A stretch of DNA of 64,000 nt from Caballeronia sp. SBC1 (GTDB taxonomy: Bacteria > Pseudomonadota > Gammaproteobacteria > Burkholderiales > Burkholderiaceae), in the NCBI RefSeq assembly GCF_011493005.1, contig NZ_CP049156.1, positions 1,860,001-1,924,000 of the forward strand. The letters are read 5' to 3'. A program made the translations under genes and the position numbers. Numbering within the stretch: the first letter of the stretch is position 1; each line of letters starts with the position of its first letter. Below are positions 1 through 64,000 of the stretch, piece by piece. The notes below the pieces were generated by a model. That model searched no databases. It was not told where the DNA came from and was given only the letters and a program-made list of their open reading frames with translations.

Positions 1-1
1 C

Positions 2-844
2 GACAACGTCACGCGCAAGCTGCTCCAGATCGGCCGAAGCCCGCTTGGCGCCGGTTTGTTCTTCTCGCTCGGCCACTCAACGGTGGTCGTCGCGCTCACA
101 GTCGGCGTCGCGTTCGCCGCGACCGCGCTGACGACGCACTTCGATGACCTGAGAGGCATTGGTGGTCTTATCGGCACCAGCGTTTCGGCGCTGTTCCTGT
201 TCGTGCTGGCTATCGCGAACCTGGTTGTGCTGGCGTCCGTGATCAGGACATTTCGCGCCGTGCGCCGCGGTGAACCGATGGTCGAAACCGATCTCGACCT
301 CTTGCTGAACAACCGCGGTTTCCTCTCGCGTTTGCTTCGGCCGTTGTTGAGACTGGTATCGCGCAGCTGGCATCTTTATCCGGTAGGTTTCCTGTTCGGA
401 CTCGGATTCGATACCGCGACCGAGGTTGCGTTGTTCGGCATATCGGCGGCCCAGGCGTCGCATGGGCTCTCGTTCTGGTCGGTGCTCGTGTTGCCGATCT
501 TGTTCACGGCGGGCATGTCGCTGGTCGATACCACCGACGGCATTCTGATGCTCGGTGCGTATCGCTGGGCCTTTGTCCGGCCCATGCGCAAGCTCTACTA
601 CAACATCACGATCACGTTCGTTTCGGTAGTGGTCGCTGTGTTGATCGGCGGGATAGAGGTGCTGGGTTTGCTCCAGGACAGCTTGGGGCTCAAGGGCACG
701 TTCTGGGATTCAATTGGCAGCCTCAACGATCACTTCGGATTATTGGGCTACATCGTCATCGGCATATTTATTCTGAGCTGGATCGTCTCCATCGCGATCT
801 ACAAGCTAAGGCGTTACGACGATATCGCCGTGAAAACGCTCTGA
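2..844 (+). CDS. Nickel/cobalt permease (HoxN/HupN/NixA family), 5' truncated by window edge
   Basis: Membrane permease of the NiCoT family, which takes up Ni2+ or Co2+ across the inner membrane. The reading frame is open from base 2 and begins with a family-typical stretch (DNVTRKL, then FFSLGHSTVV). Further on it holds the second signature GFLFGLGFDTATE and the LVDTTDG motif, followed by four hydrophobic segments. The N-terminal HX4DH metal motif must lie upstream of the window, so metal specificity cannot be read here. About 280 residues are visible against a usual 330-350. No urease or hydrogenase gene lies beside it in the window. Confidence 0.9.
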   Translation, partial: DNVTRKLLQIGRSPLGAGLFFSLGHSTVVVALTVGVAFAATALTTHFDDLRGIGGLIGTSVSALFLFVLAIANLVVLASVIRTFRAVRRGEPMVETDLDLLLNNRGFLSRLLRPLLRLVSRSWHLYPVGFLFGLGFDTATEVALFGISAAQASHGLSFWSVLVLPILFTAGMSLVDTTDGILMLGAYRWAFVRPMRKLYYNITITFVSVVVAVLIGGIEVLGLLQDSLGLKGTFWDSIGSLNDHFGLLGYIVIGIFILSWIVSIAIYKLRRYDDIAVKTL

Positions 845-1015
845 CACCACCGCTAGACGCTAAAATTCGCGTACGTACAGCAAGTACTGAAGCCTTCGAA
901 TGCCTTGCGCCGGAATTAGGTAAGCTTGGCCGCGCTTAACCCGGCCTAACAGGCGGCATTTCTTACTGGCGTATAAACACCCCTAACAGTTATTGGAATC
1001 AAAGAAGGAACACGC
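845..1015. other. Intergenic region before the deacetylase gene
   Basis: Short non-coding stretch. A purine-rich ribosome binding site (AAGAAGGA) lies just ahead of the ATG at 1016. No clear hairpin terminator for the upstream permease gene was seen. Confidence 0.5.
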
Positions 1016-1867
1016 ATGCTCAAACTTCATCCGCGACCGCAACTCGATCCGGATGCAGCGTCCGAGCGTCGCTGGCCTGTAACAGGATATCCCCTCGCAC
1101 TGAAGGTCACGGCGGCCTGGCATGCGTTTGCGCTGGCCGGCTGCGCCACCGCGCCGGAGATGTGGCCATGGTGGCTAGCCGGCACAGTGATAAATCATGC
1201 CACCGTCACGGCAGCGGGATTATGGCCGCGCTCAACGCTGCTTGGTGCCAACTGGACGCGCTTGCCCGCCATCCCGCGCAATGCAAACGCCATTGCGCTC
1301 ACGCTCGACGACGGTCCTGATCCGCTCGTCACGCCCCAGGTTCTCGATCTGCTCGATGCGCACCGGGTTCGCGCCACGTTTTTCCTGATCGGCGAACGTG
1401 CTCGCCGATATCCCGCGTTGACTCGCGAGATCGTCGCGCGCGGGCATGCCGTGGAGAATCACTCGCAGAAGCATGTGCATACTTTTTCGGTGACGGGCAT
1501 GAGCGCGCTAAGCCGGGAAATCGATGCGGCACAACGCACGCTGACGAAACTGACGGGCGAGCGCCCGGCTTTTTTTCGTGCACCGGCGGGCTTGCGCAAT
1601 GTCCTGCTGGAGCCAGTCTTGCAAAAGCACGATCTAAGGCTGGCTGCCTGGACGCGACGCGGCTTCGATACCCGCGAGCGCAACCCCGAGATCGTCGCGG
1701 AGCGATTGCTGCGCGATCTGGCACCGTGCGACATCCTGCTGCTCCACGATGGCGACGCCGCCATTACCGATGACGGTCAACCCGTCTTGCTCTCTGTATT
1801 ACCGCGGATCTTTGATGCCGCCAAAAAACAAGGGCTGCGCTTCGTTACCTTACGGGAAGCATTCTGA
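1016..1867 (+). CDS. NodB-domain polysaccharide deacetylase
   Basis: Predicted carbohydrate esterase family 4 enzyme, removing acetyl groups from N-acetylated sugars of a cell-wall or surface polysaccharide; the substrate is unknown. Residues 1-85 include hydrophobic stretches that may anchor it in the membrane. The NodB fold follows with TLDDGPD (about 96-102, metal/catalytic Asp pair), NHSQKH (148-153, metal His pair), FRAPAG (187-192) and LLLHD (241-245, catalytic His). All five motif regions are recognisable, so it should be active. It stands upstream of the aryl polyene genes on the same strand but is separated from them by about 800 bases, so a functional link is only a guess. The start is supported by AAGAAGGA. 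Confidence 0.85.
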   Translation: MLKLHPRPQLDPDAASERRWPVTGYPLALKVTAAWHAFALAGCATAPEMWPWWLAGTVINHATVTAAGLWPRSTLLGANWTRLPAIPRNANAIALTLDDGPDPLVTPQVLDLLDAHRVRATFFLIGERARRYPALTREIVARGHAVENHSQKHVHTFSVTGMSALSREIDAAQRTLTKLTGERPAFFRAPAGLRNVLLEPVLQKHDLRLAAWTRRGFDTRERNPEIVAERLLRDLAPCDILLLHDGDAAITDDGQPVLLSVLPRIFDAAKKQGLRFVTLREAF

Positions 1868-2673
1868 TCTCGCGGCCGAACAGGGTGTAAAAAGAGTACG
1901 GCAGTACGTCCAGTCGCGCCATCAAGTAAGAGACGTTACGCATTGTACGAAGCCGAGCGGCGCGCCTATCAGGTCACGGTGTTGAGGCTTATATCTTGCC
2001 GGGCTCCTCGGCATGACGTAGCGCTCGGTTCGGCTTCGGGAAAGCATGGTTCCCGGTGACTACCGCGACTATTGGAAACATCGACGGCGCAAGCCTTTAC
2101 ACGCGGCATGCCGACGCCGATGCCACGAAAATGCGCGATGCCAACGGCGCAATCGCGAGACCGCAGAGCGACTTGTGCGAGTCTCCTGGACGGCCGATCA
2201 TCGACTATTGAAGAGAGGAAAAACAGCCAGTGATAGCGAGCGCGCCGAGCGCAACATACATTCCGTAACTTTTTCGATTTGGACAATGAGGGTGCTGCGG
2301 CTAGATTGGCGGTATTGCGCGCGAATTTCGGTTAGGCCCATCAAATCAATTTGGCTTTCCGTCGTATATGTGAGACTTATCCAGGCGTGAACTGGTTTTC
2401 TGGCTGATTTAGCAAGCAATTTTCAGTATGATTCGCCCCTCAATGCGGAGTCGATCCAAGTTCAAAGAATTCTTTTATCCGCTTCATTTACCGGCATATG
2501 GCATTAAGTAGTCGGCACAAACTGCCGTTAATCCCGTGCATGCATCGGTATATCGGCCGGGCATCTCCTGACAACCGGTTGAAGATCGTCCGGCTGGAGC
2601 GGGCGCGTTCATGTGCTGCCCGCACAGGCGGATCCTGGTGAATTGCTGCTGCCTTTCAAACCGTAAATATCGT
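1868..2673. other. Long intergenic region upstream of the aryl polyene operon
   Basis: About 800 bases without a convincing gene. Open frames here are short, Arg/Cys-rich and lack ribosome binding sites. Base composition is less GC-rich between about 2220 and 2480 than in the flanks. The operon promoter is expected here; the only candidate I see is a TATGAT box near 2426 with a poor -35 (CTGATT) 17 bases upstream, which is weak. No repeat or hairpin stands out. Confidence 0.4.
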
Positions 2674-3390
2674 ATGCACGATCTGCGCTGGACCATACCC
2701 GTTGCCCGATGGTCCGCCACCGCTGCCGCTGCGACCTCCGATATCAGCTTTATCGAGCCGATCGTCCGCCGTCGTCTGAGCAGCCTGTCCCGCAGCGCCC
2801 TCAAGGTCGCCCATGACTGTGTGGCTGAGCTGGACCGCGTGCGCGTGGTGTTCGCATCGCGGCACGGTGAACTGCGGCGCACGACCGACATCCTGCGCGC
2901 CATCAGCACGGGCGAGCCGGTTTCTCCAACTGCTTTCAGCCTGTCCGTCCTCAACGCAATGACCGGTATATTCGGCATCGCCCGGGGCGATCGTTCACCC
3001 GCCAGCGCGATTTCCGCCGGGGCGGAAACGCTTGGGTTTGCAATGCTCGAAGCGCATGCGCAGTTCGAAGCGGACCCGTCGTCGCCCGTGCTGCTGGTCT
3101 ATGCGGACGAGCCGCCCGATGCCGCCTACGGCACGATTGAAGACGAGGTGCAAGGCGGTGCGATCGCGATCCTGCTCGACACCCGCGCGGCCGGAAAGCT
3201 TACATGCACCATATCGGGTACAGGGAGCCTATCGGGAACGCCGGAACTGGCATCGGGACTTCTTACCGTGCCGGACTCTTTCCTTACGCAGAGCGAAGCG
3301 GTCCAACGCTGTCTCGACACACAGGCGCCCGCCACATGGCAAAACGCCGGCACTACCTGGCAATGGAGCTGGCATGAAGGCGCGGCTTAA
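2674..3390 (+). CDS. Ketosynthase-like chain length factor (ApeC-like, Ketoacyl-synt_2 family)
   Basis: Short ketosynthase-like protein of about 238 residues, the family that acts as chain-length-factor partner of the elongating ketosynthase in aryl polyene synthesis (ApeC of the ApeO-ApeC heterodimer). It shows the family pattern: WTIPVARWSA near the start, RRRLSSLSRSALKVA, VFASRHGEL, SPTAFSLSVLNA and VLLVYADEP. It has no ketosynthase Cys-His-His set, so it is expected to be non-catalytic. The frame is open upstream to 2611; I chose the ATG at 2674 because conserved sequence begins there, though no strong ribosome binding site precedes either start. Its last 17 bases overlap the next gene, suggesting translational coupling. 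Confidence 0.85.
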   Translation: MHDLRWTIPVARWSATAAAATSDISFIEPIVRRRLSSLSRSALKVAHDCVAELDRVRVVFASRHGELRRTTDILRAISTGEPVSPTAFSLSVLNAMTGIFGIARGDRSPASAISAGAETLGFAMLEAHAQFEADPSSPVLLVYADEPPDAAYGTIEDEVQGGAIAILLDTRAAGKLTCTISGTGSLSGTPELASGLLTVPDSFLTQSEAVQRCLDTQAPATWQNAGTTWQWSWHEGAA

Positions 3391-4168
3391 CTACGGCTGG
3401 CGGCTGGTCGCCACGGGCATGAGCTTTGTCGTGTTCGGCGTCTGCGGACTGCTGTTCTCGGTGCTGGTGTTTCCGATCTCGTGGCTGTGGCCGCATCGCG
3501 CATCGCGTCAGCGGGTGGTCACTACCATTATTCACTGGTTTTTCCGGGCGCTGGTAGCTGGCTTGAAGTGGGTCGGCGTGATGGAACTGGAAGTCTCGGG
3601 AGCAGCCGCGTTGCGCGACGCCGGCCCCGTAGTTGTGGTTGCCAACCACCCGACCTACCTCGACGTGGTGGTGCTGCTCGCGCTCACACCTTCGGCATGT
3701 TGCGTGGTCAAGAGCGCACACTGGGGCAACCCCTGTTTTTGGGGCATCGTGCGCGCGGCCGAATACGTGAGCAACGTCGACCCGATCGAACTCGTTGAAG
3801 CCAGCGCCCGCCAGATTGCCGCGGGCTATACCATGATCATTTTCCCGGAAGGCACGCGTAGTCCCGCGCCGAACCGCTTGCACGCTTTTTCGCGCGGTTT
3901 TGCGCACATCGCCCTCAAGGCAGGCACGCCGATCCTGCCCGTGCTGATGGATTGCGACCCGCCGGCCTTCACCAAGCAGATGCGCTGGTATGACGTGCCG
4001 TCGCGTGCGTTCCGCATTCGCGTGAACGTGCTCGAGCCCGTCGCGGCTGACCAGCTCATGACGCATGATTCTTCTCCGGCCCTTGCCGCGCGCACTTTAA
4101 CCAGCGCTATTGAGGCACACATTAACCAGCGGCTGTTCGACTATGGATTCTTTGAAACTGGAAATTAA
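3374..4168 (+). CDS. PlsC-type lysophospholipid acyltransferase (ApeG-like)
   Basis: Membrane-bound acyltransferase of the 1-acylglycerol-3-phosphate acyltransferase fold. A hydrophobic segment (about 15-38) is followed by the HX4D catalytic motif in NHPTYLD (His92, Asp97) and by FPEGTRS (157-163), which binds the phosphate of the acceptor. In aryl polyene clusters such enzymes are thought to help attach the polyene acyl chain to a lipid anchor; that role is inferred from context. The ATG at 3374 lies inside the end of the preceding gene, and the gene's end overlaps the first ACP gene by 26 bases. Confidence 0.88.
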   Translation: MKARLNYGWRLVATGMSFVVFGVCGLLFSVLVFPISWLWPHRASRQRVVTTIIHWFFRALVAGLKWVGVMELEVSGAAALRDAGPVVVVANHPTYLDVVVLLALTPSACCVVKSAHWGNPCFWGIVRAAEYVSNVDPIELVEASARQIAAGYTMIIFPEGTRSPAPNRLHAFSRGFAHIALKAGTPILPVLMDCDPPAFTKQMRWYDVPSRAFRIRVNVLEPVAADQLMTHDSSPALAARTLTSAIEAHINQRLFDYGFFETGN

Positions 4169-4448
4169 GCAGCTTCTGATCGATGCACTCGATCTGGAAG
4201 ACCTGACGCCTGCGGACATCGATGACGATGCGCCGCTGTTCGACACCGATGGCATCGGACTCGATTCGATCGACGCACTCGAGATCGGCATCGTGCTGCG
4301 CAAACATTATCAATTGACTATTGCGGCGAACGACGAACGCACGCGAGAGCACTTCCGTTCGATCAGCACGCTCGCCGCGCTGGTCGCCAGCCAGCGCGGC
4401 GAGCTGAGTACTACGAACGACATCGGGGAAAAGGGGAGTAAATCGTGA
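4143..4448 (+). CDS. Acyl carrier protein 1 of the aryl polyene cluster
   Basis: Acyl carrier protein of 101 residues that carries the growing chain on a phosphopantetheine arm. The attachment site is Ser42 in GLDSIDALEI, preceded by an acidic helix-I region as usual. A C-terminal tail of about 15 polar residues extends past the normal ACP fold. Start ATG at 4143 lies within the preceding acyltransferase gene. The gene ends in a GTGA overlap with the second ACP gene. The two carriers are probably specialised (starter loading versus elongation), as proposed for ApeE and ApeF; which is which cannot be told here. Confidence 0.92.
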   Translation: MDSLKLEIKQLLIDALDLEDLTPADIDDDAPLFDTDGIGLDSIDALEIGIVLRKHYQLTIAANDERTREHFRSISTLAALVASQRGELSTTNDIGEKGSKS

Positions 4449-4696
4449 CCGAGACAGAGATCCTTGAGCGCATCCGCGCCATCTTTAAAGAGAACTTCGC
4501 GATCGAGCCCGACCGCGTGACGCCGCAAGCGCATCTGTACGAGGACCTCGACCTGGATAGCATCGACGCCGTCGATCTCGCTATCAAGCTGCAGGAAATG
4601 ACCGGACGGCGCATCAAGCCGGAAGAGTTCAAGTCGGTCCGCACGGTCGGCGATGTGATCGGTGCGGTGGAATCGCTGCTGGCGGAACAGGGGTGA
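4445..4696 (+). CDS. Acyl carrier protein 2 of the aryl polyene cluster
   Basis: Second ACP, 83 residues, with the 4'-phosphopantetheine attachment Ser39 in DLDLDSIDAVDL. It begins with GTG in a 4-base overlap with ACP 1 and ends overlapping the next start by one or four bases, typical of coupled translation. Compared with ACP 1 it is shorter and has no tail. No phosphopantetheinyl transferase gene is visible in the window, so it must rely on one elsewhere. Confidence 0.93.
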   Translation: MTETEILERIRAIFKENFAIEPDRVTPQAHLYEDLDLDSIDAVDLAIKLQEMTGRRIKPEEFKSVRTVGDVIGAVESLLAEQG

Positions 4697-5358
4697 TGCA
4701 CGCGGAGCATTCACGTTCCGGCGGGCAGGGTGCCGCAGCGCCTGAAGGCCTGCGCGCCAAGCCCTTTGACCTGCTGCGAACGGTTCTGCAAGTTGCCCTG
4801 AAGGTCGCTTACCCGTTGATGATCTTGTGTGCATGGCGCTGGGATTCACCGCGATACATTGGCGCCGCGCTATTCGCTTTGCTTTGGCTGCAGCGCTGGG
4901 CCGGGACCGGCACGTTCGCGACGTCGCTGAGGCAACTCACCGCCACCGACTGGTGCGTCGCGGGCCTGCTAAGTTGCGCATCGGCTGCGATCGTAGTGTC
5001 GGGCAGTGAATTGCTGTTGCATCTATACCCCTCGTTTGTGAACCTCGGACTGCTGGTCGCGTTCGGCGCGACACTTGTGCGCGGACCATCGATGATCGAA
5101 AAATTCGCGCGCATGGGTAATCCGGCGCTTGGCGCGCATGCGGTGCGGTACACGCGCCGGGTCACGCAAATGTGGTGCGTGTTCTTCACGTTAAATGGCG
5201 CGTTTTCCGCTTATACGGCATTGTTCTGGACCCGTGCTGCCTGGTCGCTCTATAACGGCGCGATCGCGTATGGCCTTATCGGCGTGTTGCTGGTTGGCGA
5301 GATCGTATGGCGCTACGTGGCCGTGCTGCCGCGCGCCGCGCGCTCGGAGGCGGCATGA
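4696..5358 (+). CDS. COG4648-type membrane protein of aryl polyene clusters
   Basis: Integral membrane protein of 221 residues with about six hydrophobic segments and few charged residues between them. I recognise it as the uncharacterised COG4648 type that regularly accompanies aryl polyene and xanthomonadin-like clusters. No catalytic motif is evident. Its constant company suggests a role in membrane assembly, anchoring or transport of the polyene, but this is inference. GTG at 4693 and ATG at 4696 are both possible starts; each overlaps the stop of ACP 2. It ends just before the ATG of the ligase fusion at 5355, overlapping it by 4 bases. Confidence 0.8.
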   Translation: MHAEHSRSGGQGAAAPEGLRAKPFDLLRTVLQVALKVAYPLMILCAWRWDSPRYIGAALFALLWLQRWAGTGTFATSLRQLTATDWCVAGLLSCASAAIVVSGSELLLHLYPSFVNLGLLVAFGATLVRGPSMIEKFARMGNPALGAHAVRYTRRVTQMWCVFFTLNGAFSAYTALFWTRAAWSLYNGAIAYGLIGVLLVGEIVWRYVAVLPRAARSEAA

Positions 5359-7043
5359 TTGCGTTGCACGATGTGATGTGCTCCAAGCGTGACGCCGACA
5401 CGCCGGTTTGCCGCGACGGTGCTGAAATACTCGATTTCGCCACGTTCCTTGCGCGAGTGCGGGCCATCGCCGCGCATTTGAGCGAGCAGCCGGCGCGACG
5501 CTATGCGTTGTGCATTGACGATCCGTTCAACTTCGCCTGCGCGTTGTTCGCGCTATTCGCCTGCGGCAAGGAACCGGTCATTCCAGCGCATGCAGCGCCC
5601 GGTTATCTGGCCGATCTCTCGAATGCCTACGACGTTGTCCTAACCGATGCCGACATGCCTGCGCTGGTTTCACGACCAGAGTATGTCAATCCTTCAGTAT
5701 CGATCGACCCGCACGCGCCGCTCACGCTGTACACCTCGGGCAGCAGCGGTACACCGAAGCCAATCCGCAAGACCCTTGCGCAATTCAACGCTGAAGTTCA
5801 TACGCTCGAGACGCAGTGGGGCCTGCTTGTCGGCGATGCAACGGTGCTCGGCAGCGTCCCGCATCATCACATTTACGGGCTGCTGTTTCGCGTGTTCTGG
5901 CCGATCGCGACAGGGCGCGCATTCGACCGCGCGCTCAGCATTGAACCGCAACATGTGCAAGCGCGGATCGCGCAATGCGGGCCGGGTTCCTCGGTCGTGG
6001 TGTCTACTCCAGCGCAGCTATTGCGCTGGCCTGAACTCGATGGTTTCGCCAACCTGAGTCCTGCACCTCGCGTGTTCTTTTCATCGGGTGGTCCGCTTTC
6101 GGCAGACGCAGCGAGCAAATATGCGGCAGCCTTCGGCGCGGCGCCGGTCGAGATCTACGGCAGCACGGAGACGGGCGGCATTGCATGGCGGCGGCAGGAT
6201 CAGACGGATGCATGGCAAGCGTTGAACGGTATCGAGGTTCATCGTGGCGACGACGGTGCGCTTAACCTGCGTTCACCGCATCTGGGCCATGACGACTGGC
6301 ATCGCACCGACGACACCATCGCGCTTGACACGGACGGGCGCTTTCGTCTGCAAGGACGCCTCGACCGCGTGATCAAGCTCGATGGCAAGCGCGTCTCCTT
6401 GCCCGAACTTGAATCCCGCCTCGGGCTGCATCCGTATGTGGTGCAGGCGGCGGTTGTGTCGCTTGAAGGGATGTCGCGCGAGCGTGTCGGCGCGGTGGTG
6501 GCGCTCACCGATGCCGGTAGCGCAGCACTGCTGGAACGAGGGCGCGTAGCGCTCGCTAAGGTCCTGCGCCGCCACCTTGCGGCGTACTTCGATATTGTCG
6601 TGCTGCCGCGTTTCTGGCGCTTCCGTTTCGCACTTCCGTTCGATGCCCGCGGAAAGTTGCCGGCAGCGGCTGTTGCCGCCGCGTTCGATGCCCGCGCGGA
6701 CGGCGTGGAAGTGCTCTCTGAAGTGCGCAGCAAGACTGCTCTGCACTACGAACTTCGCGTGCCAACGACTCTCGTGCATTTCGCCGGCCACTTCCCCGGC
6801 TTGCCGATCTTGCCGGGCGTTGTACAGATCGACTGGGCCATGCGGTTGGCGGCCGAGCAAGCGCCGGGCGTGCGCATGCTGGCATCGATCGAACAGTTGA
6901 AATTCAAGGCGCCCGTACCACCGGGGGCGCTGCTCGATCTCACGTTGACGCATGACGCGCCGCGCCGGCGTGTGCAATTTGCGTATCGGCTCGGTGGCCG
7001 GGATTGTTCGTCGGGCGTCATTGTTTATCGGGGGACCGCATGA
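5355..7043 (+). CDS. AMP-dependent aryl-acid ligase fused to a hotdog dehydratase (ApeH-ApeI fusion)
   Basis: Two-domain protein of 562 residues. Residues 1 to about 445 form an ANL-family acid:ACP/CoA ligase: P-loop YTSGSSGTPKP (126-136), YGSTETGG (268-275), hinge RLDRVIKLDGKR (335-346) and the C-terminal catalytic Lys434 in DARGKLP. Residues about 460-562 form a FabA/FabZ-like hotdog domain with HFAGHFPGLPILPGVVQI (475-492), which carries the dehydratase His. In E. coli-type aryl polyene clusters these are separate ligase and ApeI proteins. The inferred role is to activate the aryl acrylic starter and load it on an ACP, and to dehydrate 3-hydroxyacyl intermediates. The ATG at 5355 has GGAGG upstream and overlaps the preceding gene by 4 bases; the stop overlaps the next start (ATGA). 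Confidence 0.88.
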   Translation: MIALHDVMCSKRDADTPVCRDGAEILDFATFLARVRAIAAHLSEQPARRYALCIDDPFNFACALFALFACGKEPVIPAHAAPGYLADLSNAYDVVLTDADMPALVSRPEYVNPSVSIDPHAPLTLYTSGSSGTPKPIRKTLAQFNAEVHTLETQWGLLVGDATVLGSVPHHHIYGLLFRVFWPIATGRAFDRALSIEPQHVQARIAQCGPGSSVVVSTPAQLLRWPELDGFANLSPAPRVFFSSGGPLSADAASKYAAAFGAAPVEIYGSTETGGIAWRRQDQTDAWQALNGIEVHRGDDGALNLRSPHLGHDDWHRTDDTIALDTDGRFRLQGRLDRVIKLDGKRVSLPELESRLGLHPYVVQAAVVSLEGMSRERVGAVVALTDAGSAALLERGRVALAKVLRRHLAAYFDIVVLPRFWRFRFALPFDARGKLPAAAVAAAFDARADGVEVLSEVRSKTALHYELRVPTTLVHFAGHFPGLPILPGVVQIDWAMRLAAEQAPGVRMLASIEQLKFKAPVPPGALLDLTLTHDAPRRRVQFAYRLGGRDCSSGVIVYRGTA

Positions 7044-8767
7044 GCTTTCTGCCGTGCATCGTTATCCCGATCTACAACCACAAGGACGCGATCAGCGCGA
7101 CCATCGCGAATCTCAGCGTGCATGGGTTACCGCTTTTTATCGTCGATGATGGCAGCGATCAGGCCACCCAGGATGTGCTTGCGTCGCTTCAGCAACAATA
7201 CGCGGATACGCTCACGCTGATCCGTTTGCCGGTCAACGGCGGCAAAGGCGCAGCGGTGATGGCGGGCTTGCGGGCCGCGCGGAAGGCGGGCTTCACGCAT
7301 GGCTTGCAGATCGACGCAGACGGACAGCACGACAGCGCCGATGTACCGCGCTTTATCGAAGCGGCTCGTGTGGAACCGGGCGCTGTGATTCTCGGCCGCC
7401 CCATCTACGACGACTCCGTACCGAAGTCGCGTCTCTATGGCCGTTATCTGACGCATGTGTGGGTGTGGATCGAAACGCTCTCGTTCACGATCCGCGATTC
7501 CATGTGCGGTTTTCGCCTGTATCCGCTTGACGTGGTGTGCGTGTTGATCGATGAGGTCAGCCTCCCGACGCGCATGGATTTCGACATCGAGATACTGGTG
7601 CGGCTGTACTGGCGCCGGACAGCGTTCCGTTCGATCCCGACGCGCGTCACCTATGCAACCGACGGCGTTTCGCATTTCGACATGCTGTGGGACAACGTGC
7701 GCATCAGCCGTACGCATACGCGGCTCGTTGTGGGCATGCTGGCACGGCTGCCAGTGCTGCTTGCGCACAAACTGATGCCGCGCGCATCGAATGAAACCGA
7801 GCAGCACTGGTGGCATATAGCGGAACGCGGCAGTCATCTTGGCATGTCCTTGCTTGCGCTTAGCTGCCGTCTCTTTGGCACGCGCTTCACCGCATTGTGG
7901 CTACATCCGATTGTTGCCTATTTCCTGTTGACCGGAGGCCGCGCCCGCGCTGCGTCGCGCAGCTACTTCACGCATCTTCAACAAGCCGCACCGCAGGATC
8001 AAACGCCTCGCCCGGGATGGTTGTCCGCATATAAACACATGCTGGAATTCGCGCGATCCGGCTTCGATAAACTCGCTGCATGGTCGGGTCGCGTCAACAT
8101 GGACGACGTGAAGTTCGACGACCCGGCCGCATTCGAGGCACTGAGCGCGAGCGGCCGTGGCGCACTCGTGATTGGCGCGCATCTCGGCAATCTGGAGATG
8201 ACCCGCGCGCTTGCCACGCGCGGTGCGCGGGCGAAGATCACCGCGGTTGTCTACACGGAGCACGCGCGCCGTTTCAACAACGTGCTGGCATCGGCGAATA
8301 GCGAGTTCGCGCAACGTCTTGTCGAGGTCAGCGACTTCGGCCCCGAGACGGCGATGATGATGCAGGATCGGGTGGAGGCAGGCGAGCTGCTGGTGATCGT
8401 TGGCGATCGCGTGCCCGCGCATGATTCGGGTCGCACGACTGAGGCACAGTTTCTTGGCTCAACGGCGCCTTTCGCGCAAGGGCCATACGTGCTTGCCCAT
8501 GCGTTGGGTTGCCCCGTGTACCTGTTTTTCTGCTTGAAGGAAGAGCAGGGCTACAGGCTCTACTTCGAGCCGTTCGCGGAACGCATCGAGTTGCCGCGCC
8601 GGGAGCGTGCGCAGCATCTCGCGGCGTGGGCACAACGTTATGCGTCGCGTCTCGAACACTATTGCCGCAAGGCACCTTATCAATGGTTCAATTTTTTCGA
8701 TTTCTGGGCGCGGCCCAATGGCAATGGTAATGGCACTGGCACGGGAGGCGCGAATGGCCGAACTTGA
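7040..8767 (+). CDS. Family 2 glycosyltransferase fused to an LpxL-like acyltransferase (ApeJ-like)
   Basis: Bifunctional protein of 575 residues. Residues 1 to about 230 are a GT-A family 2 glycosyltransferase related to dolichol-phosphate-mannose synthases: CIVIPIYNHKD, VDDGSD (35-40) and the metal-binding DADGQHD (92-98). Residues about 300-560 are a lysophospholipid/Kdo-lipid acyltransferase-like domain with the HX4E motif in GAHLGNLEM and a later GDRVPAHDSG stretch. The C-terminus ends in an Asn/Gly/Thr-rich low-complexity tail. The likely job is building the glycolipid anchor and acylating it with the polyene at the inner membrane. Start ATG overlaps the previous stop; the end overlaps the lyase gene by 14 bases. 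Confidence 0.85.
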   Translation: MSFLPCIVIPIYNHKDAISATIANLSVHGLPLFIVDDGSDQATQDVLASLQQQYADTLTLIRLPVNGGKGAAVMAGLRAARKAGFTHGLQIDADGQHDSADVPRFIEAARVEPGAVILGRPIYDDSVPKSRLYGRYLTHVWVWIETLSFTIRDSMCGFRLYPLDVVCVLIDEVSLPTRMDFDIEILVRLYWRRTAFRSIPTRVTYATDGVSHFDMLWDNVRISRTHTRLVVGMLARLPVLLAHKLMPRASNETEQHWWHIAERGSHLGMSLLALSCRLFGTRFTALWLHPIVAYFLLTGGRARAASRSYFTHLQQAAPQDQTPRPGWLSAYKHMLEFARSGFDKLAAWSGRVNMDDVKFDDPAAFEALSASGRGALVIGAHLGNLEMTRALATRGARAKITAVVYTEHARRFNNVLASANSEFAQRLVEVSDFGPETAMMMQDRVEAGELLVIVGDRVPAHDSGRTTEAQFLGSTAPFAQGPYVLAHALGCPVYLFFCLKEEQGYRLYFEPFAERIELPRRERAQHLAAWAQRYASRLEHYCRKAPYQWFNFFDFWARPNGNGNGTGTGGANGRT

Positions 8768-10352
8768 TCCGAGCGGCCCAATAGCCGAGTTGGCTTATAC
8801 AGCCGAAGAAGCGATCGTCATCGGCGGCAGGCGGCTGACGATCGAAGAGGTCGTATCGATTGCCCATCGGCGAACGCCCATCGCTTTGAGTGCCGATCCG
8901 GCGTGGCGCGCACGGATTGAACGCGGCGCCGAATTCCTGCGCCGCCACTTGGCACAGGGCGCGACCGTCTATGGGGTCAACACCGGTTACGGCGACTCGT
9001 GCGTAGTCGACGTACCCATGGAACTGGTCGAAGTCTTGCCCCTGCAATTGCTGCGTTATCACGGCTGCGGCATGGGCCAGCATCTCGACGACGCGCAGAC
9101 GCTCGCCGTCATTGCCGCGCGGCTCAATTCCCTGGCGTACGGCTTCTCAGGTGTACGGCATGTGCTGCTTGAACGGCTCGCCGACCTGATCAATTATCGC
9201 GTGCTGCCACGGATTCCATCGGAGGGATCGGTGGGGGCGAGCGGTGACCTGACGCCGTTGTCATACGTGGCGGCCGCGCTGGTTGGCGAGCGCGACGTGC
9301 GGTTTAACGACGAGTTATGCAACGCCCGCAGCGTCTGGGCCAAACTTGGCCATACACCACTCACGCTTGCGCCGAAAGAGGGGCTCGCGCTGATGAACGG
9401 CACGGCGGTCATGACGGGTCTCGCATGCCTCGCGTTCGCCCGTGCCGGTCACCTGACGCGGCTCGCAGCACGCCTCACCGCGTTGTCCACCGTCGCGCTC
9501 GACGGCCGCGCCGCACACTTCGACCCCATATTGTTCGAAGTAAAGCCACATGCAGGGCAGGCCGAAGCCGCGGCATGGATTCGCGACGATCTCGCCGGCC
9601 GTGAGGACACGCCGGGGCATCGCCTGCAGGATCGCTATTCCATCCGCTGTGCGCCGCATGTGATCGGCGTTGCGCGTGATGCGCTGTCGTGGGTGCGTCG
9701 CGACGTCGAGAACGAGCTGAACAGCGCCAACGACAATCCGCTGATCGATCCCGATGGCGAGCGCGTGTTGCACGGCGGTAACTTCTACGGTGGCCATATT
9801 GCCTTCGCGATGGACGCACTGAAGGTAGCGGTCGCGAATCTGGCCGACCTGATGGATCGTCAACTGGCGCTGCTCGTCGACGATAAATTCAACAACGGCC
9901 TGCCGCGCAGTTTATCGGGCGCGGCGCCGGAGCGCGCATCGATCAATCACGGCTTCAAGGCGGTGCAGATATCGTCGTCGGCATGGACTGCGGAAGCGCT
10001 CAAGCTAACCATGCCTGCTAGCGTATTCTCGCGCTCGACCGAAGCGCATAACCAGGACAAAGTGAGCATGGGTACCATCGCCGCACGTGATTGCCTGCGT
10101 ATCCTGGAGCTGACCGAGCAAGTTGCCGCTGCCCATACGCTCGCGACTGTGCAGGCTGCGCGCTTGCGTCTACGCATCAACAATACGACACCCATCCCCC
10201 CGCCATTGCACGCTTTCATGGAGAGCGTGACAGCCGGATCGCCGTTCGTCGATGAAGACCGCGCGCTCGAAAGCGACCTGCGCGCACTGACTGCGCGGAT
10301 CGCGGCGTGCAATCTGGTTGGAGGATATGGTGGAGAGGATCGTCATGAGTGA
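8754..10352 (+). CDS. Aromatic amino acid ammonia-lyase (HAL/TAL/PAL superfamily)
   Basis: 532-residue lyase that eliminates ammonia from an aromatic amino acid to give an aryl acrylic acid, the presumed polyene starter. The MIO cofactor forms from Ala162-Ser163-Gly164 in GSVGASGDLTPLSY. The catalytic Tyr is Tyr73 in VYGVNTGYG, and NENDNP-like ELNSANDNP is present. The substrate-selectivity stretch reads LLRYHGCGMG, that is Tyr-His where histidine lyases usually have Ser-His and some tyrosine lyases His-Leu, so Tyr, Phe or His cannot be decided by reading. The lack of any hut genes nearby argues against histidine catabolism. GGGAGG lies before the ATG at 8754; upstream in-frame sequence belongs to the overlapping glycosyltransferase gene. 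Confidence 0.9.
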   Translation: MAELDPSGPIAELAYTAEEAIVIGGRRLTIEEVVSIAHRRTPIALSADPAWRARIERGAEFLRRHLAQGATVYGVNTGYGDSCVVDVPMELVEVLPLQLLRYHGCGMGQHLDDAQTLAVIAARLNSLAYGFSGVRHVLLERLADLINYRVLPRIPSEGSVGASGDLTPLSYVAAALVGERDVRFNDELCNARSVWAKLGHTPLTLAPKEGLALMNGTAVMTGLACLAFARAGHLTRLAARLTALSTVALDGRAAHFDPILFEVKPHAGQAEAAAWIRDDLAGREDTPGHRLQDRYSIRCAPHVIGVARDALSWVRRDVENELNSANDNPLIDPDGERVLHGGNFYGGHIAFAMDALKVAVANLADLMDRQLALLVDDKFNNGLPRSLSGAAPERASINHGFKAVQISSSAWTAEALKLTMPASVFSRSTEAHNQDKVSMGTIAARDCLRILELTEQVAAAHTLATVQAARLRLRINNTTPIPPPLHAFMESVTAGSPFVDEDRALESDLRALTARIAACNLVGGYGGEDRHE

Positions 10353-10782
10353 AGCTGTTGCCCCGAGGGTGCTGACTGCGAGCGCGGCAGTTGAAGTACC
10401 GTTCCATGACGTCGACGCCATGAACGTCTGCTGGCACGGCCACTACTTGAAGTACTTCGAGATCGGCCGGGCCGCGCTGCTGCGCGTGTTCGACTATGAC
10501 TATCGCGAGATGCAGGCGTCGGGCTATCACTGGCCGATCGTCGAAGTGCATCTCAAGTACGTGCGCCCGGCCATTTACGGGCAGCAGATCGAGGTACGCG
10601 CGCAATTGCTGGAATATCAAAACCGCTTGAAAATTGGCTACGAGATTGTCGATGCCGCTTCAGGAGGGCGTCTGACGAAGGGCCACACGATTCAGGTTGC
10701 CGTCAACGCCGCGACGCAGGAATTGCAGTTCGTGTCGCCGCCCGTGATGATCGAGAAACTGGAGCGCGCATGGGCACGTTGA
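10345..10782 (+). CDS. 4HBT-family acyl thioesterase (ApeK-like)
   Basis: Hotdog-fold thioesterase of 145 residues similar to YbgC / 4-hydroxybenzoyl-CoA thioesterases. The signature FHDVDAMNVCWHGHYLKYFE (20-39) carries the catalytic Asp region. It probably frees the finished or mis-primed polyene chain from its ACP, or edits stalled intermediates. The ATG at 10345 is preceded by GAGAGG at a good distance; earlier in-frame ATGs at 10318 and 10327 are less well placed. It overlaps the lyase gene by 8 bases and the LolA-like gene by 13 bases. Confidence 0.88.
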   Translation: MSEAVAPRVLTASAAVEVPFHDVDAMNVCWHGHYLKYFEIGRAALLRVFDYDYREMQASGYHWPIVEVHLKYVRPAIYGQQIEVRAQLLEYQNRLKIGYEIVDAASGGRLTKGHTIQVAVNAATQELQFVSPPVMIEKLERAWAR

Positions 10783-11417
10783 ATTGGCGCAATGTTGTTG
10801 CGGCTTTGTCTATCGTGTTCTCCGTGCCGGTGTTCGCAACGCAGCCTGCATCGGCGAGCAACACGAGTCTTGTTTCGCAGATAGCGGGACGTCTCGCTCA
10901 AGCGAAGGGCGTTCGCGCGCAGTTCACGCAAACCCAAACGCTGTCCGCGATGAAACAGCCGCTCGTCAGCACGGGCTCGCTGGTTTTTTTCCGTGAACGC
11001 GGCGTGATCTGGCAGATCGATACACCGTACAAAGCGACCTACATCATCACCGATACCGGCGTGAGCGAAGTCAACGCCAACGGCCAGCGGACGAACTCAA
11101 CTGGCGGCAACGACGTGCGCGGCGTGGCGCAGGTTTCGCGGATGATGCGCGCGATGCTGGGTGGCGATCTCTCTGCGCTCTACGCGCAATTCGATGTCCA
11201 CGCAGATGGCACACCGGCGCAATGGCGTATGCAATTGACGCCGAATCAGCCCCAGCTCGCCCAGTCGATCAAGGGCCTTGAGATGAGCGGTGGGGATTAC
11301 TTGCAGGCGCTGCGCATTACGCTTGCGAATGGCGACGTCACACGCATCGACTTTGCGAACAGCACGGCGGTGAGTGAGTTGCCGCCGTCCGATCGCACGT
11401 TGTTCGGAGCGCCGTAA
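10770..11417 (+). CDS. LolA-like periplasmic lipid/lipoprotein carrier (ApeL-like)
   Basis: Periplasmic protein of 215 residues with a signal peptide (about 1-30, cleavage near the Ala-rich ATQPASA) and the LolA-type half-barrel pattern: RAQFTQTQTL, GSLVFFRERGVIWQIDTPYKATYIIT. LolA proteins ferry hydrophobic acyl moieties across the periplasm. In this cluster it is likely to carry the aryl polyene lipid between the exporter and the outer membrane. The start overlaps the thioesterase gene; the stop overlaps the ATG of the exporter (TAATG). Confidence 0.87.
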   Translation: MGTLNWRNVVAALSIVFSVPVFATQPASASNTSLVSQIAGRLAQAKGVRAQFTQTQTLSAMKQPLVSTGSLVFFRERGVIWQIDTPYKATYIITDTGVSEVNANGQRTNSTGGNDVRGVAQVSRMMRAMLGGDLSALYAQFDVHADGTPAQWRMQLTPNQPQLAQSIKGLEMSGGDYLQALRITLANGDVTRIDFANSTAVSELPPSDRTLFGAP

Positions 11418-13825
11418 TGCAGGTGTCGCAATCACAGGTCGCAAAACCGGCGCGGGGCATACGCGTCGGTTGGCTGCTGCTTGCGCTCGTCGCAACGCTT
11501 TATTGCGTGTGGCGATTTGCCGGGCCGTCGCCGCTGCAGACGAACCTGCTTGCGTTATTGCCTCCAACGGAAGCGGATCCGGTCGCTGAAAAAGCCGTCG
11601 ATACCTTGGCGACCGCGCTGGGTGATCGTACGGTTTTCCTCGTGACCAGCAATGACGCAGCGCACGCCAAAGCCGCGGCGAAACAGCTTGGCGCGACGTT
11701 GTCGGCAAGCGGCGCGTTCGGCTCGGTGACGGCGGAACTACCCCCTTTCGATTTATCGAAGATTGCCGGGCTGTATATGCCGTATCGATTCGGCTTGCTT
11801 GCGCTTGCCGATCGCACCGCGCTCGCAGACGGCACGGTCTCTTTGCACGACATACTCGCGCGACGTCTCTATAGCCCGCTGCGCAGCGGCCTCGCGACCC
11901 AACTCGCCGATGATCCGTTCGGCTGGCTCGAACACTGGCTTGCGGGCTTGCCGCTGGCGACCTCGAACCTGGAGGTTGAAGACAGTTTGCTGGTGGCACA
12001 TCAAGGCAATGCGACCAGCGTTCTTGTGATGGCAACGTTGCCGGGTTCGGCGTATGAATCGAAGGTGCAGCACACGGTTCATGAAGCCGTGGCACATAGC
12101 GAAGGCGCGCTTAGGCAAACTTTCCCCGATGTCACCCTGGCCCGCACCGGCGCTGTTTTCTACGCAGAAGCGGCGCGCGCTGCCTCCGAGCGTGAGGTGC
12201 ATCTGATTGGTGTCGCGTCGCTCTGTGGGATTGCGTTGCTGATGTTGTTGGTGTTCCGTTCGGCGCGGCTGATCCTGCTCGGCTTCGTCTCGACAGCGCT
12301 CGGCATTGTCTGCGCGCTCGCCGCCACCATGCTGATATTTGGCAAGCTGCATCTGCTGACGCTCGTGTTCGGCGCGAGTTTGATCGGCGAGGCAGTTGAC
12401 TATTCGATCCAGTATTTTGTTGTTTATCTCGTGGCGGGGAGTGACTGGGATCCACAGCGCGGCGTGCGTGCCGTGCGGCCGGCGCTGATGGTTGCGCTGA
12501 CAACAAGCCTGCTGGGTTACGCCATCCTCACGTGGGTGCCGTTTCCTGCGCTCAAGCAGATTGCGTGTTTTGCGATTGTGGGTATATGTACCGCCTTTGC
12601 GTCGGTATTGTGGCTGTTGCCTGCGTTGCTGGTTCGTGCGCCCAAGCGTAGTCCGCAGCGCGTATTCGCCGCCGCCGCGCGTCTGCTTGGCGTATGGCGC
12701 GCAGTGATCGGCGGACGGCGGGCGTGGGGCGTGGCGGCTCTTCTGCTGATTGTCGCCGTGCCCGGCTGGCTGCGGCTCACGAGTGATGACGACATCCATC
12801 TGCTGATCCAGCGCGATCCTGTGCTCATGGCGCAGGAGCAGAAGGTCCGCGACGCGGTCGGCTTCGACAACACCTCGCAGTTCTTCGTCGTGCGCGGCGA
12901 GACTCCCGAGATCGTGCTGGAGCGCGCTGAGGCGCTGGGCGCGAAGCTCGACGGTTTGCCGGGCACAGCCAGGCTGAGCAGTTGGCAATCGATAACGTCA
13001 TTCGTCCCGTCGGCGAAGCGGCAGGGCGAGGACCGTGCATTGCTCAGTCAACGTGTATTCAACGATCCGTCCACATTACGCGCAACGCTTGTTCAAGCTG
13101 GTTTCCGCGATGAAGTCGCTGACGCGTGGCTCGCGGCGTACTCGAAGTCGGGCCACTCGATACTGAACGTCGATAGCTGGCTTGCTGCGCCGTGGTCGCA
13201 ACCGTTCCGTCACTTATGGCTCGGCAGAGTCGACGCCGCATCAACGTCGGGCGGATACGCCGCCGTCGTGATTCCGCAAGGCGTGACGCCGGCGAACCAG
13301 CCCGTGCTGATTGCCACCGCACATGCGCTGCCCGGCGTAACCTTCGTCGATAAAGCCGCGAGCGTATCCACGCTGTTCGGCGCTTATCGTGTCGATAGCG
13401 GCATCTGGCTGGCTGGCGCGCTGCTAAGCGTACTCTTGCTGATGATGATTCGCTACCGGCCGCTTGGCGGCATTGTCGTCACGCTGCCGGTGTTGCTGGC
13501 GGTGGGCGTGACGCTCGCCGTATTCGGCTACGCAGGGCTGCCGCTGAATCTGTTTAACTGGCTGGCATTGATGCTCGTGCTCGGCGTGGGCGCAAACTAT
13601 GCCGTGTTCCTGCGCGAAGGCGCCGCGCGTGCGAACGCCGATCTTGGCGCCGTGTGGACGGGCGTGCTGCTGTCGGCGGCAACAACTCTGTTGTCGTTCG
13701 GCTTGCTCGCCATGAGCGCGATGCCTGCGCTGAAGAGTTTTGGCGGGACGCTCGCACTGGGTATTGCGATATCGGTGTTGCTTGCGCCGATCGGCATGCC
13801 ATCGGAACGAAGGAGGGCTGCATGA
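11417..13825 (+). CDS. MMPL/RND-superfamily exporter (ApeM-like)
   Basis: Inner membrane transporter of 802 residues with two repeats of one transmembrane helix, a large periplasmic domain and a block of hydrophobic helices, the MMPL plan for lipid export. Hydrophobic blocks lie near residues 15-35, 250-420 and 640-795. Conserved polar positions in the membrane blocks include GASLIGEAVDYSIQYF and LVLGVGANYAVFLREG, which match the proton-relay region of this family. It probably moves the polyene lipid out of the inner membrane to the LolA-like protein. The stop overlaps the next ATG (ATGA). Confidence 0.88.
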   Translation: MQVSQSQVAKPARGIRVGWLLLALVATLYCVWRFAGPSPLQTNLLALLPPTEADPVAEKAVDTLATALGDRTVFLVTSNDAAHAKAAAKQLGATLSASGAFGSVTAELPPFDLSKIAGLYMPYRFGLLALADRTALADGTVSLHDILARRLYSPLRSGLATQLADDPFGWLEHWLAGLPLATSNLEVEDSLLVAHQGNATSVLVMATLPGSAYESKVQHTVHEAVAHSEGALRQTFPDVTLARTGAVFYAEAARAASEREVHLIGVASLCGIALLMLLVFRSARLILLGFVSTALGIVCALAATMLIFGKLHLLTLVFGASLIGEAVDYSIQYFVVYLVAGSDWDPQRGVRAVRPALMVALTTSLLGYAILTWVPFPALKQIACFAIVGICTAFASVLWLLPALLVRAPKRSPQRVFAAAARLLGVWRAVIGGRRAWGVAALLLIVAVPGWLRLTSDDDIHLLIQRDPVLMAQEQKVRDAVGFDNTSQFFVVRGETPEIVLERAEALGAKLDGLPGTARLSSWQSITSFVPSAKRQGEDRALLSQRVFNDPSTLRATLVQAGFRDEVADAWLAAYSKSGHSILNVDSWLAAPWSQPFRHLWLGRVDAASTSGGYAAVVIPQGVTPANQPVLIATAHALPGVTFVDKAASVSTLFGAYRVDSGIWLAGALLSVLLLMMIRYRPLGGIVVTLPVLLAVGVTLAVFGYAGLPLNLFNWLALMLVLGVGANYAVFLREGAARANADLGAVWTGVLLSAATTLLSFGLLAMSAMPALKSFGGTLALGIAISVLLAPIGMPSERRRAA

Positions 13826-15006
13826 ACGGGCCAAGGGTTTATCTGCATGCGCTAGGGATGATCAATGCGCTCGGCGATAGTGTCGGCTCGATCGTGCCTG
13901 CGCTCGCGGCCGTGGTTTCACCCGGCATGGGGACGATCCATACCGGTATCGGCGATGCGTTTGTTGGCAGCGTGACCGTGCCGCTCGATCTCGCGCCTGC
14001 GGACTCGCTCGCACGTTACGACTGCCGCAACAACCGGCTGCTGCTTGCCGCGCTCGTACAGATCGCGCCGGCGGTAGAAACCGCTCGCGAGCGTTACGGC
14101 GCACATCGGATTGGCGTGGTGCTGGGCACGAGCACATCGGGTATTGAAGCGGCCGAGGCTGCGTTCGTGTACCAGGCGCAAGCGGGCAAATTGCCAGTGA
14201 GCTTCGACTATCGGCAAGTTGAAATTGGTACGGTGGCGCCGTTCGCCGCCGCGGCGCTGGGCGTCCATGGACCGGCATTCACGATCTCGACCGCGTGCAC
14301 ATCGAGCGCCAAGGCCTTTGTTTCCGCACGTCGGTTACTTCAGTTGCACCTGTGCGATGCGGTCGTGGTCGGCGGTGTTGATTCGCTATGCGAATTGACT
14401 GTACAGGGCTTTGCGTCGCTCGAATCGACCAGTGTGGTCCGCTCTAATCCGATGAGCCGTAATCGCAGCGGGATCAATGTGGGCGAGGGCGCGGCCGTGT
14501 TCCTGATGAGCCGCGACGAAGGCCCGGTGGTACTCGCGGGCGTGGGCGAATCGAGCGATGCGCATCACATTTCCGCACCCGATCCACACGGCGCGGGTGG
14601 TGAAATCGCATTACGTGCAGCACTGGCGGACGCCGGTCTTGCTCCGGCCGATATTGCTTATGTGAACCTCCATGCAACGGCGACGCGCAAGAACGACGAC
14701 ATGGAAGCACACCTGATGGCGCGGGTGTTCAAGGACGGCGTTGCGGCGAGCGGCACCAAGCCGATGACCGGACATCAACTCGGCGCAGCGGGCGCGACTG
14801 AGCTGGGGTTCGCGTGGCTCACGCTCGCGCGCGACGACGTCGCTTTGCCGCGTCATCTGTGGGACGGAGAGGCCGACCCGGCGTTGCCTCCACTCGATCT
14901 GGTCGAAAACGAGCGTTACCTGCGGCGCACGGCGGCCGCGCAATACGTGATGAGCAATTCGTTTGCGTTCGGCGGCAGCAACGTCAGCCTGATTCTCGGC
15001 CGGTGA
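13822..15006 (+). CDS. Beta-ketoacyl-ACP synthase, first (ApeO-like)
   Basis: Ketosynthase of 394 residues with a complete Cys-His-His set: Cys159 in STACTSSAKAF, His284 in NLHATATRKND and His318 in MTGHQLGAAG. The divergent HATAT in place of HGTST matches the aryl polyene elongating type. It is the best candidate partner for the chain-length-factor-like protein encoded at 2674-3390, though the two genes are 10 kb apart within the operon. AAGGAGGG lies directly before the ATG at 13822. The stop is shared with the next start (TGATG). Confidence 0.88.
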   Translation: MNGPRVYLHALGMINALGDSVGSIVPALAAVVSPGMGTIHTGIGDAFVGSVTVPLDLAPADSLARYDCRNNRLLLAALVQIAPAVETARERYGAHRIGVVLGTSTSGIEAAEAAFVYQAQAGKLPVSFDYRQVEIGTVAPFAAAALGVHGPAFTISTACTSSAKAFVSARRLLQLHLCDAVVVGGVDSLCELTVQGFASLESTSVVRSNPMSRNRSGINVGEGAAVFLMSRDEGPVVLAGVGESSDAHHISAPDPHGAGGEIALRAALADAGLAPADIAYVNLHATATRKNDDMEAHLMARVFKDGVAASGTKPMTGHQLGAAGATELGFAWLTLARDDVALPRHLWDGEADPALPPLDLVENERYLRRTAAAQYVMSNSFAFGGSNVSLILGR

Positions 15007-15503
15007 TGACTGTGACGACCCCTATGAATAACAACAGCTTTGGCTCCATTGAAACGATCTTGCCGCACCGGGGCAGCATGCTGCTGCTCGACGGCGTCAG
15101 CGCCTGCACGGACGAAACCCTGACCGCTTACGCAAGCGTTCGCGCGGATGCGTGGTATGCCGATGCCGACGGTGCGATGCCGGTGTGGATCGGTATCGAA
15201 CTGATGGCGCAGGCAATTGCTGCTCACGTTGCTTTACTCGCGATGCGCGCAGGCGGTCAGGCACGTCCCGGCGTCCTGCTCGGATCGCGCCGGTACGAAG
15301 CGCATATCCCGGTGTTTGCATGCGGTGCCCGTTTACGCATAGAAGTGAAAGAGCTGCTGCGCGGTGAAGAAGGTCACGGCGCGTACGAATGCACGATTCA
15401 TGATGACCAGGATCACAGCAGCGTGTGCTGCGCCGAAGCAGTCATCAAGGTGTATCAACCGGTTGATTTTCAGTCGTTTATTGTTGGGAGTTTCGGATCA
15501 TGA
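15006..15503 (+). CDS. Hotdog 3-hydroxyacyl-ACP dehydratase (ApeP-like)
   Basis: Dehydratase-like protein of 165 residues. ILPHRGSMLLLDGV corresponds to the FabZ His motif and IGIELMAQAIAAHVAL to the Glu/Gln-bearing central helix. In characterised aryl polyene pathways, ApeP works as a heterocomplex with ApeI; here the ApeI partner is the C-terminal domain of the ligase fusion at 5355-7043. ATG at 15006 overlaps the preceding stop by one base; a second ATG lies at 15024. The end overlaps the ketoreductase start. Confidence 0.85.
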   Translation: MTVTTPMNNNSFGSIETILPHRGSMLLLDGVSACTDETLTAYASVRADAWYADADGAMPVWIGIELMAQAIAAHVALLAMRAGGQARPGVLLGSRRYEAHIPVFACGARLRIEVKELLRGEEGHGAYECTIHDDQDHSSVCCAEAVIKVYQPVDFQSFIVGSFGS

Positions 15504-16225
15504 GCCGGCGAGTTCTTGTAACGGGTGCGAGCCGTGGCATCGGCCGCGCGATAGCGTATCAACTCGCGGCAGACGGCTTCACGGTCTCCGTGCACTGCCG
15601 CAGCGGGCGCACTGAAGCCGAAGCTGTCGCGACCGGCATTGCCGCTCAAGGCGGCACGGCACGCGTGCTGCAATTCGATGTCCGCGACCGCGCTGCATGC
15701 CGCGAAGTGCTCGAAGCAGACGTGGCTAGCTACGGCGCGTATTACGGCATCGTCTGTTGCGCGGGCGTGACGCGAGACGCGGCGTTCCCGGCGCTCACCG
15801 AAGAGGACTGGGACATCGTGATCGAAACCGGTCTCGATTCTTTCTATAACGTCGTGCATCCGCTGACCATGCCGCTTGTGCGCGCGAAGCAGGGTGGTCG
15901 CATAGTGACGATCGCCTCGGTCTCCGGCGTGACGGGCAATCGCGGACAGGTGAACTACAGCGCGGCGAAGGCCGGACTCATTGGCGCTACGAAGGCGCTC
16001 GCCGTCGAACTCGCGACGCGCAATATCACCGTCAATTGCGTCGCTCCCGGATTGATCGACACCGGCATGCTTGAGGGCGTACCGCTCGAACAGGCATTGA
16101 AAACGGTGCCGATGAACCGCGTCGGGCAACCGGCCGAAGTCGCGTCCGTGGTGAGTTTTCTCATGTCGGATGCGGCCTCGTACATCACGAGGCAAGTGAT
16201 CGGTGTCAACGGCGGGATGATCTGA
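15500..16225 (+). CDS. 3-ketoacyl-ACP reductase (FabG-like, ApeQ-like)
   Basis: Short-chain dehydrogenase of 241 residues that reduces the 3-ketoacyl-ACP formed in each polyene cycle, using NADPH. Cofactor motif TGASRGIG (8-15); catalytic Ser around 140, Tyr153 and Lys157 in NYSAAK; C-terminal GVNGGM as in FabG. It is coupled on both sides: ATGA overlap with the dehydratase gene and TGATG overlap with the next ketosynthase. GGGAG lies upstream of the start. Confidence 0.92.
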   Translation: MSRRVLVTGASRGIGRAIAYQLAADGFTVSVHCRSGRTEAEAVATGIAAQGGTARVLQFDVRDRAACREVLEADVASYGAYYGIVCCAGVTRDAAFPALTEEDWDIVIETGLDSFYNVVHPLTMPLVRAKQGGRIVTIASVSGVTGNRGQVNYSAAKAGLIGATKALAVELATRNITVNCVAPGLIDTGMLEGVPLEQALKTVPMNRVGQPAEVASVVSFLMSDAASYITRQVIGVNGGMI

Positions 16226-17451
16226 TGAAGCGCGTGGTCATTACCGGCATGGGCGGCGTCACGGCATTCGGAAATGCATGGGACGAGATCGAAGCAAACT
16301 TGAGAAACGGCCGCAACGCCGTGCGCCGGATGCCCGAGTGGGACTACTTCGAGTTGCTGCATACGCGGCTCGCGTGCCCCTTGCCCGCGTTCACCACGCC
16401 AGCTCATTACCCGCGCAAGAAAACGCGTTCAATGGGACCCGTGTCTCTGTATTCGGTGCGCGCGAGCGAACTGGCGCTGGCCGATGCGGGTCTCGCCGAT
16501 GACCTCACGATCAAGGACGGACGCATGGGGGTGGCGTACGGATCGTCATCCGGATCGGTCCAGCCGATTCGCGCATTCGGCAAGATGATCGAAACCGGTT
16601 CTATGAGCGACGTGACCTCGAATAGCTATGTGCAGATGATGCCGCATACCACGGCCGTCAACGTCAGCCTGTTCTGGGATCTGAAGGGCCGGATTGTGCC
16701 GACATCTTGCGCGTGTGCATCGGGCAGCCAGGCGATCGGTTACGCCTACGAGATGATTGCAGCCGGCAAGCAAACGCTGATGCTCGCGGGCGGTGCGGAG
16801 GAGCTGTCCGGCCCGGCTGTCGCCGTGTTCGACACGCTCTACGCCACCAGCACGCGCAACGACGAGCCGCACCTGACCCCGCGTCCCTTTGATATTGCCC
16901 GTGACGGGCTCGTGGTCGGTGAAGGTGCCGCAACCCTGGTGCTCGAAGAGTATGAACACGCGCTTGCACGCGGGGCGCGCATTCATGCGGAGATCGTAGG
17001 CTTTGGTTGTAACTCGGACGGGGCGCACATGACGCAACCATCGGCCGAGACCATGGCCTTCGCCATGCAGCTCGCGCTGCGCGACGCACAACTTCCGGCT
17101 GAAGCTATTGCCTATGTCAACGCGCATGGCACGTCGACGGATCGCGGCGATGTAGCAGAAAGCCACGCGACGGCCCAGACTTTTGGCGAGCGTTTGCCGA
17201 TCAGCTCGTTGAAGAGTTACGTTGGCCATACGCTGGGCGCGTGCGGTGCGCTGGAGGCGTGGTGGACCATCGAGATGATGAAGCGCAACTGGTATGCACC
17301 GACGCTGAACCTGAAGGAGGTTGATCCGGCTTGCGCACCGCTCGACTACATCATGGATAGCGGGCGTACGATCGATGCCGAATATGTCATGAGTAACAAC
17401 TTCGCATTTGGCGGCATCAATACGTCGCTGATTTTCAGGCGCGTGCCATGA
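16225..17451 (+). CDS. Beta-ketoacyl-ACP synthase, second (FabF/FabB-like, ApeR-like)
   Basis: Ketosynthase of 408 residues, FabF/FabB type. Active Cys164 in SCACASGSQA, His301 in NAHGTSTDRGD and His335 in YVGHTLGACG form a full catalytic set. It is the closest of the three to ordinary fatty acid synthases and may perform the first condensation(s) with the aryl starter, as proposed for ApeR; this is inferred. Start overlaps the ketoreductase stop and its end overlaps the next ketosynthase by 4 bases. Confidence 0.9.
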   Translation: MKRVVITGMGGVTAFGNAWDEIEANLRNGRNAVRRMPEWDYFELLHTRLACPLPAFTTPAHYPRKKTRSMGPVSLYSVRASELALADAGLADDLTIKDGRMGVAYGSSSGSVQPIRAFGKMIETGSMSDVTSNSYVQMMPHTTAVNVSLFWDLKGRIVPTSCACASGSQAIGYAYEMIAAGKQTLMLAGGAEELSGPAVAVFDTLYATSTRNDEPHLTPRPFDIARDGLVVGEGAATLVLEEYEHALARGARIHAEIVGFGCNSDGAHMTQPSAETMAFAMQLALRDAQLPAEAIAYVNAHGTSTDRGDVAESHATAQTFGERLPISSLKSYVGHTLGACGALEAWWTIEMMKRNWYAPTLNLKEVDPACAPLDYIMDSGRTIDAEYVMSNNFAFGGINTSLIFRRVP

Positions 17452-18695
17452 GCGGGGTTTCTTCGACGCCCCGTGGCCTGTCACGCGTGGTCGTGACGGG
17501 CATGGGCATTGTGTCGTGCCTGGGTGGTACGCTCGACGAAGTTTCCACCGCCTTGCGCGAGGGCCAAAGCGGCATTATGCGTGTCGATGCATGGCGTGAA
17601 CGTGGCCTTGCAAGTCAGGTGGCGGGCGTAGCGTCCATTGCAGATGAGCCGCCGTTCGATCGCAAGCTCGAACGCTTCATGGGCGACACGGCGCGTTTTG
17701 CGTGTCACGCGGCACGCAAGGCTATACACGATGCCAACCTCGATCTCTCACTGTTGCGTTCGCCGCGTGCAGGCGCGGTAATCGGCTCGGGCACCGGCAC
17801 GCTCTCGGCTTATGACGCAGCGATAGAGATGGCCTGCGCGCGCGGTATCGAGAAAGTGCCGCCATACGCGGTCCCGCAGGTGATGGGCAGCACCACATCG
17901 GCGAACGTGGCTCAGGTGTTCGGGCTGGAGGGCATGACCTATTCGCCGTCGTCGGCCTGCACCACATCAGCGCTGGCGATCGGACAGGCGATGCAACTGA
18001 TCCAGACCGGCCGCCAACAGATCGTACTCGCGGGCGGCAGCGAAGGTTTGCATGAAAACACCACCATGTTGTTCGACGCAATGGGGGCATTGTCGAGGCG
18101 TTTTAACGACGCCCCGGAACGTGCCTCGCGTCCCTATGACAGCTCGCGCGATGGCTTCGTCATTGCGTCAGGCGGCGGCGTGCTGGTGCTTGAGTCGCTG
18201 AACCACGCCTTGTCGCGCGGCGCACGCATTCATGCCGAACTGACGGGTTTTGGCCACTGTACGGATGGTGCGGGCATGGTGAGCCCGCATGCATCGGGCA
18301 TCGCGCGCGCCATGCGCGGCGCACTCGATGAAGCAGGTACACGTCCGTCCTATATCAACACGCACGCACCCTCTACACCGCTTGGCGACGTCGAGGAACT
18401 GCACGCGTTATGTGATGTATTTGGCGACGACATCCCGTTGTTTTCATCGACGAAGGGATTGTCCGGTCATCCGCTTGGAGCCTGTGGCGTGCACGAAGCA
18501 ATCTACGCGTTGCTGATGATGCGCGATGGTTTTGTCGCGGGGACGGGGCCGATCGAAACGCCCGATCCACGCACGAACGGCATGCCGCTCGTGCGCACGT
18601 CGCGGCCGATGAAGATAGACACCGCGATGTCGATTTCATTCGGGTTCGGCGGCAGTTGCGCCAGCCTGGTCTTCGATGCCTGGAAGGGTGTTTGA
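17448..18695 (+). CDS. Beta-ketoacyl-ACP synthase, third
   Basis: Ketosynthase of 415 residues with Cys171 in SSACTTSALAIG, His306 and His341 (LSGHPLGACG). The first His sits in NTHAPST rather than the usual NAHGTST, so it is a diverged but apparently complete synthase. It is the last gene of the coupled operon. Characterised aryl polyene systems need one ketosynthase/chain-length-factor pair plus one more ketosynthase, so this looks like an additional condensing enzyme; it could set chain length or prefer a special intermediate. ATGA overlap with the preceding gene. No clear hairpin terminator follows in the 44 bases before the convergent methyltransferase gene. Confidence 0.87.
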   Translation: MSGVSSTPRGLSRVVVTGMGIVSCLGGTLDEVSTALREGQSGIMRVDAWRERGLASQVAGVASIADEPPFDRKLERFMGDTARFACHAARKAIHDANLDLSLLRSPRAGAVIGSGTGTLSAYDAAIEMACARGIEKVPPYAVPQVMGSTTSANVAQVFGLEGMTYSPSSACTTSALAIGQAMQLIQTGRQQIVLAGGSEGLHENTTMLFDAMGALSRRFNDAPERASRPYDSSRDGFVIASGGGVLVLESLNHALSRGARIHAELTGFGHCTDGAGMVSPHASGIARAMRGALDEAGTRPSYINTHAPSTPLGDVEELHALCDVFGDDIPLFSSTKGLSGHPLGACGVHEAIYALLMMRDGFVAGTGPIETPDPRTNGMPLVRTSRPMKIDTAMSISFGFGGSCASLVFDAWKGV

Positions 18696-18739
18696 AAATG
18701 TTCCACTGAACACAATGACCGTACTGCGTTTCGGCTGAT

Positions 18740-19537
18740 TCAACCGGCCTTGATCGCGGCCACGTTGACAAGCGTTTCACGACGCTTGCCCGGCAATGGC
18801 CGATGCAACCCAAGCCGTTCAAGGAGTCCGAAGTCCGCGGCACGACTCCACCACAGGTAGGGCATGGAAACGTTTTTCGAACCGAATGCAAAGCCGGCGT
18901 GGCGGATCATATCGAGGTAAGCGCCGGCGCTTTTCTGCACGTGCATGGGGTGGCGAAACAGCAAGCGGATCACCCAGGACTTGATATACGCATCGGTGGA
19001 TTCAGCGAATAGCAAAACCCCGCCGGGTTTCAGCACCCGGCGAAATTCAACCAGGGAGCGGCCTTGATCCACGAGATGATGAAAGGTCTGATGGCAGAAC
19101 ACGATGTCCGCGCTGGCATCGGGTAAGGGAAGCTGCGCGCAGTCGCCGTGAAGCAACTCGATCTCGCTGGTCCAGCCGTCGTTCTGCGAGCAAGCCCGCG
19201 CAGCATCCCGGGCTTCCGCGAGCGAAGGCTCATGAAAATCGACTCCGATGATCCGGCCGGGCCTGAACGCGTTGCCGAGCAGCCGGAACGATTGACCTTG
19301 CCCGCAGCCCACATCAACTATCACGGGAACCGCGGGCAGGGATGTATCGACCAGGCGTTTGAGGTCGTTGATCGCTACGCGCAACACGTGATGCTCCCAC
19401 GTGGCCGTACGTAGAAACCATAGCCCGAAGGCCGTCTCCGGGACGAAGGCAACGCTCGATATTTCGGATGACGACACGAATTTCTCTCCGGCAACAAAGG
19501 ATGCGAACAGGACGTACGTCATTGTAATGGCAAGCAT
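18740..19537 (-). CDS. SAM-dependent methyltransferase of the aryl polyene cluster
   Basis: Class I methyltransferase of about 265 residues (Methyltransf_11 type). SAM-binding motif I is VIVDVGCGQGQSF (73-85); the acidic loop HGDCAQLPLPDASADIV and motif FRRVLKPGGVLLF follow. The N-terminus has a hydrophobic stretch and the FGLWFLRTATWEHHVL block typical of methyltransferases in aryl polyene clusters, which are thought to methylate the aryl head group. Transcribed towards the operon end, divergent from the flavoprotein gene. The frame is open further upstream to 19879; I chose the ATG at 19537 because the longer version would run into the flavoprotein gene. ATG at 19522 is an alternative. Confidence 0.83.
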   Translation of the reverse strand: MLAITMTYVLFASFVAGEKFVSSSEISSVAFVPETAFGLWFLRTATWEHHVLRVAINDLKRLVDTSLPAVPVIVDVGCGQGQSFRLLGNAFRPGRIIGVDFHEPSLAEARDAARACSQNDGWTSEIELLHGDCAQLPLPDASADIVFCHQTFHHLVDQGRSLVEFRRVLKPGGVLLFAESTDAYIKSWVIRLLFRHPMHVQKSAGAYLDMIRHAGFAFGSKNVSMPYLWWSRAADFGLLERLGLHRPLPGKRRETLVNVAAIKAG

Positions 19538-19643
19538 GGCACTCGTAGAAGCAAGAGCCGGGCAACATGATTTACGTAAATGATTCACGTAACGTGCGCC
19601 GCACGAGACTTCACAGATAGCCCAACGCCTAAGCGAGGCACCC
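19538..19643. promoter_or_regulatory. Divergent promoter region with 13-bp tandem repeat
   Basis: Region between the methyltransferase and flavoprotein genes. Two head-to-tail 13-base units, ATGATTTACGTAA (19567-19579) and ATGATTCACGTAA (19580-19592), differ at one base. The first contributes to a perfect 12-base palindrome ATTTACGTAAAT (19570-19581). It looks like a binding site for a transcription factor that controls both genes; the factor is not identified. Confidence 0.5.
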
Positions 19644-20891
19644 TTGAATACTGATTCTTCGAATCTGAACACGACTGTCGATGTAGCCATCATTGGCGCT
19701 GGCCCCTCGGGGGCGGTCGCGGCTGCACTGCTCAGAAAGGCGGGCCGTTCGGTGCTCGTGCTTGAGCGCCAGCATTTTCCGCGCTTTTCGGTGGGCGAGA
19801 GCCTGTTGCCGCAAAGCATGGCGTACCTGGAAGAGGCCGGCATGCTGCAGGCCGTCGTCGAGGCCGGGTTCCAGTACAAGAACGGCGCGCATTTTATTTA
19901 TCGGGACCAGTCGTCGTCCTTTGATTTCCGCGACAAACATTCGCCGGGATGGGGCACGACGTATCAGGTCGAACGCGCGGTATTCGACGACCTGCTGATC
20001 AAATGTGCCGCGAAGCAGGGTGCCGAAGTGCGTTTCGGCCACACCGTCCAGGCGATGCAAACCGGCACTGCGCCCGTGCTCGATGTGATCGATGAAACGG
20101 GTGTTGCATACCGCGTGCAAGCGCGTTTTGTACTCGATGCAAGCGGCTTCGGCCGCGTATTGCCGCGTCTCCTGAATCTTGAAGCTCCCACGCGGATGCC
20201 CACGCGTGCGGCCATCTTTACGCACGTGCGCGATGGCATCCCGGCTGGCGCCACGGATCGGAACAAGATCTGCGTTGCGACGCACCCGGAGCATCGCAAT
20301 GTCTGGTTCTGGATGATTCCGCTGGCAGGCGGACGCTCGTCGGTTGGCTGCGTGGCCGAAGCGAGTTTTCTGGAGGGTCCCGAGGACGAACGCGATGCGA
20401 AGCTGCGCGCGCTGATCCAGCAGGAGCCGACGCTTAAGCGGCTCATCGGTGAGGCGCCGTTCCTGATGCCGGTGCGGCATATCGGTGGTTATTCGGCGAA
20501 CGTCGAGCGGCTGCATGGTCCGGGATACGCGTTGCTTGGTAACGCCGGCGAGTTCCTTGATCCGGTGTTTTCATCGGGTGTGACGATCGCGCTGCGCTCC
20601 GCGCATCTGGCGGTGCAAACGCTTGAGCGGCAGTTCAATGGGGAGACGCTCGACTGGCAGGCAGAGTACGATGTGCCGCTACGAAAAGGGATTGATACGT
20701 TCCGTGCATTCGTCGAACGGTGGTACACCGGCGAATTGCAGGACATCATCTTTTATCCGCATAAGACACCGCATATTCAGCGTTATATCAGCGCGGTGCT
20801 GGCGGGTTACGCATGGGACGAATCGAATCCTTACGTGGCCGATCCGGTGCGCAGACTCAACGCGCTTCATGAGATATGCAAGGGTTCTTGA
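19644..20891 (+). CDS. FAD-dependent oxidoreductase with flavin-halogenase-like motifs
   Basis: Flavoprotein of 415 residues. The Rossmann motif is GAGPSG (18-23), followed by FPRFSVGESLLP (45-56), common to halogenases and their relatives. Lys79 lies in FQYKNGAHF, and WFWMIP (221-226) fits the WxWxIP motif of flavin-dependent halogenases; GNAGEFLDPVFSSGV is the FAD-binding C-terminal block. It could halogenate the aryl head, as in brominated xanthomonadins, or act as an oxidoreductase or monooxygenase; related non-halogenating proteins share some of these motifs. A TTG start at 19644 with GAGG upstream is the only start that keeps the FAD motif. A perfect 18-bp hairpin follows the gene. Confidence 0.8.
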   Translation: MNTDSSNLNTTVDVAIIGAGPSGAVAAALLRKAGRSVLVLERQHFPRFSVGESLLPQSMAYLEEAGMLQAVVEAGFQYKNGAHFIYRDQSSSFDFRDKHSPGWGTTYQVERAVFDDLLIKCAAKQGAEVRFGHTVQAMQTGTAPVLDVIDETGVAYRVQARFVLDASGFGRVLPRLLNLEAPTRMPTRAAIFTHVRDGIPAGATDRNKICVATHPEHRNVWFWMIPLAGGRSSVGCVAEASFLEGPEDERDAKLRALIQQEPTLKRLIGEAPFLMPVRHIGGYSANVERLHGPGYALLGNAGEFLDPVFSSGVTIALRSAHLAVQTLERQFNGETLDWQAEYDVPLRKGIDTFRAFVERWYTGELQDIIFYPHKTPHIQRYISAVLAGYAWDESNPYVADPVRRLNALHEICKGS

Positions 20892-20937
20892 GGGGACGCG
20901 ATTGCGTTGAAAACAGCACCATTCGTCCGCTGTCGCC

Positions 20938-20981
20938 GCGCATTGGGCTTGTTGGAGTGCAACCCAACAAGCCCAATGCGC
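20938..20981. terminator. 18-bp perfect hairpin between convergent genes
   Basis: Arms 20938-20955 (GCGCATTGGGCTTGTTGG) and 20964-20981 pair without mismatch around an 8-base loop. It lies between the flavoprotein gene (plus) and the MFS gene (minus) and its last base is part of the MFS stop codon. There is no long T-run on either side, so it may act as a bidirectional terminator or mRNA 3'-end stabiliser. Confidence 0.7.
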
Positions 20982-22243
20982 TAGGCCACCTTGCCGTTGC
21001 GACACACGGTTGCGTCTGGCTGCAGTTGCGCCAGATGTCGCAGCAGTTTTGTCACCATCCAGACCACGCCGAACGCGAGGATCACGAAGAACACCGCTAG
21101 CGGCGTCAGGACCTGCACCGACAAGAAGCCGGCGAGCCCCATCGTCGCTGACGACACGAGCAGCAGGGCACACCCGAGGATCGCACTTGTCAGGCCCGCG
21201 ATGTGCGGGAACAGGGAGTTTCCCTTCGCCATCAACGTCGGATACATCGCGCCTGCGCAGAACCCCATCACGAGCACGGGGGTCGCAAGCGTCCATACGC
21301 GCAGGCCGACCGTCAGCGCGAGCAACAGCATCGCAATCGACGTGGCCGCCATCACGCGCGCACCCACATACAGCCGCTGTTCCGCAGTCGGCAGACGCGG
21401 GCCGTGCAAACGGTTCGACAGGCCGCCCAGGAAATACATCATCCCGATACCGAGCGCGAGGTAGCCGAAATAGGTCGGCGGCTTGTGCAGCGTGTTCTGC
21501 ACCATGAACGGCCCGATGATGTTGAAGACGAGCAAGATGCTGTAGCACAGGCCTTGAGCGAGGAAGCAGCTCTGGAACACCGGGCTCGAGAGCACCTTGC
21601 CCGCATTTGTCATCAGCGTGCGCGGTTCCAGGCGCACCGGGCGCAGCAACGTTTCGCGATATCGCCAGATCACCGCCCACATCACAAGCGAATAGATCAG
21701 CAAAAAGACGAGGCAAGCCTGCCAGCCAAACCACGTCTGCAGGTGGGCGCCAATGACCGGCGCCACGATCGGCGCAAGCCCCCACGCGATTGCCATGTAC
21801 GTGAACGCATGCATCAGCGCCTGCCCGGAGAACGAGTCGGTGATGATCGCCTTTGCGAGCAGGTTAGTGGCGGCGATGCCGAAGCCCTGCAGGCAGCGAG
21901 CGAGGAGGAACGTCTCCAGATTCGGCGCAGCGAGCGATAGCAGGCAGCCGATCGTGAAAATGACAAGGCCGAAAGCCAGCACGGGCTTACGTCCGTATGC
22001 ATCGGATACGGGCCCGAAGACGAGTTGACCGAAGGCGTAGGCCGCCATATAGCCGGAAACGCTCGACTGTATGGCCTGGGGCGAAGTCGCGAAGAAACGC
22101 GCCATCGCGGGCAGCGCGGGTACGTAGATGTCGATTGCGAGCTGCCCGGCCGAGGCGAACAGGCAGATCACGAACAGCAGGAAGCGCGGCGAGTTCTTTA
22201 TGGGCGCGGGAGGGTCAGAGCGGTCGAGAATAGTGTGGTTCAT
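20981..22243 (-). CDS. Bcr/CflA-family drug-resistance MFS transporter
   Basis: Major facilitator of 420 residues with 12 predicted helices, of the Bcr/CflA multidrug efflux type. Marker sequences are DIYVPALPAMARFF after helix 1 and FGQLVFGPVSDAYGRKPVL in loop 2-3, with the ARCLQGFGIAA helix 4 region. Start chosen at the ATG at 22243, where a polar N-terminus leads into helix 1; the frame extends upstream to 22471 but that stretch is Arg-rich and atypical. It is convergent with the flavoprotein gene, so it is probably independent of the aryl polyene cluster, though export of a cluster product cannot be excluded. Confidence 0.88.
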   Translation of the reverse strand: MNHTILDRSDPPAPIKNSPRFLLFVICLFASAGQLAIDIYVPALPAMARFFATSPQAIQSSVSGYMAAYAFGQLVFGPVSDAYGRKPVLAFGLVIFTIGCLLSLAAPNLETFLLARCLQGFGIAATNLLAKAIITDSFSGQALMHAFTYMAIAWGLAPIVAPVIGAHLQTWFGWQACLVFLLIYSLVMWAVIWRYRETLLRPVRLEPRTLMTNAGKVLSSPVFQSCFLAQGLCYSILLVFNIIGPFMVQNTLHKPPTYFGYLALGIGMMYFLGGLSNRLHGPRLPTAEQRLYVGARVMAATSIAMLLLALTVGLRVWTLATPVLVMGFCAGAMYPTLMAKGNSLFPHIAGLTSAILGCALLLVSSATMGLAGFLSVQVLTPLAVFFVILAFGVVWMVTKLLRHLAQLQPDATVCRNGKVA

Positions 22244-22793
22244 GAAAGCATGGAAGAGGCCGATTCGGTGACGCGGTATTGGCGCGTTCGGATATCGAAC
22301 ACGGTGCATTTCGGCGGCATAGCCGCGTATTGTGCCTGCCGTCTCGCGATTCGACACGATGCCCATTGCGAGTGCATGGTTGACAGCTGCCATGTCCCGT
22401 CCATGGCGTAGTCCAACGCTGCTTTGTGGGCGCCTTCTGCGCAACGCTAAACGGCGGCATGCAGCGCTCACCGGAGCGCGAACAGTTCAACTTTTCGCTT
22501 CCCCCGCCGATATACCGCCTGAAGGCAGCATCGGATTGAACCGACGCGACACTTGGTGGAGCGGCTAGTGGATCAGGCAATTTTCCCGGGGAACGGTGCC
22601 AGCCAGGCACGTCTTCAAAACGATCCTTCCAGCTCTAAATATCTTGCCGCCTCACTAGCCGTGAATGCCAGCGCGCAACCGCCGGCCGCCACGCGAGCGA
22701 ACCATCAGCTGCTCTCCATGCTGTCAACGCCGCAAGCATGACAACGACACAATCACCCAGTTAAGCTGCCTTAAAAGGGCGCTCTCCACGATC
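22244..22793. other. Intergenic region between MFS and beta-propeller genes
   Basis: About 550 bases. It must hold promoters for the two divergent flanking genes. I see no convincing gene, no repeat and no strong -35/-10 pair; short open frames here are shadows. Confidence 0.4.
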
Positions 22794-24707
22794 ATGAAAC
22801 GAATCCATGCCACGTTCCTCGCCGCGCTGCTGATCGCGACCATTGCGCCCGCGTGCCAGGCTCAGTACACCACCGACTGGGTGGCAAACACCTACGGGAC
22901 CAACGCCACCCGCGTGGGCAGCGTCGCGCGCTCCATGTGGGTGGCGCCCGAGGGCGTCATCTACACGGCTTCACTGTGGGACGAAAACGAGGGCGGCGTC
23001 GCCATCTACCAGAACGGCCAAAGCACGGGCTCCATAGGAGGTCACGGCGACTTTCAGGGCGGGGCCATTACGGGTAATGCAACTTCAATCTTCGCTGCAT
23101 TGGCATTCACGACCGCTTACGGCGGCGGCACGGTGGGGCGGTACAACCGGACCACCCAGACCCGCGATTTGCTTCTCTCCGTCAGCGCGACAACGACGGC
23201 GCAGTTGACTGATGTCATCACCGGGCTCACAACGTCGGGCTCGCTTCTCTATGCGAGCGACTTCCCGGGAAATCGCGTCCGTGTCTACACCACCGACGGC
23301 ACCTGGAGACAGGACATCAACGTATCGAGCCCTGGCGCCCTCGCCGTGGACGGCGCAGGAAACATCTGGGTTGCGCAGAAGAGCGCCGCCGCGATCGTCG
23401 AATTCAATCCGGCCGGCGTGCAACTCAACACCATCCAGTTGTCCGCCACCGCACGACCGTCCGCGCTGTATTCTGATTCGTCGACGGGGTATCTCATGAT
23501 CGGGGACGAGGGACCCGACATGAACATCAAGATCTACAACATCTCGGGCGCGCCAACTCTGGTCAATACGTTCGGCATTCTGGGCGGGTACCTCGACACT
23601 ACGGCCGGAATAAAAGGCCAGGTCGGCGATAAGCGCTTCACCCGCGTCACCGGCATCGGCAAGGACTCGGCCGGCAACCTGTACGTTCTTAACAACCCAT
23701 GGGGCGGAAGCTGGGACCTCGGCCGCGACGGTGGCACCGATATCCACTCCTACAGCAGCTCCGGCACCCTGCAATGGACGCTTCAGTCTCTCAACTTCGA
23801 GGGGGTCGCGGCTCCAGACCCGGGTACTGACGGCGCTTACTTCTATGGAGGCACCAACCTGTATCGCGGCACCGCTGGAGGAACCTTCGTAGCGAACACG
23901 GTCGATCCGATCGACTATCCCTCTGATCCGCGAATCAACATCAACGATCCCTCACGCGATGAGCACTTCGGTCAGGTCGCTGCCGTTGGCGCCAACCGGA
24001 TTCTTGTAGCGTCCGGCCAGAATCCCGATACGTTCTACTTCTTCCACTTTAATAACGCGAACGGCTACATCGCCATACCGGATGGCTCGATTCCAGGGAC
24101 ATTGCTCAATGCGACCGCCCCGGTCAGGGATGGATTCTGCCTTGCCAGCAACGGGGACGTCTGGGCGGGTCTGGACAAGACGAATGCCATCTGGCACTAC
24201 CCGCTGACCGGCTTCGATGGCAACGGCAAGCCAACATGGGGAGCGGGAATTGCAACCCCCATTCCGGGCACGATCACGCCTTTGTCGCGGATCATCTACC
24301 TGCCCGAAAGCGACACCATGATCCTGGCTCAAGGACTGACCGGAGGCTCAGGTTGGACCTCCATCGGAACGCGGGTCGAGGTGTATCACGGCTGGCTCGC
24401 AGGCAACACGACCGCTCCCAACCCCGTGATCAACCTCACCAGCACCAATCCCAAGTCGATCACGGCAACCGGCAACTATCTCTTTGTCGGATACGTACAC
24501 ACCGTGCCTAACATCGATGCCTTCAATCTGACCACCGGGAACCTGGACACCACGTTGATCAACAGCAGCCCCAGCACCGTGTACGTAGGCAATGACGTGG
24601 ATTCCATGTACGGCCTCAGATCGTACCTTCAGTCGACCGGACAGTACGTGGTCACGAAGGACAACTACAACGGTAGCAGCGTCATTGTTTATCGCTGGAC
24701 GCCGTGA
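22794..24707 (+). CDS. Secreted beta-propeller-like protein of unknown function
   Basis: Protein of 637 residues with a clear signal peptide (about 1-22, ending PACQA before QYTT). The mature part has repeated NHL/SMP-30-like elements: GALAVDGAGNIWVAQKS, VTGIGKDSAGNLYVLNN and FCLASNGDVWAGLD, each a blade-type strand pattern. It is rich in Thr, Ser, Gly and Asn and poor in Lys/Arg, unlike its neighbours. No catalytic motif, lipobox or membrane anchor is seen. It may be an extracellular or periplasmic binding or lactonase-like protein. It stands alone between two transporter genes and may be acquired. The ATG at 22794 was chosen because the signal peptide starts there; the in-frame extension to 22665 has no signal character. 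Confidence 0.7.
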   Translation: MKRIHATFLAALLIATIAPACQAQYTTDWVANTYGTNATRVGSVARSMWVAPEGVIYTASLWDENEGGVAIYQNGQSTGSIGGHGDFQGGAITGNATSIFAALAFTTAYGGGTVGRYNRTTQTRDLLLSVSATTTAQLTDVITGLTTSGSLLYASDFPGNRVRVYTTDGTWRQDINVSSPGALAVDGAGNIWVAQKSAAAIVEFNPAGVQLNTIQLSATARPSALYSDSSTGYLMIGDEGPDMNIKIYNISGAPTLVNTFGILGGYLDTTAGIKGQVGDKRFTRVTGIGKDSAGNLYVLNNPWGGSWDLGRDGGTDIHSYSSSGTLQWTLQSLNFEGVAAPDPGTDGAYFYGGTNLYRGTAGGTFVANTVDPIDYPSDPRININDPSRDEHFGQVAAVGANRILVASGQNPDTFYFFHFNNANGYIAIPDGSIPGTLLNATAPVRDGFCLASNGDVWAGLDKTNAIWHYPLTGFDGNGKPTWGAGIATPIPGTITPLSRIIYLPESDTMILAQGLTGGSGWTSIGTRVEVYHGWLAGNTTAPNPVINLTSTNPKSITATGNYLFVGYVHTVPNIDAFNLTTGNLDTTLINSSPSTVYVGNDVDSMYGLRSYLQSTGQYVVTKDNYNGSSVIVYRWTP

Positions 24708-25038
24708 TTGACGGGCTCGTCGTGGCGGCGCCCGCGCCTGCGGCGAGCGGCGCCATGGGATGAGCCGCCACCGTCCGGTTGGGCTGCGGCCGAAAAGCGA
24801 ATCTCTCCACCTATCCAGGTCAGCGCCGCCTGGCGGACCTCGCTTACGCCAGGAATGATGTCCCTCCATAACGGCCGTGCAGCCGTCCGTGCAGACACCC
24901 CCATTAAACGAGTAGCATGTAGCGACCCGGCAAGAACGCACACCGTGTTTGACCGGGCCGATCCTGCGCTTGCTCGCGGCATCGCTTGAATTGCGAGCAT
25001 CGTAGATAAAAAACGTGCCGTACCGGAGGAGACAAAGC
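24708..25038. other. Intergenic region before ACS-family transporter gene
   Basis: About 330 bases, with GC-rich inverted stretches (GGCGCC pairs near 24729-24755) that could form a weak hairpin after the propeller gene. No gene is supported. GGAGGAGA lies just upstream of the ATG at 25039. Confidence 0.35.
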
Positions 25039-26331
25039 ATGCGCAAGATGCGCTGGATGGTCATATTTCTATGCTTCCTGGCAATCGCGATCAACTACGT
25101 CGATCGCGCGAACCTTGCAGTCGCAGCGCCGCAGATACAGAAGGCGCTCAACATAGGCCCGGCACAAATGGGCCTCGTGATGAGCGGCTTCTTCTGGACC
25201 TATGCGCTGATGCAAATGCCGTTCGGCTGGTTCGTCGATAAAGTCGGCGCACGCATTGCATTGCCGCTCGCAGTCGGCTGGTGGTCGGTGTTCACTGCGC
25301 TGACAGCAGCGACCACAAGCGTGGCGGGCATGTTCGGTTGCCGCCTGATGCTCGGCGTGGGAGAAGCGGGCGCTTATCCGGCGTGTGCGAAGCTCGTCGC
25401 GCAATGGTTCAAGCCGGCGCAGCGCGCGTTCGCCACCAGTATCTTCGATAGCGGCTCGCGGGTCGGCTCGGCACTATCCATCCCGATTGTCGCGCTGATC
25501 ATCAGCGGCTTCGGCTGGGAAGCGTCGTTCGTCGCGACCGGCGCGGTCGGCTTGGTGTGGGTGTTGGGCTGGTTCGTGATCTACCGCAATCCGTCGCGTG
25601 GAGACCTGACCGGCGAGGAAAACGCAGCGCCTGCGCCGCGCGAGAAAACGTCTGGTCAGAACGTCACGTGGGCCTCGCTCTTCAGGCATCGCACGCTGTG
25701 GGGCATGATGCTCGGCTTCTTCTGCCTGAACTTCGTGATCTACTTTTTCATCACGTGGTTCCCAAGTTATCTCGTCCAGACGCGCGGTTTTTCACTCAAG
25801 TCGCTCGGCACGCTCGGCATGATCCCCGCGCTCATTTCCATTCCGGGCGGCTGGCTGGGCGGCATCGTTTCGGACGCGCTCTATAAACGCGGCTGGAGCC
25901 TGACCAAGTCGCGCAAGACCTGCATGGTCGGCGGCATGCTGCTTTCGTCAGTCATCACGGTGTCGGCGTTCACGACCAGCACGTATGTGATGCTTGCATC
26001 GTTTGGAATCGCTTATGGCAGCCTCGCATTCGCGGCGGCAAGCATCTGGTCGCTTCCTGGCGACGTGGCGCCCACGCCGGATTACGTGGCTTCCATTGGC
26101 GGCATCCAGAACTTTGCATCGAACCTCGCGGGCATTGTGATCACCACGTTCACTGGCGTCATGCTGGCACTCACCAAAGGGTCGTTCACCATTCCGTTGA
26201 TCGTCGCGGGCGGTTTCTGTTTCCTCGGCGCGTTCAGCTATCTGGTGATCGTGGGCAAGATCGAGCCGCTTCACATTCCGGGTGCCCAGCCAATCGATTT
26301 AGCTGCATCGCAGGGAGTGGGGGGACGCTAA
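25039..26331 (+). CDS. MFS transporter, anion:cation symporter (ACS) family
   Basis: Major facilitator of 430 residues, of the family that imports sugar acids such as glucarate, galactonate or hexuronates, or other organic anions. Typical features: FLAIAINYVDRANLAVAAP in helix 1, FVDKVGAR in loop 2-3, LMLGVGEAGAYPACAKLVAQWF in helix 4, and a second half starting around FRHRTLWGMMLGFF. The substrate cannot be read from sequence. No catabolic dehydratase or regulator gene adjoins it. The ATG at 25039 has a strong ribosome binding site (GGAGGAGA); an earlier in-frame start at 25015 does not. Confidence 0.9.
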   Translation: MRKMRWMVIFLCFLAIAINYVDRANLAVAAPQIQKALNIGPAQMGLVMSGFFWTYALMQMPFGWFVDKVGARIALPLAVGWWSVFTALTAATTSVAGMFGCRLMLGVGEAGAYPACAKLVAQWFKPAQRAFATSIFDSGSRVGSALSIPIVALIISGFGWEASFVATGAVGLVWVLGWFVIYRNPSRGDLTGEENAAPAPREKTSGQNVTWASLFRHRTLWGMMLGFFCLNFVIYFFITWFPSYLVQTRGFSLKSLGTLGMIPALISIPGGWLGGIVSDALYKRGWSLTKSRKTCMVGGMLLSSVITVSAFTTSTYVMLASFGIAYGSLAFAAASIWSLPGDVAPTPDYVASIGGIQNFASNLAGIVITTFTGVMLALTKGSFTIPLIVAGGFCFLGAFSYLVIVGKIEPLHIPGAQPIDLAASQGVGGR

Positions 26332-26698
26332 GTGAACGTTGGCGCTGCGGGGTGTGGATTTCGTGGACGTCAACGCGGACGTCGCCGTGGACGTCCGCGC
26401 GACTCGACGCCGCACCCCGGGCAAAGCAATTAGCTGCGCGGCCCGGTAGAATGGCGCCTGAGCGATACCGGCGAAAGCAGTCTTTGCTGCGTCGCATGAG
26501 AAAATTTCGCATCGTCTGATTTTTCGTTGTATACTGCGTCCCCGATTGAGCAAACGGTTGTGGAGCAAGGCTGGCAGGGTGTTGATCAAACCTTCCGGCG
26601 TGCTGCTTTCCGGTTCGGTCGGCAGGCAGGTTGCTGCAAGCCATTGAAATAATCGGCTGCATTGACCAAGTCTGGATTGTTGCAGAAAATGTAAAAAA
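26332..26698. other. Intergenic region upstream of tRNA-Asp, with short 12-bp tandem repeat
   Basis: No gene seen. Three GACGTC palindromes occur exactly 12 bases apart (26366, 26378, 26390) within an imperfect 12-base tandem repeat. A TATACT box near 26530 could belong to a promoter for the tRNA transcript, about 165 bases upstream of the tRNA. Confidence 0.4.
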
Positions 26699-26775
26699 GG
26701 AGTGGTAGTTCAGTTGGTTAGAATACCGGCCTGTCACGCCGGGGGTCGCGGGTTCGAGTCCCGTCCACTCCGCCA
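26699..26775 (+). tRNA. tRNA-Asp (GTC anticodon)
   Basis: 77-base tRNA with a 7-bp acceptor stem (GGAGTGG/CCACTCC), D-arm, anticodon stem CCGGC/GCCGG enclosing CTGTCAC (anticodon GTC), a T-arm with GGTTCGAGTCC, and an encoded GCCA 3' end. It reads GAC/GAT codons. A hairpin terminator follows within 15 bases. Confidence 0.98.
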
Positions 26776-26786
26776 GCATTCACGAG

Positions 26787-26813
26787 AAAGGCGAACTCCG
26801 GTTCGCCTTTTTT
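26787..26813 (+). terminator. Rho-independent terminator after tRNA-Asp
   Basis: Perfect 10-bp stem AAAGGCGAAC / GTTCGCCTTT with a 4-base loop (TCCG) followed by T-rich sequence. Confidence 0.9.
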
Positions 26814-26865
26814 ATTGCCCGCTGCTGTAACATCGGGCGTTTCGTATTAGGCAGAATCGTCACGC

Positions 26866-28794
26866 ATGCTCGACTTTTTCCGTAATCACCAACGCCTGAT
26901 GATGGCCCTGTTGATCCTGATCGTCGTGCCGGGATTGGGAATTGTAGGTATCCAGGGCTTCAGCAGTTTCTTCGACGAAAACGCCAACGTCGCCAGTGTC
27001 AACGGCCACAAGATCACGCGTGTCGAGTACGACGGCGCAATGCGCCAGCAAGTCGATCGCGCGCGCCAGATGCTCGGCGCCCAGTTCGACCCGAAGATGT
27101 TCGAAACGCCGGAAATGCGCGCGTCGCTGATCGACAGCCTCGTGCAACAGCGCATGCTCGCCGACGAAACCCAGCGCCTCCACCTGACCGCCTCTGACGC
27201 AGCCGTGCGCCGCGCCTTGCTGGCCGATCCGACCATTGCTTCGCTGCGCAAGCCGGATGGTTCCATCGACGTGGAGCAGTACAAGCAATTGCTCGCCATG
27301 CAGGGCATGACGCCTGAACAGTACGACGAGCGCGTGCGTTATGGCCTGGCCTCGGACCAGATTCCGGCCAGCATCCAGTCCACGGCGTTCACGTCGAAGA
27401 CCCTGGCGCAAACGCTGACCGAGATCGCCGAGCAGCGCCGCGATGTTCAAGGTCTCGCATTCCACACTGTCGATTACACCGCAAAGATCCAGCCCACCGA
27501 CGCCCAAGTGAAGTCGTATTACGACGCGCACAGTGCTGAGTTCGCCACGCCCGAGTCCGCGACTATCCAGTACCTGGTGTTGTCGCCGGCCACGTTGTCG
27601 GCAGCGGTCAAGCCGTCTGACGCGGACCTCAAGAAGTACTACGACGACAACATCGCGCGCTTCAAGACGCAGGCACAAGTACGCGTGAGCCACATCCTGA
27701 TCACGGCGCCGAAAGACGCAAGTGCTGTGGACAAAGCGAAGGCCAAGCAACAAGCCGAAACATTGCTCGCGCAGGTCAAGGCGCACCCGGACCAGTTCGC
27801 ACAGATTGCAGAGAAGAATTCGCAGGACCCGGGATCGGCGGCAAAAGGCGGTGACCTGGGTTATTTCAGCCGCGGCATGATTGCAGGCGGTCAGGCATTC
27901 GACGACGCCGCGTTCGGCTTGAAGAAGGGCGAAATCAGCGGGATCGTGCAGACGGATTTCGGCTATCACATCATCGAAGCGACTGACGTGAAGCCGTCCG
28001 TCACACAGCCGTTCGACGAAGTGAAGGACGCGATCACGAAGGAGGTCGTTGCGCAGCAAGCGGCGAAGAGCCTGGCTGACGACGCGGAAGGTTTCACCTC
28101 GACGGTGTACGAGAAATCGAAGTCGCTGCAGCCCGCTGCCGACAAATACAAGCTGCAAATCCAGACGGCGACGGTTGGATCGAAGCCCGATCCGAAGCTG
28201 CCGCCTGATAGCCCGCTGAACAATCCGAAGTTCCTCGCAGCCATCTTCGCGCCGGATGCCGTGAAGCAGCACAACAACACGCAGGCTATCGATATCGGCA
28301 ACAGCACGCTGATTGCAGGCCGCGTGACGGACTACAAAGCGGCGGCCGTGCCCGCACTCGATACCATCAAGGACGCAGTGCGCACGAAGGTCGTGGCAGA
28401 AGAAGCGGCGCAGGCCGCGCGCAAGGATGGCGAGGCCAAGCTGGCTGAGTTGCAGAAGTCGAACTCGACGGCGGGGTTTTCGTCGGTATCGAAGGTATCG
28501 CGTAACGACGCGCAGGGCCTGCCGCCCGCCGCGCTCGCCGCTATCTTCAAGGCGGATTCGTCGAAGTTGCCGGCCTACGTGGGCGTCGATCTTGGTGCGG
28601 ACGGTTACGCAATCTATCGCGTGGACGGTATCGAGAAGCCTGATCCGGTGACCGCGGACCGTCTGGCCGGCGCGCAGCAGCAAGTCGCTCAGGTGTACGC
28701 GCAAGCCGAGATGGAGTCGTACCTCGATTCACTGAAAGCGCGCTCGAAGGTAAAGATCACGAACGTGCCGACTACGTCCGATCAGTCGCAATGA
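26866..28794 (+). CDS. ppiD: Periplasmic folding chaperone / peptidyl-prolyl isomerase PpiD
   Basis: Inner-membrane-anchored periplasmic chaperone of 642 residues that helps newly secreted outer-membrane and periplasmic proteins fold. One N-terminal transmembrane helix (about 13-32, LMMALLILIVVPGLGIVGI) is followed by a SurA-like chaperone region and a parvulin domain (about 265-360: VSHILITAP, FAQIAEKNSQDPGSAAKGGDLGYFSRG, FGYHIIEATD), then a long C-terminal chaperone segment. Length and layout match PpiD. It lies downstream of tRNA-Asp, behind its terminator, and is closed by a strong terminator of its own. Confidence 0.95.
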   Translation: MLDFFRNHQRLMMALLILIVVPGLGIVGIQGFSSFFDENANVASVNGHKITRVEYDGAMRQQVDRARQMLGAQFDPKMFETPEMRASLIDSLVQQRMLADETQRLHLTASDAAVRRALLADPTIASLRKPDGSIDVEQYKQLLAMQGMTPEQYDERVRYGLASDQIPASIQSTAFTSKTLAQTLTEIAEQRRDVQGLAFHTVDYTAKIQPTDAQVKSYYDAHSAEFATPESATIQYLVLSPATLSAAVKPSDADLKKYYDDNIARFKTQAQVRVSHILITAPKDASAVDKAKAKQQAETLLAQVKAHPDQFAQIAEKNSQDPGSAAKGGDLGYFSRGMIAGGQAFDDAAFGLKKGEISGIVQTDFGYHIIEATDVKPSVTQPFDEVKDAITKEVVAQQAAKSLADDAEGFTSTVYEKSKSLQPAADKYKLQIQTATVGSKPDPKLPPDSPLNNPKFLAAIFAPDAVKQHNNTQAIDIGNSTLIAGRVTDYKAAAVPALDTIKDAVRTKVVAEEAAQAARKDGEAKLAELQKSNSTAGFSSVSKVSRNDAQGLPPAALAAIFKADSSKLPAYVGVDLGADGYAIYRVDGIEKPDPVTADRLAGAQQQVAQVYAQAEMESYLDSLKARSKVKITNVPTTSDQSQ

Positions 28795-28845
28795 TCCTGG
28801 CGGTCTGATTCACTGAATTTGACCTGCTTGAATACACCGCACGAT

Positions 28846-28881
28846 AAAAAGCCCCGCAGGCGAAAACCAGCGGGGCTTTTT
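28846..28881. terminator. Bidirectional terminator between ppiD and lipoprotein gene
   Basis: Perfect 12-bp stem AAAAAGCCCCGC / GCGGGGCTTTTT with a 12-base loop; A-run on the left and T-run on the right serve both convergent genes. Confidence 0.93.
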
Positions 28882-28952
28882 CATATCGGGCTACTTCCGA
28901 GAGTAAGGAGAAGAAGGCGCCCGACGGACGCGTTACAAGACCTGCACTAAGT

Positions 28953-29294
28953 TCAGAGGCATGCCTGGATGTCGCCAGTGGCGTCGCTGCCGGCCGAGCC
29001 CGCAGCGCGGAAACCGACCCATGTGCCCGGACCTGAATAGTTGGGGCGTACGACGGCGGCGGCGCCATTCGGCGGTTGCTGACCCGGAACATAGACATCG
29101 GATGCCATGTCGTTCGCGAGCGTGTCTTGAGAAACCACTTGTTGCTGTGATTTATCGGCCCATTTCTGCGCGATACATTGTGCGACGACCTTTGGCGGTT
29201 GCTGGCTCGTGCCAACCTGGCTGACGCCAGGGGACATGGGAGCGGCGCAAGCCGAGATCGCGACGGTCATAGCGAGAATTGGTAAATATTTCAC
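28953..29294 (-). CDS. Small putative lipoprotein
   Basis: 113-residue protein with a lipoprotein signal peptide: VKYLPILAMTVAISAC, with Cys15 as the lipidation site and no Asp at +2, so outer-membrane sorting is likely. The rest is Gln/Ser/Pro/Gly-rich and includes PKVVAQCIAQKWADKS and GPGTWVGFRAAG; I do not recognise a named family. GTG start at 29294 has an ideal ribosome binding site (AAAGGAGGTAAC); the longer open frame upstream lacks one. Confidence 0.8.
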   Translation of the reverse strand: MKYLPILAMTVAISACAAPMSPGVSQVGTSQQPPKVVAQCIAQKWADKSQQQVVSQDTLANDMASDVYVPGQQPPNGAAAVVRPNYSGPGTWVGFRAAGSAGSDATGDIQACL

Positions 29295-29471
29295 GTTACC
29301 TCCTTTCAATGCGCTCACAGCGGAGCCGGGGTTTTTCAGGGTTACGCGAAAGTCTTGATTACTGAATCGTGGCCGTATTCCGCGCATGGCTAAAAGCCAA
29401 CCGGGCAGCGCGCTGACAGGATTCAAGCGGGATATATCGATGAATCGCTTCGATAAGTAATATCCCCCCGG

Positions 29472-30158
29472 TCATTTCGATGGCGCGCCCAGCAAAGGTC
29501 TTAAAACTGGCCAGACGTTGTTCAATAGCAAAGGCTGGGCCTGAGGGGTCGGATGAATCTGATCCGCCTGGAACATTTCGGGCTTATTCTCAATACCAGC
29601 CAGTAAGAACGGGACTAGCGGCACGTGCTTTTCTTTGGACAATTGTTCATAGACGCCGTGAAACTTTTGCGAATAGTCCGGGCCATAGTTAGGCGGAACG
29701 TACATCCCGACGAGTAAAACCTTCGCGTTGGCGGCCTGCGATTTCTCGATAATGGTCCGCAAGTTGGCCTCAGTAGTGGCGAGCGGCACGCCGCGCAGCG
29801 CGTCATTGGCGCCGAGTTCCACAATGACTATGTTTGGCTTCAGGCGGTTGAGCGCGGCGGGCAGGCGGGCGAGGCCGCCGCTGGTGGTGTCGCCGCTGAT
29901 GCTTGAATTGGCGACGCTATAATCGAAGTGCTCTTGCGGGAGCTTCGAACGCAGCAACGCCACCCAGCCTGTATCGCGCGGCAGGCCGTATTCCGCGGAA
30001 ATGCTGTCGCCGAGGACCACGATCGACGGTTTGCCGGCTGTCGCCGAAGCGGTCGCCGCAGCCGCATTAGCCGCATCTTGCGCCGCATAAGCCGGCGCAG
30101 CGCCCATGCATGCAACCAATGCCAGCGGTGCCAGTGTGGCGCGCGTTGTCCAGTTCAC
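29472..30158 (-). CDS. tesA: GDSL/SGNH-family periplasmic thioesterase / arylesterase (TesA-like)
   Basis: SGNH hydrolase like E. coli TesA (thioesterase I / lysophospholipase L1). It has a signal peptide, then the GDSL-type block VVLGDSISAEYGL (catalytic Ser), an oxyanion Gly region (SSISGDTTSGG), the GAND block (VELGANDALRG) and the catalytic DQIHPTPQAQ (Asp and His). Start: GTG at 30158 is preceded by GGAGAG at a good distance, better supported than the ATG at 30173, whose codon would overlap the divergent gene's start. It is head-to-head with a ybbA-like ABC gene, the arrangement conserved with E. coli. Confidence 0.9.
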   Translation of the reverse strand: MNWTTRATLAPLALVACMGAAPAYAAQDAANAAAATASATAGKPSIVVLGDSISAEYGLPRDTGWVALLRSKLPQEHFDYSVANSSISGDTTSGGLARLPAALNRLKPNIVIVELGANDALRGVPLATTEANLRTIIEKSQAANAKVLLVGMYVPPNYGPDYSQKFHGVYEQLSKEKHVPLVPFLLAGIENKPEMFQADQIHPTPQAQPLLLNNVWPVLRPLLGAPSK

Positions 30159-30171
30159 CTTAAGTCTCTCC

Positions 30172-30873
30172 ATGCAAAACAATATCGAACCAGTCATTGA
30201 AGTACGGGGTTTAAGCAAGCGGGTGAAGGACGCGACTGGCGAATTGATCATCCTCGATCAGATCGACCTGTCGATCGAAAAGGGCAGCAGTGTCGCCATA
30301 GTCGGCGCATCGGGGTCGGGCAAGTCCACGCTGCTCGGCCTGCTTGCGGGATTGGACAGCGCGACGGCAGGCACGGTTCGCTTGCTCGGGCGCGACCTGG
30401 GCACGCTGAACGAAGACGAACGCGCGGCATTGCGCAGCGGCTCGGTGGGATTCGTCTTCCAGTCGTTCCAGTTGATGCCGCACCTGACCGCTCTCGAGAA
30501 CGTGATGTTGCCCCTGGAATTGCGCGGCGACGTGCCACACAAAGAGATTGCGACCCGTGCGCGGGACCTGCTCGACCAGGTCGGCCTCGGTCAGCGGACT
30601 GCACATTATCCCAAGCTGTTATCCGGTGGCGAGCAACAACGCGTGGCGCTTGCGCGCGCGTTTGTCACGCATCCGGCCGTGCTTTTCGCCGATGAACCCA
30701 CCGGCAGTCTGGACGCGGCAACGGGTTATGCGATCATCGACCTGATGTTCGATATGAACCGGCGCAACGGTGCAACGCTGATCCTCGTCACGCACGATGC
30801 CGAACTGGCCGAGCGATGCGACGCGACGGTGACAATAGAAGCAGGGCGCCTTGTAAATGGCCTGAGCGTGTAG
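30172..30873 (+). CDS. ybbA: YbbA-like ABC transporter ATP-binding protein
   Basis: ATPase subunit of 233 residues from the LolD/MacB-like ABC class. Walker [11 protein letters not shown]-loop [11 protein letters not shown], signature [16 protein letters not shown], Walker [14 protein letters not shown] and H-loop VTHD are all intact. Its usual partner, the YbbP membrane subunit, is not encoded next to it; pgi follows on the opposite strand. The start codon lies only 13 bases from the tesA GTG, so the promoters must overlap the coding starts. A hairpin terminator follows. Confidence 0.88.
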
Positions 30874-30887
30874 TTGGCTCAGAGGAG

Positions 30888-30929
30888 GGCGTCTCACGTT
30901 TTCATCCATAGAAGACGCGAGACGCCTTT
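30888..30929. terminator. Convergent hairpin terminator between ybbA and pgi
   Basis: 16-bp stem (30888-30903 with 30911-30926), one mismatch and one G-T pair, 7-base loop, then TTT. Core arms are GGCGTCTC and GAGACGCC. Confidence 0.8.
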
Positions 30930-30942
30930 CAGCATAAAACGC

Positions 30943-32568
<1,626 letters not shown>

Positions 32569-32879
32569 AACGGTCCGTTTATCAGAGGGTGACGGGAAGT
32601 ACGGGTCATCGCGCGGAGTCTGATGATGGTCTAACTCGACCGCCGTATCGACTACCTTGAGCGCGAGTCAACAAGTATAGCCACGATGGATGAATGATTG
32701 CTTGCATGAACGGCATGAACTCGCTTGAACGGTTCACGCGCGCGTTCGGCATAACTTCGTGTGTTGCCTCGTGTTTCGTTCGCCCTTGATAAACGCCGCT
32801 TGGCGAAGCGGCATCGCCATCGCGTGTTTTTGTGACGCGCTCATGCGGCCTACTCACGTGGCCTACTCATGCGGCTTGA
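32569..32879. other. Intergenic spacer between nnr and pgi with short repeats
   Basis: About 310 bases with no supported gene; it should contain the pgi promoter. At 32840-32891 four imperfect 13-base units (CTCATGCGGCCTA type) run in tandem up to and across the nnr stop codon. Confidence 0.45.
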
Positions 32880-34454
32880 TCACGCGGCGTAAAAGAGGCG
32901 ATTAAGCAAACTGCGTACCTTCGGAGCCAGCTCGCCCGCGGTTAGTCCTGCGGGACCTTCGCCTTCACCAGTCAATTCTTCAGCGGCAAGCCCGTGCAGA
33001 TAAACGCCTGCGAGCGCTGCCTCATAAGCCGGCATGCGCTGCGCGAGAAACGCGCCAATCAACCCGCCCAGCACGTCGCCGGTCCCGCCGGTAGCGAGCG
33101 CGGCATTGCCGGTGGGATTCACTGCAACGCGTCCGTCCGGTGAAGCGACGATCGTACCCGCGCCTTTCAACACAGCCACTGCGGTAAAACGCGCCGCCAA
33201 CTGCCGCGCGGCGGCGATACGATCCGCTTGCACCTTTCTCACATCGGCCCCAAGCAAGCGCGCGGCTTCGAGCGGATGCGGCGTCAATACGCACGGATCG
33301 CCGCGAGCGCCCCGTTCGGCGACCTTGGCAGCCAGCTTTTCATCCGATGAAATCAGGTTGAGCGCGTCGGCATCGAAGAGCTTGGGGACATCGAGCGCGA
33401 GGACATCAACGAGCACCTTCTTCGCGCGCTCGCTCTGGCCCATACCGCAGCCGACCGCGAGCGCGTTCATCTTGTCGAGTGCGATCTGGTCGACGTGGTG
33501 CAGCATCAGTTCCGGATGCGGCGGGTCATAAGACGGTGAATCAGTGCCAATGAATGCCACGTTGACCTTGCCCGCGCCGCCGTACAGCGCCATGCGCGCT
33601 GCCAGGATGGGTGCGCCGCACATGCCGGTGTCGCCGCCGAGCACGGCCAGCGTGCCGAACGTGCCTTTGTTGGTCGCGTAATCGCGGGGTGGCAAGTGCG
33701 AGCCGAACAGCGATGGCGCGTTCAGCACGACGGAGGGTTCAAGGGGCGGCTTGACGCCCAGATCAGCGATATAAAGCTTGCCTGTCAGGTCGCGGCCATC
33801 GCCGGTGAAATGGCCCGGCTTCGCACCGATAAACGTGATGGTGTGGGTGGCGCGCACGGCCTGCGCGCGGCCATCGGCGCTGCGGCTGACCGGTTCACCC
33901 GTGTCGCTCGACAGCCCGCTCGCGATATCCAGCGCAAGCACGCCGCCGCTCGCCTTCGAGCGCCGCGACAGGCGCGCGGCGAGATCCGCGAACACGCCTT
34001 CCAGCGGCCGTCCGAGGCCGATGCCGAACATACCGTCGACGAGCCAGCCGAAGTTATCGAAGGATTGAGGGGATTCGATGGTGATTTTCACGCCAGCTTG
34101 CCGGGCTTCGGCCAGCGCCCAACGTGCATCGTCGGGTTTGACTTCCACTGGCATGCAAACCTCGACTTCAATACCGGCTTGCCGCAAGCGGGCGGCCATC
34201 ACGAGCGCATCGCCGCCATTGTTGCCAGGTCCGGCCACGATCCAGACCGGCAGGGCGGCAAGATGTGGCGCATGCCGGTTTTGATCGATGACAAATTGGG
34301 CCGCGGCAGCGCCAGCGCGTCCCATCAGCGTATTCGCGGGCAGGGACGCCGCTGCGCGGCTTTCAAGCGTGCGTAGTTCGCCGAGTGTCAGGAGCGCCAG
34401 CGCGGAATCGCGTGGCTCGACGTACGGGGTGTTTGAGACGAAGGAGTCGGTCAT
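32880..34454 (-). CDS. nnr: Bifunctional NAD(P)H-hydrate epimerase / ADP-dependent dehydratase
   Basis: Repair enzyme of 524 residues that restores damaged NAD(P)H hydrates. The N-terminal YjeF_N epimerase domain (about 15-235) includes VAGPGNNGGDALVMA and ALDIASGLSSDTG. The C-terminal ribokinase-like dehydratase domain (about 245-520) includes NKGTFGTLAVLGGD, CVLTPHPLEAARLLG and the ATGGTGDVLGG nucleotide-binding motif. Start chosen at the ATG at 34454; upstream in-frame sequence is Arg-rich and not family-like. Confidence 0.95.
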   Translation of the reverse strand: MTDSFVSNTPYVEPRDSALALLTLGELRTLESRAAASLPANTLMGRAGAAAAQFVIDQNRHAPHLAALPVWIVAGPGNNGGDALVMAARLRQAGIEVEVCMPVEVKPDDARWALAEARQAGVKITIESPQSFDNFGWLVDGMFGIGLGRPLEGVFADLAARLSRRSKASGGVLALDIASGLSSDTGEPVSRSADGRAQAVRATHTITFIGAKPGHFTGDGRDLTGKLYIADLGVKPPLEPSVVLNAPSLFGSHLPPRDYATNKGTFGTLAVLGGDTGMCGAPILAARMALYGGAGKVNVAFIGTDSPSYDPPHPELMLHHVDQIALDKMNALAVGCGMGQSERAKKVLVDVLALDVPKLFDADALNLISSDEKLAAKVAERGARGDPCVLTPHPLEAARLLGADVRKVQADRIAAARQLAARFTAVAVLKGAGTIVASPDGRVAVNPTGNAALATGGTGDVLGGLIGAFLAQRMPAYEAALAGVYLHGLAAEELTGEGEGPAGLTAGELAPKVRSLLNRLFYAA

Positions 34455-34651
34455 GGCGCCAGCGTAGGAGGAGTGCGTGAGTTCAACGCAATTATTGCGC
34501 CCAAATCGACGCAAACGCCGGCCGGCGAACTCGTAAGGCGCATTCCGTCCGCGAAAGGCGCTTCGCAATTGCGCTTCGTGAGTCCGCTTCGCTGCTCCAC
34601 TTCACCCGCTTTTTCACTGCCCAGGCTCAAGCCGGAAACGCTCAACCCTTA

Positions 34652-35956
34652 CTAAAACCGGTCCATTCGCAGCGCGCTCAGCGTTTCGGCGGGCACGTCG
34701 GGCGTAACGCCGGAGACCATTGCCGCCACTACTTTGGCCGCCCCGCAAGCGATACCCCAGCCTGCCGGCCCGTGCGCCGCATTGATGAACAAACGCGCAT
34801 GCGCGGTCGGGCTCACGACAGGCAAACCATCGGGCGACACCAGCCGAATGCCATCCCAGGCCCGCGCCGCCGATACCTTCGCCGCGCCGGGAATCCAGTC
34901 GTGCGTCGCCTGCCCGAGCAGCGCGAGGGCGCGCCGCGTCATGCTTTCGGTCATCGGCTTGTATGCTTTAGCCACGCTTTCCAGCACCGCACCGCCGGTC
35001 ACCCGCATGCGCTGGTTGATCCGCGTCATCGTGATGCGTTTCACCGAATCGACTATCGTAATGTGCGGCGCACGCTCTTCGTAAGCAATCGGCGCGGTCA
35101 GCGTGTGCAGGCGCAGCGGATGCAACGGCAGCCTGATTCCTAGCGTGGCCAGCAACGCCTGCGTGCCGGTACCGGCCGCTACCACAATGGCGTCGGCGCC
35201 GATCAGTTCCACGTCGCGGGACTTGCGGCCTTTACCGTCGACTTCGCCCGCGCGCGGACCGAGTTCCACGGCGGCGCGCTGGGCGTCGGCGCGAATGGCC
35301 GTGACTTCGCGGCCGAGATGAAACTGCACGCCGCCGTCTTCCAGCACTTGCTTCAGCAGCTTGGTGAACAACGGGCAATTCGCAGTGCGGGCATCGCCGA
35401 GCAATACGCCGCCAGCAAGCGGTGGATCGTCGGGAATGGACGGCTCGGCCGCCACGCATTCCTCTGGCGTCAGCATGCGGTGCGGCGTCTCGAAGCGCTG
35501 CAGCAGGGCGATCGCGGACTGCGCCAGCTCGAGATCGTGTTCATGGCGGAACACGTGCAGCACGCCGGTGCGCTGTTCGTAATCGAGCGAGTATCGGGAA
35601 TCGATATCGGCGATCACATCGCGCGAAATGTCCACCAGCGGCCGCAAAGCGGCGTATTGACCCGTGAAAAGCTCGGGGTCCCTGAACCGCGCGAGTTGCT
35701 TCGCGAACTCGCGGGTGTCGGAATTGAAGCCGGGTTTGAACACAATGCCGGTTTTGGCCGAGCGACGTGTCTGCATGAACGTCGGTCCGAACCACACGTC
35801 GAGCGGTGAGGGCAGCACGGAGCCGCCATGACCGTAGGTTGCGCCCTGCGCAACGGTGGCATGGCGCTCGACCACGCAGACGCGGTGGCCGTTTGCACGC
35901 AATTGATACGCGGTGGCGATTCCGGCGATTCCGCCGCCGATGACGATGACATCCAT
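34652..35956 (-). CDS. FAD-dependent D-amino acid dehydrogenase (DadA-like)
   Basis: Flavoprotein of 434 residues of the DAO family, similar to the small subunit of D-amino acid dehydrogenase, which oxidises D-amino acids to keto acids and passes electrons to the membrane quinone pool. FAD motif IVIGGGIAGIATAYQL (4-19), the ERHATVAQGATYGHGGSVLPS block, and C-terminal RAWDGIRLVSPDGLPVVSP and NAAHGPAGWGIACGAAK. No alanine racemase or Lrp-type regulator gene is adjacent, so a role in alanine catabolism specifically is not shown. Confidence 0.87.
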   Translation of the reverse strand: MDVIVIGGGIAGIATAYQLRANGHRVCVVERHATVAQGATYGHGGSVLPSPLDVWFGPTFMQTRRSAKTGIVFKPGFNSDTREFAKQLARFRDPELFTGQYAALRPLVDISRDVIADIDSRYSLDYEQRTGVLHVFRHEHDLELAQSAIALLQRFETPHRMLTPEECVAAEPSIPDDPPLAGGVLLGDARTANCPLFTKLLKQVLEDGGVQFHLGREVTAIRADAQRAAVELGPRAGEVDGKGRKSRDVELIGADAIVVAAGTGTQALLATLGIRLPLHPLRLHTLTAPIAYEERAPHITIVDSVKRITMTRINQRMRVTGGAVLESVAKAYKPMTESMTRRALALLGQATHDWIPGAAKVSAARAWDGIRLVSPDGLPVVSPTAHARLFINAAHGPAGWGIACGAAKVVAAMVSGVTPDVPAETLSALRMDRF

Positions 35957-36406
35957 GATTCATTCTCGCCCGAAGGCGCAAGACCAGACTGGTTCACGAG
36001 CCGGCGCCCGAATGTGCAGGGCGCCCGGGATTCGCCGGGATTCTCGTGAGAGAGGCGAACCGGCGTTTGTGCGACCCAACGCCGGTCAGGGAAAGCGCGC
36101 CATGATAGCGCCAAACGGGCGCCGCCGGGACGCCAAGAGGCGTGGCGCAGCGGCGCCGCTCACCGGCCCGGCGGTTGAAAACCCAGGCGTGGCAAGGCTC
36201 TGGAAGAGCGCCACCGGTTCTTCGCGAAAACATTCCGCGGTATTTCAGAGATTGCAGCGGTGCCGTCAGGCCGTTTCACGGCGTGGCCCAGGGTCCGTTT
36301 TCGAGACACTTCCGGGTTATAATTCGGGACTTCCCACCGCCAATTGCGGCACTGCCGCAAACGGCTCCGACGTCTTTCGTCTCGACGTCTTCTAAGCACC
36401 GTGACA
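35957..36406. other. Divergent spacer upstream of purL
   Basis: About 450 bases between the dehydrogenase gene (minus) and purL (plus). No gene is supported. It carries the purL promoter (see separate entry). Confidence 0.5.
36318..36323 (+). promoter_or_regulatory. Probable -10 box of the purL promoter
   Basis: TATAAT consensus hexamer 84 bases upstream of the purL start in otherwise GC-rich sequence. No good -35 is seen at 16-18 bases, so activation or a weak -35 must be assumed. Confidence 0.5.
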
Positions 36407-39400
36407 ATGGCCCACTTCTCGTGTTTCCCCGGCGCTTCGGCCCTCTCCGATTTCCGTCAAACCCGCCTGCTCGAAACATTGACGCGCATCGACCCGGCAA
36501 TTGTCGGCGTACGCGGCCAGTATCTGCATTTCGTGAACTCGGTCGATCCGCTCTCCGATGAAGACAGCAACCGCGTCCACGCGTTGATGCATTACGGCGC
36601 GCCGTTCGAGGCGGCCACCGAGCGCGGCGCGCACGAAACCTTCATGGTCGTGCCGCGTTTCGGCACCGTTTCGCCGTGGGCGAGCAAGGCCACCGACATC
36701 GCGCATCACTGCGGCCTTACGCAGGTTCGCCGGATCGAGCGGGGTATCGAATATACGGTGATCCTGAAAAGCGGCTTGCTCGGCAGCGGCATTGGCGGCA
36801 AGAAGGGGTTGAACGAGCAAGAGCGCGCGGCCGTTGCCGCTGCGCTGCATGACCGGATGACCGAAAGCGTTGCCCCGTCACGCGATCACGCACTGCATCT
36901 CTTCGACGAATTGCCGGCCCAGCCGCTGCAAGCTGTCGATATCCTCGGCCATGGCCGCGGCGCGCTGGAAACGGCGAACGCGGAACTTGGCCTCGCGCTG
37001 GCGGAAGATGAAATCGACTACCTCGTTGATTCGTTCAAGCAGCTGGAGCGCAATCCGACCGACGTCGAACTGATGATGTTCGCGCAAGCCAACAGCGAAC
37101 ATTGCCGTCACAAGATTTTCAACGGTCAGTGGACCATCGACGGCGAGCCGCAGGACATCTCGCTGTTCAACATGATCCGCAATACCGAAAAGCTGAACCA
37201 CGCTGGCACTATCGTCGCGTATTCGGACAACTCGGCGATCATGGAAGGCGGCACGGCCGAGCGTTGGTTCCCGCGTGGTTCGAACGAACATTACGGTCGT
37301 CACACCGAGTTGACGCATACGTTGATGAAGGTCGAGACGCATAACCACCCGACCGCTATTTCGCCATTCGCAGGAGCGGCAACAGGCTCGGGCGGCGAGA
37401 TCCGCGACGAAGGCGCGACTGGCCGCGGCGCGCGCCCAAAGGCGGGCCTGGCGGGGTTCACGGTATCGAATCTGGACTTGCCCGATGCACGCCAGCCTTG
37501 GGAAAACGCCCGCGACAGCGCTGTGCCGGTGCCGCAGCGCAATCCTTCGGACGCCCATGAGCCGTACGGCAAGCCGGAACGCATTGCGTCGTCGCTGCAA
37601 ATCATGATCGATGGCCCGATTGGCGCGGCCGCATTCAACAACGAATTCGGCCGGCCCAATCTGGGCGGCTATTTCCGCGCGTATGAGCAGAACGCTGCCG
37701 GACGCGTGCGGGGTTATCACAAGCCGATCATGATCGCGGGCGGGATCGGCAATATCTCGGACCAGCACACGCACAAGATGGATCTGCCTGCCGGATCGTT
37801 GCTGATCCAGATCGGCGGTCCGGGCATGCGGATCGGTATGGGCGGCGGCGCGGCGAGTTCGATGGCGACCGGCGCGAACACCGCGCAACTCGACTTCGAT
37901 TCCGTGCAGCGAGGCAACCCGGAAATCCAGCGGCGCGCGCAGGAAGTGATCAACGCGTGCTGGCAGTTGGGCGCGGAAAACCCTATCTTGAGCATCCACG
38001 ACGTGGGCGCGGGCGGGTTGTCGAATGCGTTTCCTGAACTGGTCGATGGCGCCGACAAGGGCGCACGTTTCGAATTGCGTCGCGTGCAGCTTGAGGAATC
38101 GGGTTTGTCGCCGCGAGAAATCTGGTCGAACGAAGCGCAGGAACGTTACGTTCTCGCTATCGCGCCGGAAAGCCTGCCGGCCTTCGAAGCCATCTGCACG
38201 CGTGAACGCTGTCCGGTTGCCGTGGTGGGCGTCGCGACAGAAGAACGCCAGTTGCAGTTGATCGACGACCTGAAGAGCGCGGATCAAAAGCTCGAACCCG
38301 TCGATATGCCCATGGAAGTCCTGCTCGGCAAGACGCCCAAGATGCATCGCGACGTGAAGCGCGAGGTTCTGAAGTTCGAACCCGTCGATGTGACCGGAAT
38401 GGTGTTGTCGGAGATCGCGGTGAGCGTGCTCAAGCACCCGACAGTCGCGAGCAAATCGTTCCTGATTACGATTGGCGATCGCTCGGTGGGCGGCACGACC
38501 GCGCGCGACCAGATGGTCGGCCCGTGGCAAGTGCCCGTCGCCGATTGCGCGATCACGACCATGGATTACGCGGGCTTCCGTGGCGAAGCAATGACCATTG
38601 CCGAACGCACACCGCTTGCCGTGATCGATGCACCCGCATCCGGGCGCATGGCAGTGGGCGAGGCAGTGACGAATATTGCGTCTGCTCCCATCGAATCGCT
38701 GAACAAGCTCAAGCTGTCCGCCAACTGGATGGCCGCGTGCGGAAGTCCCGGCGAAGACGCGGCGCTGTTCGACACCGTGAAGGCTATCGGCATGGAATTG
38801 TGCCCGGCGCTGGGCATCAGCATTCCTGTGGGCAAGGATTCGCTGTCGATGCGCACCAAATGGCAGGACGAGGCGGGTGTAGCGAAGGAAGTCGTGTCGC
38901 CGGTGTCGCTGATCATTTCGGCGTTTGCACCGGTTGAAGATGTCCGCCGTCAACTCACGCCGCAGTTGCAGCGCGGCACGGACACGGTGTTGATCTCGAT
39001 CGATCTTGGCCGTGGCAAGAATCGTCTTGGCGGCAGCATTCTGGCGCAAGTGACGCAGCAGATCGGCGATACGGTTCCCGACGTGGACGACGCCGAGGAC
39101 CTGAAGCGTTTCTTCAACGCGATCCAGTCGCTCAATGCTGCAGGCAAATTGCTCGCGTACCACGATCGTTCCGATGGCGGCCTCTGGGCGACTGTCTGCG
39201 AAATGGCATTTGCGGGGCATGTGGGCGTGTCGCTGAACGTCGACATGCTGATCCTCGATCCCAACCACGAATCCGATTACGGCGATGCCAAGGACTGGGC
39301 GAAGCAGACCAGCGGCCGTCGTGAAGACCGGACCATTCGCGCGTTGTTCTCGGAAGAACTGGGCGGCGTGATCCAGGTACCTTTGGCGGATCGCGATGCC

Positions 39401-40465
39401 GTGATGGCTGTGTTGCGTGAACACGGGCTGTCGGCTTGCAGCGAAGTGATCGGCAAGCCGAACGAGCGTGACGCCATCGAGATTTATCGCGATGCCAAGA
39501 AGATCTACGAGGCGCCGCGCCATGAGTTGCAGCGCGCGTGGAGCGAAGTGAGCTGGCGCATCGCGCGGTTACGCGATAACCCCGCCTGCGCCGATGCCGA
39601 ATACGACGCGTTGCTCGATCCCGCTGATCCGGGCATCTCGCCGGTGCTGACTTTTGATCCGGCGCAGGATATATCGGCTCCATTCGTTGGCAAGGGTGCG
39701 CGTCCGCGTGTCGCTATCCTGCGAGAGCAGGGCGTCAATTCCCATCTGGAAACGGCCTACGCGTTCGACCGTTCGGGCTTCGATACCCACGATGTCCACA
39801 TGAGCGACTTGCTGGAAGGCCGCGTTACGTTGGCGGACTTTGCGGGCGCGGTGGCTTGCGGCGGTTTCTCTTACGGCGACGTGCTCGGCGCGGGCGAAGG
39901 CTGGGCGAAGACGATTCGTTTCAATCCACGTCTGGCTGATATGTTCGCGGCGTTTTTCGGTCGCACAGATACCTTTGCGTTAGGCATCTGCAATGGTTGC
40001 CAGATGATGAGCAGCCTTGCTTCGATGATCCCCGGCGCGGATGCGTGGCCGAAGTTCACGAGGAACAAATCGGAGCAGTTCGAAGCGCGGTTTGCATCGG
40101 TTGAGATTCAAAGCTCGCCGTCAATATTCTTCGCCGGCATGGAAGGTTCGCGGATTCCGGTGGCCGTTGCACACGGTGAAGGCTTTGCGGATTTTTCGCA
40201 GCAGGGCGACGAGGCGAACGCTTTGGTAGCAATGCGTTTCGTCGATAACCAGGGCGCTGCAACCGAGCGTTATCCGTTGAATCCGAATGGCTCGCCGGAG
40301 GGAATTACGTCGGTGACGACGCCTGACGGACGCTTCACGGTGCTGATGCCGCACATGGAGCGGGTGCACAGGAACGTGCAGATGAGCTGGACGCCCGCCG
40401 ATTGGACTGCAGACGCAAGTCCGTGGCTGCGCGTGTTCCAGAACGCGCGGCGCTGGGTGGGATAA
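36407..40465 (+). CDS. purL: Phosphoribosylformylglycinamidine synthase (large type)
   Basis: Purine biosynthesis enzyme of 1352 residues that converts FGAR to FGAM using glutamine and ATP. It is the single-chain proteobacterial type: N-terminal PurS-like region, two AIR-synthase-type halves (for example [45 protein letters not shown]) and a C-terminal class I glutamine amidotransferase (about 1080-1352) whose catalytic Cys lies in [10 protein letters not shown]. Full length and intact. The upstream in-frame extension to 36344 is not family-like. A strong terminator follows. Confidence 0.98.
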
Positions 40466-40527
40466 AGTCGGGCGGTGCCCTTTTCACCAAGGAAGAGGGC
40501 ACAGCGACGCAGAACCAAAGCCCAATA

Positions 40528-40563
40528 AAAATGCCCCGCTGGCTTGCGTCAGCGGGGCATTTT
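40528..40563. terminator. Bidirectional terminator between purL and parvulin gene
   Basis: Perfect 14-bp stem AAAATGCCCCGCTG / CAGCGGGGCATTTT with an 8-base loop, serving both convergent genes. Confidence 0.93.
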
Positions 40564-40596
40564 CACATCGGCGGAAACTCGACAACTTCCCGATAA

Positions 40597-41379
40597 TTAC
40601 TTGATCACAGCCTTCTTCTGCAAACCTTCTTCAAAAGCCTGCAGCTTTTCCTGCTCAATCTGCTTCGCAATCTGATCCTTCACTTGCTCGAGCGGCGGCG
40701 GGGCAACATCGCGGATATCGTCCAACCGGATGATGTGCCAGCCGAACTGCGTCTTCACCGGCGTGTCCGTCATCTCACCCTTCTTCAACTTCTCAGCCGC
40801 CGCGCCAAATTCCGGCACATACGCCTGCGGGCTTGACCAGTCCAGATCACCGCCATTCTTGCCCGATCCCGGATCCTTCGAATACTGCTTCGCCATATCT
40901 TCAAAGCTCGCGCCAGCCTTGATCTTCGCAATCAAGTCCTTAGCCTGAGCTTCATTGTCGACGAGAATATGGTGCAGGTGATATTCCTTGCCGCCGCCAA
41001 CCTGCTTCACCATGTCGTCATACCGCGCCTTGATCTCTGCATCGGTCGGCGCATTGTTCTTCACGAAATCTTCAATCAACGCACGCAAGACCACCGTCTG
41101 CTGAGCAACGGCGATTTGCGCCTTTACGTCAGGACGCGTGGCAATACCGCGCCGCATGGCTTCCTGCATCAGGATCTCGCGATTCACCAGCTCTTGACGC
41201 ACGGCCGCCTGCAATTGCGGCGTGTCCTGCTGACCCTGTTGAACGAGTTGCGCGACAAGCGCGTCGACACGGGATTTTGGAATCGGTGTGCCGTTCACCA
41301 CGGCAATGTTCTGAGCAAATACGGGCGCCGCCGCGAACGCGGCCAGCAACACCCAAATACGGGGATTTTTTAAAATCAT
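40597..41379 (-). CDS. Periplasmic PpiC-type (parvulin) peptidyl-prolyl isomerase
   Basis: Secreted parvulin-class isomerase of 260 residues that assists folding in the periplasm. Signal peptide 1-22 (ending PVFAQ), an N-terminal SurA-like helical region, and a parvulin domain at about 130-225: HLHHILVDNE, YSKDPGSGKNGGDLDWSS, FGWHIIRLDDIRD. The ATG at 41379 with AGGA upstream is favoured over the TTG one codon earlier. It is followed by a convergent terminator shared with purL. Similar to but shorter than the PpiD encoded at 26866-28794. Confidence 0.92.
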   Translation of the reverse strand: MILKNPRIWVLLAAFAAAPVFAQNIAVVNGTPIPKSRVDALVAQLVQQGQQDTPQLQAAVRQELVNREILMQEAMRRGIATRPDVKAQIAVAQQTVVLRALIEDFVKNNAPTDAEIKARYDDMVKQVGGGKEYHLHHILVDNEAQAKDLIAKIKAGASFEDMAKQYSKDPGSGKNGGDLDWSSPQAYVPEFGAAAEKLKKGEMTDTPVKTQFGWHIIRLDDIRDVAPPPLEQVKDQIAKQIEQEKLQAFEEGLQKKAVIK

Positions 41380-41453
41380 CAATAGTTCCTGATCAGAACG
41401 AGGGCTGGGAATCTAGGCTGAAAGCAAAACTCAAATGAAGGGCAGATACTCGG

Positions 41454-41777
41454 TCACTCGAACTGGTCTGCAAACTCTTCGGGTGTAAAAGCCTTGATGG
41501 CAAGCGCATGAATACCCTGCCGCAGCTCGTCGGCCAGCGCATCATACACCAGCCGGTGCCGCGCCACGCGTGGCTTCCCGGCGAATCGGGCCGACACGAT
41601 GGTAACCGTATAGTGACTTCCCGCCGAGGCTCCGGCATGACCTGCATGCGCCGCGCTGTCGTCGTCTATATGCACCGACGAAGCCGCAAGCGCCGCATTA
41701 AGCCGCGCTTCGAGATAAGCAATCTTGCCCTCGGCCGACGCGTTGACGAAGTTCTCGATAAAACCGGGATCGCTCAT
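41454..41777 (-). CDS. BolA-family protein
   Basis: 107-residue BolA-like protein; the family works with monothiol glutaredoxins in iron-sulfur or iron regulation. The BolA core appears as [10 protein letters not shown], then [27 protein letters not shown] and the C-terminal [14 protein letters not shown]. Between them is a His/Ala-rich insertion ([13 protein letters not shown]). It shares an ATGA overlap with yciB and is probably cotranscribed with it. Confidence 0.9.
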
Positions 41778-42313
41778 TTCCCTTCATCCTCTTTCATATA
41801 CTTCGCGAGCCACAAACTCTGCGCGACGATAAACACCAGCAAACAACCGGTCGCGCCAAACAGTTTGAAGTTGACCCATTGATCGGTGGTGTAGTTAAAC
41901 GCCACGAACAGATTGACCACGCCAAGAATCGCGAAGAACACGGCCCAGGCAAGGTTCAATTGGCCCCACACCCGATGCGGCAACACTATCTGCTTGCCCA
42001 TCATCGCTTCAATGAGGTTCTTCCCGAAAGCGACCTGCGACACGATCAGCGCACCGGCAAAAAGCCAGTAAAGCGCAGTCGGTTTCCACTTGATGAAGGT
42101 GTCGTTATGCAGCACGAGCGTCGCGCCGCCGAATACGACCACCACACCCAGGCTCACCCACAGCATGGGATCGACCTTGCGATGCCGGAATGCGACCCAC
42201 GCAATCTGCACAAGCGTGGCGACAATGGCGACGGCGGTCGCGGTGTAGATACCCCAGATCTTGAATGCGACGAAGAAGAGGAGGATCGGAAATAGATCGA
42301 ACAGAAATTTCAT
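41774..42313 (-). CDS. yciB: Inner membrane septation protein A (YciB/IspZ)
   Basis: Integral membrane protein of 179 residues with about five helices, of the YciB family linked to cell division and envelope integrity. Typical start [18 protein letters not shown], then [32 protein letters not shown] and [21 protein letters not shown]. Translationally coupled with the downstream BolA gene, a gene pair common in this group of bacteria. Confidence 0.95.
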
Positions 42314-42543
42314 GTCGTAGGGACGAGGAGGGCATCAATTTGAAAGCGCGCACGCGCCGCGCGTTGCCGGTTCGCTACCGGCACTCTGCACGACGCCTGG
42401 CGAGTGAATAGCCGCGTTCAGACGCATTTGGTCGCATTAAGCCGCATCAGGCCGCAAGTCAGCCGCGTTTGAAGACGCGCGGCGAGGTAGCTCGCCGCGG
42501 CAGGCCGACTTGCTGGCCCACTGGCCGGCGTCGCCCGACGCGC

Positions 42544-42966
42544 TTACTTGGGTTCGAATTGTAGCGCAGCCGAGTTAATGCAGTAGCGCAGACCGGTTGG
42601 TGCGGGACCGTCCTCGAAAACGTGGCCCAGATGCGCGCCACAGTTCTTGCACTGCACCTCGATGCGCAGCATGCCGTGCGCACGATCCGTCTTTTCCTTG
42701 ATGACCTCGCCGTTGATCGGCTTGAAGTAGCTCGGCCAGCCGCAACCGGCATCGAATTTCGTATCCGACTCGAACAGCGGCGTGCCGCAGCACACGCAGT
42801 CATACACACCGCGCTCCGTGTGATCCCAGTATTCACCGGTGAACGGCCGCTCGGTGGCGGCGTGGCGCGTCACCTGGTACTGGATGTCGGTCAATTCCTT
42901 TCGATACTCGGCATCGTCCTTCTGCAACGGAGCAACGGGGTCTTTCGTGAGGTCGTCTCGGTTCAT
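42544..42966 (-). CDS. msrB: Peptide-methionine (R)-S-oxide reductase
   Basis: 140-residue MsrB that reduces methionine-R-sulfoxide in proteins. Zinc Cys pairs CVCCG and CKNCG, core [11 protein letters not shown], and the catalytic block [11 protein letters not shown] with the active-site Cys. Full length, single domain (no MsrA fusion). It lies upstream of yciB on the same strand, with a 230-base spacer. Confidence 0.97.
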
Positions 42967-43046
42967 GGTTCTATCTCCAGATCTTTAGCGGAGCCCGGCA
43001 AAGCGGCTCGTTTGGCTCGTTTGGGCCTATTCATTTGGGGGCTATT

Positions 43047-44645
43047 TCAGGAAGAGCAACTGACTTCCAGGTCGCTCGCCCAGTCGGGCGGCAGGCCGGC
43101 ATACGCTTCAAATTCCGGTTGTTCATCGAAGGGATGACGCAGCACCTGCGCCAGCCGCTCAACCTCGGAAAAATCCTTCTCTTTCGCAAGTCGGATGGCG
43201 TTTTCGGCCAGATGATTGCGTAAGACATATTTTGGATTCACGGCGTTCATCGCGCTTGCTCGCGCTTCGTCGCCCTGTGTTTCCTCCGACAAGCGCAGCC
43301 GGTAGTCGTTCGCCCAGACATCGAAAGCGTCCCGATCGAGGAACAGGTCACGCACCGGCGCGTCGCCAGAGGTGTCAGCCTTGCGCATTTTGGCCAGGTT
43401 TCGGAACGTCAGCGTGAAGTCAGCGCGGTTGGCGTTCATTACTTCAAACAGGCGGCTGGCGAGTTTATCGTCGCCTTCGCGAATCTCCGCCAGACCGAGC
43501 TTCGCGCGCATACGGCGCTCGAGCGCGGGCGCAAAACGGTCCTTGAATCCTTCCAGCACCCGCTGCGCGTCTTCAATCACCTTGGTGTTGCGAGTGTCGC
43601 TGTCGTATTGCGGCCCGAACAGCGGCACTAACGATTGGGCGAGGCAAAACAGATTCCAGTAGCCAATCTGCGGCTGCATTTTATAAGCGTACCGCCCCTG
43701 CGAATCCGAGTGATTGCAGATGTGATTCGCATTGAATCCATCGATAAACCCAAACGGGCCGTAATCGATCGTCAGCCCGAGAATCGACATGTTGTCCGTA
43801 TTCATCACGCCATGGCAAAACCCGACCGCTTGCCAGTCAGCCATCAGCTCGGCGGTGCGGTGCGTGACTTCCTGCAGGAGCGCCAGAGCGGGATCAGCGG
43901 CCTCGCGGCATTGCGGGTGAAACCGGTCGATCACGTGATTGGCGAGCTTTTGCAGTTCATCGAGGCGATCGTTTGTGTAGAAATGCTCGAAGTGGCCAAA
44001 GCGCACGAAACTCGGCGCGACCCGCGTCACGACGGCTGCGGTTTCCATGGTTTCGCGGCGTACCGGCTGGTCCGATCCGATGACGCACAGCGCCCGCGTA
44101 GTCGGAATGCCGAGATGGTGCATGGCTTCGGAGCACAAATATTCGCGTATCGATGACCGCAGCACAGCCCGCCCGTCGCCCATGCGTGAATACGGCGTGC
44201 GTCCCGCGCCTTTTAGCTGCAACTCCAGGCGCTCGCCGTCATGTTCGATCTCGCCCAGCCCGATCGCGCGGCCGTCGCCAAGCTGGCCGGCCCACACGCC
44301 GAACTGGTGCCCCGAATACACCGATGCATACGGCAACTTCTCCATCGGCCATTCCCGCGTGGGATTGCCCGCAAAAAGCTCTGCAAACGGATCGGCGAAC
44401 GCAGGATCTCGCGCGTCTGCGGCGTTGAAACCGAGTTGCGCGGCGGTATCGGCGGAAATGCCTACCAGATAAGGCTCCGGCAACGGAGCGGCGGGCAGGC
44501 GGGTGAGAAAGGCGGAGCCGAGTGAAACGAATGCATCTGGCCGATCGGTTTCGATAGATGCAAGCAGCGAATCCACGGGCGAATCCAAGGGCGCAAGGCC
44601 TGCCGGATCGGCAACTGCTGCGGTGCTGCTTGGGGAAAACGACAT
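43047..44645 (-). CDS. selO: Protein adenylyltransferase SelO (YdiU, UPF0061)
   Basis: Pseudokinase-fold enzyme of 532 residues that transfers AMP to proteins. Family blocks are intact: [64 protein letters not shown] and [24 protein letters not shown] (metal/catalytic residues). As in most bacterial members, the C-terminus ends in a Cys (ending VSCSS). Start chosen at ATG 44645; the upstream extension to 44699 is not family-like. Divergent from the acyl-CoA ligase gene. Confidence 0.95.
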
Positions 44646-44809
44646 ATTGAGCACCTCATGATTAGTCGATATTGTAAATCCGCGGCCGCGCCGCTGCACA
44701 AGCCCGCGCGATCAGCTCCCACATTGGCTCAAGGATCGATTAAGGTATCCATTCCAGCAGAAGATCACGCATTAAATCCCGTGCATCCGGACTTGTGAGG
44801 AACTCGCCC

Positions 44810-46468
44810 ATGACGTCGCCGCTTTTCGGCCAGATGATGGATGTACCGCTGCTCGCTTCATCGTTGATATCCCACGCTGCACGTCATTTCGGCGATACCG
44901 AGATTGTCTCGCGCCGTATTGAAGGCGACATTCATCGCTATACCTGGCGCGATTGCGAAAAGCGCGCGAAACAACTGGCGCAGGCGTTGATCGGGTTGGG
45001 CGTGAACCCCGGTGAACGCGTTGGCACGTTGGCGTGGAACGGGTATCGCCATCTGGAATGTTATTACGGCGTGACCGGCATGGGCGCCGTGTGCCACACG
45101 ATTAACCCGCGGCTCTTCCCCGATCAGGTTGCGTTTATCGTCAATCACGCCGACGACGAATATGTCGCGTTCGACATGACGTTCGCCACGCTCGTCGACA
45201 TCATTGCGCCGCAGTGCCCGAACGTGAAGGGCTGGATTGCGCTGGGCGACGAGAGTTGCATCAGCACTCATCTCGCCGATATGGCAACGCCCGTGCTCAG
45301 CTACGAAACGTTGATCGGCAAATACGATGGCGACTACGCGTGGCCGGTGCTCGATGAACGCTCGGCATCGTTTCTTTGCTACACATCGGGCACGACCGGC
45401 AATCCCAAGGGCGCGCTCTATACGCATCGGTCCACCGTGCTGCATGCATACGGTGCGTCGCTGCCCGACGCCATGGGCTGTTCCGCCCGCGATGCAATCC
45501 TGCCAGTCGTGCCCATGTTCCACGTCAATGCTTGGGGTATCCCGCACGCCGCGCCGCTGGTGGGTGCGAAGCTCGTGCTGCCCGGCAATTGTCTCGATGG
45601 TAAAGCGCTCTACGAACTCATGGAAGCCGAAGGCGTGACGTTTTCAGCAGGCGTGCCGACGGTCTGGCTTGGTTTGCTGAACTACATGAAGCAGGCGGGC
45701 GTGCGCTTCAATACGCTTAAACGCACGGTGATTGGCGGCTCGGCTTGTCCGCCGGCCATGCTGCGCAGCTTCGAGGACGACTACGGCGTGGAGGTGATTC
45801 ACGCGTGGGGCATGACGGAGATGTCGCCGCTCGGCACGCTCGCCAAACTCACCTGGAGTCAGCAGCAACGCTCGCCGGAAGAACGGCGGCATCTGCGTGA
45901 GAAGCAGGGCCACGTGATGTTCGGCGTGGACATGAAAGTCGTCGGCGATGACGGCCGCGAACTTCCCTGGGACGGCAAGTCGTTCGGCGACCTGCACGTG
46001 CGCGGGCCGTGGGTGATCAACCGGTACTTCCGCAAGGACGATTCGCCGTTGATCGACGGCTGGTTTCCGACGGGCGATGTAGCGACTATCGACCCCGATG
46101 GTTTCATGCAGATCACCGATCGCAGCAAGGACGTGATCAAGTCGGGCGGCGAATGGATCAGTTCGATCGACCTGGAGAACGTGATGATGTCGCATCCGCA
46201 GGTGGCGGAAGCGGCGTGTATTGCGTGCTCGCATCCGAAGTGGACGGAGCGGCCGCTGGTGGTGGTCGTGCTGCGTCCGAATGCGACCGTCACGCGAGAG
46301 GAACTGCTCGCGTTCTACGACGGCAAGGTGGCGAAATGGTGGAAGCCCGACGATGTCGTTTTCGCCGATGAACTCCCGCATACGGCTACTGGCAAGCTGC
46401 AGAAGCTTCGGCTGCGCGAGTTGTATCGCGAGCATGTGCTGCCGACTGTGGATGAAAAAGTGGTCTGA
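44810..46468 (+). CDS. Acyl-CoA synthetase (medium/long-chain or methylthiopropionate type)
   Basis: ANL-superfamily CoA ligase of 552 residues. P-loop [31 protein letters not shown], the hinge [33 protein letters not shown] and the C-terminal catalytic Lys in [13 protein letters not shown] are all intact. It resembles fatty-acyl-CoA and 3-(methylthio)propionyl-CoA ligases; the neighbouring FadB-like and thiolase genes favour fatty acid activation. ATG at 44810 with GAGGA upstream is preferred over the GTG at 44795. Confidence 0.88.
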
Positions 46469-46596
46469 GTTTTTGGGCGAATCTTAGTTTCCTTGCTTTC
46501 CCGCTTTACCGGGCTGCCGTCGCGCAGCCTGGCATTCTCCACGTGTTTTCTCCCGGCTCCGCGCCAAGCTACCCTCATCTCAAAAACAACGAAATT

Positions 46597-46608
46597 GAAC
46601 GAGCGTTC
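46597..46608. promoter_or_regulatory. Possible TetR-type operator upstream of the FadB-like gene
   Basis: Inverted repeat GAACG-AG-CGTTC in an AT-rich promoter segment, about 115 bases upstream of the start at 46722. Palindromes of this form are typical for TetR-family regulators of fatty acid degradation; the regulator is not in the window. Confidence 0.45.
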
Positions 46609-46721
46609 TTTTTTGTGTATTCTTCTCGGGTAACTCACAATCCCAGCGACACGGTAATCAGCGCTTTCCGGGAGTTTCCCGGAGAATCTGACTATCGCAG
46701 GCATCGAACGGAGGTAGACAA

Positions 46722-48806
46722 ATGGCAGTGGACTACACGACTCGCGACGGCATCGCCGTTATCACGCTGAACAATCCGCCGGTGAACGGCCTTGGATTCT
46801 CTACGCGGCTTGGCATTGTCGAGGGCGTTGAAAAAGCGCAGACGGACGCCTCGGTCAGTGCGATCGTGATCATCGGCGCGGGCAAGGCGTTTTCCGGTGG
46901 CGCCGACATCACCGAATTCAACACGCCCAAGGCAACTCAGGAACCCACGCTGCACACGGTCATCAAGGTCGTTGAAGGAAGCGCCAAGCCTGTCGTGGCC
47001 GCAATCCACAGCGTGGCAATGGGCGGCGGCCTCGAACTGGCGCTGGGCGCGCATTATCGGGTGGCATCGGCGGGAGCGCAGATCGCGTTGCCCGAAGTCA
47101 AGCTCGGCATCCTGCCGGGCGCAGGCGGCACGCAGCGCTTGCCGCGCGCGGTCGGGCTGGAAACTGCGCTGAACATGATCGTGTCGGGTGCGCCGGTGAT
47201 GTCGGAGAAACTGGCTGGCACGAGCTTGTTCGATCAAATGGCGCAAGGCGATCTGCTCGACGAAGCCGTCAAATTCGCGCAGAAAGTCGGCACGCAAAAC
47301 GGCCCGCATCCGAAGGTTCGCGATCGAAAGATCGACCATCCGAACGCCGAGGGTTTTATCCAGTTCGCGCGCAACGGCGTCACGCCGCTGGCGAAGAACT
47401 TCCCGGCACCACTCAAATGTATCGATGCGGTGGAAGCCGGCGTGAAGCTCGGTTTCGATAAAGGCCTGGCCGTCGAACGAGAATGTTTTATGGCGCTGGT
47501 GCAGACGCCTGAAAGCCGCGCGCTGCGGCACGCGTTCTTCGGCGAACGCGCGGCGAGCAAGATTCCCGATGTGCCTTCGAGCACCCCGGTGCGCAAGATC
47601 GAACGCGTTGGCGTGATTGGCGCAGGGACGATGGGCGGCGGCATCGCCATGAATTTCGTCAACGCGGGCCTGCCGGTGACCCTGCTTGAAACGAAGCAGG
47701 AAGCGCTCGATCGTGGCCTTGCCACCATCCGCAAGAACTACGAAAGTGCTGTCAAGAAGGGTCGTTTGACGGCGGAGAAACTGGAAGAGCGCATGGCGCT
47801 GATTACGCCCACGCTTTCCTACGACGCACTCAGTGATGCCGACCTGATCATCGAAGCAGTGTTCGAAGAACTCGGCGTGAAAGAGCAGGTATTTTCGAAA
47901 CTCGATCAGGTCGCGAAGAAGGGGGCAATCCTGGCATCGAATACGTCCACGCTCGACGTCGACAAGATTGCCGCGTTCACCAAGCGTCCCGAAGACGTGG
48001 TCGGCATGCACTTCTTCAGCCCGGCGAACGTCATGAAGCTGCTGGAAGTCGTGCGTGGCGCGAAGACGTCGAAAGACGTGCTCGCCACGGTCATGCAACT
48101 CGCCAAGAAGATCAAGAAGACAGCCGTGGTGTCGGGCGTCTGCGATGGTTTTATCGGCAACCGGATGATCGAGCAGTATCTGCGTCAAGCGCTGTTCATG
48201 CTTGAAGAAGGCGCGTTGCCGGCGCAAGTGGATCGTGCGATCGAAAAATTCGGCTTCGCTATGGGACCGTTCCGCATGAGCGATCTCGCGGGCAATGACA
48301 TTGGCTGGGCGATCCGCAAGCGCCGTTATCAAGAGAAGCCAGATCTGAAGTATTCGAAGATCGCGGACCGCTTGTGCGAGACCGGGCGCTTCGGACAAAA
48401 GACCGGCGCGGGTTGGTACGACTACAAGGCCGGCGATCGTACGGCGCATCCGTCGAAGATCGTCGACGAGATGATTGTTGCGTATTCGAAGGAGCAAGGT
48501 GTCACGCGGCGCAAGATCTCCGACGACGAGATTGTCGAACGGCTGGTGTTCGCGCTCGTCAACGAAGGCGCGCTGATCCTGGAGGAAGGGATTGCATCGA
48601 AGGCGTCGGACATCGACATGGTCTACCTGACCGGCTACGGTTTCCCGCTGTATCGCGGCGGACCGATGCTGTATGCGGATACGGTCGGCCTGTACAACGT
48701 CGAACGCGCGATGCGCAAGTATGGCGCCCAAGCCAACGGCGATGCATGGCAGCCAGCTGCGCGCGTAGCCGAACTGGCCGCAGAAGGGCGCGGCTTTAAT
48801 AGCTAG
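46722..48806 (+). CDS. Bifunctional enoyl-CoA hydratase / 3-hydroxyacyl-CoA dehydrogenase (FadB/FadJ-like)
   Basis: Beta-oxidation fusion enzyme of 694 residues. The N-terminal crotonase domain (about 1-190) has [10 protein letters not shown] and [17 protein letters not shown] (oxyanion and catalytic Glu region). The central NAD domain has [17 protein letters not shown] at about 300, [12 protein letters not shown] and [17 protein letters not shown]; the C-terminal 3HCDH domains follow ([32 protein letters not shown]). The thiolase partner is encoded at 49540, separated by pncA. A palindromic operator candidate precedes it. Confidence 0.95.
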
Positions 48807-48853
48807 ATACAACAGCTAGATTCGAGAGCTGGATTCAACCGGTGAGATTCGCG

Positions 48854-49480
48854 ATGAAAGGCGCTGACGAAGTCCTGCTTGTGGTCGATGTCCAGAATGA
48901 TTTCATGCCTCGCGGTGCGTTGCAGGTCGCTCACGGCGACGAAGTCGTGCCCGTGATCAACCGCCTCGCGCGTGCGTTTTCGCATGTGGTGCTGACGCAG
49001 GACTGGCACCCGGCGAAGCATATTTCCTTCGCTGAAAATCACGCGGAGCGCGCGCCATTCGACATGGCCACGCTGAGCTACGGCCAGCAGGTTTTGTGGC
49101 CGACCCATTGCGTGCAAGACACGGACGGCGCAGCGCTGCATCGCGACCTGGACGTGCCTCACGCGCGGCTGGTGATCCGCAAGGGTCATCACGTGGATGT
49201 CGATAGTTATTCGGCCTTCATGGAAGCCGATCGCACCACGCCGACGGGCCTCGCGGGTTATCTACGCGAAGTCGGCGTGAAGCGTGTCTATTGCTGCGGG
49301 CTGGCGACGGACTATTGCGTCGCGTGGTCGGCGCTCGATGCGCGCAGCGGGGGTTTCGAAGCGGTCGTGATCGACGACGCCTGTCGCGCGATCGACCTCG
49401 ACGGCTCGCTTGCGCGGGCGTGGGAGCAGATGACGGCAGCGGGTGTATCGCGAATCGGATCGACGGACTTGCTGCGCTGA
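48854..49480 (+). CDS. pncA: Nicotinamidase
   Basis: Isochorismatase-fold amidase of 208 residues that converts nicotinamide to nicotinate in NAD salvage. Catalytic triad Asp in VVDVQNDF, Lys in VIRKGHH and Cys in CGLATDYCV; metal ligands in [12 protein letters not shown]. An in-frame GTG at 48842 is an alternative start. Its position inside a fatty acid oxidation block has no obvious metabolic reason. A small GGCGGG/CCCGCC hairpin follows at 49483-49499. Confidence 0.94.
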
Positions 49481-49539
49481 ACGGCGGGTTGAACCCGCCA
49501 AATGAACCAACCCTATTCGTATTCGAAGTGGAGACAAGC

Positions 49540-50718
49540 ATGACTGACGCGGTAATCGTATCGACGGCACGCACGGGCCTCGCCAAATCCTGGCGCGGCG
49601 CATTCAACATGACCCACGGCGCGACGCTCGGCGGCCATGCCACGCAGGCCGCGGTGGCGCGTGCGGGCATTGACCCGGCGCGTGTGGAAGACGTGATCAT
49701 GGGTTGCGCGAATCCGGAAGGCGCGACCGGCATGAACATCGCGCGGCAGATTGCGTTGCGCGCGGGCCTGCCGGTCAGCGTGCCGGGCATGACCGTGAAC
49801 CGCTTCTGTTCATCGGGCTTGCAGACCATCGCGCTGGCGGCGCAACGCGTGATCGCCGGCGAAGGCGATGTCTATGTGGCGGGTGGAGTGGAATCCATCT
49901 CGTGCGTGCAGAACGAGATGAACCAGCACATGCTGTTGGACGGCTGGTTGAAGGAACACAGGCCGGCCATCTACTGGTCCATGTTGCAGACGGCGGAAAA
50001 CGTCGCCAAGCGTTACGAAATATCGAAAGAACGGCAGGACGAGTACGGCGTGCAATCGCAATTGCGTGCAGCAGCGGCGCAAGCGGCGGGCAAGTTCAAC
50101 GATGAAATCGTGCCTATCACGGTGCTGGCCGGTGTCGCCGATAAAGCCACGGGCCGCATGTTCACGAAGGAAGTCACGCTGGCCGCCGATGAAGGCATTC
50201 GCGCCGACACCACGCTCGAAGGGGTATCGAAGATTCGCACCGCTATGCCCGGCGGAGTGGTCACGGCGGGCAATGCCAGCCAGTTCTCCGATGGCGCGTC
50301 AGCATGTGTGGTGATGAACGCATCGCTTGCGGAGAAGGAAGGGCTCAAGCCGCTGGGGATTTTCCGGGGGTTTGCGGTCGCGGGTTGCGAGCCGGATGAA
50401 ATGGGTATTGGACCGGTGTTCGCCGTGCCCAAGCTGTTGAAGAAAGCGGGCCTTAAAGTCAGCGATATCGACCTGTGGGAACTGAACGAAGCATTCGCCG
50501 TGCAAGTGCTCTATTGCCGCGATACGTTGGGCATTCCGGCTGATCGCCTGAACGTGAACGGCGGCGCGATTGCAGTAGGGCATCCGTATGGCGTGTCGGG
50601 CGCTCGGCTCACGGGGCATGCGTTGATCGAAGGCAAGCGGCGCGGTGCGAAGTTTGTCGTGGTGACCATGTGCATTGGCGGCGGGCAGGGCGCGGCCGGG
50701 TTGTTCGAAGTAGTGTGA
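49540..50718 (+). CDS. Acetyl-CoA acyltransferase (thiolase)
   Basis: Thiolase of 392 residues that cleaves 3-ketoacyl-CoA in the last step of beta-oxidation, the natural partner of the FadB-like enzyme at 46722. Nucleophilic Cys in NRFCSSGLQ, the [16 protein letters not shown]is block and the second Cys in CIGGGQGAA are intact. GTGGAG lies ahead of the ATG at 49540. A weak hairpin (50729-50758) follows before the Dabb gene. Confidence 0.94.
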
Positions 50719-50794
50719 TTTTGTACGGTCGCCCGGCGTTTTTGATACGCTTGGGCGATCGGCATACATCATTTGCTACAACCAGGAGCCCGTC

Positions 50795-51097
50795 TTGTTA
50801 CGACACATCGTCATGTGGAAGTTGAAGGAAAGCGCCGAGGGTGGCACCCGCGCGGAAAACATCGTCAAGCTGAAAGCCAAACTCGAAACCTGCCGCAGCA
50901 TTGTTGCGGGGCAAGGCCACTTCGAAGTCGGCACGGCGCAGCCCGGTTTCGAAGCCACGTACGACGTGGTTCTCGTCTCCGACTTCGACAATCCCGAAGC
51001 GCTTCAGGCGTATCAGGTCCATGCCAAGCACCTGGCGATCAAGGACTTCGTTGCAGCGGTACGTGAATCGCGTCAATGCATCGATTACGAAGTCTGA
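50795..51097 (+). CDS. Dabb-family (stress-responsive A/B barrel) protein
   Basis: 100-residue dimeric alpha/beta-barrel protein starting LRHIVMWKLKESA, with FEVGTAQPGFEATYDVVLVSDFDNPEALQAYQVHAKH, a pattern typical of Dabb domain proteins. Function of such stand-alone members is unknown. It uses a TTG start at 50795 with AGGAG upstream. It ends 4 bases before the PaaI-type gene, so they form an operon. Confidence 0.85.
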   Translation: MLRHIVMWKLKESAEGGTRAENIVKLKAKLETCRSIVAGQGHFEVGTAQPGFEATYDVVLVSDFDNPEALQAYQVHAKHLAIKDFVAAVRESRQCIDYEV

Positions 51098-51101
51098 GAC
51101 C

Positions 51102-51566
51102 ATGACCGATTTCTCCACGCTCCCTGAGAGCCCGTTCGTCGATTCGCTCGGCGTACAGCTTGTCACCGCCGAAGACGGCGCAAGCGAAGTGGTGCTGCCG
51201 CTGACCGGCACGCATATGAATACCTGGGGCATCGCACACGGCGGCGTGACCATGACGCTTGCCGACGTAGCCCTCGCAATGGCCGCGCGCAGTCTCGCCG
51301 ACGATGGCATCGGCGTGGTCACCGTCGAAATGAAAGTCAACTTCATGCAGCCGGGCCGCGGCGAACTCCGCGCGTTTGCCCGCGTGCTGCACCGCTCCAC
51401 CACCATGGCGTATTGCGAAGGCGAAATCCGCGATAGCGAAGGCCATTTCGTCGCCAAAGCGCTCGGCACCTTCAAGTACATGCGCAGGCTCGCCGTCGGC
51501 CGCGATATCGCGCAGCAACGCCTGCGTTCAGATCCGTCCGCCACACCCGGTCCCAGCGACGCCTGA
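51102..51566 (+). CDS. PaaI-family hotdog acyl-CoA thioesterase
   Basis: 154-residue hotdog thioesterase. NTWGIAHGGVTMTLADVALAMAA carries the HGG and the catalytic Asp region of PaaI-type enzymes, and VTVEMKVNFMQPG the following strand. It hydrolyses acyl- or aryl-CoA esters, substrate unknown. Starts 4 bases after the Dabb gene; the C-terminus has a short Pro/Ser/Arg-rich tail. Confidence 0.9.
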   Translation: MTDFSTLPESPFVDSLGVQLVTAEDGASEVVLPLTGTHMNTWGIAHGGVTMTLADVALAMAARSLADDGIGVVTVEMKVNFMQPGRGELRAFARVLHRSTTMAYCEGEIRDSEGHFVAKALGTFKYMRRLAVGRDIAQQRLRSDPSATPGPSDA

Positions 51567-51625
51567 CGCCGCTACCAGGGCGCGCCTCGCGCTCTGTTAT
51601 CCCGGGACCGCACAGGAGTATCACG

Positions 51626-52633
51626 ATGTCAGAACACCATTCAATCAATCGCCAGATCCTCCTCGTTTCGCGCCCGCAAGGCGTGGCAAGCGTCGATAAC
51701 TTCAAACTGGTCGACACTCCGCTTGAGCCTTTGGCGGACGGGCAAGTGCGCGTGCGCAATCACTTTCTCTCGCTCGATCCCTACATGCGCGGCCGCATGG
51801 ACGACTCGAAGTCGTACGCCGCCTCGCAGCCGCTCAACGAAGTGATGATCGGCGGGACGGTGGGCGAAGTGGTGGAATCGAAGAATCCGAAATTCGCGGT
51901 CGGCGACAAGGTGGTCGGGATCTACGGCTGGCAGGAATTCGGCACGTCGGATGGCAAGGGCTTGCGTAAAGTCGACGACACCCATATTCCGCTTTCAGCG
52001 TATCTCGGCCCGGTCGGCATGCCCGGGGTGACCGCATGGCTTGGGCTCAACAAAATCATCGAGCCGAAAGCCGGCGAAACGGTCGTTGTCAGCGCGGCGA
52101 GCGGCGCGGTGGGAAGCGTAGTCGGCCAGTTGGCGAAAGCAGCGGGCTGCCGCGCGGTGGGCATCGCGGGCGGGGCGGACAAATGCCGCTACGTCACCGA
52201 GACACTCGGTTTCGACGCATGCATCGACTACAAGGCCGGCAACCTTCATGACGACCTCAAGGCCGCGTTGCCCAACGGGGCCGACGGTTACTTCGAAAAC
52301 GTCGGCGGCGAGATACTGGACGCCGTGTTGTCGCGCATGAACGCGTTCGGCCGAATTGCGTTGTGCGGGATGATCGCGAGTTACGACGGTTCGCCGATGC
52401 CGCTTAAAAAACCCGCTCTGCTACTTACGCAGCGCTTGAAGGTGCAGGGTTTTATCGTCAGCGAGTCGCCGGAGGTCTGGCCCGAGGCGCTTACGCAACT
52501 CGGCGGGCTCGTTGCACAGAAGAAGCTGCAATATCGGGAGACCATTGCGCAGGGCCTGGAAAATGCCCCTGAGGCTTTTCTCGGATTGCTCAAGGGCAAG
52601 AACTTCGGCAAGCAGCTCGTCAAGCTGATCTGA
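51626..52633 (+). CDS. NADP-dependent MDR oxidoreductase (CurA / leukotriene-B4-dehydrogenase-like)
   Basis: Zinc-free medium-chain reductase of 335 residues that reduces activated double bonds with NADPH. FLSLDPYMRGRMDD near residue 50, GVTAWLGL and the cofactor motif VVSAASGAVGSVVGQLAK, then GADGYFENVGGEILDAV. GGAGTATCACG before the ATG. Probably detoxifies enones or alkenals; the position among acyl-CoA genes fits lipid metabolism. Confidence 0.9.
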   Translation: MSEHHSINRQILLVSRPQGVASVDNFKLVDTPLEPLADGQVRVRNHFLSLDPYMRGRMDDSKSYAASQPLNEVMIGGTVGEVVESKNPKFAVGDKVVGIYGWQEFGTSDGKGLRKVDDTHIPLSAYLGPVGMPGVTAWLGLNKIIEPKAGETVVVSAASGAVGSVVGQLAKAAGCRAVGIAGGADKCRYVTETLGFDACIDYKAGNLHDDLKAALPNGADGYFENVGGEILDAVLSRMNAFGRIALCGMIASYDGSPMPLKKPALLLTQRLKVQGFIVSESPEVWPEALTQLGGLVAQKKLQYRETIAQGLENAPEAFLGLLKGKNFGKQLVKLI

Positions 52634-52666
52634 ACGTTCGAAATCTACAAATAGAAGGGAGACACA

Positions 52667-53530
52667 GTGGACCAGTTCGACGGCAAAGTGGCCGTGATCA
52701 CGGGCGCCGGCAGCGGCTTCGGTCGCGAGTTTGCATTGATGGGCGCGACGCTAGGCATGAAGCTCGTACTTGCCGATGTCGATGTGAAAGGTCTCGCGGA
52801 AACGGTCGAGATGGCGCGCGGTTTGGGCGCCGAAGCGCTCGGCGCGCCCACTGATGTTTCCGATGCCGCGCAGGTCGATGCGCTTGCACGTACGACTATC
52901 GATACCTACGGCGCCGTGCATTTGCTGTTCAATAACGCGGGCGTCGGCACGGGCGGTTTTGTCTGGGAAAGCAGCGCGAACGACTGGGCTTGGGTATTCG
53001 GCGTCAACGTGATGGGCGTGGCGAACGGCGTGCGCGCGTTCACGCCGTTGATGCTGGCGCAGCAAGAGCCGGCGCATATTGTGAACACGGCGTCGGTGGC
53101 GGGCTTGCTGTCGGCGCCAGGCATGGCCGTCTATAACGCATCGAAGCATGCGGTCGTCGCGTTGACGGAGACGCTGTATCACGACTTGAAAATTGTCGGC
53201 GGCCACGTGGATTGTTCGTTGCTCTGTCCGGCATTCGTGCCGACAGGCATTGCGAACGCCGAGCGCGTGCGGCCGGAGGGCTTGCGCAACGATGAACCAT
53301 TGACGGCATCGCAGCGCATGGCGGGCAAGCAACTCACGAAGGCGGTGGAGAGCGGCAAGCTGAGCGCGGCGCAGGTGGCGGAACTGACCTTCGACGCCGT
53401 ACGCGAACGGCGCTTTTATGTGCTGACGCACCCGAAGATTCTGGCGTCGGTGCAACTGCGTTTCGACGACATCACGCAACAGCGCAACCCGACCGATCCG
53501 TTGTCGTTGAAGCCGGAGGTGAAGGGGTAG
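52667..53530 (+). CDS. SDR-family oxidoreductase
   Basis: Classical short-chain dehydrogenase of 287 residues. Cofactor motif TGAGSGFGRE near residue 12, NNAGVGTGG, the catalytic block VNTASVAGLLSAPGMAVYNASKHAVVAL (Ser, Tyr, Lys) and a C-terminal extension past the usual 250 residues. Substrate unknown. GTG start at 52667 with GAAGGGAGA upstream, 33 bases after the reductase gene, suggesting cotranscription. Confidence 0.9.
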   Translation: MDQFDGKVAVITGAGSGFGREFALMGATLGMKLVLADVDVKGLAETVEMARGLGAEALGAPTDVSDAAQVDALARTTIDTYGAVHLLFNNAGVGTGGFVWESSANDWAWVFGVNVMGVANGVRAFTPLMLAQQEPAHIVNTASVAGLLSAPGMAVYNASKHAVVALTETLYHDLKIVGGHVDCSLLCPAFVPTGIANAERVRPEGLRNDEPLTASQRMAGKQLTKAVESGKLSAAQVAELTFDAVRERRFYVLTHPKILASVQLRFDDITQQRNPTDPLSLKPEVKG

Positions 53531-53553
53531 GGGGGTGTAACGTGCCGAAGGCG

Positions 53554-53880
53554 TCAGGCAGAGCGCTTGTCTAGCGTGTCCAAGGTATCGGATGTACCCA
53601 TCACCGACAGTTTGAAACCCAGCGCACGCACCACTTTCATAATCGTGGCGAACTCCGGGTTGCCTTCGGTGGAGAGCGCCCGGTACAGACTTTCGCGCCC
53701 GATCCCGGCGTCTCGAGCGATCTGCGTCATGCCGCGAGCGCGAGCAATATCGCCCAGCGCCGCCGCAATCAGCTTCGGATCGCCTTCCTCGAGGCATGCC
53801 TCGAGATAGACTGCCATGTCGGCTTCCGTCGTGAGATGTTCCGTTACGTCGAAACGGTGGAAGGTTTCAGGACGGCTCAT
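53554..53880 (-). CDS. Antitoxin of a RelE/ParE-type addiction module (HigA-like, COG3636 type)
   Basis: 108-residue DNA-binding antitoxin starting MSRPETFHRFDVTEHL, with a helix-turn-helix in GMTQIARDAGIGRESLYRALSTEGNPEFATIMKVVRALGFKLSV, typical of putative addiction module antidote proteins. In intact pairs the toxin gene lies directly upstream and overlaps it; here the upstream toxin carries frameshifts (see next entry), so the antitoxin seems orphaned but retained. GGAGAG precedes the ATG at 53880. Convergent with the SDR gene. Confidence 0.9.
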   Translation of the reverse strand: MSRPETFHRFDVTEHLTTEADMAVYLEACLEEGDPKLIAAALGDIARARGMTQIARDAGIGRESLYRALSTEGNPEFATIMKVVRALGFKLSVMGTSDTLDTLDKRSA

Positions 53881-54175
53881 GGTGCTCTCCAATAGCGCGG
53901 GCGATCTCTTTCGCACGTTTGATGTCATTGTCTTGTGTGGATTTGTCGCCACCGGCAAGCAGGAAAATCATTGTTGGCCTCGTTGCATGTAATACAGGCG
54001 ATAGCCGGGGCCAACCGTCATACGCATCTCGTGTAGCCCCTCCCCGAGGGCCTTTACGTCGCCGAGATTGCCGAGTTCCACCCGCCTCAAACGCGCAAGG
54101 ATTCTGAATTTGCCGGTGCGATCCCGCAGGTTCTCGAGCCATTCAGTGAATTTGTGACTGCAGGATTGTGTACAT
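53867..54175 (-). pseudogene. Frameshifted RelE/ParE-family toxin (addiction module killer protein)
   Basis: Remnant of the toxin partner of the adjoining antitoxin. From the ATG at 54175 the frame reads MYTILQSQ then stops; the next part continues in another frame as FTEWLENLRDRTGKFRILA to GPGYRLYYMQRGQQ and stops at 53968. The C-terminal part, IFLLAGGDKSTQDNDIKRAKEIA, lies back in the first frame and ends at 53867, overlapping the antitoxin start by 14 bases. Two shifts (near 54150 and near 53970) therefore break one recognisable gene. Sequencing error or recoding are alternatives. Confidence 0.85.
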
Positions 54176-54331
54176 CCAATACTGTAGCCCATGGATTACA
54201 ATTATGCAAAGAACGAAGGTGCTTCGCGCTGGTTCGCCACGGGAAACCTGAATTCCGGGCACACCCAGCGGGACATCGTGCACTCCGTGTCATCATCACG
54301 GGCTTCCAACGCCCGCCAATTCCCTGCTCCC

Positions 54332-55297
54332 ATGCCGCTGAATCCTGCCGTTGCACAGGTCGTCGAACTCATCGCGAAGGCCAAGCGGCCGCCGTTTCAC
54401 ACGCTTTCGGCTTCCGCCGCCCGTGCTTCTTACGAGCGCAGCGCGCTGATTCTCGACATCGCGCCGGCCGCGATGTTCGACGTCCACGAACTCACGATCC
54501 CTACACGCGATCAAGCGTCCATTCGTGCACGCCTTTATCACCCGGTCGAGCCCAATTGGGCCGCGCCTACGCCTACGCTGGTCTACTTTCATGGCGGCGG
54601 TTTTGTGGTTGGCAGTATCAATACGCATGACTCGCTCTGCAGACGCCTCGCCGCCGATTCGGGTTGCGCGGTGGCATCGGTCGATTACCGGCTTGCGCCC
54701 GAGCACAAGTTTCCAACCGCGGTGCACGATGCCTTCGACGCCCTCACGTGGCTTCACGCGCAAGCGGCGTCGCTGGGGCTCGACAGCACGCGTTTCGCGG
54801 TGGGAGGCGACAGCGCGGGCGGCACACTCGCCACGGTGTGCGCATTGCTCGCACGCGATGCCGGTATCCAGCTATGCCTCCAATTGCTGATTTATCCCGG
54901 CGTTAGCGCGCGGCAAGACACGCAATCGCACTCGCAATTTGCCGAGGGTTTTGTGTTATCGGCAGAGACCATTCAGTGGTTTTTTGCGCAGTATCTTCGC
55001 GACGATAAAGACCGCGACGACTGGCGTTTTGCCCCGCTGGACGCACGCGACGCCATGCCGGATTTCGCGGGCGTTGCCCCCGCATGGATCGCGGCGGCCG
55101 ATCACGATCCACTCTTCGACGAAGACGTGGCCTATGCCGCGAAACTCGAAAGGGCACACGTCCCGGTCGAACTGGTCCGCTACGAAGGCATGACGCACGA
55201 GTTCTTCAAGATGGGAGGTTTCGTGCCGGAGGTGGCGAAGGCGCATGCGGACGCAGCGGACGCGTTGCGTCGATACATGAACGTCGCAGAGAGGTAA
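54332..55297 (+). CDS. Alpha/beta hydrolase, HSL-type esterase
   Basis: Esterase/lipase of 321 residues of the hormone-sensitive lipase (family IV) type. Oxyanion motif YFHGGGFVVGS, nucleophile block GGDSAGGTLA, catalytic Asp region AADHDPLFDE and His in GMTHEFFKMGG. Cytosolic (no signal peptide). Start taken at the ATG at 54332, where the family-like sequence begins (PAVAQVVELIAKAKRPPF); the open frame reaches 54191 but that part overlaps the toxin remnant region. Confidence 0.92.
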   Translation: MPLNPAVAQVVELIAKAKRPPFHTLSASAARASYERSALILDIAPAAMFDVHELTIPTRDQASIRARLYHPVEPNWAAPTPTLVYFHGGGFVVGSINTHDSLCRRLAADSGCAVASVDYRLAPEHKFPTAVHDAFDALTWLHAQAASLGLDSTRFAVGGDSAGGTLATVCALLARDAGIQLCLQLLIYPGVSARQDTQSHSQFAEGFVLSAETIQWFFAQYLRDDKDRDDWRFAPLDARDAMPDFAGVAPAWIAAADHDPLFDEDVAYAAKLERAHVPVELVRYEGMTHEFFKMGGFVPEVAKAHADAADALRRYMNVAER

Positions 55298-55351
55298 AAA
55301 CCGGCGCCGGCAACTTCACGCGCACAAAGTTTCCCTCGGAGTTCAACGACC

Positions 55352-56182
55352 CTAAGCCGCACGCACGATCGTGAACGCATCGCTTCGCTCGAACGTGCCG
55401 GGGCGTTTGATGTTGTGTGAACCGTCGTCGTCGCTGAGTTCCTTGATCTGCAGCGTCAAGTCGCCGTCAACCGCCACTACCCGCAACGCCGTCGTACTGC
55501 GCGTGCCATAACCCTCGGACTCAATAAACGCCGCCGACAACACACGCTCGCGCTCAAGCGAGAGACCAGTGGAGGGCAGCAGATGGTCATCGGCGAGTTG
55601 GGGATTGCGCATGGTCTCGATCAGGCTGTCCAGCGACGGCCGTTCATCGACGTGAAGCAGATCCCTCAGCGCGTCGCGTTGCGCGACGAGCTTGGGCCAG
55701 GGTGTGTCGAGCAGACTATTCGACAACCCGTGAATGCCGGGGTCAAGCAGGGAAGGCGGGGCGTCGGCACGATTGCCGTACCAGGCCAGTTCGCGCCGTG
55801 TGAAGTCGCCGACAACCAGATTGAATCCGTTGTACCGATGCCCGTCGCGGGCCACCGCGTCCAGATAAGTCATCGGCGCGACCGGTGCGCCGGATAAAAA
55901 ATCGCTGACCAACGTACCGCGAGTCGGGGCATTGGGCCGCACTTCCGCCGGCGCCCGATAATTCGTCAACGCAGCGAAGCGGCCGTCGCGCGTGACGCCA
56001 AGCCAGGTTCCACCGCCCGTCAGATCGCGTCCGGCGAGCACGTCCGGTGCGTTTTCCCACCAGTGCAACGGCTCGGTTTCACGATGAAAAAACTCATCGC
56101 GATTCGCCGCGAGCGTGAGCAACGGGCGCTCCGCGTCAGACCCCGCGGCATCCGGTTGCCAATCGAAGACAATCAGGCACAT
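55352..56182 (-). CDS. NRDE-family protein (TANGO2-like)
   Basis: 276-residue protein of the NRDE/TANGO2 family. It begins MCLIVFDWQPD, with Cys2 as in the family, and contains LAANRDEFFHRET, the NRDE block, followed by GGTWLGVTRDGRFAALTNYR and GLSNSLLDTPWPK. Family function is unsettled; heme and lipid homeostasis have been suggested. ATG at 56182 was preferred over the TTG two codons upstream because Met-Cys is conserved. It lies just downstream of ygfZ, same strand. Confidence 0.93.
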   Translation of the reverse strand: MCLIVFDWQPDAAGSDAERPLLTLAANRDEFFHRETEPLHWWENAPDVLAGRDLTGGGTWLGVTRDGRFAALTNYRAPAEVRPNAPTRGTLVSDFLSGAPVAPMTYLDAVARDGHRYNGFNLVVGDFTRRELAWYGNRADAPPSLLDPGIHGLSNSLLDTPWPKLVAQRDALRDLLHVDERPSLDSLIETMRNPQLADDHLLPSTGLSLERERVLSAAFIESEGYGTRSTTALRVVAVDGDLTLQIKELSDDDGSHNIKRPGTFERSDAFTIVRAA

Positions 56183-56203
56183 GAACAAACCGTCCGCAAT
56201 AAG

Positions 56204-57190
56204 TCAGACTTCGCTCGGCAACGCATAGGGCAGCGGCGAGAATTTCAACGCGGGACCCTCCGCCGTCCCGACGTGCACCGAACCCTGCTCAAGCGCCGCG
56301 AGCTTGATTTCCACAAGCGCATCCACGCCGCCGCCGGGCGCGGGCGCCACGTTGACTACGAGGCCGCACGGCTGGCCGGGGTCATCGGAGTGGAACAGTT
56401 CGTCGCCGGCTTTGGCGGTATCGGCATGGGCCAGCGACGTGCGGCGCTTGATCGTGCCGCGATACTGGCTGCGCGCAACCACTTCCTGCCCCGGATAACA
56501 CCCCTTTTTGAAGTTGACGCCGCCGAGCACGTCGAAGTTAACCATCTGCGGGACGAATTGCTCCGAAGTCGGATGCGTGATGCGCGGTTCGCCTGCGTGA
56601 ATATCGAGCCAGTCCCATAACTCGGCCGGGGCGCGCGTGAGCTGTTTTTCCATCTCGGCGAGGCGCGCTTCGACCTCAGCCTTCGGGCCGACCCACAGGA
56701 AGCGCGGCCGGCCGGCGGCATCGGGAACGCGGATCAGCGAGCCGAGCGGACCGTCCACCTTTACGTGCACGCCGTCGGGCATGGCGTCGAAGAGATGGGA
56801 CAGCGTCTTGCGGACATCGCCGGCAAATCCCACTGCGGCGAGCGACGGCGTGGCATCGACAAGCTTCGCTTTCGCGCGCATCACGAACATCGACAAGCGT
56901 TTTTGCACCGATGCCTGTATGTCAGCAGCGAGCATCAGGCGCACGGCTTCGCCGCATCGCCACATGAGGAAGGACGCCAGCAAGCGGCCCTTCGGCGAGC
57001 AATAACCAGCCAGACGCGCGCTTGATGCGTCCAGATGCTGGACGTCACTCGTCAATTGCGTGTGAAGAAAAGCGGCGGCGTCGTCGCCGGTTGTATCGAT
57101 AATGCCGAACTGCGTCAGCGGCACGAACACGCCAGCATGAACAACGGCGTCGAAAGGAGATGAAAGCGATGAGGCGGTCGAAGAATTCAT
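56204..57190 (-). CDS. ygfZ: Folate-binding protein YgfZ (iron-sulfur cluster assembly/repair)
   Basis: GcvT-like folate-binding protein of 328 residues that supports Fe-S enzyme maturation. The YgfZ motif KKGCYPGQEVVARSQYRG with its conserved Cys is present, and the N-terminal part shows TGDDAAAFLHTQLTSDV and GYCSPKGRLLASF. AGGT precedes the ATG at 57190; the frame is open to a TTG at 57217. Divergent from mltG across about 60 bases, with a TATTAT box near 57220. Confidence 0.94.
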   Translation of the reverse strand: MNSSTASSLSSPFDAVVHAGVFVPLTQFGIIDTTGDDAAAFLHTQLTSDVQHLDASSARLAGYCSPKGRLLASFLMWRCGEAVRLMLAADIQASVQKRLSMFVMRAKAKLVDATPSLAAVGFAGDVRKTLSHLFDAMPDGVHVKVDGPLGSLIRVPDAAGRPRFLWVGPKAEVEARLAEMEKQLTRAPAELWDWLDIHAGEPRITHPTSEQFVPQMVNFDVLGGVNFKKGCYPGQEVVARSQYRGTIKRRTSLAHADTAKAGDELFHSDDPGQPCGLVVNVAPAPGGGVDALVEIKLAALEQGSVHVGTAEGPALKFSPLPYALPSEV

Positions 57191-57251
57191 GGACCTGACT
57201 TGGGCGATGGCGAACAAGTATTATATGGGTCTTACTTAGAGCGTGTTTCGC

Positions 57252-58268
57252 ATGTCCCTTTTGAAGAAATGTTTGATCGCGGCTGTCGTCGCGGTCGTGG
57301 TTGCCGGTGCGCTCGTCGGGGGCATGTTCAAATGGGCGAATAGCCCGGTCGAGCTGGCCTCACCCGAACTCGACATCACCATCAAATCCCACAGCACGTT
57401 ACGCAGCGTGGCCCTCCAGCTGGACCGCGGCGGCGCGCACGTCCAACAGCAGTTGTTCGTGCTGATGACGCGCGTGCTCGGTCTTTCCGCACAGCTCAAG
57501 TCCGGTAACTACGCGTTCAAGGAGGGAATTACGCCCTACGAGATGCTGCAGAAAATCGCCCGCGGCGACGTCAACGAATACGTGGCGACCGTGATCGAAG
57601 GGTGGACGTTCCAGAAAATGCGCAACGAACTGGACGGCAATCCGGCCCTGCAGCACGACACGGCCGGCATGACCGACACCGACTTGCTGAAGGCCATTGG
57701 TGCGCCGGACGACGTGATTGCGCGGGCGAGCGCGGAAGGCCTGTTTTTCCCCGACACCTATCTCTTCGATAAAGGCACGAGCGACATCGCCGTCTACAAA
57801 CGGGCGTACAAGCTGATGCAGCAGCGCCTCGACGAAGCCTGGGCTACACGCGCGCAGAATTTGCCGTACAAGACGCCTTACGAGGCGCTGATCATGGCGT
57901 CGATTGTCGAAAAGGAAACTGGGCGCGCTGCCGACCGGCCGCTGGTCGCGGCCGTGTTCGCGAACCGGCTGCGCATCGGCATGCCGCTGCAAACGGACCC
58001 CTCGGTGATCTACGGCCTGGGTTCGGGCTACGGCGGCCGGCTGCGTAAAAAAGACCTGCAAACCGACACTCCGTACAATACCTACACGCGCATGGGCCTT
58101 CCGCCCGGTCCGATCTCGCTGCCGGGCGTCGCGGCGCTTGCGGCAACGGTCAATCCTGCATCAAGCTCGGCACTGTATTTCGTGTCGCGCGGCGACGGCA
58201 GCAGCTTCTTTTCAGACAATCTCGGCGACCACAATCGGGCCGTCGACAAGTACATCCGGGGACAATGA
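57252..58268 (+). CDS. mltG: Endolytic murein transglycosylase MltG
   Basis: Inner-membrane lytic transglycosylase of 338 residues that cuts nascent glycan strands. One N-terminal membrane helix (about 7-26), a LysM-like region ([16 protein letters not shown]) and the YceG catalytic domain with Glu220 in ASIVEKETG, then [11 protein letters not shown] and [21 protein letters not shown] at 57243 is an alternative start. It overlaps tmk (ATGATG over the stop), the conserved mltG-tmk-holB order. Confidence 0.95.
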
Positions 58269-58888
58269 TGGTGCGCGGCAGATTCATCACGTTTGAAGGC
58301 ATCGACGGAGCGGGTAAGACGACGCACCTCGCGTGGTTTCGTGAGCGCCTGGAAGACAAAATCGCAGCCACGGGCCGTTCGGTCGTGATCACGCGCGAAC
58401 CCGGCGGCACGGCGCTGGGAGAAAGCCTGCGAGACTTGCTGCTCAACCAGCCGATGGACCTCGAAACCGAAGCGTTGCTGATGTTCGCGGCACGCAGGGA
58501 ACATCTGGCCCAGATCATTGAGCCGGCGCTGGCGCGAGGCGATTGGGTGCTGTCGGATCGTTTCTCCGACGCCACCTTCGCATATCAAGGCGGCGGCCGC
58601 GGTTTGCCGCGCGACAAGCTGGAAGCGCTTGAGCGCTGGGTGCAGGGCGGTTTCCAGCCGGATCTGACCGTGCTCTTTGACGTACCGACAAACGTGGCCA
58701 GCGAACGGCGCGGCGCGGTGCGCTCGCCGGACAAGTTCGAGAGCGAATCCGATTCGTTTTTTGGCCGTACGCGGGCCGAGTATTTGCGCCGGGCGGCGGA
58801 ATCGCCGGAGCGGTTTGTGATAGTCGACGCTACCCAGTCAATTATCGATATCCAGAAACAACTGGAAGCAGTGGTTGCAAGCATTTGA
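58265..58888 (+). CDS. tmk: Thymidylate kinase
   Basis: dTMP kinase of 207 residues. P-loop [12 protein letters not shown], the DRX-like [11 protein letters not shown] block, [17 protein letters not shown] and a LID region with the [10 protein letters not shown] stretch. Overlaps mltG by 4 bases. Unlike the usual tight order, about 200 AT-rich bases separate it from holB. Confidence 0.97.
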
Positions 58889-59091
58889 TTTTAAATAGGT
58901 TCAGCGCTATAGAAATCACTTTAAGTTCCGCTTTTCAAAATGTTCTCACTGCGGACTTGGCTTCGGTCAAACATCGAAAAAACTTCAATTGCTATCGATA
59001 AATTATTGAATCAATTGAGTTTTTATAGCAAGTTGAAGTGAATTTAAACCCGCAAGATTGCACCGCAAACACCTGATCCAAAAGACTTTTC
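58889..59091. repeat. AT-rich spacer with an imperfect long inverted repeat between tmk and holB
   Basis: About 200 bases, clearly AT-rich against GC-rich neighbours. Arms 58982-58995 (ACTTCAATTGCTAT) and 59025-59039 (ATAGCAAGTTGAAGT) pair with one bulged base around a 29-base AT-rich loop that itself contains ATTGA-A-TCAAT. No coding sequence is seen. It could be an acquired short element, an mRNA structure or a promoter for holB. Confidence 0.55.
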
Positions 59092-60114
59092 ATGATCTAT
59101 CCGTGGCAAACCGAAGACTGGGCCCATCTTGAGCAACTGCGTGCAAGCTGGCCGCACGCGTTGCTCCTGCACGGTCGCGCGGGTATCGGTAAATTGCAGT
59201 TCGCGCAGCATCTTGCTCAAAGCCTGCTCTGCGAAACCCCGACCGCAACCCGCGAACCGTGTGGAAAGTGCGTTGCCTGCCTGTGGTTCAGCCAAGGCAA
59301 CCATCCCGACTATCGCGCCGTGTTGCCGGAAGCGCTCGCAGGGGAATTGGTCAGCGACGACAAGCCTGAAAAGACCGACGAGGACGGCAAGAAAACGAAG
59401 GTGCTGAGCAAGGAGATCAAGATCGATCAGGTACTCGGGCTGATGAATTTTTTCAGCCTCGGTTCGCACCGGGGCGGTTTGCGGGTCGTGCTGCTGTATC
59501 CGGCTGAATCGATCAACGTGTTCGCCGCAAACGCCTTGCTCAAGACGCTGGAAGAGCCGCCTGCGGGCGTGGTGTTCATTCTGGTGACGGCACGTATAGA
59601 CCGCTTGCTGCCAACAATCATTAGCCGCTGCCGACAATGGCCGATGACCCTCCCGCCCACCGAGCCCGCCGTTGCATGGCTGACGCAGCAGGGCGTGGAG
59701 CGTCCCGCAGCCGTGCTGGCGGAAGCCGGCGGCGCGCCGCTGACGGCGCTGGCGCTCGCCTCCGATGAAAACCGCGCACTGCGCGATTTCGCGCTGGCGC
59801 AACTGGCCGCTGGCCCCGGCTGTGACGCTTTCGCGTGCGGAGAAAGCCTGCAGAAGCTGCCGGTACCCATGGTGCTCGGCTGGCTGCAACGCTGGCTTTA
59901 CGACCTGCTCGCGCAGAAAACGGCGGGGCGTCCGCGCTACTTCCCGGGGGCATCGAAGGCGCTCGAACGCTGCGCCGCGCAGATCGATACCGAGCGTTTC
60001 GCCCGCTTTCAGAAGACGGTGACACGGCAGCGCGCGGTGGAAAATCACCCGCTGAACGCGCGGCTGGTGTTCGAAGAACTGTTCCTCGGCTATCGCGACG
60101 TGTTTGCGCCCTGA
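59092..60114 (+). CDS. holB: DNA polymerase III subunit delta'
   Basis: Clamp-loader subunit of 340 residues. WPHALLLHGRAGIGKLQFAQHLA near residue 20-40 is the P-loop region, CGKCVAC the zinc module, ANALLKTLEEPP the sensor-1 side and TIISRCRQW the SRC motif. An unusual acidic/Lys-rich stretch (SDDKPEKTDEDGKKTK, about 88-103) is inserted after the zinc module, as in related Burkholderiaceae proteins. The preceding spacer is AT-rich and carries an inverted repeat. Confidence 0.95.
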   Translation: MIYPWQTEDWAHLEQLRASWPHALLLHGRAGIGKLQFAQHLAQSLLCETPTATREPCGKCVACLWFSQGNHPDYRAVLPEALAGELVSDDKPEKTDEDGKKTKVLSKEIKIDQVLGLMNFFSLGSHRGGLRVVLLYPAESINVFAANALLKTLEEPPAGVVFILVTARIDRLLPTIISRCRQWPMTLPPTEPAVAWLTQQGVERPAAVLAEAGGAPLTALALASDENRALRDFALAQLAAGPGCDAFACGESLQKLPVPMVLGWLQRWLYDLLAQKTAGRPRYFPGASKALERCAAQIDTERFARFQKTVTRQRAVENHPLNARLVFEELFLGYRDVFAP

Positions 60115-60147
60115 CTATCGACTCACTTTTTTGCATACGAACGCACT

Positions 60148-60645
60148 ATGAACCCCAATTTCCGCGACGCCACGCTTGACGATCTTCCCGGCATCGTGGC
60201 CATCTACAATTCCACCGTGCCCTCGCGCCTCGTAACCGCGGACCTGGAACCGGTCACGGTCGAAAGTCGGCTCGCGTGGTTTCATGCGCATGGTCCGAAG
60301 GCACGCCCGCTATGGGTGGTCGAAGAAAATGGCGCGGTCATCGCGTGGCTGAGTTTCTCCGACTTTTACGGCCGCCCGGCCTATCTGCGCACGGCGGAAG
60401 TCAGTATTTATCTCGCCGAAAGCGCGCGCGGCAAAGGGCTCGGGAAGCAATTGCTGCAAGTGGCGCTGGAACGCGCACCCGCGTTGGGTATAGACACGCT
60501 GCTGGGTTTCATCTTCGGTCACAACGAAGCGAGCCTGCGCCTGTTCCAGCGCTTCGAATTCCAGACGTGGGGCGCGCTGCCGCGCGTCGCAGTGCTGGAC
60601 GGCGTTGAGCGCGACCTCCTGATTCTCGGCCGGCGGCTCGGCTGA
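60148..60645 (+). CDS. GNAT N-acetyltransferase (PAT/phosphinothricin-like)
   Basis: 165-residue GNAT acetyltransferase resembling phosphinothricin/methionine-sulfoximine acetyltransferases: IVAIYNSTVPSRLVTADLEPVTVESRLAWFHAHG at the N-terminus and the acetyl-CoA loop LAESARGKGLGKQLLQVAL. IFGHNEASLRLFQRFEFQTWG is the C-terminal signature. The natural substrate is unknown; members often detoxify amino acid analogues. It lies between holB and a TatD gene on the same strand. Confidence 0.9.
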   Translation: MNPNFRDATLDDLPGIVAIYNSTVPSRLVTADLEPVTVESRLAWFHAHGPKARPLWVVEENGAVIAWLSFSDFYGRPAYLRTAEVSIYLAESARGKGLGKQLLQVALERAPALGIDTLLGFIFGHNEASLRLFQRFEFQTWGALPRVAVLDGVERDLLILGRRLG

Positions 60646-60703
60646 CCGGTCAGGTCGAGCGATCATCTAAAAGCCAACCCAATCCCGCTTTAACGGAATT
60701 CCC

Positions 60704-61501
60704 ATGTTCGTCGATTCGCATTGCCACATCAATTTCGAGGGTCTGGCCGACCGCCTGCCTGAAGTGCTCGACAAAATGCGCGAGCTGAAGGTGACGCATG
60801 CGCTGTGCGTCTCGGTTGATCTGGAAACGCTGCCTTCGGTGTTGAAGATCGCCGAAGAAAACGAGCATATTTACGCGTCGGTCGGCGTGCATCCGGATCA
60901 TGAGGACGCGCGTGAGCCAAGCGTGGCGGACCTCGTGGAACTGGCGCGGCATCCGAAAGTAGTGGCTATCGGCGAGACGGGGCTGGATTATTACCGCCTG
61001 GAAGGCCGCAGCATCGCCGATATGGAATGGCAGCGCGAACGCTTTCGCACGCATATCCGGGCGGCGCACGCGAGCGCGAAACCGCTGATTATTCACACGC
61101 GTTCGTCGTGGGAAGACACGCTGCGGATCATGGCCGAGGAGCGCGCCAGCGTGCCGGGCGGCGTGATGCATTGCTTCACGGAACCGTGGCACGTTGCCGA
61201 GGCGGCGCTCGCCCAGGATTTTTACATTTCGCTGTCAGGCATTGTCACGTTCAAGAGCGCGAAAGACGTACAGGACGTCGCGGGGCGTGTGCCGCTCGAG
61301 CGTTTGCTGATTGAAACCGACTCGCCGTATCTGGCGCCGGTGCCGTATCGCGGGAAATCGAATGAACCTGCGTACGTAAGTTATGTCGGACGCTTCATCG
61401 CGCAATTGCGCGCGATGCCGGATGAAGCGCTGGCGGCAGCCACCACGCGTAATTTTTTCACGCTGTTCAAGATCCCGCAGCCGCAGCCAGTTGCGCACTG
61501 A
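60704..61501 (+). CDS. TatD-family metal-dependent hydrolase (YcfH-type DNase)
   Basis: Metal-dependent hydrolase of 265 residues. Metal-binding DSHCHI at the start, VGVHPDH, GETGLDYYRLEG, IIHTRSSWEDT, MHCFTEPW and the C-terminal ETDSPYLAPVPYRGKSNEP are all present, so it should be active. E. coli YcfH likewise lies in the holB neighbourhood. Family members are DNases or D-aminoacyl deacylase-like; no more can be said from sequence. Confidence 0.95.
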   Translation: MFVDSHCHINFEGLADRLPEVLDKMRELKVTHALCVSVDLETLPSVLKIAEENEHIYASVGVHPDHEDAREPSVADLVELARHPKVVAIGETGLDYYRLEGRSIADMEWQRERFRTHIRAAHASAKPLIIHTRSSWEDTLRIMAEERASVPGGVMHCFTEPWHVAEAALAQDFYISLSGIVTFKSAKDVQDVAGRVPLERLLIETDSPYLAPVPYRGKSNEPAYVSYVGRFIAQLRAMPDEALAAATTRNFFTLFKIPQPQPVAH

Positions 61502-61597
61502 AGCTCTCCATGGTCTTTTCAGCGCGGCGCGTCCGATCGCTTGCCTGACAGATCCGGTATTTCGTTATTAGAACGTTAAGTAATCCCCAAGGAACAC

Positions 61598-62374
61598 ATG
61601 CTTACATTTTCGACAGTTTCCTCTTCGCCGCTTTCGACGTCGTCGGCTCGTCAATCCGCCTTGGTGCGTAGAACGTGGCGATCCCTCGTGACGGGCCTGG
61701 TGTTGACGGCCGCCGCCATCGCACAACCCGCCTTTGCAACGCCTGCCGACTCCATGATCAAGGCAGTAAAGTTCGACGACGTATCTGCCGTTAAAAAGCT
61801 GTTGTCACAGGGCGTGGATCCGAATCTCGTCGATGACACCGGCACGCCGCTACTTGTGATCGCGGCGCGGGAAAAGTCGGACAAGGTAGGCAAGCTGCTC
61901 GCCGATAACCCGAATATCGACCTCGAAAAGCTCGATCCCGCCGGTGAAAACGCGATGATGCTGGCCGCGCTCAACGACGACCTCAACTTCGTGAACATGC
62001 TGATCGCGAAAGACGCGGAAGTGAACAAGAAGGGCTGGACGCCGCTGCATTACGCCGCAACCAACGGTCACGACGACGTAGTGAAAGTGCTGCTCGATCA
62101 TTCGGCCTACATCGACTCGGGTTCGCCCAACGGCACGACCCCGCTGATGATGGCGGCGCGCGGCGGCCATCTGTCGACGGTCAAGCTGTTGCTCGATGAA
62201 GGCGCCGATTTGCGGGTGAAGAACCAGATTGGCCTGACGGCGGTGGACTTCGCGAAGCAGTATCACGAGAAAGACGTGGCGGAAGGTCTGGCGGCGCGGC
62301 TGGCATCGATGCAAAACCAGGGCGCAGCGGGCGCGTCCGGAGCACCGCAAAGCGGCGCAAACAGTGCAAAATGA
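61598..62374 (+). CDS. Periplasmic ankyrin-repeat protein
   Basis: 258-residue protein with a long signal peptide (a Ser-rich, Arg-bearing n-region, hydrophobic core about 31-43, cleavage near AFA). The mature part has about five ankyrin repeats: SMIKAVKFDDVSAVKKLLSQGVDPN, GENAMMLAALNDDLNFVNMLI, GWTPLHYAATNGHDDVVKVLL, GTTPLMMAARGGHLSTVKLLL and GLTAVDFAKQYHEKDVAEGL. The C-terminal tail is Gly/Ala/Ser-rich. A protein-interaction role in the periplasm is likely; partner unknown. Confidence 0.9.
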   Translation: MLTFSTVSSSPLSTSSARQSALVRRTWRSLVTGLVLTAAAIAQPAFATPADSMIKAVKFDDVSAVKKLLSQGVDPNLVDDTGTPLLVIAAREKSDKVGKLLADNPNIDLEKLDPAGENAMMLAALNDDLNFVNMLIAKDAEVNKKGWTPLHYAATNGHDDVVKVLLDHSAYIDSGSPNGTTPLMMAARGGHLSTVKLLLDEGADLRVKNQIGLTAVDFAKQYHEKDVAEGLAARLASMQNQGAAGASGAPQSGANSAK

Positions 62375-62393
62375 CGCTCGCACGGCGAGGGAT

Positions 62394-62437
62394 CTGATTC
62401 GGGTTTGATTCTGGTCTGACTCGGGTCTGGCTGACCA
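62394..62437. repeat. Four imperfect 11-bp tandem units
   Basis: CTGATTCGGGT, TTGATTCTGGT, CTGACTCGGGT and CTGGCTGACCA follow head to tail just after the ankyrin gene. Function unknown. Confidence 0.5.
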
Positions 62438-62617
62438 CAGGTCCCGACCGCGCAGTGCGAAGAACATACGAGAAACAGCGGGCACGATCCGGGAAGGGCG
62501 AGCCGAGATGGCGCGTCTGGGATCGTCCGCTGAAAAGACGGGTTTGGGCCTTCAAGACAGGATGTTTTCACCTGTGCGCAGGCCGGCCCGCAACCGACAA
62601 CATAAGAAAGGACCATC

Positions 62618-62974
62618 ATGCAGCGGGTTTTTGTCATGGCCAGTGTGCTCGCGTTTCCGCTAAGCGCGGCCGCGTTCACAGGCAACGATCTGAACATGCT
62701 TTGTACCAAGACGGACACGGCCTCACGCAGCGCATGCGCGGCTTATATAGAAGGTGCCGCTGACGGCATCTACAACACCATTGAAGCCATTGGCGGCACA
62801 TCGGGACCGCAGGTGGGCCAGTATTTTTGCCTGCCAGTCGATGTCAAACCACAGGAACTGACGGACGCGGTACGCAAGTTCATCGCCGACAATCCCACGC
62901 GTGGCAACTTCAACGCCACGACCATGGTGTCATTAGGGCTCGGCAAGGCTTTTCCCTGCAAAGCTGAACAGTAA
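62618..62974 (+). CDS. Rap1a/Tai-family immunity-like secreted protein
   Basis: 118-residue secreted protein: signal peptide 1-19 (ending SAAAF), then a small alpha-helical domain with four Cys: LCTK, SACAAYIEGAADG, FCLPVDVKPQELTDAV and the closing AFPC. This is the pattern of Rap1a/Tai immunity proteins, which neutralise type VI secretion amidase effectors of the Tae4/Ssp class in the periplasm. No T6SS or effector gene lies nearby, so it is an orphan or has another role. AAAGGA precedes the ATG. Confidence 0.8.
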   Translation: MQRVFVMASVLAFPLSAAAFTGNDLNMLCTKTDTASRSACAAYIEGAADGIYNTIEAIGGTSGPQVGQYFCLPVDVKPQELTDAVRKFIADNPTRGNFNATTMVSLGLGKAFPCKAEQ

Positions 62975-63247
62975 GCCGCCATTCGGCGTAACGCGGTTCA
63001 TCCAGGCCGCCGCCCAAGTCATCGGCCGACCGGTCGACGCGGCGTATGCTGCAATGCAATAGTCATCTCATCACGTGGCTGGTGGGCAAAATAGACCCAG
63101 CCCAGCCCAAACCGGTCCAAACCGGCCGGTCGCTGATGCCACTGCGCTCCATGCGCACACAGAAGCAATCGGGTTTCGCACAATCCCGTCGTACTCCCGT
63201 CGTATCCCTCCGATATCACCTCACAAAAGGCTGATCCCACGACGACG
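62975..63247. other. Intergenic region before the MscS channel gene
   Basis: About 270 bases, no gene or clear terminator seen. Minus-strand open frames that run through here are shadows of the channel gene. Confidence 0.4.
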
Positions 63248-64000
63248 ATGATCTCTTTCGCCTCTTTCGATTTCGACTCCTTCGAGCGAATCGCCTCCGC
63301 TCCGCTCAACACCTGGCCCGGCACGCTCGTCGTGGCGGCGCTCGCCGTGCTGTTCGCGATCGGCGTGCACCGCGTGGGCGCCCGCATCCTGAAGCGTATC
63401 GCGCGGCCGTATCCATTGATGAGCGTGGTATTGCGGTTTATCGACAAACCCGCGCTCGCGCTGCTGATCATTCTCGGATTGGGTTTCGTGCTGGTTGAAA
63501 CCCCCGACGCACTGCCGTTCGCCGCCGCGCTGCGCGACCTGCTCACGGTAATGCTGATTGTCGCGCTGACGTGGCTTGCCGTGCGCTCGGTGGGCGCGGT
63601 GGCTGAGGCACTGGTGCAGGCCCATCCGCTCGACAGCCAGGACAACCTGCAAGCGCGCCGGATTCACACGCAGGCTCGCGTGCTGGCGCGTTCGGTGATG
63701 GTGGTGATCGTGATCATCGGATTCGGCGGCGCGTTGATGACGTTTCCCGCCGTCCGTCAGGTCGGCGCGAGTTTGCTGGCGTCGGCGGGCGTGGCCGGGC
63801 TGGTGGCGGGGATTGCCGCGCGGCCGGTGCTGGGCAACCTGATCGCCGGATTGCAGATCGCGTTGTCACAACCTATCCGGCTAGACGACGTAGTGGTGAT
63901 CCAGGGTGAATGGGGACGGGTAGAGGAGATCACCGGCACCTATGTGTCTGTCCGAATCTGGGACCAGCGGCGCCTGATTGTGCCGCTGCAATGGTTTATT
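63248..64000 (+). CDS. Mechanosensitive ion channel protein (MscS family), 3' end beyond window
   Basis: The first 251 codons of a small-conductance mechanosensitive channel. Four hydrophobic segments lead to the pore helix region VGASLLASAGVAGLVAGIAARPVLGNLIAGLQIA, followed by the beta domain start IRLDDVVVIQGEWGRVEEITGTYVSVRIWDQRRLIVPL, the hallmark of MscS proteins. The frame is open to the last base. The ATG at 63248 fits, but its ribosome binding site is weak, so the start is tentative. Confidence 0.9.
   Translation, partial: MISFASFDFDSFERIASAPLNTWPGTLVVAALAVLFAIGVHRVGARILKRIARPYPLMSVVLRFIDKPALALLIILGLGFVLVETPDALPFAAALRDLLTVMLIVALTWLAVRSVGAVAEALVQAHPLDSQDNLQARRIHTQARVLARSVMVVIVIIGFGGALMTFPAVRQVGASLLASAGVAGLVAGIAARPVLGNLIAGLQIALSQPIRLDDVVVIQGEWGRVEEITGTYVSVRIWDQRRLIVPLQWFI

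Follow-up and report, generated by a model that had tools for sequence, protein, structure and literature searches.

The genes at positions 2674-18695 of the DNA analysed here (the window, a 64,000-nucleotide stretch of Caballeronia sp. SBC1), together with a nearby gene for an FAD protein, appear to form a complete-looking aryl polyene gene set for a membrane-anchored yellow pigment. Judged by gene content, order, orthology and linkage, all read from the sequence itself, the cluster is an ordinary member of the ape kind in Burkholderiaceae. A new pathway class was ruled out by the orthology to ape genes and by the placement of the ketosynthases (KSs) in a tree.

Gene layout and orthology to the E. 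coli ape cluster

The first-pass annotation had described sixteen overlapping or abutting genes between 2674 and 18695. All sixteen are on the plus strand, and the description held at 15/15 junctions: each has an in-frame start, chosen among candidate start codons, that lies 1-26 bases inside the end of the gene before it (the overlap is 4 bases at 8/15). The starts of ApeJ (7040), the lyase (8754), ApeK (10345) and ApeO (13822) were corrected. A promoter scan of 1800-20000 gave two sites, fewer than in shuffled sequence (mean 5.3). The domain names given at first reading agreed with the family profile matches. The features are as follows.

2674..3390, + strand: ApeC-like chain-length factor (partial KS, Ketoacyl-synt_2); PF13723 at 196 bits; sole E. 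coli match ApeC, 26%, E 2e-15
3374..4168, + strand: ApeD-like lysophospholipid acyltransferase; PF01553; 36% to E. coli ApeD
4143..4448, + strand: ApeE-like acyl carrier protein; NF006617 over cut-off; 54% to E. coli ApeE; GLDSID, serine present
4445..4696, + strand: ApeF-like acyl carrier protein; NF003757 over cut-off; 54% to E. coli ApeF; DLDSID
4693..5358, + strand: ApeG-like membrane protein; 42% to E. coli ApeG over 115 positions; no family matched in the Pfam scan
5355..7043, + strand: ApeH ligase (AMP ligase) fused to ApeI dehydratase in one frame; PF00501 and PF22818; 32% to ApeH, 40% to ApeI
7040..8767, + strand: ApeJ glycosyltransferase-acyltransferase (GT2 and LpxL-like) in one frame; PF00535 and PF03279; halves 55% and 39% to the single E. 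coli ApeJ
8754..10352, + strand: MIO-type aromatic amino acid ammonia-lyase, 532 aa; PF00221 at 536 bits; ASG triad, NQDKVSM motif
10345..10782, + strand: ApeK-like thioesterase; PF13279; 51% to E. coli ApeK
10770..11417, + strand: ApeL, LolA-like carrier; PF19574; 25% to ApeL
11417..13825, + strand: ApeM, MMPL-family exporter; PF03176; nearly full-length match to ApeM at 31%
13822..15006, + strand: ApeO ketosynthase; NF006618 over cut-off; inside the ApeO clade, 100/100
15003..15503, + strand: ApeP-like dehydratase, start 15003 (GTG) or 15006 (ATG); PF22817; 30% to ApeP
15500..16225, + strand: ApeQ ketoreductase (FabG-like); TIGR01831 over cut-off; 64% to ApeQ
16225..17451, + strand: ApeR ketosynthase; NF006587 over cut-off; 60% to E. 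coli ApeR; inside the ApeR clade, 100/100
17448..18695, + strand: extra complete ketosynthase, FabB-like; with E. coli FabB, 99/96; Cys/Lys/His/His in place
18740..about 19483, - strand: SAM-dependent methyltransferase, convergent; PF08241
19644..20891, + strand: halogenase-like FAD protein, start about 19644; PF04820; four halogenase-type motifs

The earlier assignment to aryl polyene synthesis was supported by orthology and by the KS tree. Of the sixteen genes, fourteen have BLAST matches (E 2e-15 or better) to fifteen ape genes of E. coli, and the order is preserved. The E. coli cluster (O157:H7 Sakai ECs_4324-4341; CFT073 c1186 onward) thus has C, D, E, F, G, H, I, J, K, L, M, O, P, Q and R in common with the window. 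Its J is listed as a glycosyltransferase/acyltransferase and it has three KSs (C, O and R), so the fused glycosyltransferase-acyltransferase, which had been counted as odd, and a set of three KSs are already found in the reference cluster. The lyase, the H-I fusion, the extra FabB-like KS and the FAD protein, in contrast, are features of the window that the E. coli cluster does not share. The lyase has no counterpart in the E. coli cluster, the extra KS matches ApeR at only 34%, and the window methyltransferase has no BLAST similarity to E. coli ApeB.

In the KS tree, ApeO and ApeR each joined their E. coli Ape counterpart in a clade of 16 rows with 100/100 support, and the refutation proposed at first reading, KSs outside the aryl polyene clade, therefore fails. 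ApeC was too short for the tree and was placed by its 26% match to E. coli ApeC. The extra KS grouped with E. coli FabB (99/96), has residues C171, H306, K336 and H341 in place and scores below the NF005935 equivalog cut-off (463 vs 630). This rules out the view that all complete KSs of the cluster come from ape clades, the last (17448..18695) being FabB-like.

The features of the ape class are present, namely an ApeO-ApeC pair with ApeR, two acyl carrier proteins (ACPs), ApeH, ApeI, ApeP and ApeQ. Of these, the ACPs, ligase, dehydratases and reductase find their best E. coli matches, in sequence, in ApeE, F, H, I, P and Q. The genes for anchoring and transport (D, G, J, K, L and M) are also all present. 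A tblastn search of the entire window gave no homologue of ApeA, ApeB or ApeN (best E 1.3, 2.7 and 3.0; ApeR control 8e-167), which counts against the pathway proposed below. ApeN (DUF3261) is reported, in passages of PMC8253772, as conserved with G, L and M across APE BGCs. The window's M and O overlap by 4 bases, leaving no room for ApeN between them. BLAST, a weak probe for ApeN, did not detect it in 36/36 Burkholderiaceae and 32/32 Pseudomonas loci and detected it in 5/12 others. Since loci without ApeN otherwise match the class, we take it as common rather than defining.

Recurrence of the layout in related genomes

The same gene set recurs, as far as contigs reach, in 36/36 Burkholderiaceae loci, which is far beyond chance; a few adjacent genes change places in the order listing, where frames are ranked by their stop-to-stop start. 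The lyase and both fusions were present in all 36 loci examined and the extra KS in 34; in the remaining two, a contig end truncates the locus. The layout that had seemed odd, and that had been read as a sign of a variant product, thus appears to be the norm in Burkholderiaceae, and we removed the claim of an unusual variant. The ligase-dehydratase fusion is likewise no oddity, as 76/80 of the surveyed loci with a lyase have it. Relatives that carry the lyase, for example L061 and L062, have the same gene content as the window, which differs from aryl polyene clusters of Burkholderia sensu lato by sequence divergence and by the distance of the FAD gene. Excerpts of PMC8506256 report aryl polyene BGCs in 27/35 Caballeronia species.

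The internal ammonia-lyase (8754..10352), rightly recognised at first reading, lies after J and before K in the window and in 80/80 surveyed loci of alpha-, beta- and gammaproteobacteria; in one other genus (L160) it lies at the cluster end. A lyase of its own does not set the window apart, as passages of two papers describe an ammonia-lyase for Vibrio-type and Pseudomonas clusters and name it among the characteristic or shared genes of Aliivibrio fischeri-type (APE_Vf, subfamily 2) clusters (PMC8719888, PMC5851621). The window fits this subfamily, known here from the literature and from Pseudomonas loci, by its MIO ammonia-lyase inside the cluster. The Pseudomonas loci share the position of the lyase (32/32). 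Unlike the window, they have the FAD gene between M and O (31/32), the glycosyltransferase and acyltransferase in separate frames (32/32) and no extra KS (32/32).

Proposed pathway and ring decoration

We consider it probable that a type II polyketide pathway of the lyase-bearing kind is encoded here, that the lyase primes it and that its product is an aryl polyene lipid of the outer membrane. The substrate, order of steps and product that we infer to be most likely are these. The MIO lyase would yield p-coumarate by deaminating an aromatic amino acid, with tyrosine the likeliest substrate. The p-coumarate would be loaded on ACP by ApeH and extended with malonyl units by ApeO-ApeC with ApeR. 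Reduction would fall to ApeQ and dehydration to ApeI/ApeP. The acid would be released by ApeK, attached to lipid by ApeD and ApeJ and exported by ApeL/ApeM, and the ring would probably be decorated by the methyltransferase and the flavoprotein.

Related pigment systems resemble parts of this scheme. In the flexirubin cluster of Chitinophaga pinensis, as described in passages of PMC3992019, a lyase and ligase (FlxA, a tyrosine ammonia-lyase (TAL), and FlxY, a 4-coumarate ligase) prime a FAS-like aryl polyene line, as proposed for the window; a point of difference is that flexirubin is esterified to a dialkylresorcinol, for which DarA/DarB are the genes. The xanthomonadin and arcuflavin clusters, as described in passages of PMC3691225 and PMC3949708, combine an aryl polyene with an acyltransferase and a halogenase, and arcuflavin also with LolA and an exporter, which resembles the window with its halogenase-like gene. 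In contrast to the window, a chorismatase (XanB2/ArcB) supplies their starter. A chorismatase domain was not found among the 19 window proteins scanned with Pfam, one of which had no Pfam match.

A methyltransferase and a flavoprotein had been described as joining the unit. This stood for the flavoprotein, whose gene lies on the plus strand behind the minus-strand methyltransferase: the FAD gene and the lyase are within 15 kb of each other in 92 of the 95 genomes holding both, which rules out a chance neighbour and agrees with the earlier view that the halogenase-like gene belongs to the cluster. The methyltransferase gene runs convergently to the operon on the minus strand and is therefore outside the same transcript. 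It is on the minus strand in 30/36 Burkholderiaceae loci and inside the operon in 30/32 Pseudomonas loci. The FAD gene was rejected as a proxy for ape clusters, as G437 has only this gene and G522 only this gene and an ApeQ-like gene in the 20 kb viewed; ApeR was used as the marker instead.

The flavoprotein carries K79 (the lysine in GxxxKxG), WxWxIP at 221-226 and FxxPxxSxG at 304-312, which we take to be flavin-dependent halogenase motifs, and these are present in 46/46 near-full-length copies, the window's included. This raises the possibility, in our view a doubtful one, that the flavoprotein works as a halogenase on the ring and that the cluster therefore makes a distinct aryl polyene, halogenated and/or methylated. 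The link of the gene to the cluster, including its place between M and O in Pseudomonas, fits such a role, and its solved relatives include several halogenases. Halogenase genes are also reported in clusters of brominated xanthomonadins and of arcuflavin, and the pigment of Lysobacter, which is without the gene, is not brominated (passages of PMC3691225 and PMC3949708). However, the best solved relative is 3nix, named only a flavoprotein/dehydrogenase, at 327 bits vs 138 for the best halogenase, and the protein may instead be a hydroxylase or dehydrogenase. Such a product, even if true, would be a widespread trait of the family and no peculiarity of the window.

The ammonia-lyase and the priming of the pathway

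The lyase has the MIO triad ASG and the motif NQDKVSM, in place of the NQEDHVSM of two HutH-like paralogues in the same genome. NQDKVS was found in 81/81 Ape lyases (80 loci plus the window) and NQDKVSM in 80/81. The first selectivity site is [FY]H, with the neighbouring His conserved in 81/81 sequences. We take ASG with NQDKVSM to be as in TAL or phenylalanine ammonia-lyase (PAL), and a first site of [FY]H to be that of neither TAL nor histidine ammonia-lyase (HAL). Scores with models of individual lyase types were all under cut-off: 434 bits, the best, for the BagA/FevW tyrosine lyase model (cut-off 1000), 417 and 414 for HutH and 322 for FlxA. That HutH outscored FlxA counts against the tyrosine reading. 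According to passages of PMC3992019, FlxA, the proven TAL of flexirubin synthesis, which feeds a 4-coumarate ligase, likewise has a first motif of HAL type next to a second of TAL/PAL type, and the substrate is not predictable from sequence alone. Our literature search found no report on the substrate of the lyase in aryl polyene clusters, although one may still exist in print.

It is unlikely, on balance, that the enzyme is a PAL giving a cinnamate starter and a polyene without a ring hydroxyl. The second selectivity motif is TAL/PAL-like, and the first position is aromatic (Y/F), presumably as in PAL, but the His conserved next to this site would, we assume, suit a phenol. The precedent FlxA also prefers tyrosine 1010-fold (PMC3992019). 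That the lyase is a co-transcribed HutH paralogue with no part in the pigment is very improbable and was set aside on motifs and position: it does match the HutH models at 414-417 bits, but both scores are below cut-off, the LSH...QEDHVSM signature of the HutH-like paralogues is absent, the gene keeps its place between J and K in 80/80 surveyed loci, though in L160 it is at the cluster end, and it is retained in the stripped small-genome clusters described below.

Returning to the lyase-primed pathway, the lyase is an optional part and probably supplies the starter molecule. Five related genomes of the genus have a colinear cluster without it, and such clusters with and without the lyase in one genus offer a clean comparison for its role in aryl polyene clusters. 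One round of elongation turns 4-hydroxybenzoyl-ACP into p-coumaroyl-ACP as well, so that the lyase would give one and the same line a second means of priming, and its presence by itself does not point to a new product. UbiC was found in the window's genome, and 4-hydroxybenzoate is therefore also available. In an alignment of ApeH, no position cleanly separated the lyase-bearing (81) from the lyase-free (5) clusters, five being a weak test, and there is thus no sign of a ligase retuned to cinnamates.

We tentatively propose, as an idea with somewhat less than even prospects, that within genera one unchanged line has two interchangeable primings, from an aromatic amino acid with the lyase and from chorismate-derived 4-hydroxybenzoate without it, and that small-genome relatives, keeping only the polyene core and the lyase, make an aryl polyene that is soluble and not anchored. 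In two small genomes that have the lyase and are without ApeR, C-E-HI-lyase-K-O-P-Q are kept in one place. Searches across these genomes returned nothing for ApeM and, for ApeJ, glycosyltransferase matches that were weak (E 1e-4), whereas matches were strong in two control genomes. Loss of anchoring and export has thus left the lyase together with the polyene core, which speaks for the lyase-primed pathway.

Class membership and gene organisation

The window cluster is a further example of an already known aryl polyene (ape) cluster type. When the ape locus of E. coli O157:H7 Sakai was compared with the window proteins by BLAST, the best matches were C, D, E, F, G, H, I, J, K, L, M, O, P, Q and R in identical order, with identities of 25 to 64% over 14 window genes, a single one of which encodes both H and I. 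Both ACPs, ApeO, ApeQ and ApeR passed the NCBIfam cut-offs of the models involved. A tree of 43 ketosynthases (KSs) was built from the window, E. coli, 14 of 80 named loci picked for spread, and FabF/FabB; ApeC was excluded as too short. Window ApeO and ApeR fell into separate 16-row clades, each with an E. coli Ape protein (100/100 for both), and not outside the aryl polyene clade. This ordered orthology and the KS clades bear out the class proposed in the first-pass annotation. Unlike the E. coli cluster, which has ApeA, ApeB and ApeN, the window gave no match to these three in a similarity search over its length.

The host genome is about 8.85 Mb and the window is part of its 4.0-Mb contig. 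The features are:

2674-18695, +, run of sixteen consecutive, overlapping genes
8754-10352, +, MIO-type aromatic amino acid ammonia-lyase (lyase)
17448-18695, +, third complete ketosynthase (extra KS)
18740 to about 19483, -, methyltransferase, 3' of the operon and convergent with it
about 19644 to 20891, +, halogenase-like flavoprotein (FAD protein), beyond the methyltransferase

Domain and family profile matches agree with the gene identities first given to the 2674-18695 set, and the overlap of its sixteen genes was confirmed: at 15/15 junctions an in-frame start overlaps the previous stop by 1-26 bases (4 bases at 8/15).

The extra KS and seven relatives cluster with E. coli FabB (99/96), and the eight rows by themselves form a group with 83/82 in the 43-KS tree. 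The window copy keeps its catalytic residues, a Cys, a Lys and two His. Judged by its tree placement, the extra KS is FabB-like and differs from ApeO and ApeR. Its first His motif reads NTH[AG]PST in 26 of 37 copies, the other 11 lying outside the pattern, and the window copy was the sole FabB-like KS found in its genome of about 8.85 Mb.

Layout among lyase-bearing loci

A lyase profile search of genome contigs returned at least 588 relatives, of which the best 80 were retained, a sample biased to close kin. Gene order was read in all 80 loci from a listing sorted by stop-to-stop frame start, an effect of which is that L precedes K in L086 and L092. Among the matches listed, the lyase has its closest named relatives in Caballeronia sp. 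dw_19 and Caballeronia udeis (94-95%), and on that ground the window's genome is regarded as Caballeronia-like. Within these best 80 of at least 588, the lyase lies 3' of J and 5' of K and L in 80/80 loci. All 36 Burkholderiaceae loci have the lyase, the ApeH ligase-ApeI dehydratase (H-I) fusion and the glycosyltransferase-acyltransferase (GT-AT) fusion; the extra KS is present in 34/36 (the remaining two, L081 and L093, stop at a contig edge), the methyltransferase in 30/36, on the minus strand in every case, and the FAD gene in the 10-kb flank of 8/36. Among the Pseudomonas loci of the same best 80, the lyase and H-I fusion occur in 32/32, the methyltransferase in 30/32, a single-frame GT-AT and the extra KS in 0/32 each, and the FAD gene sits between M and O in 31/32. 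The remaining 12 (Aliikangiella, Photobacterium, Deefgea, alphaproteobacterial bins and others, several incomplete) comprise 12 with the lyase, 8 with the H-I fusion, 7 with the GT-AT fusion, 2 with the extra KS, 3 with the FAD gene and 5 with ApeN.

Excerpts of PMC8253772 describe J of the E. coli cluster as a glycosyltransferase/acyltransferase and give it three KSs, both shared with the window. Excerpts of two Pseudomonas papers (PMC8719888, PMC5851621) count an ammonia-lyase, likewise present in the window, as characteristic of Vibrio-type clusters or as one of their shared genes, and an excerpt of PMC8506256 records aryl polyene clusters for 27/35 Caballeronia species. Given these clusters and the locus counts, every supposedly odd feature is either known from a described cluster or the Burkholderiaceae norm, and the earlier suggestion of an unusual layout with a variant product is unsupported. 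In another genus of the family (L160:8232-9788, genome G654), the lyase stands at the cluster end behind an AcpT-like gene, not between J and K.

The lyase and clusters without it

The MIO triad of the window lyase is ASG. Its first selectivity site reads YH (81/81 lyases compared have YH or FH there) and its second NQDKVSM, against SH and NQEDHVSM in two HutH-like paralogues encoded by the window's genome. Flexirubin synthesis uses a tyrosine ammonia-lyase, FlxA, that similarly combines a HAL-like motif 1 with a TAL/PAL-like motif 2 and prefers tyrosine over phenylalanine 1010-fold, according to excerpts of PMC3992019. Tyrosine is thus the likeliest substrate, by analogy only; on the window lyase, HutH models score above the FlxA model. 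A fourth lyase-family protein of this genome (L044, G000:C1:859743-861149) is without the MIO-forming ASG triad at the aligned place.

In the proposed mechanism, the lyase would convert tyrosine to p-coumarate, which ApeH would load on ACP for elongation, then anchoring, then export. One elongation cycle (condensation, reduction, dehydration) on 4-hydroxybenzoyl-ACP yields 4-hydroxycinnamoyl-ACP. As both routes would share this intermediate, the lyase could come or go without changes elsewhere in the cluster, and finding it does not point to a different product. UbiC, a 4-hydroxybenzoate source, is encoded in the window's genome. No ApeH residues tracking lyase presence were found (81 vs 5 sequences), which counts against the mechanism.

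Clusters with and without the lyase offer a useful natural comparison for its role. In the genus, the lyase occurs at 80% identity or more in 20/58 genomes, the window's included. Of 398 family genomes, 140 have ApeR (E up to 1e-125): 105 also carry the lyase (E up to 1e-120), while 35, G050 included, fall short of that lyase threshold. In G050 (same genus, 3.9 Mb; C241:2144-3609) the lyase exists only as pieces and ApeR matches in part and contains a stop, as would be expected of a decaying cluster. Thirteen of the 35 were opened at the cluster. Five Caballeronia-like genomes (L152, L159 and L166-L168) and four from a sister genus (L169-L172) are colinear with the window, extra KS and FAD gene included, and in all nine J is followed directly by K with no lyase match between; the H half of the H-I fusion had no match in L170, nor the methyltransferase in L171. 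L158, L173, L174 and L154/L155 are likewise without the lyase, and either differ in other ways or run into a contig end. Genome-wide, G049 and G007 have no lyase, just a 37% paralogue.

Two small genomes, G462 and G476 (2.8 and 2.25 Mb; L164:7037-14688 and L165:6799-14483), carry a stripped cluster, C-E-HI-lyase-K-O-P-Q, with an identical eight-gene set and differing flanks. Genome-wide, neither had a match to ApeM, to ApeR at E up to 1e-125 or to the FAD protein at E up to 1e-100, and ApeJ gave just weak glycosyltransferase-like matches (E 1e-4); controls G049 and G736 gave full ApeM and ApeJ matches in the same search. In the 20 kb opened there was no D, F, G, L or extra KS. Lyase motifs, ACP serine and KS cysteine are all intact in both; the second KS histidine pattern had no match. 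Such a cluster would yield an unanchored polyene. Stripped clusters keep the lyase and the nine colinear ones lack it, so it travels with the polyene-making core and can be spared where another starter serves.

The halogenase-like flavoprotein and METHYLTRANSFERASE

Of 398 family genomes, 164 hold the FAD protein (E up to 1e-100) and 107 the lyase (E up to 1e-120). Both occur in 95, the lyase without the FAD protein in 12, and the reverse in 69. The two lie on one contig, with starts 6.6-12.2 kb apart, in 92/95 genomes, the window's included; in the other three they are on separate contigs of fragmented assemblies. This linkage, with which the position inside the Pseudomonas operon agrees, upholds the first-pass view of the neighbour as part of the cluster. 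At L157:1532-3534 (genome G522), a halogenase-like FAD gene adjoins an ApeQ-like reductase, other ape genes being absent from the 20 kb opened. Halogenase-type motifs are unbroken in 46/46 near-full-length copies inspected, but the nearest solved relative carries the name flavoprotein/dehydrogenase only, and we regard halogenation by the FAD protein as no more than possible.
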